Program-made: the position numbers and the translations under genes | DNA from: Tribonema minus | Taxonomy: Eukaryota > Sar > Xanthophyceae > Tribonematales > Tribonemataceae | Assembly: GCA_017506865.1 (NCBI GenBank) | Contig: JAFCMP010000013.1 | Span: 558,001-622,000 of the forward strand | Reading direction: 5' to 3' | DNA: 64,000 nt | Shown here: one piece after another, positions 1-64,000 of the stretch | Layout of the letters: every line of letters starts with the position of its first letter | Position numbering within the stretch: position 1 is the first letter of the stretch | The notes under the pieces: model-generated | The model's database searches: none | What the model saw: only the letters and a program-made list of their open reading frames with translations | Told to the model about the DNA's origin: nothing

Positions 1-3000
1 GTTGAGCTGGGTCTCGTTGGCGTCCGCGGCCTGCATGTGTTGACACTCACGCGGCGGAGCAGCGTTGCGGATTCGCAACACTTGATTTCACGCGTTGGCG
101 TAGATATGTACGAGCTCATGCGATGAACTGAAGACCTGGCAACAGCACCCCCATCCCCAGCATGGGGAGTCAGCGCAATGGTCAATGGCTCAGGCTTAGA
201 AGCGATGCGCGTTTAAAATATAGATACTTTGAAGTACTGTGTATACATGTATACATACACATACACTCTTGTACTTCTATGTTTATATTTACGCGGTGTA
301 TATTGCGCGCGCCTGTAGCATGTCCAGCGCGCGTGCGGTGAGGCCGTCTTCCGACTACCATCAACGCATTTTACTCCGGTGCCAGGTATGTCACAATGTC
401 ACAGCGTGAGCAATCCATGCGCTTGCAGCACCGGCCCTGGCAAATACTCTTTATATGGAAACGATTCAAAAGATCGTAAGCTCCAGGTGACAAGGTGTGG
501 TCAGCCGCCAGTGCTTCACATGTCACATATATATTTTGAACCATTTCCGTATCCTTCTCTCTCTATATATATATATATGAAGGATATTCATATTTATAAT
601 ACACGACGAATACTGCGCGCACCTGCAGCGTGTCGAGCGCGCGCGCAATGAGGCCGTCGTCCGACGCGCCCGCGCCGCCGCCACCCGACAGCAGCGCCTC
701 CATGAATGACACAGCGGCATCTACGCAGGGGCCTTCGCACAAGACGACGCGCACGACGGCGGCGTCGGCTCCGCTGCCGTCGCCGCCTGCAAGGGAGCCA
801 AAGAGCAGCCAGGGTACAGTTACACTGCTTGTCGATTCCGTGGATACAGCATCTGGGTGATGTGAGCAGACACTTCGGTTTGAAGTATATGAATGGGGCC
901 CTCGCACAGGACGGCGCGCACAACGGCGGCGCCCGCTCCGCTGCCGTCACCGCCTGTTGAAGAACCCACAATGAAGCCGAAGCTCAGTGGATGCAGCGTG
1001 TGGGTGTATGTGGGCACTTCTTACTCACACAGACACACATAAATTTTATACACGGGGAACAAGCCATAAAGAGTGTGAAGTTTTTGCGAAGAGTCTGGGA
1101 GAGGCAGCAGCATGTGCAGCACTTCTTGCATGGCACCGACCAGCAAGGGCACCCCTTGCATGGCACCGACCAGCAAGGATAGGCACATGGCTGCAGCAGA
1201 GTACTAGCTGGTAGGCTAGCAGAGAAAGCAGACAAACCAGCGCGAACAACAGCGGCGTCGGCTCCGCTGCCGTCGCCGCCTGTTGAGGGGTCGCAACGAA
1301 GCCGAGCCTCAGTGTCTGCTCGTCATGTCCATGAATACAGCATCTGGGTAATGTGGGCAGATGCTTCAGTTTTGAAGTTTATATGCAGGGGCCCTCGCAC
1401 AGGACGGCGCGCACAACGGCGGCGTCGGCTCCGCTGCCGTCGCCACCTGCTGAGGAACCGCGACGACGCTGCAACTCAGTGTCTGCTTGTCATGTCCATG
1501 AGTACAGTATGTAAAGGTACTTAGGTATGTATATATAATACCCGGGCCTCGCACAGGACGGCACGCACCACAGGAGCCTCCGCTCTGCTGCCGTGCCGCC
1601 TGTTTGGGAGACGAAAGGAGCGATAATTCGAAAATCTCACAATGTGCACCCGTCTACATGCTTCTCGCACCGCTTGTACTTCGCGTGTGCATGCTGCCTG
1701 TGCCTTTAGCGTGGAGCAGTTTTGCCAGCACAGCGAGCCACGCCTTGCGCCTGTTGCCTGCATTGCACACAGTGCTGCGCAGAGAAGCCTCGGCCACTGC
1801 TGCAGTTGCACCCTGATTCACCACTCCTCAATGTATACTGCAAAGTACAACTTGCATGCTGGACATCCACCATCTGAGCTTTTTCGCGCCCTAAGCAAGA
1901 ATTAATGAGAAATGTGACGTACATACATACCTGTCTGCGCCAGAAGCGTGGCGAGCAGTTTCGCCAGCACCGCCAGCCACGCCTTGCAGACCGTGGAGGA
2001 CAGAGACGTTGCAGCGCCGGCGCCGGCGCCGCCGCTGCAGCGTGCCGCGATGCACAGCGGCGTAACGCTGCAGCCGAGCCCCACGCACAGCGCGCGTACG
2101 AATATACGTTGCACACACGCAAGAGTGGTCTGTTCATTGATGTTGAAGTATACACGCCATTGGTGGAGAACTTCAACTGACTGCGGGCGGAGGCCTCAGT
2201 TGTTGAAGTTGAAGTAACGTGCCCCCCAGACACTGCCTAAACCACCGTCAACACAAACGTGATACGGAGCAAGGTGCAGCTGCGAGCAGCGGTGCCAAGG
2301 GCACTTCGCGTTTGCAACAACCCCGACCGCCCACGACACTTCTACTTCATACATAGTACATACATAGTACATTCAAAGTACATGGCGGCGTCAAAGAAGT
2401 TCCCGAGGGGCACTTGAATGAAAAACGAATCAAAAAGATCGTTGAGCTCTAGGTGACAAGGGATGGTTAGCCGCAAGTGCCTTCCACCAATAACCGTGGT
2501 CGCCGCTGCTGCAGTCATTGGCCACGAGTCAAACAGCGCCACCATAACCACAGTAGACAAAAAGACTTACTGCACCTCACAAAGCAGTTCAAACGCTAAC
2601 CTTAGCCCCCTAGCCCGATCAACCTCGTCATCCAGCACCAAGGGTAGTTTTGAAAGCGTGTGCCAAGGACAAATCGCTAGGATGCGCCCTGAATGCTGCA
2701 TCGTGGCTCGACGACCCACAAACCTTGACGACATGAATCACCAGAAGCAGCTTCAAAAACCGCCACCATCTCAGTGTCATCGGCCGTCAAACGCATCAAC
2801 AATGCAGCTTGAACCCTACTATTGATGCTGCCAACAAACCTTGTCATCGACCAGCGAAGGCAGCTGCCTGGAGGAGCCCACGGTGCCGATGCTCTCACTG
2901 TCGCCGAGGCTGCTGCCGTCCCCTGCATCGCCGCCCCCATCCCACGTCCGCGGCGAGCCGACGCTGCGGGGTCCGCCGTGCGCGCCGCCGTCGCTGACGC

Positions 3001-3012
3001 TCTCCATCGCTG
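1..3012 (-). CDS. Exons 12-15: Ser/Gly linker and further helical repeats (partial)
   Basis: Exon 12 (2840-3012) reads MESVSDGGAHGGPRS then an acidic Ser/Gly stretch ending LPSLVDDK, donor AAG|GTTTGT. Exon 13 (1931-2180) contains STVCKAWLAVLAKLLATLL, donor ACAG|GTATGT; its 5' border at a CCCGCAG acceptor is the least certain, chosen because the frame stays open and the phase fits. Exon 14 (623-786) reads VSFMEALLSGGGGAGASDD and ends LIARALDTLQ. Exon 15 starts at 30 (AADANETQLN) and leaves the window. Exons 13-14 look like HEAT/ARM helices, in the position where HECTD1 has a second helical segment after its ankyrin repeats. Confidence 0.55.
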
Positions 3013-6000
3013 CTGCCGCGAAGCGACAGGAGTGTGTGTCCAATCAGAGCAGGTGCGCTGTACGAAAGCATTGGCTTGTGGAAGATGTGAAGTTTGTGAA
3101 AGTGGTAAGTGCCATGTTTATGTGGAACCGGCGCTGCGGGGTCCGCCGTGCGCGCCGCCGTCGCCGACGCTCTTCATCGCTGCTGCCGTAGCGGTGCGAA
3201 AGAAGCGCGTGTTTGATCGCAGCAGAAGGTCGTGGTGCCATGTGTGTTCAAAAAGTAGGTGCCAGACCTGCGCGTAACTGACGCTGCGGGGTGTCCGCCG
3301 TGCGTGCCGCCGTCGCTGACACTCTCCATTGCTGCTGCGGTGTTGGTGACAGAAAATTGCAAACTCCATTGTGAAGTGCGCTACCCCCGGACCATTGGTT
3401 GTGAGCGGGAAGTTCAAAGTTTGTGAGAAGTAGGTGCCAGATGTAGTGGTATACGACGTGCGCGCCGCCCCCGCGCACGCTCTCCATCGCTGCTGCCGTG
3501 GCGGTACGACAGAAGCGCGTGCGTGATCACAGCAGGAGTGTGTGCCGCTGGACGTAAAGTGAAAAATTTGGGGTGTGCCGACGTAGTCTAAGTGCCATAT
3601 CTATGTAAAGCGGCGCAGCGGGGTCCGCCGTGCGCGTCGCCGTTGCTGACGCTCTCCATCGCTGCTGCCGCGGGAATCGTTAGAGGTGCGTGTTTGATCA
3701 CAGCAGGACTGTGTGCTTCTGCACGTTAAGTGGAAGATTTAAGGTTTGCCAATGTAATACGCGCTATATATAAAGTGGAACCGGCGCTGCGGGATCCGCC
3801 GTGTGTGTCATCGTTGCTGACACTCCCCAGCGCTGCCACAACAGCGGTGCGTACTTCAAGCACTCGGAGTACTTGTTCACAGCAGAGGAGTGTGCTGCTA
3901 CAGACGCAGTGATTTGTGGACGAGATGAAGTTTGCAGAAGGGTAGATGTAGTTCTCATAATACTGATGCTACAGGGTCCGCAGTGCGCGTTGCCGTCGCT
4001 GACACTCTCCACTGCTGCTGCCGTGGCGGTGCGACAGCAGCGCGCCTTTGATCGCAGCAGGGCGGTGTGCTGCTGAGTACTGGAGCACTGATTTGCAGAG
4101 GAAGATTTGAAGTTGTAGAAGTTGTGATGCATAATGGCGCATGACAGCTGACATTCGTATCATCATCAACAGTGCTCAGCCTCTCGTACTATGCTTGCAC
4201 ACTGCGGACGCCCCTCTCCCCCCTCCCCCCTCCCCCCCCCCTCTCCTTCCTATAGCCATGATAGCCACTGCCATGACGTACCGCACCACTACGGGCGCCA
4301 GACACCCACCACACAAACGAGCAATGTAGCACCTAGCAGCACCACAAATATGTGTGACAGCGCTCACGTGACGGCGCACCTGCGGACGCGCCATCCCCAT
4401 CCCACGTGTCCGCTTCCCCCTCCCCTTCCCCCTCGTCCCCCTATGTGCACAAGAACCACTGCCGTGATGTAGTGCACCACCAACACCCACACCAGAGAAG
4501 AGCAGCTGCCCGCCTAGCAGCACTACAAATACGTGTATACGTGTGACAGCGCTCGTGCACAGGCGCACCTGCGGACGCGCCATCGCCGTCCCTCGTGTCC
4601 CCTTCCCCTTCCCCCTCTCCTCCTATTTGCACGAGAACATGACGTAGGTGCACCACCAACAATGACCGCACAAATGAGCGCTGTCACGCCTAGCTGCTCA
4701 CGCACTGGCGCACCTGCGGACCCGTCCCTCGTGTCCCCTTTTCCTTCTTCCCCCTCCCCTTCCCCCTCTTCCCCCTCCTCCTCCTCCTCGTCCCCCTCGT
4801 TCTCCATCGCCTCGATGCTCTCCGACAGGCGCGCGAGGATCGACTCCTCGGAGCACACGTCCATGGGCGTCGCGCCCTGCCGCAGCCAGGTGTGGCAGCG
4901 CTCAGTACGATGCACCAATGCTCAACGCATATGACATTCATAACAGTGCTCAGCAATGCTCAGTTCGATGGGTGCTGCGCCCTGGCCGCGGCGGGGGCGT
5001 GGACGGGTGTGCCAGCGCTCAGTACGATGCGCAGCGCTCAACACATACTTCTATGGGACATGACAACGCTCACTACAGTGCGCAGTGCTCAACGCAGCTT
5101 CTGAAGCACAGGAGCCATGGACAATGTTGGTGCAGCCACCATCGGCAGGGGGCCGCAAAGTCGCCTTTGCTTGTTTAAGTTGAGGGCGCAATCCGGTGTC
5201 AGAGGACGTGACGACGCTGGGTGCAATGCGCAGTGCTCAGCGCATATGACATGGCGTCACAACGCACAACAAGGCTCAGTAAGACGCACAGTGCTCAACG
5301 AATCTGACATAACAATGTTGCTCAGTACATTACGCAGTGCTCGGCGCACATGGCGCGCCAAGCCGAGCGCGCTTCGTTGGGGTTAGGGTTAGGGTGAGCT
5401 CTCCCAGACAGGCTTGGCTTAGGGCTTCAGTTTTGACCCTGCGCCAGAATGAGGGGATTGTGGGCGAGAACATCTGTGGGGATCACGCACAATTACACTA
5501 GCAGCAGTGCTCTGGTATAAGCACTGCAGAGTACGAGGTGCTCTGGTTAATTTGAGTGGGCGCAGAGATTAAGGGTAGGGTCGGAGTTACGTCAGCGTCG
5601 GTGAGGCCAGTTGAACTTCACATTGAAATTCGCATTAGAACCAGCATCAGCGCTAGGGGCAGCGCACATGGGCCGAGCGAAGGATAAGGCTTGACTTTCG
5701 GGTTAGTCTTAGAATTACCTCTGCGTTGGTGGAGTTTGGGTCTGCACCCGCGTCCAGCAGGGCGGCGACGACCTCCTCGTGCCCCGCAGCAGCGGCGGCG
5801 TGCAGCGCCGTTCCCTGCGCCGCAAAGATTGAGGAGTTTGTAAGTTGAAATCAGAGTGAAGCACATATACTAATACACAGAGAGTCGTGGAGTTGTTGGC
5901 GTTCAGAAGGGCAGCGACGACCTCCTCGTGCCCGGCGGCGGCGGCGGCGTGCAGCGCCGTTCCCTGTGCCACAAAAAATCGAGAAATTTTGACAATGAAG

Positions 6001-9000
6001 TCAGAGTGAGGCAAAATACACGTACACATAGAGTTTTAGAGTCATCGACGCTGCTGTCGCATGTCTGCGCACTGTTGCTCGACAGCATCCTCGTGCCCGG
6101 CGGCGGCGGCGGCATGCAGCGCCGTTCCCTGCAGTGCAGCGATTAAGTTTTGTGCGTGCTGAACTAGGTATCAGTGAGGCACATACACATGTGTAGAGTC
6201 GCTGACGCACGCTGCTGCAGCATGCCTGTGCACCGTTGCTCAAATCGGCAAGAGCATCCTCGTGCGCCGCAGCAGCTTAGGGTTAGGGTTAGGGTTAGGC
6301 GGGTTGTCCTCTGTACGGCTGCGGTCATGTGTCGCGCGACAAAGTGACAGCGAGGCACATCTGTACGTCTTTCCCAACTATACAAGCATATCGTATAGTC
6401 CGTGACGCGTGTGGCAGCACAATCGCGCGCCATGACTCCGGCTGAGCAATGCGCACGCCCTTGCGCAACAGATGCGCTGCTTAGTGCTTGCTGCGCATAC
6501 GATACGCATACCGCCAGGTGCCGCGTGCAACACCAGCCTTATAGCGTAAGGGTTAAGGGTGGCCCCTGATCCCAATCCTGACTGTCGCAAAGTCCGTGCG
6601 CAAAGCGTCAATGAAGCGTTCATGAAGTCGTCATGAAGTGTTCGCAAAGTGTCCGTGACACAAGCACATGGCCTACATACCGAAGCGCCAATAAATCGGC
6701 CTACATGCTGAAGCGTCGATGAATCATTCACAAGGCCGTCATGAAGTGTTCGTGAAGTGTCCATGACACAAGCACATGGTCAACATCTACAAACCGAAGC
6801 GTCAATACATCTTTCACGCAATCTTCATGGAGTGTTCACGAAGTGTCTATGATACAAGCACATGGCCAAGGACACTCCATGACACAAGCACTTGGCCTTC
6901 ATGTTGAAGCGCCAATTCATCATTCAATGACATTCATGCAGTCTTCATGAACTGTTCATGAGGCGTCATGAATTGCGTGCCTACATACACACCGTTGGCA
7001 GCGACAGCATGGGGTCCGCGCCGTTCTCCAGCAGCAGATTCACCAGCTCCAGCGCCACATCGGCCTGTGTCAATCAACACACATACATACCGTATTGCAA
7101 CAAGAGGCACGTCAATGATTCCGCACATCGGCCTGCGTCAATCAACATACATACCTATTGCAACAAATCAAAGGATCGTAGAGTTCTAGGTGACAAGGTG
7201 TGGTGAGCCGTCAAATTGAATGAACGACCGTGGTCGCCGCTGCTGCAGCAATTGGCCACGAGTCAAACAGTGCCACCATGTATTGCAATGAGAAAGAACG
7301 CCAATGATTCCGCATCAACGGCGCGTGCATGGTGGGACGCAATATCTGCGTCTGACAACAGAGCCAGGCATGCCAATGACTCCGCATGCGCAGGGTGGTC
7401 AACGGACCGGTGCAACGTGCGAGGATTGAAATGATTCTGCATCGGCAGCGCAACCATCGTGGGACACATTTGCATGCGTCGGTCAACAGAGCAGAGTGGG
7501 ACGGGAGGCATGTCAACGGTTCCGCATTCAGGCGTGATGTGATGCATTGCCTGCAATACTCGCCGCAGCGGAGTGAAGAGGGACGCATGTTAATGATTGA
7601 TTTGGCGGAGCCAGCATGGTGAGACGCATTGCCTGCATCAGCTAACCGGGGCGAGTAAAACAATATGGGTTACACGAAGCAAGCGGCTTGTCGATGTTGC
7701 GCGTCCGGCGGCGCCAGCATACTGGGCACAGTGCAACGAGAGGCACGCTAATGATTGTGCACACGGCGGTGCCAGCATCATTAAACGGATGTTGGTAACC
7801 TAGAGCACAGTAACCAAAACAAAAACAATATGTTGGAGCTCCAATGATTGTGCGTTCAGGGGGCGGGGCACATTGCGCAGCGGGCGCAGCAGCGATCAGC
7901 GGCGCGCCCGCTGCCACGCCCCCCTCCCCCCCATTCATTGTTAGCCAACCAGAGCACGGTAAAGACAATATACTTCAAAGTACATAGGAGCTTCAGTAAA
8001 ACATACCTGTCGGTGCCCCGCGGCAGCGACGAGTGGCGCGCGCGCCGCCGCGCCCCCCTCCCCCCCATTAATTGTTAGCCACCCAGACCATGGTAAACAC
8101 AACACATAGGAGCTTTGGTGATTGTGCAATTCACGGGTGGCGCACCTGCCGGTGCCCCGCAGCGGCGATCAGCGGCGCGCCCGCCGCCGTGCGCCCGTCC
8201 CTCCCATTCACTGCTAGCCAACCAGAGCACCGTACAAACAATACTTCCAAGTACACAGGAGCTTGAGTAAAATGTACCTGCCGGTGCCCTGCGGCAGCGA
8301 TGAGCGGCGCGCCCGCCACTGGCCCCCCTCCCTCCCGTTCATGATTAGCCAACCATACCAAGTAACAACGATAGGTAAGAGCGTCAATTTATCGTGCATT
8401 CTGGGAGTGGGGGACATTGCGTCGAGCGTGCGATGACGTACCTGTCGGTGCCCCGCAGCAGCGATCAGCGGCGCGCTCGCCGCGGCGCCCCCTTCCCCCC
8501 CATTCTTGTCAGCAAACCAGAGTGCGGTTAAAGTAATACGTAAGAGCTTCAGTGACGAGCACGCGATGACACGACCGGTGATGTACGTACCTGTCGGTGC
8601 CCCGCGGCAGCGATCAGCGGCGCGCCTGCCGCCCCCCCCCCCTCTCCCCCGTTAGCGTCCGCGCCGTCCGCCAGCACGCGCCGCACGAGGCTCACGTTCC
8701 CCCCCTCCACAAACTGCTGCAGGAAGCGCTGCTGCATCGCCTGCGCCCCCGCCAGAAGCCCCCCCCGCCCCCCCAGCAGCAGCTCCCCCAGGGCATCGTC
8801 CCCCCCGTCCCCCTCGCCATCCCCCCCCCGCCGCCGCCCCCCCGCCCCCCCCCCGCCGGGGGGGCCGAAGTCGGAGAGCAGCGCGCGCGTGAGCGACCGC
8901 CGCGCGCGCGCCGCAAATGACGCGCTGGCGGGCCCCAGTATGACCCTGTGAGCGTCGATGATCTCTTCCAGGGCGTGCGAGGGGGGGGCGGGGGGGGGCA

Positions 9001-12000
9001 GCGGGCCTGCGGAGTCTCCGGCGGTGCTGGTTGGAGGGGGGGTTCGGGGGGTGCCGGAGGAGGAGGAGGAGCGCGTCGCGGGGGGGGCTGTTGCATAGCG
9101 CACGAGGCACGTGCCGTCCCCCAGGTCGGCGCTGCGGAGGGGCGCGGAAAACGAGTGTACGTTGGTGTGTGATGCGCCGAGGTATGGTGGTACGTGAGCT
9201 GTGGTGAGGACGGATTAGGGGTGTGTGGACTAAACTAGGGTTAGGGTTAGGCCTGACTTCAACCCTTGATGCTTCCGAAGTAGTACTTCAAATAGACGTG
9301 ATAGGTGAACTGCCGCGAGATTTGGCAGTGCGCTGGATGCTCAACGCGCAAACCCAAAAGCATTTGAGCCTATACATCTGCTAAACAGCCCGTTGCCAGC
9401 ACACGGGCAGCGCGAGCATCCATCTGGTGAGCAATGCGTGGCATACCAGGCGCGTGACATGGCTCTCAGTCACGCGGAGACACGCGTCCCCTGCCAACAC
9501 CACGGCACGTGTGAGGAAACAGCCCGCCATCTTGCTACCCACTACTAGACCAGCGCCTACAACGTCGCGCACAACCATTCGCGGAACGCCGAGCGCCGCG
9601 TAACTCACAGAGAAAGCGCGTCAACGGAAAAAAGCGACGGCGCGTGCGGCAAAAAACCTGCCATTGCGCTGCGCACTGCTACAGCAGCGCCTGCACTGCC
9701 AACAATCCATTCCACCTTGCGCGCCTGTCACTCACAGTAGCGTGGCGCGCCGCTCGCTGCGCGCCCCCCCCTGCCCCCCGCCCCCGTGCCTTCGCGCCGG
9801 CGCCACCAGCACCTCCATGAGAGCCGCCCCCCCCGCGCCCCCCCTGCCTCCGGCCACGGGCCCCGCGAGCGACTTGTGCGGGGGGAGGCGCCCTGTGGTG
9901 AGAACGTGGCTGAGAAGGCCCACGATGCGCAGCATGGCGAGGTTGCTCAGCGCCAGGGTTTCAGCGGTGGCGGGGGAGAGGCCTCCTCCCTTGGCGGAGC
10001 CCATTCTCGCGCCGCTGGCACCGGACCTGGAAGGGGGGGGGGGGGGGGGGGGAGGGTAGGGTAGGTAGCTGTTGAGCGCTGATGCAAAGGTGAGCGCGTG
10101 AGGGGGGCCTTGAGGGGTGTGTGTGGAGATTGCGGGTGTGTAAGGGGTGCTGGCGCATCTCAGGAGCTGGTGATGAGGGCGCATCGCCGACGATGCCGTC
10201 ACAACTTGAAGGGGACACCACAATGCAAAGATATGCGACGGTAACAATTGCACCTGCACACCTGCACATGCATGTCGACTATATGTGAATGGCATACGCG
10301 GTCCACGGGCGGTCCGGGCACGCACAACACGACGACTCTGGAAACGCGCTAGGCGGTCGCAGACAACGCGTCGTGCACTGCATCAAACAGCTGCCTTCGC
10401 AACAGCCGTGAGCACAGACGCCTGGCTGCAGCCCGTCGCGAGATCTGCGCGACATCTGGCCGGTTCACGGGCAACTTCAACTTCAATTTCATCTTCCACT
10501 CAGTCAGCCGTGCGACACTAAAAAAAAATCACATTAAACTGGCCATTGTTGGGACAAATTTTTTATTACCATGAAAACTTGTGAGATTTCCTCTATAGGT
10601 TTTAAGCCAAAACGCTCACCGAAGTGGCCCGCCGGACCTGGCGCTCCCCGGCGTGGTGGGGGAAACGCCGCCTGCGGGCAGGACACGGCGTACATACATA
10701 ACCAAGTAGTGAGATAATGGTATTGGCAGGACGCGGCACACACAAATGCCCAACTAGTGAGATATAGAGTGGTATCTATCAATGCATTGAAGCATACACG
10801 CCCAAGTAGTGAGATATAGAGTGGTGTTGATGCACACAACCGCGTACTTCCGAAGTATGTTTTGTGAGGGTATACTGAGGACTGTACTTCCAAAATGTAC
10901 TCATTTTTTTATTGTCACTCAGGGTGCGAAATAAGCCCACATATGTACTGCAAGAAGCATCAAGGAGATGTGCATTGAGATGAGATGTGGGGTACTGTTG
11001 CGATGCAAACGTCCCCCTCTGCAAGATAGATGCTACATTTACATATCATCAGTGCTGTCCATGTCCCCTTCGACTGCTGCCCCGGACGCTGCACGCATGC
11101 AACACCCGGGGTATGTATGCTTGCCCAAGCACTGCATACATGTATACCTGGCGTGACGGTGCTTGATCGAGCGGCCCTGCGTCGATAGCAGCGGCGCTTG
11201 CTGAGCATCACCACTAGCCCCCTCAAGCACGGGATTCGTAAGCAATTGGGGAATTTGAGAGCGGAACACCCCCGTGCTAGCACCATGTAGGGTGCAAATT
11301 GGCTTGGGCACACGCACCGCCGCCGCTGTCCAGCTAGCATGCGATGCGGACAGGCAGAACTACAAGGGGCACTGCCACAGTGCAAGCCAAAATCTCACGT
11401 ATACGATGCGCAGAGCATCTGTGAGCAATGGCGACAGAGGAAAATATGAATGATCTCATGTATACGATGCGCACAGCATCTGTGAGCAATGGGGACGGAG
11501 CAACGTATGAATGCTGGGTCTCCTCTTTGCGATGGGTACCGAGTCATCAGTGCTGTCCGCGGCTTCACAAATGCTGTCTGGCGCTCCCTCACGCGCTGCT
11601 GTGGCGCTGCGTACGTAGCGCGCGCGCAGCGAAGGGCTGGCAGCGCAGCGGCTGAGACAGTGCAGCAGCACGCGTGGGCGGCGCCAGCTGACAGGCGCGA
11701 GCGCTGCACAAGGCGCATTGCAGCTTCATATCTGGCGTGCCGGTGCTGCGCCGACGCGGCCGACAGCGCTCCCTCAATGCGTACAGTTTTAGTATGAACT
11801 TGACATTATAGGATGAGTTTGGTTGAGTTTGTTCGTGATACAATGATTTCGAGCGAGAGCAGGAGCCGATTCTGCGAGCGCACCCGGCGTGCCGATGCTG
11901 ATGGAGCGGCCCACGCCGACGGCGGCGGCTCGTGCTGAGCGCAATATCTTATGTTAAGGTTTATATTGTTCTATTTAAGAGTAGATTAATAGCAGGGATT

Positions 12001-15000
12001 GAACCTGCGAACGTACCCGGCATGCCGATGCTGATGGAGCGGTCCCGCGCGGACGGCGGCGGCTCGTGCTGAGCATCGCCACCGTCCTCCAGCATGGACA
12101 GCAGCACGGGCAGCAGCGAGCAGGACGGCGCCAGGGCCAGCGAGCACAGCTCCGGCGATCCCGACAGCAGCTGCGTCACGAGGGACAGGGCCTGCAGCGG
12201 TGGGGGGGGGGAGGGGGGGGGGGGGGGTGAGTGGCAAGTGGGACGAATGGGGGGGGGGAAGCACAGCTGCAGGGATGCTGACAGCAACTGAGAGACGAGG
12301 GATAGGGCCTGCAGCGTTGGGGGGGGGGGGAGAGGGGGGGGATGGGGCATGTGAGTGGCAAGTGGGACGAATGCTGCAGCGGTGGGGGGGGGGCGGCATG
12401 GGCGGGCCAGGTGAGTGGCAAGTCGGATGAATGGGGGGGAGGGACCACAGCTCCTGCAATCTCGACAGAAGATGCGTCACGAGGGACAGGGCCTGCAGCG
12501 GCAGCGCCGCAATGGGGGGGGGGGGGGGCTCAATGGCAAGCGGGACGGGGGGGGGCGGGGGGGGGGGGGGGGGCAGCTGGGATACCAGTGGGGCCCGATA
12601 AGTGGCGAGTGTCGATTGCGGGCCAGCAAGCACAGGTCCGGCGACTTCGACAGTAGCTGTGTCACGAGGGACAGGGCCTGCAGCGGTAAGGGGGGAGGTG
12701 GGGGGGCGGGTGAATGGTGGAGGGACGCGAGGGGGAAGGGGGGAGAGACATTTGGAGGGCCGATCAGCAAGGTAGGACAAAGTCGGGTGGGGGGGGGGCG
12801 GGGAGGGAGGGAGGCGAACAGGAGAGAAGTGCATACATCCTGCCATGCTCAAGTTGAGCACCAGTGCGCTGCTCCGTCTCCCGCACGGCGCGCGCTGCGC
12901 ACCGTGCGCGTCACGCGCGCCGCATCTGATGCAGAGCATTGCACTAACTACACTTTTTGTTCACCCTCGCTTGGGGGCGCAAGGAAGCCCCTGTACTTTT
13001 TATTACTCTTATTCAGGAATCGGTGGGGGGGTCCTCCCCCCCCACCCCCCCACCGGCGCGCGCACACCACACACGCATGCCCGTGGCCTCAGTACAGGTT
13101 GCTACTGTCGTATAGTGTCCCACAATATCGTCTGCTTCATGCCACCGGCTCGCGCGGTGTACGGCGGCTGAAAATGCATTTTTGGTGTGGCTGAATGCTT
13201 TCTGCAAGATGCAATTGCTCGCGCGTTGCCACACACGCACATATGATTGGCGCACACCATGTCAAATGTATCCTATTATAGCCAGTCAACATCACCAGCT
13301 GCAACGTGCATGCTCTCGCTGTGTGTTGCAGCTGCTGTACGCTTGTTGTTGAGGGCGCCTGTTGCAACAACCTCACGAAAGCACGACGAAACGATGTCGA
13401 CACAGCGCGCGTTGCACTCGTAATGAGACGAATTGATGCTATGTATCGTGGACTGTCAGCTGCTATTCACGGCGCGCTGGCAAGCACCGTGGCGCAAGCA
13501 ATAACAGGATTCGGCCTCAGAAAAAAGCGCAGAACTTCCAATGCTGGCTGCTTTTGCTGCTTGCTCGCGCCATGAAGCTGCCGGTGAGCGTTGGCAGGCT
13601 GGGCTACTTACAATACGTTGCTCCTTTGCCTTACGCGGCCTCACTAAGTGTCACTCAGCTGGTATGCTGCCCTGCGGCTCGATTTTTCTATGCGCCAGCA
13701 CACTGGAAGGAGAACCCTAGTTGTGGCCCTCCTACCAATTCTTGTTTTTGTGTCGCACCTTATGAAACACGAGGAAACGAGAGGCACAAAAAATGGGATT
13801 GGTGGGAAAGCCCTACCTTCCCCCCCCTACTTATTAACACCACTGATTCCAGAGAATTAATTCTCGCTCAGGGCGCGAAAAAGCCCAGATGATTGGCATC
13901 TAGCTGTCAGGAATCTACATGTCGTATGACAGTCTGAAAGCGTCGCAACGACAACCACTCAAACGCCGCCGCCGCCAAATGGCATCTCGGGGTCCTCCCC
14001 TACGTCCTCCTCCATGTGCCCCCCCCCCCCTGGATTCTGTACTACAGCACTTTGAGGTACGATGCGACCTCGCGCTCACCTGGAGGTGGCACGCCAGGTC
14101 CCCCGCCGAGCGCTGCCGTATGGCAGCGACCAGCAGCCCCTCGTCCAGCAGCAGCACCCCCAGCGCCCCCGCTGCCCCCCCGTCCCCCTCCTGCCCCGGG
14201 GGGGGGCGGGTGTGTGAGGGGGAGGGGGACAGGCGCGGCGCCACGCGCGTTGCCAGGAGTTGAAGTGCGGCATCCTTGTTGTCGCCGCGGCCGTTGCGCA
14301 GCGCCGCGCACAGGGCGTCCATCACCGCCTCCACCTGGAGTGGCGGGGGTGGGGGGGGGCGGGTCGGGGGGGGAAGGGGGGGGATTAAAAAAAAACACCG
14401 CTGAGCACATGTATGAGGGGTGCGTGTGTGTAAGGACACCGCTGAGCACACATATGAAGAAGCAACTGTGGGCGCAGTGACAAAAACGCGTGAAGGCTGT
14501 CGTGACCTGCCCGTTGCAGGTGCGGGGGGGGGAGCGGGGGGTTGAGTACACTGCTGAGCGTTGTGTAGCGATGTGCCGAAGCGCTGCTGTGCACGCACGC
14601 TGTCTTGAACCGAGTCGCAATGTGGGGAGTGGAAGCAGGCAGTCCTTCTCAGCAAGCACGCTGCCAATCACTGCATATGTACTGCTGACGCATGCAAATA
14701 TTTCCTGCATTCAGTCTTTTAAAACTAGCCTCCGAAGATGTGCACATGCAGTCCCGTCCAGCAGAGGGCAATTCTAAAATGCCACTCTTGTTGTATTTCA
14801 ATGTACAGTACACTCAATGTTCAGTGCACTAATAGATGACGCATGCAATGGTGGAGCGCGCTGCTTGTGCTTTGCTGCATGCGCGCGCGGCAGTGCACAT
14901 GCGCACAGCACCGCCAACAGTTGCGGTTTCAACTTCAACACTGACCTCGTCGGCGGACACGGCGTTGAGCGTGGCGGACGCACCGCGCCTGTGCCACGAC

Positions 15001-17986
15001 GTCTGCACGGAGAGATGAAACACACGCACAGGGTGTGAATTCAAGCGATACTTCAAGCAAGTGACGGAAATAGTAACGATTCTGAATGATTGGGTACGAG
15101 GGGATATCGACTCATGTTGTTGTGACGCCACCATAAACGCAGACGCTCGAAGCGAGCACTGCTGCGCATGCGGATACACCCCGCCTGCTGATGCAAAAAA
15201 CCGCGCACCGCAAAGTGCGCAACATAAACGGTAGTTGCTCATTACAGTCCAGCTCCATCAAGTGATGGTTCATACTGTCGCATTTCCGACAGAACCTCAA
15301 CATTGACAACAAAGTATCATCCAGCGCCACCGCCAGGGGATCGACTGACAAGCAGACACCTCAGCTGTCGCCCGCGATACACGCACCAACAGCTGATGGC
15401 GAGGGTGCTGCGACCTTTCTCGCTGTGGCAAGTCATGACATGGCAACGATGGCGTCATATGCGGCGCATCTTGCGATTTTGTGGGCCTCACATATTGCTA
15501 TTGCCCCTCCCCCCCCCCCCCAACTTACCTCCAGCAGCAGCCGCAGCAGCTCCAGACCCCTGGCCACGGCCGCCTCTGTCGCTGAGGACGGGGGCGCACC
15601 GGCGGCGGAGCCATCGTCGACGCCTGGGCCGTCCCTGCTGTCCATCCTGCCACACGCGCGCGCAGCAGCAGCACAGCAGCGGTTACTTGTAGTATGGACG
15701 GGCTGCTGCCGTTCGAGCGCCGCGCGCTGTTGCTGCAAAGCGCCTGCTGAGCGCTGCTGCTGCAAAGTCCCTGTTGAGCGCTGCTGCTATGCGCCTGTTG
15801 AGCGCTGCTGCGCACAGCGCGCTTGCTGAGCACTGCTGCAGGGCGCACTTGCTGGACGCTGCTGCATGGTGCCTGCTGAGCGCTGCGCACAGCGCACCTG
15901 CCGAGCACTGCTGCAGTGCGCCTGCTGAGCGCTGCTGCAGGGCGCACCTGCTGAGTGCTGCTGGGACAGGGGCTGACTTCAAAACCCGAGCCCTAACTTT
16001 AACCGAATGGGTTGAGTGACATCTCTGCTGCTCAGCGTGCTTGTAATGCCTAGCACTTGCCCTAACCCTAATGGTAAACCCTAATCCTAATGGTAAACCC
16101 TAACCCTACAAAGGCAGCCTCGCAGCCTCACATCGTGACCGCTCTGCAACCGTTTTGAACCAGCATTGTCTTGTGCCTGTCCCACAGTCCCAAAAGCAGG
16201 TGCAAAATCGCCCCTTCGCACATATGCCAGCGCTCCGAGAAGTCGGCTGGCGCATGGGGAGATGCAGTAGGCTTAGTGAGTCACGTTCATCATATCCTAG
16301 CGCCCTGCCATGAGATGGGTCAGATCCTGTAGCCTTGGCAACCGTGAGCATTAGGGTTGGTGATATCAGTGCCAGGGCCACCAGCCATAATCCTGAACAT
16401 TAGGGTTGCGTCTGGTGCTAAACATTATTACCCTCATTTCCAGGGAACCCTACTTCTACAGTCAATTTGTCCTTGTGCTTACCTGACGACCCTGCCTCGT
16501 TTGCGGTACGCGGAAGCTATGAAGGAGCACACGATACGCAGCCCCTGGCCGCCTTCCAGCAGCCGCCTGCGGGACGCAAATTAAAGTACCAACATCAGTT
16601 CTGCGGGGCTAGCAGCGTGCAGCGGACGTCACTTGTCGTGTTGGACACGTTGATACAAGGTCGGCTATCAGCAATGGCTGTTCGCTTTCCAGTATACTTG
16701 AAGTGTATGCTTCAAACAGTAACAAAGCTCAGCGCAAGCGCAATGCTCCGCTCCTGCCCCACAGCCGTCCTCTTCAGTATGTGCAGTGGACTCTAAATGA
16801 GATGCAGAGGAGCATGCTTGAAACATGCCACCAGCATTAGCTGGGCAGGTGAACCAGATGCATGACACACCCATAACGGCAATTCCCGCGCTGTACAACT
16901 TCAACCAGCGGCGTGTGCAGCCCCCCGACTAGCCTCTAGCAGCCCCTGGGAAACGTGTAACTTGCGCCCAAGCAACGCACCCCACACACACGCTCATCAC
17001 GAAAGCGCAGACATATCACCAGCTGCTGGCGAGCGCACAGGCGTTGACGCCAAGAGTGCACAACAGCGCTCCGGCAGATGACATCACCGGCCGCGCTGCG
17101 CACAGTAGGCCATCATCTGCGCAGCAGTGGCGCGCTCTCTGTGCGCTAGCATGCCGCACCATACCCACCGCTCACCTCAGGTTGTCCGCGCTACTCCGCA
17201 CCAGCAGGTCCACGCCCTTCACGGCCTCCTGCGCGAGCTCCTGCAGCGACGTCGTGTCGCCGGTGCACGCGAGGCTCAGGCAGTGCAGCAGCGCTCCTAG
17301 CCCGCCCCTGTCCCCCACCTCCGCCGCGTAGCTCGCGCCCAGCGTGAGAAAGTAGTTGAGCGCGCGGCACGCAAGCAGCGGCGCCTCCTGGCTGCGCGAC
17401 CGCGCCGCCGCGGCGTCGCGCGCGCCGACGATGCCCACCAGCACCCGGATGTAGCCCGCGTCCACGGTCGGGCGCCCCATGCCCGACTCTGCGTGCGCGA
17501 CGCCTATCGCCAGCTCCTGGCACAGCTCCGTCAGGTACGTGGCGAGGCTGAAGTGGCCGTCCGCGGCGAGCCGCTCCAGGACGGCCGGGGTCAAGCCGCC
17601 CCCTCCCCCCCCCCTCCCGCGCCGTCGCCCCCCCCTCCCCCCCCGCCGCCTCCCCCCCCGGCGGCCTGCTTCTGGGCGTCATCGACCGTGCCGCACATGT
17701 AGCACGTGTACGTGCCGCTGACGTTCTGGATGGTGCACGCGCCGCAGGACCAGTAGCCGGGCGTGGCAGGTGGCGCAGCAGCAGCAGCTCCGCCGCTGCC
17801 GCCGCCGCCGGCTGCAGCAGGCGCGGGTGTCCCGCACATCTCGCAGGCGGGCATGGAGACAGTGTTGTGGTAGGTGCATGCCTCGCAGCTCCAGCCCTCC
17901 TCACCGGCTTGTCCATCGTTTGCCATGATTGCAGCTGGCGTTGCGGCTGCTGGTGCTCCTGCAGAAGAGTGGGGATCGCGGCGCAT
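1..17986 (-). CDS. HECTD1-like E3 ubiquitin ligase, 5' part (15 exons, runs off left edge)
   Basis: Proposed exons (complement): 17176-17986, 16483-16566, 15529-15646, 14080-14334, 12017-12191, 10620-10671, 9736-10026, 8591-9131, 6993-7064, 5719-5814, 4714-4876, 2840-3012, 1931-2180, 623-786, <1-30. All have AG/GT borders and every junction keeps phase, apart from one apparent frameshift inside exon 1. Domain order is two RanBP2 zinc fingers, armadillo-type helices, ankyrin repeats, acidic and Ser/Gly-rich linkers, further helices. The ARM-then-ankyrin order, and the match of the CRALNYFL and LAQEAVKGVDLL segments to the N-terminal ARM repeats of animal HECTD1, point to that HECT ligase. The HECT domain itself would lie outside the window, so catalytic activity is inferred. 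TRIP12/UPL3-type ligases share ARM repeats but lack the ankyrin block. Confidence 0.72.
295..360 (-). repeat. Donor-edge copy of HECTD1-like exon 14
   Basis: On the minus strand the exon 14 end (GGCCTCA...GCGCGCGC...CTGCAG|GTGCGCGC) recurs about 315 bp further into the intron in decayed form, with similar AT-rich filler after it. Confidence 0.6.
458..520 (+). repeat. Dispersed repeat family R1, partial copy
   Basis: Carries the 5' part of R1: ACGATTCAAAAGATCG, then CCAGGTGACAAGGTGTGGTC and AGCCGCCAGTGCTT. The 3' half is missing. Confidence 0.75.
890..1610 (-). repeat. Acceptor-edge copies upstream of HECTD1-like exon 14
   Basis: The exon 14 start (GGCGACGGCAGCGGAGC, reading GDGSGADAAVVR) recurs on the minus strand at about 895-958, 1,235-1,278, 1,388-1,452 and 1,548-1,606. 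Copies extend up to about 60 nt and end in AT-rich filler that shares a GTCATG or CATGGACATGAC word. Confidence 0.85.
1690..1790 (-). repeat. Donor-edge copy of HECTD1-like exon 13
   Basis: The minus-strand reading AWLAVLAKLL of exon 13 reappears (AGGCGTGGCTCGCTGTGCTG) about 240 bp downstream, followed by a decayed donor. Confidence 0.7.
1872..1905 (-). repeat. Dispersed repeat family R2, fragment
   Basis: TTTTTCGCGCCCTAAGCAAG followed by AATTAATGAG matches the left half of R2 in reverse complement. Confidence 0.7.
2417..2546 (+). repeat. Dispersed repeat family R1, near full copy
   Basis: About 130 bp: AACGAATCAAAAAGATCG, TCTAGGTGACAAGG, TTAGCCGCAAGTGCCTTCCA, CCGTGGTCGCCGCTGCTGCA and GGCCACGAGTCAAACAG in order. 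It sits between exons 12 and 13 of the HECTD1-like gene, antisense to it. Confidence 0.88.
3125..4040 (-). repeat. Six acceptor-edge copies upstream of HECTD1-like exon 12
   Basis: The exon 12 start (GGCAGCAGCGATGGAGAGCG) and the next 40-50 nt recur at about 3,129-3,190, 3,280-3,340, 3,455-3,500, 3,611-3,672, 3,782-3,842 and 3,966-4,026. Spacing is 150-190 bp. Between units a shared filler resembles TTTGATCGCAGCAG. Reading (MESVSDGGAHGGP) decays with distance from the true exon. Confidence 0.92.
4360..4625 (-). repeat. Donor-edge copies of HECTD1-like exon 11
   Basis: The exon 11 end (AGGGGACACGAGGGACGG ... TCCGCAG|GTGCGCC) recurs on the minus strand at about 4,570-4,620 and 4,375-4,430, each with an intact CCGCAG|GTGCGCC donor. 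Confidence 0.85.
4714..9131 (-). CDS. Exons 8-11: ankyrin-repeat block and acidic tail
   Basis: Exon 8 (8591-9131) begins DLGDGTCLVRY, passes a Pro/Ser and Gly-rich stretch, then starts the first ankyrin unit (NVSLVRRVLADGADAN ... GAPLIAAAGHRQ). Exon 9 (6993-7064) supplies ALELVNLLLENGADP, exon 10 (5719-5814, exactly 32 codons) GTALHAAAAAGHEEVVAALL plus DAGADPN, and exon 11 (4714-4876) GATPMDVCSEESILARL followed by a Glu/Gly tract. The G-x-T/A-x-L-H-x-A-A and G-A-D-P/A-N signatures identify ankyrin repeats; exon borders fall close to repeat borders. Exons 9 and 10 are each flanked by phase-0 introns. The block follows the ARM region as in HECTD1. Confidence 0.82.
5380..5396 (+). repeat. Short TTAGGG island
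   Basis: GGGGTTAGGGTTAGGG in a HECTD1-like intron. Confidence 0.9.
5886..6280 (-). repeat. Acceptor-edge copies upstream of ankyrin exon 10
   Basis: The ankyrin start GTALHAAAAAGHE, preceded by its CAG acceptor, recurs at about 5,886-5,966, 6,060-6,123 and, without the acceptor, 6,240-6,277. Only the exon at 5719-5814 is complete. The furthest copy is cut off by a TTAGGG island. Confidence 0.9.
6278..6299 (+). repeat. Short TTAGGG island
   Basis: TTAGGG three times plus TTAGG; it abuts a truncated ankyrin exon copy. Confidence 0.93.
6590..6975. repeat. Minisatellite-like array in HECTD1-like intron 9
   Basis: Imperfect units of roughly 60-130 bp built from GTCATGAAGTGTTCGTGAAG, GTCCATGACACAAGCACATG and GAAGCGTCAATGAATC are repeated four to five times. 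There is no coding frame. Confidence 0.75.
7100..7860. repeat. Degenerate array around AATGATTCCGCAT
   Basis: Words close to CAATGATTCCGCATC recur at about 7,111, 7,302, 7,373, 7,430, 7,512, 7,590, 7,748 and 7,842, spaced 60-190 bp, often next to GCATGGTGGGACGC. The first unit includes the acceptor-edge CATCGGCCTGCGTCAATCAA of exon 9. Confidence 0.65.
7164..7280 (+). repeat. Dispersed repeat family R1 with 8-bp flanking duplication
   Basis: Same block order as the 2,417 copy. It is bounded by TATTGCAA on both sides (7156-7163 and 7281-7288), an apparent target-site duplication. It lies in a HECTD1-like intron. Confidence 0.88.
7871..8520 (-). repeat. Five donor-edge copies downstream of ankyrin exon 8
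   Basis: GCGCGCCGCTGATCGCTGCC, read GAPLIAAAGHRQ, recurs at about 8,441-8,515, 8,279-8,350, 8,146-8,225, 8,007-8,085 and 7,871-7,950 on the minus strand. Donors are GTACGT, GTACAT, GTGCGC or GTATGT; the last copy lost its donor. Each copy starts near the same point, a GCTAAC word followed by a G-run. Filler includes ACTTCAAAGTACATAGGAGC. Confidence 0.93.
9236..9252 (+). repeat. Short TTAGGG island
   Basis: TAGGGTTAGGGTTAGG, about 100 bp upstream (minus sense) of HECTD1-like exon 8. Confidence 0.9.
9736..16566 (-). CDS. Exons 2-7: ARM-repeat region
   Basis: Exon 2 (16483-16566) reads RRLLEGGQGLRIVCSFI; exon 3 (15529-15646) ends in GLELLRLLLE; exon 4 (14080-14334) starts VEAVMDALCAAL; exon 5 (12017-12191) reads ALSLVTQLLSGSPELCSLA and ends SISIGMP; exon 6 (10620-10671) is a 52-nt Ser/Gly linker; exon 7 (9736-10026) includes LALSNLAMLRIVGLLSHVL. 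Amphipathic leucine-rich helices suit armadillo repeats. Introns 1 and 2 are both phase 2 and introns 3 and 4 phase 0. Acceptors of exons 4, 5 and 7 follow C-rich tracts, in exon 7 a run of 20 C on the sense strand. Family role in HECTD1: protein interaction upstream of the ligase domain. Confidence 0.7.
10033..10052. repeat. G20 homopolymer at an acceptor
   Basis: Read on the minus strand it is a 20-C tract ending in CTTCCAG at the acceptor of HECTD1-like exon 7. Confidence 0.95.
10905..10940 (+). repeat. Dispersed repeat family R2, fragment
   Basis: CTCAGGGTGCGAAATAAGCC matches the left half of R2 (CTCAGGGCGCGAAAAAGCCC) with a few changes. Confidence 0.6.
11140..11940 (-). repeat. Donor-edge copies of HECTD1-like exon 5
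   Basis: The exon 5 end (GACCGCTCCATCAGCATCGG ... ATGCCGG|GTACG) is echoed at about 11,880-11,942, 11,690-11,775 and 11,140-11,215, increasingly diverged. Confidence 0.7.
12270..12690 (-). repeat. Acceptor-edge copies of HECTD1-like exon 5
   Basis: GCTGCAG|GCCCTGTCCCTCG and the next 30-40 nt recur at about 12,270-12,314, 12,450-12,502 and 12,640-12,690 on the minus strand. Each lies behind a C-rich tract. A frame readable as ALSLVTQLLS is kept in two of three. Confidence 0.88.
13853..13960 (+). repeat. Dispersed repeat family R2, longest copy
   Basis: Contains both halves: AATTCTCGCTCAGGGCGCGA and AGATGATTGGCATCTAGCTG (left), then GAATCTACATGTCGTATGAC, AGTCTGAAAG and ACAACCACTCA (right). 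Confidence 0.85.
16060..16108 (-). repeat. Degenerate CCCTAA island
   Basis: CCCTAACCCTAATGGTAAAC and a similar second unit, then CCCTAACCCTA. Confidence 0.85.
17176..17986 (-). CDS. Exon 1: start, two RanBP2 zinc fingers, first ARM repeats
   Basis: First in-frame ATG is at 17986, with an in-frame stop just upstream; an internal ATG at 17926 (MANDGQ) has a better start context. Two zinc fingers follow, each with the W-x-C-x2-C-x10-C-x2-C pattern: WSCEACTYHN... and YWSCGACTIQN.... In other proteins such fingers bind ubiquitin or single-stranded RNA. A glycine run comes next, then ARM helices from LTPAVLERL to SSADNLR. The donor is CTGAG|GTGAGC. The zinc-finger frame hits a stop at about 17591 while the ARM frame is open from there, so one base is missing or extra in the G-runs of 17,600-17,660 (sense strand). 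Homopolymer miscount is the simplest cause. N-terminal RanBP2 fingers are not part of animal HECTD1. Confidence 0.75.
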
Positions 17987-18434
17987 CACTTCTGTTCAGC
18001 GACTGAAGGCGAATCTTCTAGGCACGCATGGCTGCAGCGGAACAGCAGCGGCGTGTTGATGATGCAAGGAGCTATGATTCCGGTCAAGGAGTCCTGGCAG
18101 CAAGCAGGTGATTGTGACGGCTCGCCTTGTGGCCAAATTCAAGGAGAAAAATCCTGAGCTCTTGCCTCAATGATGACGTCAAGATCCTGCGCAGCTCGAT
18201 GCTCTTGCAACGCCCTCAGTCCGCGCAATCTTCAGTGTTGCCGTCATACGACATTCTGATCACTTTTTCAATGCCGGCGGATCTGTGTGTGTCAAGGTGG
18301 AAGGAACGAGTTTGACTTCAAGTGCAGCTTGAAGTTCGCTTAAGATCGTCTAAAAAAATTGTGGTGTTGGTTCCCGCCCTCAACAACATCGCATCGTCCA
18401 GATCAATCAATTGCAGCTGTCAACTAAGCCCCGC
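17987..18434. promoter_or_regulatory. Shared intergenic region between divergent genes
   Basis: 448 bp separate the first ATG of the minus-strand HECTD1-like gene from the ATG of the plus-strand dioxygenase. No TATA box or other core element was recognised. The short spacing suggests a bidirectional promoter; this is inference from arrangement only. Confidence 0.45.
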
Positions 18435-21400
18435 ATGATGCAGTCGGCGTCGCGTGCAGTGTTGCACGTCGGCAGGCGGCGCTGCCAAGCTCAGCCTCTG
18501 CACTGGCAGTGCTGTCATCGGTGTCTCAGTACACACGTGCAGCAGCAACGAACCAGCAGCAACACTCAGCGAACTTATCGCAAAGTTACAATAGCAAGTG
18601 CAGCAGCAGCAGCAGCGGCTGTCACTGCATTGTACATGCACATTGAGCAGGGTGGAGCTGACGACGCGGCAGACGAGTTCGAGGTCCAGTTTGCAGAGCT
18701 GCAGTCGGCACTGCCGAGCTTCGAGTGGGCAGACCAGACTCAACCTGTGAGACTCCGGAGGCTGCTATCGGATGCGCAGATGGATCAGGTGCACAACGCG
18801 GCGCAGGAGCTGAAAGGCAGCTGCGGCCGCAGTGTGCGCGATGCGGATGGCGTGTACAAGGTACCTATATGAGCAAGCATCAACCCGAGTGCACCAGTTC
18901 TTGAAGCTTTTGCCATAGTATTGCTGCGCCGCACAGGCCTGTCCTGCTGGTGACGGCATGATGCGCGCCCTACGGCACTGCATAGCCGGGTGTGCGCCAG
19001 GCGCCGGAAGGCAGAAATAGCCACGCTGCTTGGTGGCGGATGAACTTCGATGCAGCTGAGGGCTGCCGCCTAGTGTCCTCTCGTGCTAACGCGACAGGCC
19101 ACCCTGCACACCGGCAAGCACCAGCGTCCCGGATGGTGTAGAAAGATGCCAGGCGTGCGCTGCAGCCCCCAGCGTTGTTGCGAAATCATCCGACTGCTGC
19201 TCTGTGTGTGAAACCAGTTGTGAGGCTGACAGCAGCAGTCTGTGCATTTGGGGAGATGGCTGCCACTGTGTCATTGTGCCAGATGTTCATCAGTGAAGTC
19301 CGCATCATGCTTGACAGCCAGTCATTGCTGTGCCTGCGCGGATTTGCACCACTTCCACATCCACTGGCAATTTGCTTCTGCAGAACCTACATGCCACATG
19401 CGCCACCGACTGTGGTGCTCACAAGGTGCCGCCGCGTACTGCAGTCAATTGCCGCAGATGCGATGGTGACATGAACAGACCATCCATGAACACACGATGG
19501 ATGCTTCATCACTGCAGCTGCCAGTTCTGTCGCTCCCTGCTGATCGCTGCTGTGTGGCACTTTGACGCAGGGACGGCCTGTCTTACTGCACGGGAGTTAA
19601 TGGCATGTGCCGGCCGCCTGCGCATGCACACACCACGTCTCAATGAACACCGCCAGAGCTGAGCTCGACGACACGTTGGCGTGCTGTGCAAATGTGACGA
19701 CAGCTATTGCCTACATCGATGGGAACTGCAAGAGCGAGCGAGTGTGATAGAGTCAAGCTGCACGCAGACCATGCTTCACCGAGTGTGTGGTTAAACACTC
19801 ATTCACTGCTGCTGCCGCTGCACGCGTGTTGGTAGATATGGAGGCCCCGCAATTTCAGCAAGCAAACGCGCAGTGCGTCTGCAAGACCGCCTATGCGCAC
19901 GCAAACCTCATCCCCCCGCGCACCACATCTCACGCACAACACGTCAGCAGTGCTGCTACTGCCGCCTGCGCGCCGGTCTGACAGTTACAATTGCCCGTAA
20001 CCGCCGCAGGTGGGCGAGGACGGCACGTGGCGCACCACATACCTGCACACGGGCCACGCGTTTCAGCGCGCGCTGCCGGAGCTGTACGCGCAGCTGATCG
20101 CTGCCGCGTACGAGGCGGACAGGAGGGAGAACTGGGGGCTGCTGGCGGGGCGCGACGTGCGCGCGCGCTGCATAGAGTACCACGAAGGTGAGCGCTGCTG
20201 CTGCTGCGCGCTTGACGCAGCGCGCGTGAGCACCGGCGAGCGTGGCGCAAGTTGACCATGCTGCAGCCAGGCAGCTCTAATTTTAACGTAGAGTCTGGAG
20301 TCGAGTTGAATGCGCTGACGCTGGCGGGGCGCGAGTTGCGCGCGCGCGGTGCATAGAGTACCACGAAGGTGAGCGCTGCTGCTGCTGCGCGCTTGACGCA
20401 GCGCGCATGAGCACCGGCGAGGGCTGTGTGCACAACCATACTGCAGGCAGCTCTCGTTTCGATGGCGGTTGTGGCGTTGAGTTACATGTGCTGATGCGGA
20501 CAGAACGGACGCGAAGGCGCGTTTTGAGCACTGCTGCATGCGTCACCCAGGGGGGTCGCAGGCGATGCCTGCTTTGATGACAGACCCCATGTGCACGCCT
20601 GCATAGCATCACAAGTCTTGGGTTGAACCCAGGTTCTACGCAGTGTGTCCCGAAATCCACCAAGCAAGAAGTCCGCCAGGCAATCAGCAGTGCCAGATCA
20701 ACTCTGGTTATTCCGCCCACGTTGTCACGCATCTTCTGCCCATCTGCCTCCTCACTCTCACCTTGACTCTAGACCCGATTTGCACGCCCTCAGCATCCTC
20801 TCTCAATGCCCAGCCGTAGGTCAGATGTGCACCGCCCAGTGGAGTGCGCGGCTAAAGTGCGGCACATCATGTCCGTTTGTTCAGGCGTGCTGCATGCGGT
20901 GTCGCTTTCGCACGTTACGCTCTGAATGCCCTCTAGGAGTGCTGCCCCCTTGTCTTTGCTACGACTGCCGGTCATAATTGAGCTGCCAAATAGGTGTGAG
21001 CACTGCCATGTCTGCTGAGCGCTGGTGGACTGACCGAGCAGCATGTAGGGTTAGGGTTAGGGTCAGGGGAAAGGTGGGCGCACCAGTCGTGCAGTGTCAC
21101 GCATACGGTTGCTGCAAATGCGCCAGCAGCGTGGACTGATGCCAGGCAGTAAAAGTTTGGCACACGGATAATTGCAAAGCTGGCGCGGTGGACAGGATGT
21201 GTGCAGAATGGTGCTAGCAAAATTTGACCCAGGATGTCCTCCGCTCACAGTTTGTACAACCAGTCTCATCGTTGCCGCTTTCCAGAGAAAGTGCATGCAA
21301 ACTAAAGACGGCAAACGGTGCGAATCTATGCTAGGCAACGGCAACATGTGCATCTGGCCATGCCGCAAGTCATTGCGGCAGATTACTGTTAGCCACATGT

Positions 21401-22599
21401 GCTGAGATGTGTGCTGAGTAGTGTCACATTGAGTGCCCCCCCCCCCTCCGTTGTCTTGTTGCACCCAGTTGAGCCAGGGGGCGCATTGGCCGATCGAGAC
21501 CACCGCGACACAGGGTCCCTGGTCACAATCGACGTCATGCTCGCGGATCCTGGCGGCGGCGACTTCAGCGGCGGTCACTTTCATGCGCCTGTGACTCTCC
21601 GCGGAGCGTCATCAACTTCAACTTCAAACCGCGATGCGCATGAGCAGCAGCAGCAGCCGCAGCAACAGCAACAGCAGCCGCAGCAGCACCCGCAGCAACA
21701 GCCGCAACAGCAGCAGCAGCAACAGCAACAGCGGCAGCGGCAGCGGGACCACCATGATATACAGCACGCGCAAACGCGGGCCATCGGTGACGGCACCGCG
21801 CACGTGCACACACTGCCTCGGTCCGGTGGCAGCGCGGACGGGTCAACGCAGCAGTTCACTGGCGGTACAGAAGGGGGCCAAGTGGAGTTCACCAAGGGCG
21901 ACGCCGTGGTATTCGTCAGCCACCGGCGGCATCATGTGTCGCCAGTCACAGCCGGCCGACGCAGAGTCCTGGTTGTCGAGCTCTGGCAGGCAAGCCCTAT
22001 AGAAGTACTATTTCGTATTTATACTATACCGTATTCACCCGTGGGTAACCCTCCCCTCTTGATTTCTTGAAGGGGGGGCCTATTTGGCTGAATACCCCCC
22101 CCCCCCAATATTGCTTTTTCGATGCGCAGTGGCAGGCAAGCCCTACACTGTAATCTTGTACGGTGCAACTGCACCATTTCAAGGTGCAAGCATCAGCAAC
22201 AGGGGCTCGGGGCGCAGCGGCAGCAGTGCCCCGCAGCAGTGCTGTACGCAAGCAGACGAGCGCAGGAGGCGTAGGCCTGGGCGCCCTCGCACGCAACCCT
22301 GCCTTCCAATGTACATGCCCGCTGCCGCAGTTCGCATCCGCTGCCACGTACATGATTGCCCAATCGGGTCAAACAGCCGCCATCAAATGCTTTCAAGGCT
22401 GTACATGAACGCTAATGCGCGCCTTCTTTCCTTGCCTGTTCGTTCGTCATGTCCGCTCCTGCTGTGCTCACAGGGGGAAGAACGGCAGTGTGCGCACCGC
22501 TGCGTGCGCCCCTTTGGCGCCTGCGGTTACACCGCCGCGTACTCAAAGCTGGAGGCGTTGTTTAAGAGCTCATTTGGCGGCGCGGGCTACGAACAATAA
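18435..22599 (+). CDS. 2-oxoglutarate/Fe(II)-dependent dioxygenase (prolyl-4-hydroxylase-like), 4 exons
   Basis: Exons 18435-18860, 20010-20187, 21469-21989 and 22474-22599 join in phase to about 416 residues. The ATG at 18435 opens a basic leader and an alanine-rich hydrophobic segment ending VTALYMHI (about residues 45-65), suggesting an organelle presequence or membrane anchor. The core begins at GTWRTTYLHTGHAF. The facial triad is visible as H-R-D (DHRDTGS) and the distal His in SHRRHHVSPV, followed by the co-substrate arginine in TAGRRRVLVVELW. The C-terminus is Cys-rich (GEERQCAHRC), typical of related algal oxygenases. Intron 3 is GC-AG (TGGCAG|GCAAGC); the join ELWQ-GEERQCAHRC supports it. 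A roughly 40-residue Gln-rich insertion lies between H-x-D and the distal His. AATAAA overlaps the stop codon. The substrate is unknown. Confidence 0.86.
20138..20430 (+). repeat. 181-bp tandem duplication of dioxygenase exon 2 donor edge
   Basis: The last 50 nt of exon 2 plus the start of intron 2 recur 181 bp downstream. The donor AAG|GTGAGCGCTG and following intron bases are almost identical (GT at 20188 and 20369), while the exon part has small indels that break the frame. Usual splicing probably uses the first donor. Confidence 0.85.
21046..21062 (+). repeat. Short TTAGGG island
   Basis: TAGGGTTAGGGTTAGGG in dioxygenase intron 2. Confidence 0.9.
21641..21747 (+). repeat. CAG/CAA/CCG-rich coding microsatellite (polyGln)
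   Basis: An imperfect CAG-CAA-CCG run in exon 3 of the dioxygenase encodes a tract dominated by Gln with Pro, Arg and His. The frame stays open through it and the catalytic motifs on both sides are intact. Confidence 0.85.
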
Positions 22600-22600
22600 A
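22595..22600 (+). terminator. AATAAA poly(A)-signal-like hexamer
   Basis: The hexamer overlaps the TAA stop of the dioxygenase. A signal this close to the stop would imply a very short 3' UTR; it may be coincidental. Confidence 0.3.
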
Positions 22601-25600
22601 ACGGTGTGTTTGTCAAACAGCTCAAAAATTGCTGATTGCGAGTTGCAACCTTTGATGATGCTGACAAGCTCACGTATGCTGCTGAATACTTCTATTTCGA
22701 AGTATGTGTTATGACGGTTAGGCGCCTGTTTACATGTTCAGGCATTGTAGGGGAGGGGGGGGGGGGGATGCATATGGTAACGCTTGCTGTTTCATGCCAT
22801 TGATGCAGCTGTTCGCTCTGCTTTGCCTTCAAGAAGTTTATGCTTTAAGGCCCGGCCTGGCTGGTGGCTCATATATCGCAAAGCATATGTTATCTACTTG
22901 CGGTAATTACGGCAATACGTGAGATCGTCAGTGCACGAATAATGCATTAGAGCTTGAAGTTCGTAAAGCATTCATATATAGGCAGCTGCATAACATCATC
23001 ATGCATGCCAGAACTTGCAAGTGCATGAATACCTTGCTGCCGTTGCAGCATAGCTTGATCATGCATGCATGAAGGTTTTCATTTTCGAGACTAGGGACCA
23101 TTCATGCAAGTCTAGGCACATGCTGACAACAGGCTGATGCTGACAGCAACAGCAGCTGCTAGCACTTGAAAGTCACAAAAAGCACTTGCAATTCATGAGG
23201 TGCACATGCCACAGTGCGCATAGTCAATTGGCGTTCATTGTGTCTTGGGCGTGCACCTGGCCGGACGCAGATTCAAGTTCAACAAGTTGGATGATCAATG
23301 CTGAACCTGCAGGCTGGGGCGGTGACGTGAGCATTATTGCCGCAGTCACGTCTCATGATATGGTATGTATGTGCAGGGGGGCTTCATGATTATCTACAAG
23401 GCATCTTCGTTCAGATGCTTTCGCCTCAGCGTAAAGTTGTGGTCCATCCCTGCGGCTATGGCTGCAGCTTTTGAAGACAAGTCTTCTGCAAGTCTTAGCA
23501 TTCCCTCAACCGGCTAACCCTGAGGCATGAGGCGGCATGCCGCTGGGTGTGTTCTGAAATGCCATGGCTGCAGCTGCTGTCAAATGTGTGAAAATGATAG
23601 CATCTATCATATGATACTTCGAAGTACATATTATGATGACATTGGCCTGCATGAAGACTTTGAGATGGAGTCTGCGTGGAGCTGGGTGGCCCTAAGACGG
23701 GTCTGTCTGTGGGGGGAGAGTCTTGTAGCTTCGTTCAGTATCCCTGCTAGTATGTGGGGGACAGTCGCCTGCGGGTGCTTTGTTGGGGGTGATGTGGGGG
23801 CGGGGTGTGGCGTGCAAGCTTTGCATGCTACATCCAAGAGTGAAAACAAGGCGACACACCTACATTATGGCATTTCCACAGCCACAAGTGGAATATAATC
23901 AATGAACATATTATGCTATAGTGTGATGATGACAATGTCATGCAAGTCCATGGACCGTGGACGTTGCATGACAATGTGTATTCGCTAACGGGCGCACATC
24001 ATGACATTGGGCATTTATGAGTGATGCTGCGCGGAGCAGGTCCTGGATTCTGGGCAATAGTTCCAGTGCGCATGACGAATCTGCATGAGCTGCCTCACTC
24101 CCCTAATAAATTCGATTTGGATTCGAAAACTCATGGAGTCAAGACTCGTTCTTTGCGCCGCCAAAGGCTGTGCCGCCGCCGCGGTGTGAAGAGGCACGTG
24201 TAGATGTACGCGCACTTAGTCTAGGTAGCGAGGACGCAAGGCGAGGACTAGCAATTGGAGAGGAGCCCCACTTTCGCCGTGTCGTGTCGTGTCGTGAACA
24301 GGTGCGTTCATCGAATTACTCCACAGGGACGCGCGCGTCAGATGTTTACAAAGTTTTGAAAATATATACATCTGACGTGACACAGATAGTACTGTATTAC
24401 GTTGTGATATGTAGCGGCCGTGCATGCATGCGCGACGTGATGCTGAAGTCGTGCTTGATGTGCTGCAAGATATACACCGCAGTACGGAAACACTTAGTGC
24501 AGCGTCGGTGTGCACTGTGAATCAATTCTCCCAGACTCTGAACTGTTACAGCCTCAGGAGGATCTAGATAGTGATACTTAGTCTGTATGACTTGGACAGG
24601 CAGAGAGACTCAGTCCTGCTGTCAGTGCCACAAATGCCTATGTCACGTTGACCATTATGATAATAATTCAACCTGGCATCTTCAACCTGGCAGTCACTGT
24701 GGTAGACTAGACTAGACTAATATTGCAGTCACACTGTGTATGATGCGTCACAGCACAGCCAGCTTGAACCATGCCAATGTCCTTGCTGAACCTCCGACGA
24801 GGTGATCTGAACTGGAATAAATTTGAAGGCCTTCTTTTGAAAAAGCACTAAGTCTTACTAAGTAGTCTACTAGCAGCAGCCATGGCTGCAGCCAGACTGT
24901 CAGTGAGTGGCACCCGGATTACTAGTAGTAAGTCTCGGTGCAGACGTTGAAAGTTGATGATAGACCCACAGTGACTGTGACTGTGACACGGTGGCTGTGG
25001 CAGTGCCACTGAGCATCAAAGCGGAAAAGAGTTAAAATACTTTGTTGGTTTACAACATGCAACAAACTGACTCAGAGAGCTTACTAATAGTAGAACGCCA
25101 TGATGATACTGTATTTGATGCATCGACCATCAAATTGACTTCCAGTCTATCCAACGATATATCGAAAGTCATCGATAGTCTATCACGATGTTGCAGATCC
25201 CATCCGAGTCGTACGCCATGGCACGGTGTGGTGGTGGCCCAGAGGTGTCCATTTTGTGTCAGTGATTCAAGTTGTCATGGGAATCAATTTCAAGTTGAAA
25301 CTGATTTCAAATCATTCTGGTCATTGTAGTCATAAGCCTTAGTGGCCCAGATTTGCCTTGAAGCACTAATTAACCTCAAGCATATAGCCCACTGACTTCA
25401 AGTGACTTGACTCACTGAAGGTTTGGAGTGCGAAAAACAGGACCTGAATTCAATTTGGGCCCCGACAGGCCCTGGGTCCAGCACCACTGGCAAGTTTAAC
25501 TTTGAAACCACTTCAAGGTGTTCAGGCACTTTGGCGACGTCTGGTCACCTGGTCCAGTGGTTGAACCCACTGGCAGTCAGCGTTCGCTGCCGCAGCGGCA

Positions 25601-28600
25601 GATTTCAAAAGCCTTAGGATGTTGAGCCTCAGGTTTTGACGTGAACTTCAAGGCATCAGACTGAGTGTAACAACCGTCACGGTGACGGTTTGAAGTTCTT
25701 GAAGTTGGTGATGATTCCATAATGAGCAGCTTGAGATGAAATTCCTGACTTCAAGTTCAAGTTGACAAAACTCGATTTTCCGGGGAGTCCAAGTTCAACA
25801 TGATCAATGACATGATGCCGTTGGAACAACAACTTGAAGAATCTGATGCTGATCGTCAAAAGGAATCATTGTGTTGCTATATATTCATGTGACACTGTAC
25901 GTACTTCGTCTAGTAGTCTAAGCCTTACTAATAGTAGTAGAGTATTACCGTTAGTATGTAACTCATTGAATGTGCCAGCTGGGGGGGGCATCCGCGCAGC
26001 TGGTCTTGCACCTAATTATCAAATCAGCCATTTGCATTTCAGCATCTGATGTAACATCAGATTCTGATTTGGAGACTGTAAAACGAACTTCGGAATCAAC
26101 TTGTTGAACATGACTCGGAGGCTCGGTCACGGGGTATGCCCAGGCTTTTCAAATGTATCTGGCCTAATACTGGTAGTATGCAATAGGCCCAGTTAGTACA
26201 TCTGATTCAAACTAGGAATACGTAAGATATTATGATACCAGCGCCCCATCCGGGCCCCCTCGGAGCTCCCGCGCGTTTTTTCAGTTACTGTAGTACTTCT
26301 GAACTTCGGAATCTGATCAGGTGAAGTGCCTGCCGGTTCTGAGGTTGGCGAGTGCATAAGGGCTTGAGTTACTGTAGCTGTGGCGTGCCACTGGTTCGAT
26401 AATATGTGGTCTCAGACTGTACGCAGTAGACTATAATATAATTGTCGTCTGGTTTTGATTGAATCGCAATCACTGTCACACGGTTGTGTGTGCAACTTGA
26501 CAATCATTTGACATGTATGAAAATCGTATGAACAGTTCAACGGTCAACTTGTTAGAACCTGAAAGTGACGGTAGAACGGTGCTCCTGTTACAGTAGCATT
26601 TAATTTATCACGACATGATGACATTTGTATGGAAGTACACAATGCTCTTCTGAGAGGTCGGTTTGATGAAGTTTGAATTATTATGGTTCGTGGCAAATGT
26701 GTTGTCCAGGCTTAATAGACTCTTGGATACTATTTTATCAATTTACCTTTGGCAGGCCGCAATATCATTCCAATAACTAATAGTCCGACCGGAGTACCCT
26801 CAGGCTGCCGGCTCAAACAGCGACAAGACATTAGCTGTGGGGCCTGAAGGAAGTCGCAGCTCCGATGTCCGGTGCCAGTCACTAGTGATCACTGTGTTTG
26901 CACAGACACGCGTACATGTAGCAGTTCACCAGTAGCCTGCCTATCAGGAAGGGCGCAAAAATAACAATGGGCCAGGTAATGCAAATGAATCATTGCTCAA
27001 TCTCTCAATTGACGTGAGTCGCAGCCGGTCTGAAAGACGCTTCAAAATTTCAATTGAATTATAATTGTCAGGAAATGCCACAACCATCTTGCCCAACCTG
27101 AAACAACGGCATGCACTCAGGCCGCTAATGCTTACAATATAGTAACGGCGACCGTGGATACTGTAAACCCACTGGCAGTTGAGCCTGTGGGTCACTGTGA
27201 CACTGTGACAGTAAAAGTTACAGCCTGAGTAGTACTCTATTGCTTCTGGCCCAGGGGCTTGTAGGTTGCATATTTGGCTTTATTAGCATATGCCATAATG
27301 ATTGTGCACATCAGATTCTGTGAAATCGATTTATACGTTGTTGCGCTAATGCAAGATCATGATTCAATTCAAAGCTTAATTACTAAAAAGCCTGTCGGTG
27401 ACTGCTAGTGTGTGGTACAATAATTTAAAAAAGTTTAAATGCATTGCCATGGCCTACAAGTAGTCACCGCAGTCATCAATTGACTGAAGGGCACAATGCC
27501 GTCTGATACCAATAGTATGTAGTACATCACATCGTGATCATCCCGCGGCAGCAGGCCATGTCAGCGGCCGTGTGTCACTGCCACTGGTGTTGAACCAACG
27601 GGATTGGGCAGCGCGGGACGAATTTCGGTATCATCATGATTATCATACAAAACAGTGTTTATGATTATACTGTGACAGTGACAGCTACAAAGATGACTAC
27701 CAATACGTATGGAGTCCTTTTGTCAACAAGTTGAAACAGTTACTGATGCCATGAATTTTTATAAATCTTAGCATAGTATGCTTCAGCCTCGGAGGTGGCG
27801 GTGGCTGCTGTCAGTAAGATTTGCATTCTAAAAAACAGAACCTGATTTGGGAGACCAGTCCGGACCTGTCAAACCACTTTCAAATTAGCCACAAGTCTGC
27901 TTTAACCCTGCCAGCCTCCCAGTGAGCGCTGAATTTTGAGGTTCGCAGCTGCAGTCAACATGATGTTGAGGTTATAACTTATGAGGTGAAGGCAACCGTG
28001 TTGAAGTTGGATAAAATTCCATGATGAGCAAGCGCTTCTACGATTTCAATCTGTCAGTGAGTTGAACTTCCCTGGCAGCTCAAAACTTCACAAGTGAGGT
28101 TGGTGGCAGCCGCAGTGAACTGCGGCAGCCGCAGTGCAAGCTCAGCATGCATTGAATATCTCTCAGTTAAACTCAAACTGAGTGGAAATCAAAATCGTTT
28201 TGCGACATCATACGTTTCTAGGCATGACTGCAGTCATGACATACTATTCGGGGTGACAAAGTAGAGCAGATTCTGAAGTGCATTGAAAGAGTTCACAACT
28301 GACAGTGTGGATCCTGTCAGTGATTTGAACTCAGGTCCAGCGCCTAGTAGTTTTCACTTTAAACCTTAGGCTAGTGGTGGTAGTAGTACAGTAACTATGT
28401 GGCAATTGGAGATACCGCTCGCCGACAGTCTGCTAGATCCAATACTGTGCTAGTGACTATCGAACTTGAAGTTTGCGTTGAGTCTGCTAGATCCATTACT
28501 GTAAATGCTACTGTAGCAGACTGCGTAGAGTTGATGCTGTTGAACTTGCAGTTGCTGCAATGACCTACTATTGCTGTGACGATAATGCATGGAATACATT

Positions 28601-31574
28601 GGGACTCACTGAAAGCTGCTTTAGTGGCATATGATGTTCCTGGAAACAACACAACAATGTTCAACTTCATTCAAAGTTCTAGTTGTACACGAAAGTTCCC
28701 GAAAAGAACTCTTGGATGAATTGCCGTTTTAGGATTTAATCCAACCTCCATCTGACTCAGAGTCACAGTGTTTGATACACAGCTTGTAACACGTGTACCT
28801 TTACCCCAATGACTGCATATCATACAGTGGCTCTTGCAGTGGCTACTGGTATATGAAGTTGATGTAATCTTGTTGAGTCAGGGACAAAATTTTGGAGTAT
28901 ATCCAGGAGTTCTGGACCGTGAGATTCTTTAATACTAAGTTTAAGTCTTCTATAACTTTATGTTCATGCTAGAGTAACACCGTGACTGTTGACAATTCGA
29001 AAGTTCCTGTTGGAAAACTTTTGAAATCATAGTTTAAAATGCAGGCTGCCAGACTGAGTGTGGTGGCAGCGATTGATTACTGTCAGCTGTTCTGTCATCA
29101 TATGGTTAAAATTCTCTGTGTTATCCAAGTGATACAGTCACTAACCCCAATGCGCTGTGCTGCACTTACTTGAAGTCACTTGGAAATTCTCCCAAATTCT
29201 TGGACGTGCAGATAACATTCCGACAGTTTGCTGCTGGCCAACGGGTCCTGAGTCAGGGCAGGCGTGCGACACAACTGTGACGGCAACGAACCCTGCTTAC
29301 TAGTAGCGACGGGACATCCCCGATCAACTTGTTCGACTTGAACACGCTTATTCTTCACATGTGGCACTACATGCCCGATGGCGTGGCATTTCAACATGAC
29401 AACATACTTGGCATGCCCATTGGCAGTCAGATTGGCATGATTGCCCGGGGCAATTCCAATGAGTCATCCAGCCTCACGCTGTCAGCGGGCAACGACTTGA
29501 AGATCTGGGCGCACAACAGCTTCAACTTGTCAATGAACTTCCTGGCGACCGAGGTAACTGAATCAGATTTCCCATCACATGCTACTAGTAAATGGTAATA
29601 CGATGTCATCAATGATTCAGTTTCAGCCACAGAGTCGCCTACTAGCATTTCAACAACATGGCATTGAATTTCATATTTCCTCTAGGCTCAAGTCATGATG
29701 CAATTGCAATGGTTAACCCAAAACTAAAAAATGCCACCAAGGCTGCAATTATGCTATGTATTGTGAGGTCTGTCAAGACATGGCGCACTGTGACACTGCC
29801 AAAGCTGAGTATCAAATGTGGGCTCACGTTGACGCTGCGGCAGCTGCAGACTTTTGTTTCACTGATGTTGAGGTAGGTTGCTTGAGCTGCGATACTGCAT
29901 ATTGAGCAGTGGTATTTGTATTGCGGTGATGAATTCTGCTTCAACTAGAACTAGGCGGCCCAATGGGATGACTATTCAACCTTCAGGTTCGTCCAATGAA
30001 AATGTCATGGCGCACACCGTAACACTTCAAGTTGAGCTGTCATTTGCACTGCGGCGCCGTTAATTTTGCAGTGCTTCATAAAATCTATTGATAGAATATC
30101 ATGAATCCGATGCATGCATTCACGATATGCTGTGTATGCGCATGCGTGCACATTCTTTGGTGGTGTTTAACAACACACACATATAGCAGTCTGTGTTGCA
30201 AGCAACCAGGCCCAGCATGACACCGATAGACATTATAATAAATTTACACGAAGCTAACTTCAATTTATTGAGTGATGACTAATTGCGCTGGCTCTACCAT
30301 CGTTTTGCACACATGAAATTGAAGCTAAGCCTTCAAGTTGATGATATGAATGTCATGCGTCTGTGGTGCAATAAATATTGCATGCAGCGGCAGTCACTGT
30401 GGCACATTACTGTGCCAACTGCAACTGTTACAGTCGCAACAGAGTCAGACTCTGCCAGCTGGTCTCAGAGGCTCTGGCTGCCCAATCATTGAATTCAAAG
30501 TTGAAAACACCATCGTGCACTGCGGAGCGCTAATGTGAACATGAATGTTCAAATACTAGTAGAACCTGCACACACACGTTAGTTGCTGCACAATGTCACG
30601 ACAGGCTGTGTCGTGTGCCTCGGCTGTAATAGACGCGACGCATTGCATCAGCAACGACTGTCATGTGCCTCAGGCTGTTAAGATGACTTGAGGCTGCAGA
30701 TGCCACTTTAGAAATATGATTTAGCACTATGTGGCAATGCGTACTACAGCAACTGTGCACGCGGATGCCCACTGCCTCAGGCTCTACAACCTAAACGCTG
30801 CTTCATGATAGTGGCATCAGAATCATGTCATTGAGTGATTACGGCAGTCTTAACGCAACCAGGCAAGACTCAAGAGCCGATCCAAACTGAATAATAAAAA
30901 ACAACAAATTCAGACAACCCGGCATAACGCCGATCAGGCATGATTTGGACATGAGAGTTTGCAGTTGCCCAAGCAACTTCAAGTTGAGAAAGTCTAAACC
31001 AGCGGCACCAGCTGTCGAGTGTGTGTAACAAACAGCACACTTCAACTTGAAGTCAACTTATCAAATTGTTGAAGTAGTCTAACTTGACCTTTCCAGAATT
31101 GCGTTTTTTTTCATTTGATAAAACTTCAATAGCCCTGAATAAGTTTAAATCCAAATTGAAGTGTAATCTGCAACTACTAACCCTGGTCTGCCCGGTTGAA
31201 AATTGTGGGTGTCGTGTGCGACAGGCTATGTACCGGATTGCCTGCCTTACAATTTAGGTTGCACTATTATAAATTCTTCCCTCATTGAATGATCAAGTAA
31301 TGTACTTTGAAAGTACAGACATATTTGAAAGTGACATGTCAAGGACTTTGGAAGCTCGGGACAGCTTCTTGTCACTGGCATCGCACACACTCTGGCAGGC
31401 CTGCTACCAGCGCCATTGTAATGCAGGCTAGACTGCACCATCTACATCACTGGTTCATGCATGGTCGATGACCTTGCACACACACGCCCGGCATGTCTCC
31501 GCTGCAGCGTACTGTGCCCGCTTGCGTGCTTTATACAAGTGCCAGGTGTAAATTACACGTAGTGTCTCCTGCGC
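22600..31574. other. Nine-kilobase AT-richer stretch without a confident gene
   Basis: Base composition drops visibly against both flanks. It is full of short direct and inverted words such as CTAGTAGT, ACTTCAAGTT and CAGTCACTG, and open frames rarely exceed 100 codons. The only segments that look coding are 29,304-29,698 (listed separately) and weakly 25,042-25,329. The GC-rich, boundary-copied exon style of the rest of the window is absent. Confidence 0.5.
29304..29698 (+). CDS. Possible 3' exons of an unrecognised gene
   Basis: A 250-nt open segment (29304-29553) begins after TACTAG and ends at a good donor (GACCGAG|GTAACTG). It reads NLFDLNTLILHMWHYMPDG then GMPIGSQIGMIARG, with regular hydrophobic spacing. 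A second piece (29627-29698) after TTTCAG continues in phase as RLLAFQQHGIEFHIS and stops at TGA. Codon use is AT-richer than in neighbouring genes. No family was recognised and no upstream exons were found; it may be a chance open frame or a decayed gene. Confidence 0.3.
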
Positions 31575-34398
31575 ATGCGTCAGATGCGCGCGCCGATGGG
31601 CCCACCTCACCAATTTCAACTGGGCCCAGCAGCCTGGGGGTTGAGCGGCGCACGGTTGCGCGTCGCCGCTTCTGCGTGGACCTGCATCGATGATTTGGAA
31701 GTTGAAGTGAGCCCGTCGCTGGCTCAGCCTGCTCCAAACACCTGCATCGGCACCATGCCCTCGTTGACGCGCGACTCAGTGCACCCGGCGGTCGCTATTG
31801 TAAGTGCAAGCGATAGTACTGTTGTCGATTCCGCTGCTGTGAGGACGACCAGCTGTCCTCCACCGCACCAGCAACAGCCGCGGCCGCCGCTGCTGCCGCC
31901 ACCGCCGTCCGTGCAGCTGCTACCGCCGCTGCGGCTGTGCCTGTCGCCCCCGCTGCTGCTGCTGCCGCCGGCGCTGCTATCATGTGCATCATATGCTGGA
32001 GTCCCTGAGCGCTGCGACAGTCCTATCTTCTGCGGCGCACCACATGCGCAGGCACAAGCGCTGCCATCATACCTCGTACACTACACGGGTGCCCACCCAC
32101 CGCGCTGTGCATCCGTCAGCGGCTTCCTTCGACGGCCTGCGCAGGGCCCTGTGGCTGTCGCGGCGCCAGCACTAGTGCATGCGCGGATGTCAGACGCTGT
32201 CAATGCCACTGGCATCACGGTGCCAGCTTCAACCATGCCCGCCATAATCTGCCACAGCCACCGAGAGTGCCCAACACCGGCGGCTTCGCTCGGCGATGAG
32301 TGCTGCGCGCCGGTGAGCTTGGTACTTGTTCCTGCCTGTGGCCTTGGCAGCGACGGCGGCAGCAGCAGGTGCGCTGCGCCGAAGCGCGGGGGCAGCAGCA
32401 CTGGCGGCAGCAGCGGCAGCCCCAAACGCCGCAGCGGCAACGACGGCAACAGAGTCAGCAGCGAGAAGGACGGCGATGCTCTTGCACGTGCCGCCCACGA
32501 CCTACATGCACTTCGTGGCGGCAGCAGCGGCAGCAGCAGCGGCAGCAGCAGCGGTGCTGCACCGGCTGGAGGGGGCAAGCGCAATGCTGTGGACCCGCCG
32601 TACGTACCTCAGCAGCAGTTGCGGCAGCAGCGCTCCGATCAGCAACGGCGGCACAGCGTGCCGCAGCAGGAGGCGCAGCGGCAGTGCGCAGCCGCTGCTG
32701 CTGCTGCTGCCGCTGCTGCGCTGAAGCGGCGCGGGCAGGGGATCAGTGTGGAGCAGCTCCGGATGTGCTTCCACCTGCCGATCACTGAGGCAGCACTCAG
32801 GCTCAAGATCTGTGTCACCGCACTAAAAAAGGTGCGTCAAGTATAAGTATGCGCTTTGAAATTGAAGTTGAAGTTGAAGTTTCCGCACATGCGTCCTCCA
32901 AGACCTCTGCTCATACCCACTTTTTGTGTTACCAGATCTGGTTGTGGGCTGGCGATCACCTGTGCACTGGGCATCTGGTGCATATCTATAGATGATGATG
33001 ATGCAGATCAGCCCATCAGGCGCATTCGGTATTGGCCCAGTCGACCATCACACTGGTATCAGCCATGACAGGCAAGCCAAACCTACTAGGGGTGAACGAC
33101 ACCATTCTACCTCCTGACAGCTACAATGCTTGAAGAGATAGAATTTGTTGCTGAATGAACTCATGGCTGTTTGTGCGGTAGCTGTACTCAACCTGTCTCC
33201 TGACCAGCGGAGGACGTAGGCCATGTGCAGGTTTGTACTACCACCACTACCATCTCGAGTTTGTGGCCTGACTAGTGGTGCTGCAGTGAGCTTCTGCGCT
33301 CACCTGCAGAGCCTTGTTGTTCACACATCTATAGCCGCCACAGTCGTCACCTGGTTCAAGAATGAGCAAAACGTAATATGTGGTAGTCGTACCAAAAGTA
33401 ACTGCCTCTCGATTGGCGTATCGCGGCACGCCGCGCTAAGCACCTGCGTTGGCCTGTAAGAACATGCCAGTTGACCAAGGTGCCATTCTTCCGCTCACAG
33501 TTCATCCTGGCTTCTGCGCAGACGTGCTGCCAGTGCATGCGTTGGCGTCATGGAAGTGCCGCGGCCATGAATGTACCCAAATTGGATCCCAATGCGGCAC
33601 GGCCACGACTGCGCGCAGCCTGGAAGCATGCCTCGTCTGCTGTAGCCGCGGACGCGCTCACACTGGCTGGCCCGTGTACAGCTGCATCAGACAACTAAGT
33701 CGTGCGTCGTTGTGACTCGCGTAACTTGCGCAGACCTGCCGGCAGCACGGCATCAGGCGCTGGCCACACCGGCAGATCCTTGCGCGCGAGAAGGCGATTG
33801 AGAAGCTGCAAGAGGCGTCCTCCAGACCTGACCTCTCCGTCGCCGAGAGGACGCAGTTCGACATTCAGCTGCAGGCAAGTGTCGCACATGGGCATGTGTG
33901 CGCGAACGGTCATACGTGAGCGTTGCGCCGCCATGTGGATGAAGATGTGATCATATCTACTCAGGAGCGCTTCCATATGATTCAAAGAAATTGCATACTA
34001 CTATAGTAACTGGTACAACAAATCATGGTTTCTACACATAATGTTGCACCAAATGAAGGGCCACCCGTCGGCGAGCTTCAAGTTGTAGCAGTGTTTATTT
34101 TTTGCTCGCAGATTCACTGCTTTCTCACATTAGGACGGTTGAGCTTTGGAGAAGCATTCTTCCACAACTTGAAGGCATCACTGACAGGCAGCGATGCAAA
34201 TGCTGAGAAAAAATGCTCAAGTGCATTTGCTGGTGGTTTTCTTGTACATACATACATGTTTTTCAGAGTGAAGTGCGCATGCAGGCCCTCAGGTTGTCCT
34301 TACCTATGGAATGCAGGATACAGACGCGTTGGAACAAACTTGTTGAGATGAGCATCCATGACCGTATCGGTTCAAGGTTTCACTTGTGCCCGTTCTAA
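31575..34398 (+). CDS. RWP-RK domain transcription factor (exon 3 tentative)
   Basis: Exon 1 (31575-32831) ends with the first half of an RWP-RK domain: GISVEQLRMCFHLPITEAA ... CVTALKK, donor AAG|GTGCGT. Exon 2 (33734-33874) supplies TCRQHGIRRWPHRQI and a following helix (REKAIEKLQEASS), in phase. RRWPHRQ replaces the usual RWPxRK core. Exon 2 ends at a perfect GC-AG donor (CTGCAG|GCAAGT). The best continuation is 34267-34398 (SEVRMQALRLSLPM... to TAA), giving about 509 residues. The region before the domain is low-complexity Pro/Leu, Ser/Gly and Ala/Gln, as expected of a disordered regulatory arm; the true start may be 31584, 31755 or an upstream exon. Known family members regulate nitrogen response and gamete or germ-cell fate; which applies here cannot be told. 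Confidence 0.75.
33006..33580 (+). repeat. Two decayed acceptor-edge copies of RWP-RK exon 2
   Basis: At about 33,006-33,055 the intron reads CAGATCAGCCCATCAGGCGC with a nearby TGGCC, matching the CAG|ACCTGC...ATCAGGCGCTGG start of exon 2. At 33,529-33,580 CAGACGTGCTGCCAGTGCA with TTGGCG and CATGG is a second match. Both keep an AG before the copied edge and both lost the intact RWP coding frame. Confidence 0.55.
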
Positions 34399-35596
34399 CT
34401 CATGGCACCTCAGTGTTGTCTGAATTGTTCCGCCATGGTGTGCTGCTTTGTGTCAGGCACATCAAATTCTGATGAAGGCCCCAACAGTCACAGGCGCAGT
34501 GAGGCTGGGTGACACTGTGCACTGCGGCAGTGCCATCACGCTGTGCTTTGAGGAGTGCCACTGGGTCAGGCTCGGAGTGGAAGTGCGCATACCGTAGTGA
34601 GTATTACTAATATGATAGCATGCACCTCTGAGTCAGTAGATACTGTTACACAAACTATGGCTGGCGTCAACATGAGCACAAGCCAGGTCACAGAAAGGTT
34701 TAGGCCCGTACTGCTACATATGATGCTGCTGCTGCCTGCCGTGCCCTGTCTGCTCCCTGACAGCGCTCAACATTTAATGGTACGCTGCTCTTCTCTACTG
34801 CTGTCTCTGCAGGGCATGCGGAATAACCTGGTTGCCATCATACAAGGCCCCATGACATTGCCGTGCATTGATTTCTAGGCGGCGGCGCAGGTGGGGGAAG
34901 GCCCTGGCGGGGCCATGAGGCACCGAACATCTGATTCGTCACAAGCCATGAAGACTTTTTGGAGAAGCAAGTGCTGAGCGTACCCACACTGCGGCAGGGC
35001 CGGCCGTCCCTTCTGCCCCCTCCTTCAAGTTCTTGCGGCAGCAACTCAACGTGTGGGCTTCAAGAAAACGCGGCATGCGCGGTCGACAGTGCTGTTGCTC
35101 ACTGACCATGCGTAGCCTGTGTACACGCGTCTATTAGTACTACCCAGACTGAGTGTCACTGAGCGTCGGCTCAGGCGTGCAGCTGACAGTCACACTGTGT
35201 CAGAGTGAGTGACCAATTCTATACCGTAGGCAGTTTGTTGCAGCGGCCTGTCAAATGACTCAGAAGCAGATGCCATGTAACGGCTTGTCGATGAGCTTTC
35301 ACATGACATGCCATTGAAGCACTCTGAGTGATACATGTTGGGGTGCGGCGGCCATTGTCTACCGTGACGCCAGCCGAGTAGTGTACTATGTACATGTGCC
35401 ATTGTGGTAGTAGCCTGTGCCAATTGGCCTAGGTCTTCAAGCTGCCCAACGTTGTACTGAGTGGCATACCTCAGGCTGTGATGACAATTGCATTGCTACA
35501 ACCGCGTGACGCACTGCAATTGACAATGTGCACCGTGCGGCACATGTACATATAAATATATGTTAACATCAACAGCTGCCTGAACAACTTCAAGTT

Positions 35597-35687
35597 GCCC
35601 AGATGAATGGTATCTAAGCTTGCTGTACAGAATCTACATGTCGTGTGACAGTCTGAAAGTGCCTCAACTTGAATGACAACCACTCAG
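35597..35687 (+). repeat. Dispersed repeat family R2, right half
   Basis: CAGATGAATGGTATCTAAGC, GAATCTACATGTCGTGTGAC, AGTCTGAAAG and GACAACCACTCA match the 13,853 copy in order. Confidence 0.85.
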
Positions 35688-37535
35688 TATACTACATTAT
35701 AATAAGTATACTATATAGTACGTCCTCGTCCATCTGCAGACATGACCATGGTGCACCCAAATGCCCCCGGGCCGGGCCCCCTTTAGTCTCCGCCGTGTGT
35801 GTCATGACACGCGAACAGTCATGTGGGGCGCTCAGCTGCCTAGATGGCTGATAATCTCGAGTATATGCGCGCCAGTACCACTATGCCTTTCAAAGCTAGT
35901 GGCCGCCGACGGGTGCCGGAGTGTGCAGGGCACCAACTTCAAGTTGTTGAACATGCTCCTTGCACTAAGGCTTTGTGACTTTGTGACCACAGCCTCCTGG
36001 ACCAGCAGCAGCTATAGGGATCCCAACTTCAGAGTAGAAGTAGTACTTAACCTTCAGCGCGCATGTTTGGCGAGCCGGAGTGCTGCCGCTGCCAGTGTTC
36101 TACCATATCATGCCATGTCTTGGCGATCTCCGCGAATCCTCACCTCACACAACTCTTGCACTGCTAAATTGCCGCTGCCGCAGTCTGTGCATGATGTCCT
36201 GATGGCCATTCCGCACGGCCCGCACAACTTATTCTAGACCGCCCTCCAGGGAGCGCAGCATCCGCGCACACTTCCCTCGCGCCTTTAGCTTATGCACTGG
36301 TCCCCACCGCTGAGCACCAACCTCATGCCACGGCTGCCGCGGTGCTCTGCGCCTGATGGCTTGCTCAGCTGAACTGAGCTGGTACAACATGACCAGGAAC
36401 TTGCTGCACCTCCATGACTGCATGCACGCGCATTTGCGCAATCTGGGCGCCATCAAAGTCCCGCAGTAACTGAACTGCGGCACACGCTGCGCCATATTAT
36501 GCGGGTGCTTCAGCTAGTCCAAGAGTATTTCTTGGGTGATTTGAGTTGACGTATTGTGTGTGTAGAAGCCATCCATCGTGTATGCTCTAATGTGTGCTGC
36601 TCGTGGCGGCGGCGCGGCTCAGCCAGCCATGCGCCCAAAAAGCGCGCAGCAGTAACTGTTGTGCCGCCCATTTTGCAGCAGTGCCGTCTACCATAAGCCA
36701 CAGGTGTTGCGCAGGCGTGGGCCTGACCTTGTGTTGAGCGCCCACCGGGGCCCCAGAGGATCGTCGATCCAAAGCATTGCACCGTACGCAATCCCTACCA
36801 TCGAGCCAGCGTTGGCCCAGTTAAGGTCAGGGTTAGCCTGCCTGTTCGTGTGGGTCGCACAAGATGCTTGCGACAGTGCGCCTGATGAGTTCAACATTAT
36901 TCAATTTGCTGGCGAATTCCGGCCCAATAGACGTGACGCCACATCGAGCGCCAGTAATGGTAGTATAGGTCGTGTAGTGTAGTGACAAGCGGAAGCACTG
37001 GTGCATGCGCATTGTGGCGCTGCTGTACCTGGTGATTGTGCTGACATGTAGACTGAGGCTTTGGGTGTCTCATCGCGTGTTTCGTCGGCATGCCCACGTG
37101 CTGAGCCATGGTGCACTGACGGCTGTTGCTAACAATTGCTGCACGTCGCTGGGCGCCTGACGCGCTACTCGTAGTTGTGGGTCATAATTTGAACATCGCA
37201 GAGGTAATATCATATGATGAATATGGCCGCCCTTCTCATATTTGCAACAATTGCTGCCTCTAGTCTAATTCCCACTTCCTCTTTGCAAACATTCCATTCC
37301 GATCGCGTCACGCTGCAAATGCAAGCCGCAGATTGTCAAGCTTGCCTGTCACAACGGTTGGTGACCTATGCGCGGGTGCCGGTGGTATATACGTATGCTG
37401 TCTTTCTCCTTCCGCAATAACTTTGTTTTGCAGTGGTCACAACATTAGTGCTTCAAGAAGCATTTGCACAGACTGGCTGTCCGACTCGGAATCGCAGCTG
37501 CCATGGGATGCATCGGCACATGCAGGTATATGAAC

Positions 37536-37585
37536 AGCTAGATGCCAATCATCTGGGCTTTTTCGCGCCCTGAGCGAGAATTAAT
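37536..37585 (-). repeat. Dispersed repeat family R2, left half inverted
   Basis: About 45 bp are identical to the reverse complement of the left half of the 13,853 copy, ending at AATTAAT. Confidence 0.88.
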
Positions 37586-38475
37586 AAAAAGTATATGAAT
37601 AGTATTAATGAGTGCTCTGTCCTGTGAGCACATGTGCACACTTATTAAGGTATCAATAAGTGTGCAGACGCACACCTGAACAGCTACTTGTTCCTGCTAA
37701 AGTGGTGGTGGTAATGGCTCAAAGATGGGGCTGATACTAACGAGCACTTGATGCTGGCTGATGCAGAGGTGGTACCTCCTCAGGGGTGGTCTTGCTTACA
37801 GACCTTGAGAAGTGTGGAGTGAGATACCTTGAGCTGATGCCAGTTAGAGGGTATCCAATCTGACTCAGACTGGAGTTCACTCATAATATAACATGCTGCT
37901 CATCAGTCAAGCCCTAACCCTAGTAGGGCATGGGTCATATATGGTCAATCTCATCAACTGACTACCGCTGCTGCTTGCAGCGCACACAAGTCGCTCCCAT
38001 GCATCTCCTCCCGACATGGTGCATGTATATATAACCATTTTTGGTCTGGTCATGTTGATCTAGTGAGGTTACTGCACGAATTTTACTAGCCATATGGCAT
38101 TCGGTCCTTAAACGCACCACTTGACTTCAATTTATTGCCATGGCTGGCCCAAGCTACACGACGTCCCCCAGGTAGCGTGGCGCCTCCTCTACTCAGTGTC
38201 AAACTCTACAACATGTTACAAGCTCCGTCAATATCATTTGCGTTTGAGATCACATTCTAAAGGAAATTGACGCCCTTGGCGTACATGTAGCTACCTAGCT
38301 CGTGAGCCTCCTTGACAGAACACCCATGCACTGATGGGATCCGGCAGATCTTGAATAGAGCTGATGACATGGACGAGGGTCCGCAGGCGAGCAGCAGAGC
38401 AAAAGCAGAGAGGCCGAGTCTTGTAGGGGTAGGCACAACCCTGTACAGGTTACACTCCTCTTAGAACTTGAGCTT

Positions 38476-38575
38476 TGAAGCCGCCTAGTTTGAAAGCCGC
38501 CTATTAGGATATTTGGAGCCGCCTAGTTGAAAGCCGCCTAGTTGAAAGCCGCCTTCTTGAAAGCCGCCTACTAGT
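38476..38575 (+). repeat. Tandem array of about 15-bp units upstream of the Ala-rich gene
   Basis: Six imperfect units of GAAAGCCGCCTAGTT lie head to tail, 75 bp upstream of the proposed ATG at 38651. They are in promoter or 5' UTR position. A role as a repeated binding site is possible but not shown. Confidence 0.75.
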
Positions 38576-38650
38576 AGGGGGTCCCGGCAGATCTCTGTTT
38601 TTTGGTGGGATCACAACTCTGCGCTCGCGGGGCTGGCGCGCAGTTTGCTC

Positions 38651-41600
38651 ATGCAAGGTGCGGGGGATGCAGCGGGCGGCGGAGGAGAGGCTCCCGCACC
38701 TTTGAAGCGCACGCAGGGCTTCGCTGAGCAGGAGCCAGCGCCAGCTTTCACCACAACTCAGGGCAGCGCAGGAACCCCGGCTTTCAGAGACAACACAGCG
38801 AAGGAGCCCGCCAGCGGCGATGGAGTCAATGTTTTCGGCTTGGCGAGGGCTTTCTCTCTGAGGGCGAAGCGTGACACCTCCAAGAGGAGTCCCAAGAGGA
38901 GCGGGTCAAAGAAAAAGCCCATTGCGCTTCAACCCTCTGTCCCCGAGATACGGGAAGTCAGCAGCAGATCAGGTAAGAAGCCATGCGGTCTGGCGGTGCA
39001 CATCATCATGGACGCCTGAGCGCCTCAACTTTCCTACTCCGCATGCTTGTGATCGAGTTGTCGGTAAATCGGCAGCGGATTGAAGTGTCGGGCTGCGATT
39101 GCTTCCGCTCGGTTGCTGGAGCTTGACTTGATGGTACCGACTCTCGACACACGTTGGAAGTGTCTCATCGATTGCGCTGCCCCCTCCGGTGCTGCCCCAC
39201 ACCCATGGGGATGTCTGGACCTGCTCAACAAACATGTCGCTTGAACTCGATAGTGTCACTTGCAACATGTTCACTTCTGAGGTATTGTCGAGTGAGTGAT
39301 GCACAAGAGGCAAGATTATGTGCAGCGATTTCGTGAGTACTGCTTGTCAGCGATATTGGCAGCGTGTCAGAGCACAAAGTTAGGGGTCTCTGACGTATGT
39401 TGTGTCAATAGGTACTGGAGTACTACTGCTCGTCACAATCAAAACAGTGTTCAAGAGCATACTTGCACGCTGAAGGGCCTTTTCTGTAGAATGAGTATTC
39501 AAGCTCTTGATGTGCGCGATGAGCGCTCGACGAGCTAACGGAGCAGTTCGCCAGCTGTAGTCGAGTTCTTAAACGGAGCACTCGTGATGTTGACTTCGCA
39601 GCCATCAATGTGCCAGCTTTCGTCGCTGATGCCAACTTCGCCATGCACCTCCTAAAAGATGTCTTGGTAGACGTGTTCTGTTCTGAATCAGCGTGATGTG
39701 CTTGCGTTCATGACTAGGGTTAGGGTAGAAAAGGGTTTGGGTGAGATTCAGGGTGGGGGTTAAGGTTCTCGCTCCTCAATCACTTGCGCTTCTATGGAGA
39801 GCAGACAGGGATTATTGGACAGTTATTGGCACACAGACTTGCACGCGCTACTGCGGCGCGTATGTTGATTCTGCACACGCGTGAGGGCGTGTCAGCTGGT
39901 GGCACTGCAGCACTTGCTGTTTGTGCGCATTGCACACTTCAGATGCCTGTTAAGCAGTACATGTGTCGTTGCGCCTCCTGCCTGCTGGCCGTTGTAGCGT
40001 GCTTTGCTTGGCGACCTCTGACAGACATCAGTAGTGTCCAAACCACTAGAGGCGTGCCATGCCATGGCCCTTCACAGAGTTGAGCGGATGTTGAACTTTG
40101 CCTGCGTTGTCATGGGTGTACGGCAATCCTCACTGCCTCGCATCTGCGCGTGCGGAGCTGAAGCCCCCCCTCCCCCCCCCCCCCCGTGCGCGCGATCGCT
40201 GCACCGTTGTTAGTATTAGGGTTAGGCCTAACCCTAACCCCAGCCCTAACCCTAATCTGACTCCAACCCTAACCCTAACCCTGTTGCGCGCCCCCTGCCA
40301 GGAAGCGACGTCTCCGACGTCAGCATCCTCAGCGTCGACCCCTCCGCCGAGCGGGAGCGCCTCATTCGACAGGTACGACGCACTCTCACATGTGACGCCT
40401 TGAGAACAGATGGTCAGCACAGCTGCCGGTTCAGCGTGCAATCTGCAGACCGATGATGTCTATTGCCTGCGCAGTCGGCGTGCGCACCGCGAGCACTTGG
40501 CGCGCGCACGCTTCAACTTCAACTGTGACCCTCACGTCCTTCCACAGATGCTCACGTCTTTGCCTACGAGGATGTTTCAATCAAAAGCAGCAATACTGTT
40601 GCCATTTGTGCCGTGCAGCACTGCTCAGCGTCCCCTCACACGCTTCACTGTGGCCTCAACAGCTGTCGGCTGAGTGCGCGACGGCGTACGTGCGTGCTAT
40701 TACAGATGCATCATTTGCAGGGCACGGAGAAGCACTCCAGTAAGCAGCTGCAGCCGCCTCGCGCTAGCTCAGTTACTTGTCAGCAACAGCTCCGGATCAT
40801 AGGCCGTTTTGCGTACTGTCGACTTCAACTTCAACACCATGCAGCGCCGCACTGCTCGCTACGATGTTTTGTAGCCCTGTACATCTGCCCTCAGTCGGAG
40901 TTGATCATTCATATTTGGGTCGGTTCTTACAACCTGGCGCCATTTGGCAGGGCAAGGAGAAGGAGTTTGAGGAGCTGCTGCACAGGGAGCGGCGCGTGGG
41001 GGTTATTGTGAGCCGGTTCTGCGGCGGCAGCAAGCAGGACACGCTGGACGCAGTGCAGCGGCGACTGCACCAGGAGGACCTCAACCACAAGAAGAAGGTG
41101 AGCCACGCCTTCAAGATACACGATTATCTGATGCATCTGAGCTTAGGTATTGCATAACCTGAGTGATTGCCTATGTACTCAAAAGTGGTTTTTGCATATA
41201 CTTGGGAGGACACGCTGGGCGCAGTGCAGCGGCGCTTGCACCAGGAGGACTTGAACCACAAGAAGAAGGTGAGCTTACTTATTAACCTCAGCTGAGTTGT
41301 TACATGACCAGTCCTATGTACTCAAGAGTATTGCATATACTTGAAAGGACGCATTGTTGTGAGTATTGCATATACTTTGCAGGACACGATGGGCGCGGTG
41401 CAGCGTCGCCTGCACCAGGAGGACCTCAGCCATAAGAAGAAGGTGAGCCACACCATTTGATGCACCTGAGTTTAGGTATTGCGTTAGCCTTAGGTATTGC
41501 CTATGTAGATACTTGAAGGGATGCGCTGGGCGCGGTGCAGCGGCGACTGCACCAGGAGGACTTGAACCGGTGAGTCACGCCCTGTGCATAACCGGTCCTA

Positions 41601-44600
41601 TGTACTGAAGTATGGTGTATTGTATAGACTTGAAAGGACTTGTTGTTAACAGGATTGTATATACTTGGAAGGACGCGCTGGGCGCGGTACAGCGGCGACT
41701 GCACCAGGAGGACCTGATTACAAGAACAAGGTGAGCCACGCCATTTGATGCACCTGAGTGCACTTATTCCATAACCTTAGGTATTGCACATGAACTTGTA
41801 AAACTAGGATTGTATACACCGCAAGTAGGCGCTGGGGACTGTGCAGCCGCGCCTGCATCGGTGGGATCTGAATCAACAAGCGAAAGGCAAGGCACGCCAT
41901 CTACTGTTTGACTCGTGGCCAATTGCTGCAGCAGCGGCGACCACGGTTATTGGTGGAAGGCACTTGCGGCTAACCATCCCTTGTCACCTAGAGCTCTACG
42001 ATCTTTTGATTCGTTTTCATCTGCTGTGGCCAAGCCTGGTTTGTCCAAGAGCAGTCCTTGGATTACTTGTAATGTATTGTAGTCGCTCCCAAGTATAGGA
42101 GTATATAGACTTTGCTGATGAAATGAAGTGCCAGCAGCCTTGGGAGTTCTCGCTAGGTGCACGAAAACATGGGCCGGGCACCACCGAACCAGGCAGCTCA
42201 AGGAATCACTGTCGATTGCTGCGGACACACTAGCGCTTTGTGCTCTCATGAAGTGCGTTGATGGTCTTTGACCACCCTCAGTGCAGCTGCCTCAACAGTT
42301 TTTACGCCTTCCTGTTTGAGCAGTTGTTGCTGAAGTTTCACCTTCCTGTGCCTGCATGTCAGCTACTTTAGCATCATTTGATTGACCAATCACAAGACCT
42401 GTTATCTAATACTGGCTTCACACAATACGAATAACATGAAACTATTGTCAAATGAACTGTATCTCTCCTGCACGTGCTGCAGGTCATTGAGGGGCGCTTG
42501 GCGCTGCACCAGCTGAGCAATGCAGGCGCCTTCTTCAAGGTGAGCATGTTGGTTCTGGTACACTTCAACATGTTACTTGAAGTATGTACGTATGCACACA
42601 TCAGTATGTACGTATGCACACGGGTATCGCCTTTGTAGTCAAACTTCAAAGCTCAGTATCCAAGTTCAACTTCATACGAACCACGACCTCACTTTGTCGA
42701 GTTAGCTAGGAGTATGAAAAATCAGATGTGCGGAGCGCTGCGTGCGAAAATGGCCCCGTTGAACCTGTCTCAGCAATGTTTTTTTCTAAGGCAGCGCCTT
42801 ATTACTTCATGCTTTAGAGAGCGCTCACACGAGCAAATGCGACGCGAAGTGCCGCTCAAGAACGTTCTGCTGAGTCACACAGTTACTGCACGTTTGAGAG
42901 AGGGCTGACGCGCGCGGCGTGACGTGCTGTTGCTCTGTTCGCTGCGGAAACAGCCCCTGTGAACGTGTCCCAAGAAGGTTTCTTTTAGGCACTTTATTGA
43001 GGCAGCACGAGATTACCGCTCGTTTGAGAGAGCGCTCACGCGCGTGCCGCGTCTGTGCCGCTGCGCGCTCGCAGTACGCGAGTTACACAGTTAATGCACA
43101 TTTGAATAAATGCTCATATGCGCGATGTGATGTGCTGTGCCGCTGCGTGTATGCAGTACGCGTCCAACGCGCGCACGCCGACGCAGCCGCAGGAGAAGGA
43201 GCGCTACGTGCGCAAGTGGGTGCGCGAGCGGCAGAAGGTCAGTCAGTGCGTTCAATGTCCCCTTGCCTGTGCTTTTGCATTATGGCATGCGCGTTTGTGC
43301 TTCATGTAGTGACTGCACAGGACACCAGACATGCGTGACCGGTTCTGTGATACACAGAAGGTGGCTGCAGCCAATCTCAACCACGTTCCGTTCTGTGCGT
43401 TTGCACTTCGAGTGAGATCTTGAAGCACCAACCGCGGTCACCTTTCACTGCATCATCCGGATCACGCATTGCCAAGCAAGGGCAGTTTTGGACCCTGCAG
43501 CTTTTGTGGTGCTTACGACCATTGCAGGCAGCAACCTCAGAGCAGATGCACCCAACCCCAACCTAACTGTAACTGTAGCGTTCATATTGTGATGACCGCT
43601 TTTGCACTGCGATGCGTGTGCTGGGGTCATATCAATTCCAATGCTCTGGTCACGTGCCACGCCTGCCGCTGAAGAGGCCGGTTGCTTTTTGCTACGCGCT
43701 TACGAGGGCCCCACCGCAGCGCACTTGAAGTGCTGCACGAGAGTGACGCGCCAGAGCGTACTTGAAGAAGTGACGCCTTGCATGTGGATTGTGCCAGATG
43801 TGCAGACGAAAGCAAAAGTATCACTGCACCCTCATCAATTCGCACCCCTCACGCAGCCACCGCCAGACATCACTCACTCCAAGCCCTCGCTCCATTTATC
43901 TACTGTGCCCCCCCCCCCCCCCCCCCCCCTCAGGAGGGCCTCGAGTGCACCGAAGCACACATTCGGGAGCACCTGAAGGAGGTCGTGCCCCCCGGCGAGC
44001 CCCTCTCGTCCTGGGAGACCCCCGCGAGGGCAGCGCTCGGCATGCCGCCGGGCGGCGCGCTGGACCCCGGGTGGCTGTCGCGCAACAGCAGCACGTACTC
44101 ACGCAACGAGCGGGTGCGTGGACATCACGTTTCTGTGCTGCAGCACAACGACTGCAGCAGTGTGCAGTCTCTCTTTGGATGTACATGCACACCTTAGGGT
44201 TAGGGTTAGGGTTAGAATCAGGGTTAGGATCAGGGTTAGGGTGAGGGTTGCGCAACAGCAGCACGTACTCACGCAACGAGCGGGTGCGTAAACAATGCTT
44301 TTCTGTCTGCAGTGCCATATCTGCAGCGATTGTCACACTCTGCGTGCAGCAGCGCGACATAATATCTTCTGCTTGGGTTTGATTGTTGGCCCTCAGACCA
44401 CGTGCCGTGGTGTTCCGTTGTAATGGCTTAGAGGACGATTGTCAAGCTCCGCGAATAAGCTCGTGTTTGTTCAGCGTGCCGTTGGTCAGTGGCGAGCAGC
44501 ACGCCATTGGCACTGCCCGCGGTAGCTGTGCTTACACGACTCATTATCATCATCAACTCAACGTACATCAACTGGCAGTTACGCCACTTCACAACTGCTC

Positions 44601-47600
44601 GCTGCCGCGCAGCTCGACCCGCACAGCGGCGCCTCCTCCACGCGCTCGCGCTGCCTGTCACTTCACGTGACAGACAGCACGCCGTTGACACTTGTCGCCG
44701 CATGCGGCAGCGGCGCGTACACGACTCATTGTCATCATCAGCTCAACATACACCGACTGACGGCTACTCCACCGCACCGCCGCTCGCCGCGGCGCAGCTC
44801 GACCCGCACAGCAGAGCGGCATTGACGTGCTCGAGCCGCCTGCCCACTGACGCGATAGACAGCACGCCACTGACACTTGGCGCCTCATGCGGACGCTGCG
44901 CATACACGCCTCCTCGTTCTTATCATCAGCTCAACACGCATTGACAGACGGCTAAGCATCAGCTCAATGTGGCAATGCTACTTTATCACTGCTTCTCGCT
45001 GCCGCGCAGCTCGACTCGCACAGCAGCGCGTCCTCGACGCGCTCGAGCCGCCTGCGAACACATACACGCGACAAACAGCACACCATTGACACGTACCACC
45101 GCGTGCGGGACCTCGTGCGGACGCTGCGCGTGCATGACTCATTCTCATCGTAAGCTCAGTATACATCGACTGACGGCTACTACTTATTGCTGTGCAGCTC
45201 GACCCGCACAGCGGAGCGTCGTCCACGCGCTCGAGCCGCCTGCCGAGCCGCGACTGGGGCTCCGCGCTCGCGTCCGCCAACACGAGCACGCGCAGCTTCG
45301 AGACGACACCCGTCAAGCTGCAGCAGGTGTCGCGCCTGCTGGCGGCGCACACGGCGCTGGACGGCGACTCGGACGATGACGACTCCGACTCGTTCGCGGC
45401 AGCAGCGCTCCGCAGCAGCGGCGGCGGCGCGGCGGCGGAGGAGGCGGCGTTCCTGCTGAGCACTGAGGAGCTGCTGCGTGCGGAGGACCTGCGCAGCGCG
45501 GCGGCGCTGGCGCGGACTGTTCCTCTGGGCGAAGGGGGGGACAGGGGAGGGGGTGCAACGTTCATGCGGCTTGCAGCGGGCGATGCGCTCACTGCTGCCG
45601 GGGGTGCAGCGCTCAGCGCTCGGGGGCTGGGGGACAGTGCTGAGGAGCTGGGGGGCGGTGATGCTCCCGTGACACCGCTGAGCCGCGCTGCTGCGGATGT
45701 GGCAGCGCTCGGCGGCGCGGACGAGGCGGCAGGGGGCGGCGCCCCGAAGTGGTGGCTCAGCGGCGGCAGCGAGCCCGCTGCTGCTGCGGAGTCCGAGGCG
45801 TTCAGCGCGTTCGCTGGTGCGGCAGCGGCGCTGCTGTCAGATGCAGCAGCAGGCCAGCCCGCGCCGAGCCAGAGGCCGGCTACCGCGGAGGTGGAAGAGG
45901 AGGGCGACGGCAGCAGTGCCGCGGACGCGCCGGCATATGCAGCAGCGGCAGAGACGGCGGCGGCGGCGGCGGCGGCGACAGCTGTGGAGGTGGCAGCGCT
46001 CAGTGAGGGGCAGGCTGCCGCTGCCGCCCCAGCTGCAGCGGCAGCTGCGCCGGTGGCAGCAGGAGAGACGGTAGCGGCTGCAGAGCAGGATGGCGACCTC
46101 CGCAGCACGCTGTCTGCGGCTGCTGCTGCTGCTGCTGCTGCCGCCGCAGCGTCACCCGCTGGTGAGGAGCGGCAAGGCTTTGCCGCTGCTGCAGATGCGG
46201 CCTTCGACACACCTGCAGAACTGGCGCCTCTGCTTGAGCTGCCTGCTGCAGAGGAGCCCTTCTCCGACGGCAGCCCCGTCAGCTCAGTAATCTCCGAGGT
46301 ACTGGGGGACGCAGCATTTGCGGCAGCAGCAACAACGGCACCGCCCCCTGCAGATGGCCCATTGCTTGCAGCAGCTGAGCCTGAGCAGTTAGACGCCACG
46401 GCGCCTGATGAAACAGAAGATGCTGCTGCGGCAGCAGCAGCGGCGGCAGAGCTGCTGGCGTACTTCTCCAAGGCACCAGGTGCTGTGGCCAGCGAGGCAC
46501 AGCAGGAGGGCGAGAGTGCAACGCCAGCAGCAATGGCCCTGCTGCAGGCGCGCCAGGCAGACACAACTGCTGTCGCCGCGACGGCAGGGGCGCCTGCTGC
46601 TGCGGTGGAAGCCGGGCGCAGCAACGGTACGGGCGCTGCAGACAGTGCTGATGCAGACGCTGCCGCTGCTGCTGCTGCCGCTGCTGCTGCCGCTGCTGCT
46701 GCCGCTGCGCTGCCAGCGACAGCGGACGAACATGCGCCGCAGCCCAACGCGCCCTCTGTGCGGGAACTGGCGGCGCAGGACGCCGGCGCGGCAGCCACCG
46801 CGGCAGCGGCAGACGCAGACACGGACGATCTGCTGCAGCAGGAAGCGGCGGAAGCGGAGGCGGAGGACACGTGGTTCGACGCGGAGGTCATGCCGTCGGA
46901 GGCGAGCTCTGCGTACGCGGACGCGGTGGCGATGGAGCCGCCCGCGGCGATTGCTGCGGCGTGGGCGGCGCTCCTCGACCTGCCGGTGGCAGCGCTCGAC
47001 GCGCCAGCAGCAGAGCTCAAGGCGCCGACGGCGGTAGCGGACAGCGCGGCGGCGGCCTCAGTAGGTGGACAGCCAGCTCCGGCCTCAGCAGCAGAGCTTC
47101 CAGGGGATGCTCCACTATCTGGGACAAATGGGGCGGAGGAAGCGGCGACGGAGCCGGCGCATGAAGCCCCCGCGGCCACCGCTGTCGCCTTTGAGCAGCC
47201 AGAACCGGCGGCAGTGGATGTGCCGGGTGCGGAGGCGCCAGATTCAGGCAGCGAGGGCGATGCTGCGGATGCAGGCACAGCGCCGCCCTCGGCAGCAGCT
47301 GATGTATCAGCAGCAGTCGATGCACCGAGCGCTGATGCAGCGTGGCCTGCTGGGGACCTCAGCGCTGCTGCTGATGCGGAGGTGGAGGCGGCGCCGTCTT
47401 CAACAGTGCGTGCGGATTCCGACGCGTCGGCGGCAGCTCCTGCGTCGCGCGCTGCCGCCGAGTCATCGGGCGCCGATGCTGATGACGAGGCGGCAGCGTT
47501 GCCGGCAGCAGTCAACGCGGCGGCGGCAGGTGACGCGGCGGGCGCTGACGCAGCGGAGTCGGACAGCGAATCGGGCGCTGCCGGCGCTGCGGCCGCTGCA

Positions 47601-47989
47601 TCTGCGCTGCTGACTTCAGCAGCGGCGGCGGCGGCACCTGCCTCGATGGCTGCTCCGGCAGAGGCACATGAGATGAGCGCTGCTGCTGCTGCGGATGCCA
47701 CGGCGACCTCGCCAGACGACGCGGCAGCAATGACCACCGCACCTGACGAGGCAGCAGCCGCGACAGTGGGCCAATTGCCGCTCCCTGCGGACGAAGCAGC
47801 GGATCCCTTTTCATCAGCGGAAGCGGCGGCAGCATCGGATGAGTTCCCGGCGGCAGCAGCGCCGGCGGTCGAGCTTCTCCCTGATGCAGCAGCTGCCGTA
47901 GAACCGGAGCCTGCGGCGGCACACGAAGCGGTCGCCGATGCTGCCGATGACGCCGCTGCGCTCGCAACACCGCCCGCAGCAGCGCTCGA

Positions 47990-48035
<46 letters not shown>

Positions 48036-51000
48036 GCGGCGCCTGGCGCGCCTGTTGAATCGGAGCCTGCGGCGGCACAAGAAGCGGTCTCCGCCGCTGC
48101 CGAGGACGCTGCTGCTGCGCTCGCGACTCCGCCTGCAGCAGCAGTGTTCGAGACGGCAGCGGCGGCGGCAGCAGCGGCGCCTGGCGTGCCTGTTGACGCC
48201 GCGCTGTTCTTCTACGATGACGCTGGCGCGCCCGCCGCCGGCCCCGTGAGCGGCGGCTCAGCGGGGTCGCTGGCTTCGGCGGTTACGGACGGGGAGATGG
48301 GGGACGAGCCGCAGGGGGAGGGGGCGGCGGCGGGCGCAGACCCCCTTGTCTCTGAGGAGGCGGCGGAGGGGGCGGCGGGCGCAGTCCCCCTTTTCTCGGA
48401 GGAGGCGCAGAAGGGGGGTGCGGCGGGGGGTGATGCGGATGCGGCGCGTGGAGCGCTGCCGCCGTCGGGCGTGACAGGGCTCAGCCTGCGGGACTACATG
48501 CGGCAAGGGCTGGGGGGGCGCGCGCTGGAGGGGCGGTCCGCAGTGGACGACGCGCTGAAGGAAGGGGACGAGGTGACGTGCCGCAACTGTAACTGTATGT
48601 AACATTAACCTGCATTCGGATACGTCGTGCAATAAGGCGCGGTCCGAGCGCTGCTGCTGCGTGTGTCAGAACATTGTTCGTGTCAGAGAATGCCATCAAG
48701 TCTACACGCCATTGTAGCGGCGCTAGTTGCACAGTGGACGAGGCGCTGAAGGAGGGGGACGAGGTGACGTGCCGCAACTGTAACTGTAACTGTGAAGCGC
48801 CTGGCACTTAGCTTTGCGATGTGAATGATTGCGCTGCCATGGGTAGCCACGATCCGCCACTATGCGAGGGCATGTGCACGGGGTGAATTAGTGCCAGCAC
48901 GGTGCATGCCTGCAAGTGTGTCCTTCGAACGACAGTATTTGAAACGCGCAAACTTCGGGTTAGGGCTAACCCTAACCCTAACCTAACCCTAACCCTAAGA
49001 AATGGATGCTCTGTACACGCATGTAGTCTGCGCAAGAGGAAGACTAACGCATCAAAGCAAAGTCTCTTGGCAAAGGTGCGGGGATTGCGGCTGCAGCAAG
49101 AATAAGTATCTCCATGAAGCAAGCAGAAATGGGCCTGCCCTTTGTGATTGCCACCTTGCCTAAATCCATTGCAAGCAGGCCAATTGATTGGGCTGGCCGT
49201 TTCTAAGCTGGCAGTGCGTGGCAACAAGTCGCATAGGGATGTACTGGGTTCAATCACCAGCTGGAGAGACATCATCAAGCTGGCCAATCGCGCTGTGGTG
49301 ACCCTTTTCACAAACAAGTTTATCGAAGTTCATGACGTGTATGGCTCTGTGGAGGCGGCAGCAGCACCTAGGGTTAGGGTTAAGTGAACCTCTGCAGTGG
49401 AGGGGCACGAGTGACTTCCGCCGCGCGTCCCCTGGTCCTGGGAGCAACAGACCCACACACATTGGCTGTGAACCTCGACACAACCTTGTTCGTGAAGAAG
49501 GCGACGACAGCGCGATTGGCTAGCTTGATCTCTCTCCGGCTGGTGACTGAATCCAGTACATTCTTGTGCGTCTTGTTTCCCACACAGTCCAGAGGCGCGG
49601 GTGACTGCACACATACAGCCAACGACCATCACCGTCACAGTTCATCAGTTCTCTGCAAGAAAGGGCCAATCCGCATGCCCCAAGGCAGGCAAGGCGCTGC
49701 TCACTAGCATGACCTGTTTGTCGAGTGTGTGTGACCCAAGTTGCTCCATGTGTATTTACTCTCTGGCGTGCGCAGGCGGACCCCAAGGCCGGCCTGCCGT
49801 TGCCGAACCGGCTGTCGTTCATGTCGAGCGCGTCCACGCCGTTTGCCAACCTCAAGTCCGGAAATTGGAATGTCAGCGCCAGCGACGTCGCCGACGTGGA
49901 CTCGGAGCCGGAGGGGCAGTTTCAGCAGAGCCCGGAGCCGGCGCGCGACGCCGTGGAGGCGGTGAGTCACCGCGTGTGGAGAGCTGTTGAAGTTGAACAA
50001 AAGAAAGAGTTTCTTTGAAGCGGTGCAGTGAGTGACCGCAGGTGGAGGCGGTGAGTCACCGTGGCGTGCAGAGCTGTTGAAGTGGAACATGGACACGATT
50101 TGCTTCTTATAAAACGCAGTGCTCAGAGTCTGGTGAAAGCGGCGAGTGACTGTAGGGCGCAGCGGTTGTTGAAATGACAGTGACAACATGCTGTCTGAAG
50201 CATTGTGCACCTCACCTGGTGGTCAGCGAAATTGCCACTGCCCGCTGCATTGCCGTTGTGAGCAACGTAAACCCCCTTTGGATCAGGAAAGTGCTTTAGG
50301 TTAAGTACCCTGTATGCCTACCTACCCCGCCTTGCCGCAGCCCTTCCTGGCGCCTAGCGCGTCCGCGTCCAGCAACAACTCGCCGGCGTCGCCGCCGCCG
50401 CGCCTGCTACGCAAGGACATGACGAGGGAGACGTCGCTGCTCGACGACGAGGGCAGCGACACGAGGCCGCTGCTGTCGCGTGCCATGTATGCTGATGCGG
50501 CAGCGGAAGCGCCGCGGGAGACGGTGCCCGGTGAGTGCTGACGCGTGCATACGTACCGTAGGAATATGGGGCAAACATACTGTAGGAGTATGTGGCACTT
50601 TTGCTGGTAGTTCAGAGAGGGCCCAGGGTCGTTCGCAGCGACAGCCCACTACTGGCGCGTGCATACATACACATTGTAGGAATACGGGGCATGGTTGGTA
50701 GTTTAGGGAGGGCTCCGCATCTTGCACAGGTTGCTCTTGGAAGCAACGACGAGGGAGGCGTCGCTGCTCGACGCCGAGGGCAGCGACACGAGGCCGCTGC
50801 TGCCGCGCGCCATGTATTCTGATGCGGCAGCGGAGGCGCCGCGGGAGACGGCGCCCGGTGAGCGCTGACGCATGCTCATGTATGCACACGCGTACGCACA
50901 TGCGGCATGCAGCCGACGTTTAGAAGTTCATACATGCACACATTCGGCACGCAGCTGTTGTAAAGAAACTCGCGCACACATGCACAGTGTTTGGTGCCCC

Positions 51001-52336
51001 TTTGGCAGCGGTGGAGGTCTGGTTCACCTTTGAGGTTGAGGAACAGACCAACCCTAACCCTCACCCGAACCCTAGCTTGACCGCTGCTGCCGCGCGCCAT
51101 GTACTTTGACGCGGCGGAGGCGCCACGGGAGACGGTGCCTGGTGAGCGCTGACGTGTGTATACATACCGTAGGGATTCGGGGGCATACATACCGTAGGAA
51201 TACGGGGCATTGCTGGTAGTTTGGAGAGCGCTCAGGATGTTTCGCAGGTTGCTCTGGGACGCAGCTTGTTCAGATGTACACATGTACATACACGCGGCAT
51301 GCAGCTGACAGGACGCAGCGGAGGCGCCGCGCGAGACTGCGCCCGGTGAGCGCTGACGCGTGTATACGTACCGTAGGAATATGGCGCATTGCTGGTAGTT
51401 CAGAGGGGGCTCAGGATGTTTCGCAGGTTGCTCTTAATAGCAACTTGTTCTGAACGTACACAGCGCACACATGCGGTACGCAGCTGAACAAGTTCATGCA
51501 CACATACACGATGTGTGGTGCCCCTTCGGCAGTATGGGAGGCCAGGCTCAGCTTTGAGATTGAAGCACCAGCCAATGACTTGACCAGCAGCCGCTCGTTT
51601 GCAGTACGTTGACATTGCCAGATGTGAGGCATGGGGTAGAGCGTGCTCTTTTTTTCCGGTGTCGCAGCCACTGGCTGAATTAGACCACTGTGCTGCGTGC
51701 AAGGGAGTAGGTCATGCAGTGCTAAGCCTCCATCGATAATGACTGGGACATCGCGAAGAACGAGGCTATGTGCAAGCCCGTCATTGGTGCCACAATGTTA
51801 ATCAATAGCCTCTACGAGTAAGATGCAACCATCGTCACGTCAACTTGCGCCGTGCGCCACAATCCATCGATTATCATCGCAAGTTGTTCCAACGTACATG
51901 CCCTCGGAGTTTGCAAGCGAAGCTGTGGCCGCTTGTCCGCACTGCTCCCCACCTGATGACCCTGCTTATTCAAACATGTACCCCGCCCCCCCCCCCCCCC
52001 CCCCCCCCCCCCTCCACCCTCTACCTGAAAAATCTGCTTGCTTTATTCAAACATGTACCCCGCCCCCCCTGACCCCCCCCCCCCCCCTCCACCCCTTCCA
52101 CTTGATGCTTAGGTAACCGTGACAGGTATGCTGCGACCTCGGCCCCTTCAGCGGCGACCCCTTCCACCTGAAAACTCTGCTTGCTTTATTCAACCATGTA
52201 CCCGCCCAGCTGATCCCCCCCCCTCCCCCCCGGCGCTCGATGCTCAGGCAACCGCGACCGGAAGCGCGAGGTGGTATGCTGCGACCTCGGCCCCTTCAGC
52301 GGCGACGGCGGCAGTCCTAGCTGCACGGTGTCGTGA
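38651..52336 (+). CDS. Large Ala/Asp/Glu-rich low-complexity protein with C-terminal CaaX-like box, 10 exons
   Basis: Exons 38651-38972, 40302-40372, 40951-41097, 42483-42539, 43157-43237, 43934-44113, 45198-48572, 49776-49961, 50341-50530, 52248-52336 join in phase to about 1,565 residues; the two phase-1 junctions also match (SRSG-SDVSD, RETVPG-NRDRK). The N-terminus is basic and Ser/Lys-rich (KRSPKRSGSKKK). Exons 2-6 look helical and charged (KEKEFEELLHRERRVG, KERYVRKWVRERQK). Exon 7 is a giant alanine-rich disordered region. The last exon reads REVVCCDLGPFSGD and ends SPSCTVS, so the final four residues fit a CaaX prenylation box (X = Ser, favouring farnesyl). I recognise no family. Prenylation with a basic N-terminus would suit membrane attachment; that is inference. 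Confidence 0.7.
40216..40282. repeat. Head-to-head telomeric repeat
   Basis: TTAGGGTTAGG meets CCTAACCCTAACCC at a palindromic point, then more CCCTAA units follow. It ends about 20 bp before Ala-rich exon 2. Confidence 0.93.
40951..41890 (+). repeat. Exon 3 followed by five donor-edge copies
   Basis: The last 60 nt of exon 3 (AVQRRLHQEDLNHKKK) recur at 41,209-41,268, 41,383-41,442, 41,520-41,570, 41,674-41,730 and 41,829-41,885, spaced about 140-175 bp. The first two copies and the fourth keep AAG|GTGAGC or a near variant; reading is conserved in the first two and decays outward. Copy 41,383-41,442 also has its own acceptor (ACTTTGCAG) and is exactly 20 codons. Confidence 0.9.
41904..42023 (-). 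repeat. Dispersed repeat family R1, inverted copy
   Basis: Reverse complement of the 2,417 copy, nearly full length. Possible 9-bp flanking repeats CATCTACTG and CATCTGCTG differ by one base. It lies in intron 3 of the Ala-rich gene. Confidence 0.88.
43908..43929 (+). repeat. C22 homopolymer at an acceptor
   Basis: Twenty-two C followed by TCAG, the acceptor of Ala-rich exon 6. It serves as the polypyrimidine tract. Confidence 0.95.
44194..44283 (+). repeat. TTAGGG island followed by a donor-edge copy of exon 6
   Basis: The last 34 nt of exon 6 (AGCAGCACGTACTCACGCAA and the following donor CGG|GTGCGT) recur 170 bp downstream at 44,250-44,283. The space between contains about nine TTAGGG or variant units. 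Confidence 0.9.
44605..45050 (+). repeat. Three acceptor-edge copies upstream of exon 7
   Basis: CAGCTCGACCCGCACAGC, the 5' edge of exon 7 at 45198, also occurs at about 44,611, 44,796 and (as CTCGACTCGCACAGC) 45,009. Each is preceded by a C/T-rich stretch and AG. All three run about 50-60 nt into the exon sequence (ACGCGCTCGAGCCGCCTGCC) and then change to intron-like sequence with CTCATT and CATCATCAGCTCAA. Confidence 0.9.
45198..48572 (+). CDS. Exon 7: 1,125-codon alanine-rich acidic exon
   Basis: Starts after TGTGCAG as LDPHSGASSTRSSRLPSRDW and ends DDALKEGDE at GACGAG|GTGACG. After an acidic patch (DGDSDDDDSDSF) it is dominated by Ala with Glu, Asp, Pro, Ser and Thr and few hydrophobics, so disorder is expected. 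Ala codons mix GCG, GCA, GCT and GCC, giving no pure trinucleotide repeat over most of its length. There are internal duplications: a unit of about 45 residues (EPAAAHEAVADA ... ATPPAAALEA) at 47,908-48,055 recurs at 48,064-48,195, and PLVSEEAAEGAAGA is echoed by PLFSEEAQKGGAAG near 48,340-48,420. No stop or frameshift interrupts it. Confidence 0.8.
48731..48800 (+). repeat. Donor-edge copy of the giant exon 7
   Basis: CAGTGGACGAGGCGCTGAAG, GGGGACGAG|GTGACG and the following CCGCAACTGTAACTGT recur about 190 bp after the true exon end at 48572, including the donor. Confidence 0.85.
48957..48998. repeat. Head-to-head telomeric repeat
   Basis: GGGTTAGGGCTAACCCTAAC followed by further CCCTAA units: a second inversion point between the two strands of the telomere unit. 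Confidence 0.93.
49186..49610. repeat. Inverted repeat with protein-like arms
   Basis: The arm at 49,186-49,322 (plus) and the arm at 49,483-49,610 (minus) are about 80% alike by eye. Both read, outward to inward, N-K-x-H-x-x-V-L then TSWRDIIKLANRAVV or TSRREIKLANRAVV and FTNK. The one length difference is three bases, so the frame is kept. The spacer holds a short TTAGGG island. It could be a head-to-head pair of gene or transposon fragments in intron 7 of the Ala-rich gene. Confidence 0.65.
50341..51350 (+). repeat. Exon 9 followed by three donor-edge copies
   Basis: The 3' part of exon 9 recurs at 50,744-50,860 (about 115 nt, open frame, LLDAEGSDTRPLLPRAMYS), 51,081-51,141 and 51,312-51,346, each ending CCCG or CCTG|GTGAGCGCTGACG. 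Intron filler between copies is also shared (CATACATACCGTAGGAAT and GTAGTTTGGAGAG). Confidence 0.88.
51049..51076 (-). repeat. Short CCCTAA island
   Basis: ACCCTAACCCTCACCCGAAC and CCTAGC, next to an exon 9 donor-edge copy. Confidence 0.8.
51986..52012 (+). repeat. C27 homopolymer in the last intron of the Ala-rich gene
   Basis: Followed by a duplicated context (CTTGCTTTATTCAAACATGTACC recurs nearby in shorter words) and shorter C runs at 52,064-52,086, about 230 bp before the terminal exon. Confidence 0.93.
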
Positions 52337-53081
52337 GAGCGCCTCTCCATGTCAACAGGGCCGCAGCCTGCGGCTCAACTTTAGCAGTTTCAGAACGACG
52401 GCACCGCTGCCAACTGCCGAGCGCTGTCACCGCAGCAGCGCTCTGCACTTGCGGCGTGCTATGGAGCCAGCAGATGGATGCGCGCTGCTCCTTCAAGCGC
52501 TTCATGGTCTCCTGTTAAAGTGACGGACGCGAGCTGCGGTGTCAACTCATGTGCAGCGGCGGTTTGTGAGGTGTGGCTCTGTGCTGTGTTGATTTGCCGT
52601 ATCAGGCGCAGAGGCGCAGCCTAGACGAGAGGCTGTGAACACGGAGGAGCGTCACTCAGCGGCAGCCGCACACACCGTCGGCTTGTGGCGAAGGGCACAG
52701 CGCAGACAGCTCCGTGCAAACGGTGTCACCGCTCATCCCACTGGCAACAGCTGCGCCGACGTGCCAGCGGTGATGCAGATGTGCGGGCTTCTCAACACCG
52801 CGGCAGCCTGTCACAGCGCCGTTCAACAGATGCAGCTGAAGAGCTGCCTGTAATCTACCATTGAAGGAAGGCAACGCACTGCTGGGCGGGGGGGTTTCAA
52901 TGTCAGCTCAACAGTGCAGGCGGGTGACAAAGAAAGTCTACTGGTGTGAAGAAGTTCAACTTCAGCTTTGCCAACTGGCGGCCGCGCTGTGTGCATGGCT
53001 GTCGCTGGAGCGGCAGCCATGCAGTCTGAGAGCATTTTTTTATGACAGCGCTCGGCACAATGCTCAGCGCAGTGGGGGCGG

Positions 53082-53729
53082 ATGCTGTTTTGCAGATTGT
53101 CACACTTTCGCGTGTGTGACTGTAAACGGCCATTTGAGCTGCACTTTTTGCAGTGTGGCCTTGTCGATTTGAGGTTTCCACCCCCCCATGTGTGTTGTCA
53201 CTTAATCCCGGTAGCAAGAGCTGCGTTCTGCAATGCAGCGCAGATTGGCTTCCATGCCAGTGATGTATTCCTACCACTTCCACACTGGCGTGCACGCTCA
53301 ATAATTACCTCTGGGGTTGTGCTTACAGTCACCGGTGCTGACGTTGCCCCTTTTATGCTGTCTGTTGAGCATTATGCATGTGGATATGCAAAGTATGATG
53401 GCACAGGCACACAGAGCATTATGTATACATGTGGGGTTGCGGTTGGGGTTGAGGTAGCTGACAAAATGGCGAATGATCCATCGAGGGGTATTCTTGTCGT
53501 GAACCTGAGTCAACTACAATTTGAATTGCAATGTGTAAGGCTTGATGGAGGGCCAGCTGTCAGCCGCATGCTCTACACGCAGAAAAGTGCACTTGTGAAT
53601 TTCAACAACATGAATGTTGACATTCCTGCTTTCCAGGTTGGATTCCTCTTCCTTCATACACTTCACACCAGTGCCATGAAAAGCCGTGCCTTACAAATTC
53701 GGCGTGTGGCAACGAAACTTGTTGCCTAA
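53082..53729 (+). CDS. Unrecognised 215-codon open reading frame of unusual composition
   Basis: Open from an ATG at 53082 to TAA at 53729, with the most protein-like part from about 53,215 (AAFCNAAQIGFHASDVFLPL, VVLTVTGADVAPFMLSVEHY, SRGILVVNLSQLQFELQCV). Codons end often in A or T, unlike the GC3-rich neighbours. A possible donor (TTTCCAG|GTTGG) sits at 53,635. Two AATAAA hexamers follow about 650 bp downstream. No family was recognised. It could be an intronless gene, a remnant of a mobile element, or a chance frame. Confidence 0.35.
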   Translation: MLFCRLSHFRVCDCKRPFELHFLQCGLVDLRFPPPHVCCHLIPVARAAFCNAAQIGFHASDVFLPLPHWRARSIITSGVVLTVTGADVAPFMLSVEHYACGYAKYDGTGTQSIMYTCGVAVGVEVADKMANDPSRGILVVNLSQLQFELQCVRLDGGPAVSRMLYTQKSALVNFNNMNVDIPAFQVGFLFLHTLHTSAMKSRALQIRRVATKLVA

Positions 53730-54374
53730 AACAATGCCTTCCCCCGTTTAGCAGTGACGCGACAGGCCATTCTGCTGGCGCAGTGCTGTTGAGCATGGGT
53801 CTGATTGCGCTCTGACACATGGCAGCTGCGGCAGAACACAATGTGCTGATGCAATGCAATGCGTCAATTCTACCACAATGGCTGCTGCGGTGTTGCCGCC
53901 ATTGAGCGGCGGCAGTGGCGTGGAGTGCGCTAGTCACTCGGCGCCATTTCCAGACGCCGCCGCGGTGATGCCGGGAGGCAGCGGCGGCAGTGGCGCGGAG
54001 TGCACATGTCACTCGGCGCCGTTGACAGAGGCTCAAGGTCTTTGAGCCGAAGTCACGTCTTGCAGCCATTCCAGCCCCATCGCTGGACATGCGTGGATGC
54101 AAGTCTTGAAATGGGGGTGCTAGCACTATTCTATGGCCTGAGCACTGCCTTCGACCTGATCATTGAAGCTCAGCCACCTCACCCATGTATGCACTGCCAA
54201 ACGCTACGCTGCTCTCACAAGCATATGTTTGAGTGACGTTGAAGTATACGGCTGCGGCGCAGCGGATCGCTTAAAGTTCTCACCGTGGAGGTAAGTTACG
54301 GCGAGTCGACGTTCATTTCTCCGCACTCACTGGCTGGGTCATTAGCAGCCCACCGTTGAGGAAGAACTACCCCC

Positions 54375-54388
54375 AATAAATCAATAAA
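54375..54388 (+). terminator. Paired AATAAA hexamers
   Basis: Two AATAAA words lie 8 bp apart on the plus strand, downstream of the 53,082-53,729 frame. They may serve that frame, if it is expressed. Confidence 0.25.
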
Positions 54389-55010
54389 GATCAACTTGCC
54401 CTGTTGAGTGCTCGTTGTCGCACATAGAGGGGCTTGCGCACCACTTACTCTGGCAAGCACAGCAGCTTAACAAGCTCTCATTATCTGAGACACTCTCGCC
54501 AACACTAGCACTAGTGCTGCTGCACATGCTGGTGGGCAAATGGTGAGCCGTGTACATGAGCATGCTGTTGGGGGGCAACTAGTGAGCAAGCTTCATTGCA
54601 TATGAGGGCAGCTGGAGCAAACTTCATTGCATATGGGGGCAGTATGAGGCGCTGCATTGAAGTCCAGTATTGAGCGTGAGCAGTTGCGGCTGCCACTCAT
54701 CTGCCAAGCGCCAAGTCATGGCTGCGTCAGTGCTTGCAGTGCTGCGTGCTTTAGTGCCATCTGCGGAGACAGAACGGGGCCCGCCAGCTGCGTACACTCC
54801 GAGTGCACTGCCGTTCAGAGCGGGGAACGCTGCGTCGCTGCCGCCCGCTTTGAACCCAGTGCACATGATGGCAGATACGTTCAACTTGTCTCTGCGCGTG
54901 GCATGGAACACAACGACTCCTCCGTGTTCCTCCCTGCGCGCTGCAGCGCGTTCTTCTTTGTGATAAATGCGCGCGTCACGGAAGCGCCGCACTGATACAC
55001 GCTGCCGCTG

Positions 55011-55121
55011 CCGCCGCGCCGCGGCGGCTGCCGCCGCCGCTGCCGCCGCCGCTGCTGCCGCCGCCGCCGCTGCCGCCGCCGCCGCTGTCGCCGCCACCGC
55101 TGCCGCCGCCGCCGCTGCCGC

Positions 55122-55152
<31 letters not shown>

Positions 55153-55160
55153 GCTGAGCT
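55011..55160 (+). repeat. (GCC/GCT)n microsatellite
   Basis: About 150 bp of GCC and GCT triplets, with occasional GTC, ACC and GCG. It gives polyalanine on one frame, and polyglycine, poly-Arg or Ser-Gly on others, so its open frames on both strands are not evidence of a gene. Confidence 0.9.
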
Positions 55161-55587
55161 CGCGCAGGCGCAGAGCGCCGCCGCCGATGCCCCGCCAGCG
55201 ATAGCGCCGCCAGGCTCGAATGCGCCGAAGAGGAGCTAGCGCGCGCCGCTGCTGCCATTCGCGACCGCGCTGCACTCGGCGCGGCCAGGGACGAGGCCGC
55301 CGCTCAAGTGCGCGGCGCTGCTCGTGTACCTTCCTCCGTGACGTCACTCAATGGCGCGCACGCGTCAGCCGGCAAAAGTGCCAGTGCGCGCACGCCATGT
55401 TCAAGTTGAACTCCGCCGTGCCACGACGCCGTCGCCGGCATCTGAGGCTCTGATCACACATGTGTGCGCCCAGGTGCTGTTTATACGACGCACCACGGTA
55501 CCTGTACGACACCGATGCGTTGCGCCGACGACACCCGGGGCGCGCACACGTACATGTGGCAGTGCTCAGGGCCCCGCGCGGCGCGCG

Positions 55588-58141
55588 TCACAGCCGCAGG
55601 TGCGGTGGCACATGGCGGCGGAGACGCTGGCGTGTGTGTCGCGAGGTGTGCGTGTGCAGAGGCATGATCTCCCCGGAGTGCACGTGGACCCAGCGCGGTT
55701 GGTCCCACAGCGGGTGGTCGGAGTTGGGTTTCACGAGCATCCAGCTGTTGGCTGCGCGGGCGGGCGTCACGGTGGCAGATGGCGTGTGATATGCACCCCA
55801 GTTCACATGCTGACATATGCATATGGATATGGACACTGCGCATATGCACAAGGACATTGCGAGCGGCAAACTGTTTTGGCTACGATCGCCGTACTCGGTG
55901 TTCGAGCACTGTGGACTTCAGCGTGGGCCAGCGAAAAACTCAACCCAATGCCATCCTTGATGGTGGTGCGTGCCATGCCGTCTATGTCACTGTGCAGCAG
56001 CCACATCGAAGACCTCTCAACCCTATACGCGTGCATTGAAACGCCCAGGGTAACCATTTTGATACTGACATTACATTTGAATTGACAATCTGCCATGTAG
56101 AACGCATGCACCCGACGCCCGTGGAGCACTCAATGGGTACCCCACCCGCGAGCACGGATAGCAGGATCATCCCTTGCGAATGCCTTGTCTTAGGGTGCTT
56201 GCTAAAGGCATGCGCCATTGACCTTATGTTGACATGCAAGTGTTGCTACTTAGTGCTCACCATAGATCGCCTGCACCTTGGCAGAATGCCAGATAACCTT
56301 GGGCTCGACGTCTAGAATCGGCACAGTGTGCTCAGAGTCAGGCTGGCGCAGCTGTGGCTCTGGTATGCTGAAGTCCACGTCGCTGCCGATGGTCACCTCA
56401 GTTCACCAGTCGTGGGTGTGTGAGTGCAGTGGCTGAAGGGCAGGCGCTGTGATTGATATGGTCATATCCCGCTTCTTAATGAAGCCCAAGAGATGCACTG
56501 TTGCCTGCGCACGCACAGGCAGATGCGAATGGGCGAGTCATGCAAGCGGAACCTTTGGTGGGCACAGATTGGTTTGCTTTGCATCGCTGCACGCTGTCAG
56601 CAGCAGTGTGATTTCTATTCTCATGCCACAAGCCGGCCAGCATACACGATAGAAGCAGATGGTTCCTTCACACATCTTGTGCTCTGATGGGCGCCCACCC
56701 TGACTGCTACCTGTATGGAAATGTTACAAAGATCCATATGATGAAGAGGCGTGAAAGGGGGGCGATTTCATGATGGCACTCTGTGCCACCTGCTTGTGCT
56801 CTCATGGGCGCCACCCTGACTGTCACCTTTCGATGATGAAGAGGCGTGAAGGGGGGGCAATATCAAGTCTTTTGACTACTGTGGATATAATATGATGGCA
56901 CTGTTTGACTTGTGGCCAATGACTGCAGCAGCGGCGACCACGGTTATTGGTGGAACTTATTCAATTTGACGGCTAACCACTGCTTGTCACCCAGAGCTCT
57001 ACGATCTTGTAATTCGTTTCTATCATAATGGCACTCCCTACCCCCTCTCGCGCTTACCATAGGTCCAGTAGTTGCCATAATGCTGTAAATCACGGGGTAT
57101 AAGATAGTACCTCTGTTCAAGAAACGGGTATGTTATACGGCGCATCAGATAGCATTTTGACAGGCATGCATGTAAGATACTGGGTTTGCTTACCATAGAT
57201 CCAGCAGTTGCCATAATGACGCCCTCGCGCCAGCAGCCCATCGCATCGCACGCATCCACTAGAGCACCCGGAACCAGGGATCGGCGCCATGTGTCCGCAG
57301 GTTTGGTTTGTGTACAGGCGCCGTCAATGGAAGCTGCCCGTGCATGTGCGTGCAAGGTCTGACTGCTCACATCGTCCAAGAATCTCGGAGTGGCAGCGGC
57401 ACAGGCGGAGCCGGCCGGCCTCTCCGTTGCTGCGTCGCTCTGCGGTGGAGGCAGACGCGAGGGCGCTGGCGCTGCTGCTGCGCGCTTGCATGCAGGCGCT
57501 CGTTGGCCGCTACTGACAGTCGTTGCCGCAACTGCCTGCTGCAGCGGTGGTTTGGGGGTCACTGGCGCCGTCGCTGCAAACTTCAAGTTGATTGCTCCCT
57601 CGGGCTGCCAGTGGCCCGGTGCGCCCAGGTGTTGTCGCACAGTTTTTGGTACATGTACGATACGCCTGGGCGCATGAATGCTGCTCGCAGCTGTAGTTGA
57701 CGTGACTGCCTGCTGATCAGGCGGGCTCGAGGAGGCCACTGCTGCTTCCGCTTCGGGCTTGCAAACAGTGCCAGGCGCCCTCTGGATGCTGCTGGCCATA
57801 GCAGATGCTGCAGCTGCCTGTCGCTGCAGCTGCTTCTTCTCGTGCGCCTGCAGCTCTGAAGCGTAGCGCATCACCTGGGTGAAAAAGATCCTGGACCTTG
57901 CCGTGGACGGAGCGTGGAATGTAATCGCAGCCTTGCCGACGAGCTTGATTTTCTTTCCGTCGTCGCAACACAGCTCCAGATCAAGATTGCTGCATTGTAT
58001 AGACCTACAGGTGGTGCTCTCAGTCTCTACTCTTCCGTGCATCAGCATCAGGGCCGTGCCTGAATCGTCGTACCAATTTTTGCTGAAAACGCTAACGGGA
58101 GTGCTCACAAAGAGCGTTGGGCACATGGGAGTGCCGCTCAT
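55588..58141 (-). CDS. Tudor/agenet-like protein with N-terminal PH-like segment, 3 exons
   Basis: Exons (complement) 57194-58141, 56261-56396 and 55588-55751 join in phase to about 415 residues. The ATG at 58141 starts MSGTPMCPTLFVSTPVSVF. Residues about 20-105 alternate beta-type strands (ALMLMHGRVETE, KKIKLVGKAAITF) and end in a helix (QVMRYASELQAHEKK), resembling a PH-like fold. A long Ala/Pro/Gln-rich linker follows. The end of exon 1 (VPGALVDACDAMGCWREGVI), exon 2 (VEPKVIWHSAKVQAIYG) and exon 3 (HPLWDQPRWVHVHSGEIMPL) have the small-aromatic pattern of Tudor/agenet domains. Such domains usually read methylated proteins; the assignment is by resemblance only. Confidence 0.6.
56898..57023 (-). 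repeat. Dispersed repeat family R1, inverted copy
   Basis: Same blocks in reverse complement, with a short deletion in the middle. ATGGCACT occurs at both outer edges. It lies in intron 1 of the Tudor-like gene, in its sense orientation. Confidence 0.86.
57050..57090 (-). repeat. Donor-edge copy of Tudor-like exon 1
   Basis: The exon 1 end ATTATGGCAACTGCTGG...TCTATG|GTAAGC recurs 138 bp into the intron as ATTATGGCAACTACTGG...CCTATG|GTAAGC, with an intact donor. Confidence 0.85.
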
Positions 58142-58457
58142 GTTGTAGGTGTTCAGCCTCGAAGTTCAAACACTGAACTGTTGAAGTTTTTCGCGAAGAG
58201 ATGAAAGAAAGCCTTCCTTTATCTGCCAGGCGCCAGCCTGCGGGACTGGCGAGTGCGGGGCGCAGCGGCCTGCTGCCTTGAGTTTCAGGGTCGCGTTCCT
58301 CGCTCCGAGTGATCCTGAAGCGTCACAGCAGTGCCTTCATCTGGGCCCTTGCTGGATCGCTTGACACACACACTGGCCAGCTCAATAGCAAACGCTCCTG
58401 CCTCGCAAAAAGCGACGGCTGCCTCGCGGATACAGCAGCAGGCCAGCAGCAGCAAGG
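58142..58457. promoter_or_regulatory. Shared intergenic region between divergent genes
   Basis: 316 bp separate the ATG of the minus-strand Tudor-like gene from the ATG of the plus-strand START-like gene. It is GC-rich with no obvious TATA element. A bidirectional promoter is inferred from spacing. Confidence 0.45.
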
Positions 58458-61400
58458 ATGCAGGCAGCAGTGAACGTGAAGCGGCTGCTGAAGCGGCGCA
58501 AGAAAGGGGCCGCCTCCGCTGCCGCCGCCGCCGGCGCCCTGGCTGCCTCTGATGGCAGCGCCACCACCAGAGGTGTCAGCTACGATGACCCAGATGGCGA
58601 TGGCGAAAATAACGTTGCGGAGCCTGGGAAGGTGTTTGATTGGGAGAATGAGCCAGTCACAGCCAGCAACGTGATGGTGGCGTTGGAGCAAGCGAGGGAG
58701 CTAGACAGAGATGCCAGGCTGATAGTGGCGGTGGCGCTGCTGCGGAAGATAGAGGCGCTCGTGGGGGATGCGGCGCAGCAGCACTACTCTCAAGTGCAGG
58801 TGACTGCCGCACAATTGTCCCATGCACATGTATCACCGTACTGGGTACACTCTGTGTATTGGGCCATCAAGTAATAGTCGAGCTGTGACTGAAAACCATG
58901 AGTTGATGATGCACATTGGCCTGTTCATCAGACGTTACCTTGCCCTCTGGAGCGAATCTACAAACGGCTTTTTCAACATGCTCGCTCGACGTTTCTCCCT
59001 CTGCTCACTAGAGTGCGTTTTGAGTAGGTGATCATGAATCGCTGATTTGACTGTATACATAGAGTCATGACCAACATGGGGCGGAACCTCTGCGCAGAAC
59101 TGATTTTCTTTGCGCTTGCACAAGTCAGCAATACTGCCGGCATCAGTATCGCCCGCCAGCTGCGAGGTTGCAGATGTGCAAGTGCTGTGCAGTGTACGAT
59201 GAACGATGGCGCCATGCATGCTGTCCAGTCATCTGCTCGACACCAGCACTGACACAGGGTACACTAGCACGAAGGCGGACCAGCTTCGGTGTGTCTAAGC
59301 ACAGCAAGTAGCGTTCTCCGCTGCACTGCACCTCATATGGCGCCTCATGATTTCCGCTCTCAAGTCATCCAGCCGGTATGGCGTCAGACACAGTATTTGC
59401 ACTGGGTCGAGAGGGGGGGGGGGGGGGGGGGGGGGCTGAATTACCTCTTAAAGCAGCACTCAGTGGCGTACCTGCATGCTGCCCCTGTGTCACCAACGAC
59501 TGTCGTAATCGGCATGCTTTGATACAGCAGCGCCAGCCGCTTTGGAGGTGGAGGTGGGGGGAAGGTGGAGGTGGGGGATGGGCCACTGTGCAACAGCGCT
59601 CAAATTCTGTGCTGACATGCCAGCCTCCATGCAGATGTTGACGGCAAGGCTCATGTTCATGGTGTGGGACACAGTGAAGCAGCGCTCAGTATAATGCGCC
59701 AACGTACAATGCACATTGCCAGCACATTCATTCATGGCATGCTGTACAGTAGCAGCGTCGCTTGACTCAGCGGGGGAGAGGGCGGTACGCCAAGGTCAGA
59801 GTCAGAGTGAGTGTCAAGGTAACCGTTGGGCCCTTACCTCAGGGGGGAGGGCAGTAGGTCAAGGTTAGGTTCAAAACTTTAGAGCCAAGGTTAGGCATGG
59901 GCGCACGGAGCAGGAGCGCTCAACTCTGTGTGCTGACATACCCTTCTACAATGCATCATATGATGCAGCGCACAACATTGTGTGCTGACATAGAAGTATT
60001 GAAAATGCACAAGTTCATGACACTATCCCATTGATGGCATTGCGCACAGGCGGCAGCGCTAGCGCTGGAGCGGGAGCGGGAGGCCTGGGACACGCTGAAG
60101 CAGCGCTCCGCGGCGTGCGCGGACACGCTCTCCGACTGGGAGTCGCCGGACTGGATCTTTGCGCAGTCGTACATGGGCGTGTCCACGTACTACAAGAAGG
60201 ACCCCACAAACGGCACGCTCTGGGTGAGTTAGGCAATGCTGCGTATCATGCTTACATTAAAGATCATGTATGCACTACAAGAAGGACCCCACAAACGGGA
60301 CGCTCTGGGTGAGCGCGCTGTTGCTGAGCAGTGCTGCAGTGCTGCAGTTCATGCTTACATGTTGAAGACTTTGTGGTTCATGCTTACATGTTGAAGAGTA
60401 CGTATGTATACGAGAAGAAGGACCCCACGAACGGCACGCTCTGGGTGAGAGCGCGCTGTTTGTTGAGCGGTGCTGCAGTTCATGCTCACATAGTAGAGAG
60501 TATGTTTGTATACTACAAGAAAGACCCCACCAACGGGACGCTCTGGGTGAGAGCGCGCTGTTGCTGAGCGGTGGTGCGCAATCCTGGCGGCGCGTGCATG
60601 TTGAAGTTTGCTTTTGGCGCCGCGTGCGCTGATGCACCTCTCGCAGCTTCTGACGTCGCAGTACCGCCCAAACATAGACCACGCAAACGGTACTGCCACA
60701 TTTGACGTACACACGGTGGCACGTATGAACATGCATACATGCGGTGGCACCTCTTCTCGCGCAGGTCGTCCGCTCATGACCCGCATCTATATACTACGTA
60801 TATACCGGCCACTTCAACCGGCCACTTCAACTGAAGCGCACACATTGAATGCTATCTGAGCGCTGCCGCAGGTGAAGCTGAGCGGCGTGATGGACGGGCT
60901 GCAAAGTGATGCCGCAGCACCGTTCAATTACAAGCAATGTACACACGGTAGCACGTATGAATGTGCGCATACGCTCAGTGGCATCTATCCTTCGCGTGGG
61001 TCGTCCGCTCATGCCCCGCATCTACATATATATACTGGCCACGTCAAACGGCCACTTCAACTGGAGTGTCTTACTTCAACACTCTCCGAGCGCTGCCGCA
61101 GCGGCGTGATGGAGGTCTGCGGCGTGATGCCGCAGCACCGCTCAGTCACACCCAACGCACACAGTAGCACGTACGAATGTGCATACACGCAATGTGGCAT
61201 TCTTCTCTCATTCCACTTCAACTGGAGCGTCACATGCCAATGTTTCAACTGGAGCGTCACACACGCCACTTATGCTCTGAGCGCTGCCGCAGGTCAAGCT
61301 GAGCGGCGTGATGGAGGGGCCGCAACGCACTGGACCAGCACCGCTCAATCGCAAGCAATGTACACACAGTAGCACGTATGAACATGCATACATGCAGTGG

Positions 61401-64000
61401 CACCTCTTCTCTTACACGTTGTCTCCACCTTCTGCCACTTCAACTGGAGTGTCACACTCCACTATATGCTCTGAGCGCTGTTGCAGGTGAAGTTGAGCGG
61501 CGTCATGGAGGGCTGCAACGTGCTGGACCAGCTCGCGGTCGTGCGCGAGATAGACCTGTACTCGCTGTGGATGCCCTTCTGCAGCGCCGCGCGCGTGATC
61601 CGCTACCTCGGGCGCGTCGAGCTCATCGGCTGGCTCGAGGTGTGTAACTGAAAACAGTTGCATGATGATCGGTAACTGAAGAGACTTACAGCTACAACTG
61701 AATGCAAAAATACAAACCGGAAGTACCTGCACTGATTGGTAGCTGAATGCAGCTACAGCTACCTCGGTGGCGCCGAGCTCTTCGGCTGGCTTGAGGTGCG
61801 TAACCGAATACAGTGAATAGAGTTATACGATCGGTGGAAGAGTTGCAGCTACCTTGCAACCATGTAATTGAATAGCGATGCAGCTACCTCGGGCATGTTG
61901 GGCTCATCGGGGCTCGAGGCGCGTAACTGAATACAGTTACATGATTGGTCCTGAACGAGTCACAGCTGCCTCGGGCGCATCGAGCTCATCGGCTGGCTCG
62001 AAGTGCGTAACTGAATACAGTTACAGTCTATAATGTGCTGTTGAGGCAGTTTCTGAATGCAGTTCGAGCTGCTTTGGGAGCATTGGCCCGATCGGCTGGC
62101 CTGAGGTGCGCAACTGCACAGAATTCCGTGCGCTGGTCAACTGAATATGCACAGTTGCGTGTGTGGGTTAGGGTTAGGGTTAGGGTTAGGGTTAGGGTTA
62201 GGGTTAGTTCCAACACAGCACTCTAGCTTCGAGATTTTAAAGTCTTTACGCTGCCATCTTCATGCACCGGTCAGCTTGCCGGGGTAAATCTCATCCTGAC
62301 CCTATTTTGATCGTGCGTTGAATGTTCAAAGTATTACTTGAAGTATAAGGTGCAGTCTCGTGCGCAGGTCAGCATGCAGGGTCACCCTGTATGCTAGAAG
62401 TAACTGTTGCGCTGACACAAACCCTATCATGCTCCGAAAAGGCACAATCACGTACGTCTCCGTCTCTATGCGCAGGTGAGTCTATTGTCGTAATGAATCT
62501 TGTGCGTTGAAAAGTTAACATCATGTGCGCCGCTGCCTCGTGCGCAGGTCAGCTTTCATGCGATCATGCTTGAACAATTCAGACAATGCGCACTGCCGTC
62601 TCCACCCACCGGTCACCATACTGGGTCAACTTCATCCTATTCATGCTGCAAAGAGTCAAAATTATGAACGCCTCCGCCTCCATGCGCAGGTCGGCATGCC
62701 GGCGTTTGTGCGCGACTGCATCATGCTTGCGATTAAATGCATCAGTCTAGCTGTGAGAATCCCGGACTCATTTAGGTTGTCCTCTTCTTGCGCAGATCAG
62801 CAGCACCAGGTTCGCCCCAATCCTACCATGCCTTGAGAACTCAAAGTCACATAGAAGTATGCCGCCGCCTCCACACGCAGGTCAGCATGCCTGCCGGGTC
62901 AACCTAAATCCTGTCCATGCTGTGACGACTCAAAATCATACGCTGCCGTTTTTGTGCGCAGGTCAGCATGCCGTCAAGGTCGTTCAGTCGCATCAGTCTA
63001 GCTATGAGACCTCCAAATTTATGTGCGCTGCGGACTCCATGCGCAGATCAGTGTGCCAGGTTCACCGTTTCCCTAACCCCCTAACCCTAACCCTAACTCC
63101 GCGCGCAGGTCAGCATGCCGGCGTTCGTGCGCGACTGCGTAACACACGCGTCAAATGCATCAGTAGCTATGATAATTGCAATTTGATGTACGCCGCCGGC
63201 TTCATGCGCAGATCAGCACGTCAGGTCCACCCTAATCCTACGATGCTATGGAAACGTGATAATCATGTACTTCTACCCCTCCTTGAACTGCGTGCGCAGG
63301 TCAGCATGCCGGCGTTCGTGCGCGACTGCGTGATGCACGCGTACGCCTGCGACTGCATCCTGGAGGACAAGTGCATACTCCTGCAGTCATCGTCCATTGA
63401 CGAGTGGCCGGTGAGTCATTGCTCTGAGTCATGAGTCGCAAGTCATGTTTCATGCGTACGCCTGCGACTGCATCCTGGAGGACAAGTGCATACTGCTGCA
63501 GTCCTCGTCCATTGACGAGTGGCCGGTGAGTCATCGCTCCGCATCACGAGTCGCGAGTCACGAGCCGTGTCGCGACCAGCAAGTCTTTTCGATCTCATGA
63601 AGGGATTGCCTCGGGATCGCCACTCACAAGTCATTTCAGAAGTGAGTTCGATCCGGGAGCAAGCGTCGCGCAGCGCGTTTGCCCACGGATGGCAAGCGGT
63701 CGCGTGATAACACTCGCGCGCTCATCGCCTACTTGTTGGCTGTCGGCGCTGAGCAGTGCTGCAATGCGCTATCGCGTGCGTTCTGGTTGACCATTGCGGC
63801 AGCGTCGACCGAGAGGGTAACGGGTAGGGTTAGGATAGGGTCAGGGTGAGGGTTTGGGTTAGAATCAGGGTTAGGTGTGTGTGTGACCCCCCAGTGTTGG
63901 AGTTAGGTGAGAGTTAGGTCGCAACGACTGCAGAGCATCATGCGCGAGTTCGTCGTGCCACATGTGAGGTTCGCGCGCACACTCAGGGAGCAGGACGCTC
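58458..64000 (+). CDS. START-like lipid-binding domain protein (runs off right edge)
   Basis: Exons 58458-58799, 60050-60223, 61487-61639, 63300-63410 and probably 63934->64000, all phase 0. The N-terminus is strongly basic (VKRLLKRRKKGAAS), then an acidic linker and a long helical stretch (ALEQARELDRDARLIVAVAL, ALALEREREAWDTLKQRS). The START-like part starts near DWIFAQSYMGVSTYY and includes AVVREIDLYSLWMPFC, RVELIGWLE, MPAFVRDCVMHAYACDCILE and ILLQSSSIDEW. That order (strand, D-L-x-x-W-x-P-F, G-R-x-E-x-x-G-W-L, R-D-x-x-x-x-x-x-x-D) fits algal and protist START-related domains, which bind hydrophobic ligands. Exon 5 (SIMREFVVPHVRFARTL) is less certain. The ligand is unknown. Confidence 0.72.
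59413..59435 (+). repeat. G23 homopolymer
   Basis: In intron 1 of the START-like gene. No splice site is adjacent on this strand. Confidence 0.93.
60184..60547 (+). repeat. START gene exon 2: three donor-edge copies
   Basis: The exon end YYKKDPTNGTLW|GTGAG recurs at 60,271-60,309, 60,407-60,445 and 60,509-60,547, all with GTGAGC or GTGAGA donors. Codons remain readable (one Y to E change in the second). Unit spacing is about 85-135 bp. Confidence 0.92.
60865..61486 (+). repeat. START gene exon 3: acceptor-edge copies
   Basis: GCGCTGCCGCAGGTGAAGCT at about 60,860, a deleted version near 61,090 and GCCGCAGGTCAAGCTGAGCG at about 61,285 copy the TTGCAG|GTGAAGTTGAGCGG start of exon 3 at 61487. 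Filler between them shares CACGTATGAA and ATACATGC words. The copies extend 25-40 nt into exon sequence, then decay. Confidence 0.85.
61740..62110 (+). repeat. START gene exon 3: four donor-edge copies
   Basis: The exon end (CTACCTCGGGCGC...GGCTGGCTCGAG|GTGTGTAACTGA) recurs at about 61,760-61,795, 61,881-61,918, 61,970-62,004 and 62,068-62,104. GTGCGTAACTGAATACAG-type intron starts follow the first and, after base changes at the donor, the others. Confidence 0.88.
62165..62208 (+). repeat. Interstitial telomeric repeat, seven TTAGGG units
   Basis: Seven perfect GGGTTA units lie in the intron between START-gene exons 3 and 4. It is the longest perfect island in the window. Confidence 0.97.
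62362..63299 (+). repeat. START gene exon 4: about ten acceptor-edge copies
   Basis: The 5' edge of exon 4 (GCGCAG|GTCAGCATGCCGGCG) recurs at about 62,362, 62,470, 62,541, 62,686, 62,794, 62,873, 62,957, 63,041, 63,104 and 63,207 before the intact exon at 63300. Most keep CAG followed by GTCAGC or ATCAGC; the 62,686 and 63,104 copies extend to GTGCGCGACTGC. Shared filler includes AAATGCATCAGTCTAGCT. Confidence 0.92.
63071..63097 (-). repeat. Short CCCTAA island
   Basis: CCCTAACCCCCTAACCCTAA and CCCTAA, directly before an acceptor-edge copy of START exon 4. Confidence 0.9.
63450..63522 (+). repeat. START gene exon 4: recent donor-edge copy
   Basis: The last 73 nt of exon 4 (from CATGCGTACGCCTGCGACTG to GAGTGGCCG|GTGAGTCAT) are repeated 112 bp downstream with only a few changes and an open frame. 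It is the youngest-looking copy in the window. Confidence 0.93.
63820..63880 (+). repeat. Degenerate TTAGGG island
   Basis: GGGTAGGGTTAGGATAGGGT followed by GGGTTTGGGTTAGAATCAGG; it lies before the last visible START-gene exon. Confidence 0.85.

Follow-up and report, generated by a model that had tools for sequence, protein, structure and literature searches.

Introns of Tribonema minus hold tandem copies of the edges of their own exons, probably from recurrent short duplication across exon-intron borders

The window analysed here is a stretch of 64,000 nucleotides of Tribonema minus DNA (contig JAFCMP010000013.1, 558001-622000) from an assembly of 158 Mb in 554 contigs, and its GC content lies at about 45-70% per 2 kb. 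It holds an ankyrin-repeat exon on the reverse strand, and on the forward strand an RWP-RK gene and two genes for which we use the working labels gene B and START-like (the second for a weak, below-cut-off match to PF03364 only). The Pfam run, made on 23 chosen translations and not on all open reading frames, returned RWP-RK and the ankyrin exon, with PF03364, PF03221 and PF04852 below cut-off, and Rfam and tRNA scans gave no matches. Two long open reading frames overlap on opposite strands, at 45174-48602 (forward, 1142 aa) and 44978-48211 (reverse, 1077 aa), neither with a Pfam match; the forward one continues gene B and contains a 156-bp repeat (47898/48054), a multiple of three. The main features, with the copies of exon edges that are the subject of this work, are the following.

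279..355, reverse strand, donor and 3' edge of exon 623-786 in 1 copy
623..786, reverse strand, exon with both edges copied; the acceptor edge (CCTTGCAG/GCGGCGACG at 786) has 4 copies upstream and the donor edge (at 623) has 1 downstream
895..1610, reverse strand, array with the acceptor and 5' edge of exon 623-786 in 4 copies
3125..4060, reverse strand, array with tandem period 171 and 6 copies of a 5' edge; the source exon begins at 3014
4348..4640, reverse strand, 2 copies of a 3' edge with donor; the source exon ends at 4714
5719..5814, reverse strand, ankyrin-repeat exon, source of copies; PF00023 at E=1.6e-9 on its translation
5899..6132, reverse strand, 5' edge of the ankyrin exon in 2 copies
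7867..8504, reverse strand, 5 copies of a 3' edge with donor, at a spacing of 132-164; the source exon ends at 8591
12230..12745, reverse strand, 4 matches (one just 23 nt) to a 5' edge; the source exon begins at 12194
20320..20497, forward strand, 1 copy of a 3' edge with donor; the source exon ends at 20188
29359..34875, forward strand, RWP-RK gene, a counter-example without edge copies; exons at about 29359-29556, 31581-32831, 33734-33874 and 34813-34875
40951..41097, forward strand, gene B exon, source of a donor-edge array
41207..41880, forward strand, donor-edge array of exon 40951-41097
44194-44215, TTAGGG run between exon 43934-44113 and its donor-edge copy
44239..44312, forward strand, donor-edge copy of exon 43934-44113
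44497..45055, forward strand, array with 3 copies of a 5' edge; the source exon begins at 45198
50748..51444, forward strand, donor-edge copies of the exon ending at 50530, outside the counted border sets
60050..60223, forward strand, E2 of the START-like gene, source of copies; joins E3 without a gap against a Choristocarpus tenellus protein
60274..60577, forward strand, 3 donor-edge copies of E2
60826..61405, forward strand, 3 acceptor-edge copies of E3
61487..61639, forward strand, E3 of the START-like gene, both edges copied
61756..62128, forward strand, 4 donor-edge copies of E3
62251..63246, forward strand, about 10 acceptor-edge copies of E4, full or partial
63300..63410, forward strand, E4 of the START-like gene, both edges copied
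63446..63560, forward strand, copy of the E4 donor edge with 90-92% identity, a clean head-to-tail duplication of 115 bp

The exon-edge copies in introns are an observed property of this assembled sequence. In a self-BLAST of the window (matches of at least 30 bp, 69 low-complexity pairs excluded), 103 direct matches and 1 inverted match were spaced by less than 5 kb, 2 direct and 7 inverted by 5-10 kb, and matches more than 10 kb apart were few (11 direct, 13 inverted). With a fixed search space, spacings up to 1.5 kb gave 102 direct and 2 inverted matches, which cover 20.0% of the window bases, against no local match in one dinucleotide-shuffled version of the window. Borders with copies in the adjoining intron could be fixed at 17 positions in 14 exons, ten of them on the forward strand (donors 20188, 41097, 44113, 50530, 60223, 61639 and 63410, with 50530 taken from the self-BLAST and sequence reading only; acceptors 45198, 61487 and 63300) and seven on the reverse strand (acceptors 786, 3014, 5814 and 12194; donors 623, 4714 and 8591). 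They follow a side rule: copies of a 5' edge lie upstream of the source exon and copies of a 3' edge downstream. When eight of the window borders were searched on both sides and both strands, all 25 matches listed were direct and on the expected side. A preliminary description had spoken of at least fifteen exons in several unrelated genes with one to ten copies per edge, and of copies on both strands and in most genes. The copying, its presence on both strands and the range of 1 to about 10 copies all hold; the fixed count is 14 exons with 17 borders, and "most genes" is contradicted by the stretch from 20.5 to 41.0 kb, RWP-RK gene included, which is without a local pair.

That stretch yielded no local pair in the window self-BLAST, four parts of it being tested again, and it does contain short-period repeats. 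The introns of the RWP-RK gene, for which three relatives were found, all EukProt transcripts, are 0.9-2 kb long. Between 22 and 40 kb the GC content is 0.45-0.53 in eight of nine 2-kb windows, and we speculate that this low-GC, duplicate-free stretch possibly has a different history; any account of the arrays must explain it. GC content was also considered as a driver and showed a weak relation (rho 0.13, P 0.046, 229 windows). As separate observations, introns with a GC donor (AG/GCAAGT) occur at least twice, at 33875 in the window and at 2727 in another stretch, L032, and long C/G runs lie near acceptors and within arrays (40170-40186, 43909-43931, 59418-59436, 12190-12570).

Two other kinds of sequence are scattered through the window. 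The telomere repeat is TTAGGG (contig 2 opens with a CCCTAA array), and interstitial TTAGGG runs of at least two units occur in both orientations at 5380, 6277, 9236, 16060, 16096, 21046, 39715, 40227, 44194, 48966, 49369, 51050, 62165 and 63079. There are 23 such runs in 144 kb (about one per 6 kb) against 0-1 for 12 control hexamers, they are absent from five of eight other stretches, and four perfect units have 7062 overlapping matches genome-wide, true telomeres included. The idea that they mark duplication breaks was not supported, as a duplicate end was found within 30 bp for 11 of 46 and 9.9 were expected. A dispersed element of about 115 bp, possibly a small transposon, lies at 41906-42020, 2534-2422, 56903-57019, 7268-7162 and, in part, 514-455; it also occurs in five other stretches (L032, L034, L036, L041 and L050) and is 78-96% identical to the copy at 41906.

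In the START-like gene the arrays can be set beside a related protein. With residues 115-411 as the query, the sole match at E<=0.001 among 6552 length-limited candidates was a protein of the brown alga Choristocarpus tenellus (49% identity). By sequence alone, this match, the RWP-RK exon and the many kinesin exons indicate an alga, probably an ochrophyte; a green alga, which the RWP-RK domain had suggested, became less likely with the brown-algal match. It aligns through E2/E3, E3/E4 and E8/E9 with gap-free junctions and includes no copy; it lacks the predicted E5 (10 aa) and E7 (21 aa), which may be an error of exon prediction here or of annotation there. At the acceptor 63300 we counted 11 acceptor-like units, the source included, at an identity of at least 60%, and the duplication on the other side of E4 spans 63331-63560 and includes the E4 edge plus GTGAGTC.

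The same geometry was found in unrelated genes on many contigs. Eight other 10-kb stretches, set at chosen round positions rather than drawn at random, one each on eight large contigs, all contain local direct repeats, which amount to 5 to 17 direct pairs and 7.8-18.4% of bases per stretch; the total is 75 direct against 3 inverted pairs, the inverted ones all in L049, and two shuffles of each stretch gave no local pair. The window, and with it the START-like gene and gene B, had been picked for its visible arrays. Kinesin exons were located by a Pfam model, with repeats ignored, and this set is therefore free of the window's selection bias. The model has 132 matches in the genome. Among 70 kinesin exon cores, searched on both sides and with two exons counted twice, 31 have direct matches in their flanks and 2 have inverted ones, and the matches listed (up to 8 per exon) include no copy of a whole core. 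From the 132 matches we picked ten stretches with multi-exon genes (L037-L046). These and the window together have 153 predicted borders, and at least one edge copy was found at 46 of them, with 89 copies in total when the expected side only was searched; 46 of 153 is probably a minimum, since many of the border predictions are rough. The kinesin loci L025 and L029 duplicate L041 and were counted among the 70 cores and left out of the 153 borders.

Four of these 46 are second calls of the same border, which leaves 42 border families. The exon part of a copy has a median of 41.5 nt (IQR 35-57, maximum 99) and the nearest copy is spaced by a median of 170 bp (IQR 125-191), roughly as first claimed, and the spacing is even modulo 3 (27, 30, 27). 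Among 56 young pairs (at least 88% identical, spacing up to 450), eight are clean head-to-tail duplications, with units of 60, 61, 70, 85, 87, 115, 168 and 330 bp and overlaps of -11 to +4 bp, so that long pre-existing homology was not needed for those eight; two of them lie at fixed borders (63336 in the window, 755 in L032). The shared core of 47 of the 56 young pairs is shorter than the spacing by at least 23 bp. The adjoining intron is shared by 55 of 84 copies, 16 are without such similarity and 13 lie between, and eight of the 16 have an exon part that is at least 90% identical. In the kinesin stretch L041 the dispersed element sits in the spacer of a donor-edge array. One kinesin donor has copies at +233, +533 and +757 with exon identities of 0.97, 1.00 and 0.82 (65 exon nt at +533); the proposed decay with distance is thus a tendency only, since the copy at +533 matches better than the nearer one. 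Re-duplication of larger blocks would be expected to leave copies in an order that does not strictly follow their age. The median intron length is 1229 bp where border copies are present (18 introns) against 704 bp without them (13 introns; P=0.048), in a set that includes four introns with doubtful borders.

The 31 introns of that set, again with the four doubtful ones, contain 35 duplicate families, of which 15 cross the donor, 12 cross the acceptor and 8 are internal, and none links both borders of one intron. Uniform placement would give 8.3 (sd 2.3) border-crossing families, against the 27 found. A constrained source exon could ease the detection of border families, and the test was therefore redone with intron sequence only, on the 27 introns with better borders. 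There, 16 of 21 families were border-linked where 4.2 were expected, a count reached in none of 200,000 simulations, and five had no border link; in the kinesin genes alone it was 8 of 11 against 1.9 expected (P=6e-5). The edges themselves point the same way. The outer 36 nt of an exon match its own intron at 23 of 51 edges (doubtful borders excluded, both sides searched), the reverse complement at 1 of 51, and pieces taken 90-126 nt inside the exon at 0 of 27, under a threshold that 1% of 277 foreign-intron comparisons pass. Where both introns of an exon were fixed (14 exons), matches lie on the expected side in 16 of 28 cases and on the wrong side in 0 of 28.

In the eight other stretches, 10 of 37 families are purely non-coding, against 18.7 after circular shifts (P=0.0015; 0.0005 to 0.0015 at four thresholds), and 4 of 37 are coding-like. 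Coding regions were guessed there by codon usage, where a threshold of 0.3 is passed by 94% of exon and 17% of intron bases and one of 0.4 by 86% and 9%. The coverage of introns by duplicates, measured on the 31-intron set, shows no fall with distance from the border, at 0.18-0.28 in the donor half and 0.29-0.57 in the acceptor half. The arrays are thus border-enriched and not border-only, with about a quarter of the families non-coding or intron-internal. The border origin given in the preliminary description stands as an enrichment and falls as an exclusive rule (10 of 37 families non-coding, 5 of 21 without a border link), and its wider claim of widespread, repeated tandem duplication across exon-intron borders that lengthens introns is supported.

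The copies decay without coding constraint, and the source exon is constrained. Exon differences between source and copy fall at codon position 3 in 200 of 379 cases, and when the changes are polarised, they divide over the three codon positions as 2:1:12 in the source and 52:49:73 in the copies; the slight position-3 excess of the copies we ascribe, without proof, to changes of the source between successive duplications. Exon divergence is 0.171 between copies against 0.107 between source and copy. In 28 copy pairs with clearly homologous intron parts, divergence is 0.182 in the exon and 0.114 in the intron part, indels number 2.78 and 2.86 per 100, and 28 exon indels are frameshifts against 2 in frame. 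For 32 pairs of source and copy under the same condition, the exon differs by 0.114 and the intron by 0.161. Over all copy pairs, with no condition of homology, the exon is better conserved than the intron window (divergence 0.171 vs 0.216, indels 1.75 vs 4.97 per 100), and likewise in 48 copy pairs without intron homology, where divergence is 0.162 in the exon and 0.256 in the adjoining window, with 20 frameshift and 4 in-frame exon indels; we ascribe the better conservation of the exon in both sets to windows that run past the duplicated unit. Coding constraint on the copies, hinted at by mostly synonymous differences in single cases, was rejected after the polarised and copy-copy comparisons. 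Judged from their sequence, the copies thus look dead, and coding selection seems to act on the true exon only, as the excess of frameshifts, the decay of exon parts no slower than that of aligned intron parts and the polarised codon positions indicate. Most copies are 3-30% diverged, so doubled haplotypes do not explain them.

Splice sites were said to be retained, and mostly they are: 41 of the 46 acceptor copies have AG, and of the 38 donor copies 32 have GT and the other 6 GC. This persistence is barely above that of neighbouring positions (identity of 0.956 at AG vs 0.83-0.89 beside it, 0.921 at GT vs 0.87-0.91 beside it) and needs little special explanation. Preferential retention was not accepted, as the small excess could stem from requiring alignment across the border.

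We consider it probable that short tandem duplications recur across exon-intron borders, are harmless, then decay and are duplicated again, and that introns grow by this process. One end of each duplication would lie about 15-100 nt inside a coding exon and the other in the adjacent intron, and the duplicate, placed head to tail, would consist of the exon edge, the splice site and some intron. The outermost splice site, attached to the complete exon, would stay in use, so that the inserted unit would be removed with the intron and the protein would remain unchanged; we infer that the outermost site is used in every case. The copy would be free to mutate, with decay and insertions to follow, while new duplications of the border or of the array would add copies and the intron would grow. 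Every copy was presumably born by head-to-tail duplication, the clean recent cases being a minority of the young pairs; against tandem duplication with neutral decay, the 16 of 84 copies without intron similarity, eight of them with at least 90% exon identity, are not predicted. The border bias would come from the mutation process and not from selection for the copies: breaks or replication stalls may be favoured in exons or at exon-intron transitions and may be repaired by slippage or by end-joining with little overlap. Selection against exon-internal duplicates cannot explain the bias, because intron-internal duplicates should be at least as harmless. A stronger form, in which the borders themselves are hot spots, a mutational process tied to exons, splicing or transcription duplicates tens to hundreds of bp across them often enough, genome-wide, to be the main engine of intron growth, and much intron sequence is border-derived, we hold only tentatively, with the chances somewhat against it.

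Tandem duplication might instead strike at random everywhere, with exon-internal duplicates purged and those within introns or over borders surviving, and the edge copies would then be the visible share of a minisatellite-like turnover. Such turnover would account for the purely non-coding families (10/37), the intron families away from borders (5/21), the occurrence of coding-like families (4/37) and a duplicate coverage that does not fall away from the borders, but it predicts about 4 border-linked families in 21 where 16 were seen, and 1.9 in 11 for kinesin where 8 were seen. Detection from introns only reduced the bias and the enrichment stayed, and the stretch of 20.5-41 kb is mostly non-coding yet without a local pair; we regard random duplication as unlikely. 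Functional copies, whether alternative or mutually exclusive partial exons or selected decoys, seem very improbable to us: frameshift indels outnumber in-frame ones by 28 to 2, aligned units have diverged as much in the exon as in the intron, changes are nearly flat over codon positions, the C. tenellus protein is without the copies and their exon part ends at variable points. What speaks for function is that splice dinucleotides are mostly intact, that eight copies combine an exon part at least 90% identical with no intron similarity, and that one copy in gene B (about 41380-41442) has AG, GT and an open frame. We give almost no credence to a spread of the arrays by mobile elements, be they introner-like or of some other transposon family. 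Introners are known to supply intron sequence (PMC9860276) and the dispersed element of about 115 bp is present at five window places and in five other stretches, but each array is built from the edge of its own exon, distant window matches are few and in both orientations, and the dispersed element is separate from the arrays.

Recurrent duplication across borders shares traits with several known systems. With intronic minisatellites and tandem exon duplication it has in common tandem units that measure tens to hundreds of bp, and also their decay and renewed duplication; unlike in these, the units are tied to splice borders and are truncated pieces of exons. Tandem arrays were found in the one assembly analysed, and the copies do not keep the frame and coding constraint of functional tandem exon duplications. 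Introners are families copied to many genes, and like them the present process produces intron sequence genome-wide; unlike with introners, each intron here is filled with the edge of its own exon, and in the window near-identical sequence at many unrelated loci is not seen, the distant matches being few and without orientation bias. The nearest published idea is the tandem genomic duplication model (Rogers 1989), in which, as presented in PMC3443670 and PMC4974935, duplication of an exonic AGGT segment gives rise to a new intron. As in the cited accounts of this model, the duplications here are short, head-to-tail and intragenic, carry splice signals and would leave the protein unchanged (local repeats are nearly all direct, and 8 of 56 young pairs are clean and the rest not); unlike in those accounts, the segment straddles an existing border and an existing intron grows, at 23 of 51 tested edges. 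The duplicated segments are not exonic AGGT segments, since 27 of 35 families contain the exon-intron border and 8 are internal. One border-crossing case is on record, from the potato RdRp gene, where the duplication spans an intron-exon boundary (Ma, Lan and Niu 2016, PMC4974935); as given in the cited part of that account, it was a single event in which exonic sequence was inserted and a new intron created, and the same part describes neither an array nor a mirror image on the donor side, nor a pattern over the genome. For the intron-rich chlorarachniophyte Amorphochlora, the cited part of PMC12730881 reports intron gain and longer introns and does not mention such arrays. Among the titles and abstract openings listed in searches of the open literature, none describes genome-wide exon-edge arrays; subscription papers were mostly outside this search, and absence from print is not established.

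The source of intron sequence is usually untraceable because intron sequence decays, and here it adjoins the intron, can be recognised and is present at many stages of decay. How fast introns grow, in what unit sizes and with what breakpoints and effects on splicing, thus becomes directly measurable in Tribonema minus. If true, border-biased duplication would be a new kind of regional mutation bias, and it would also be a natural source of cryptic splice sites and pseudo-exons.
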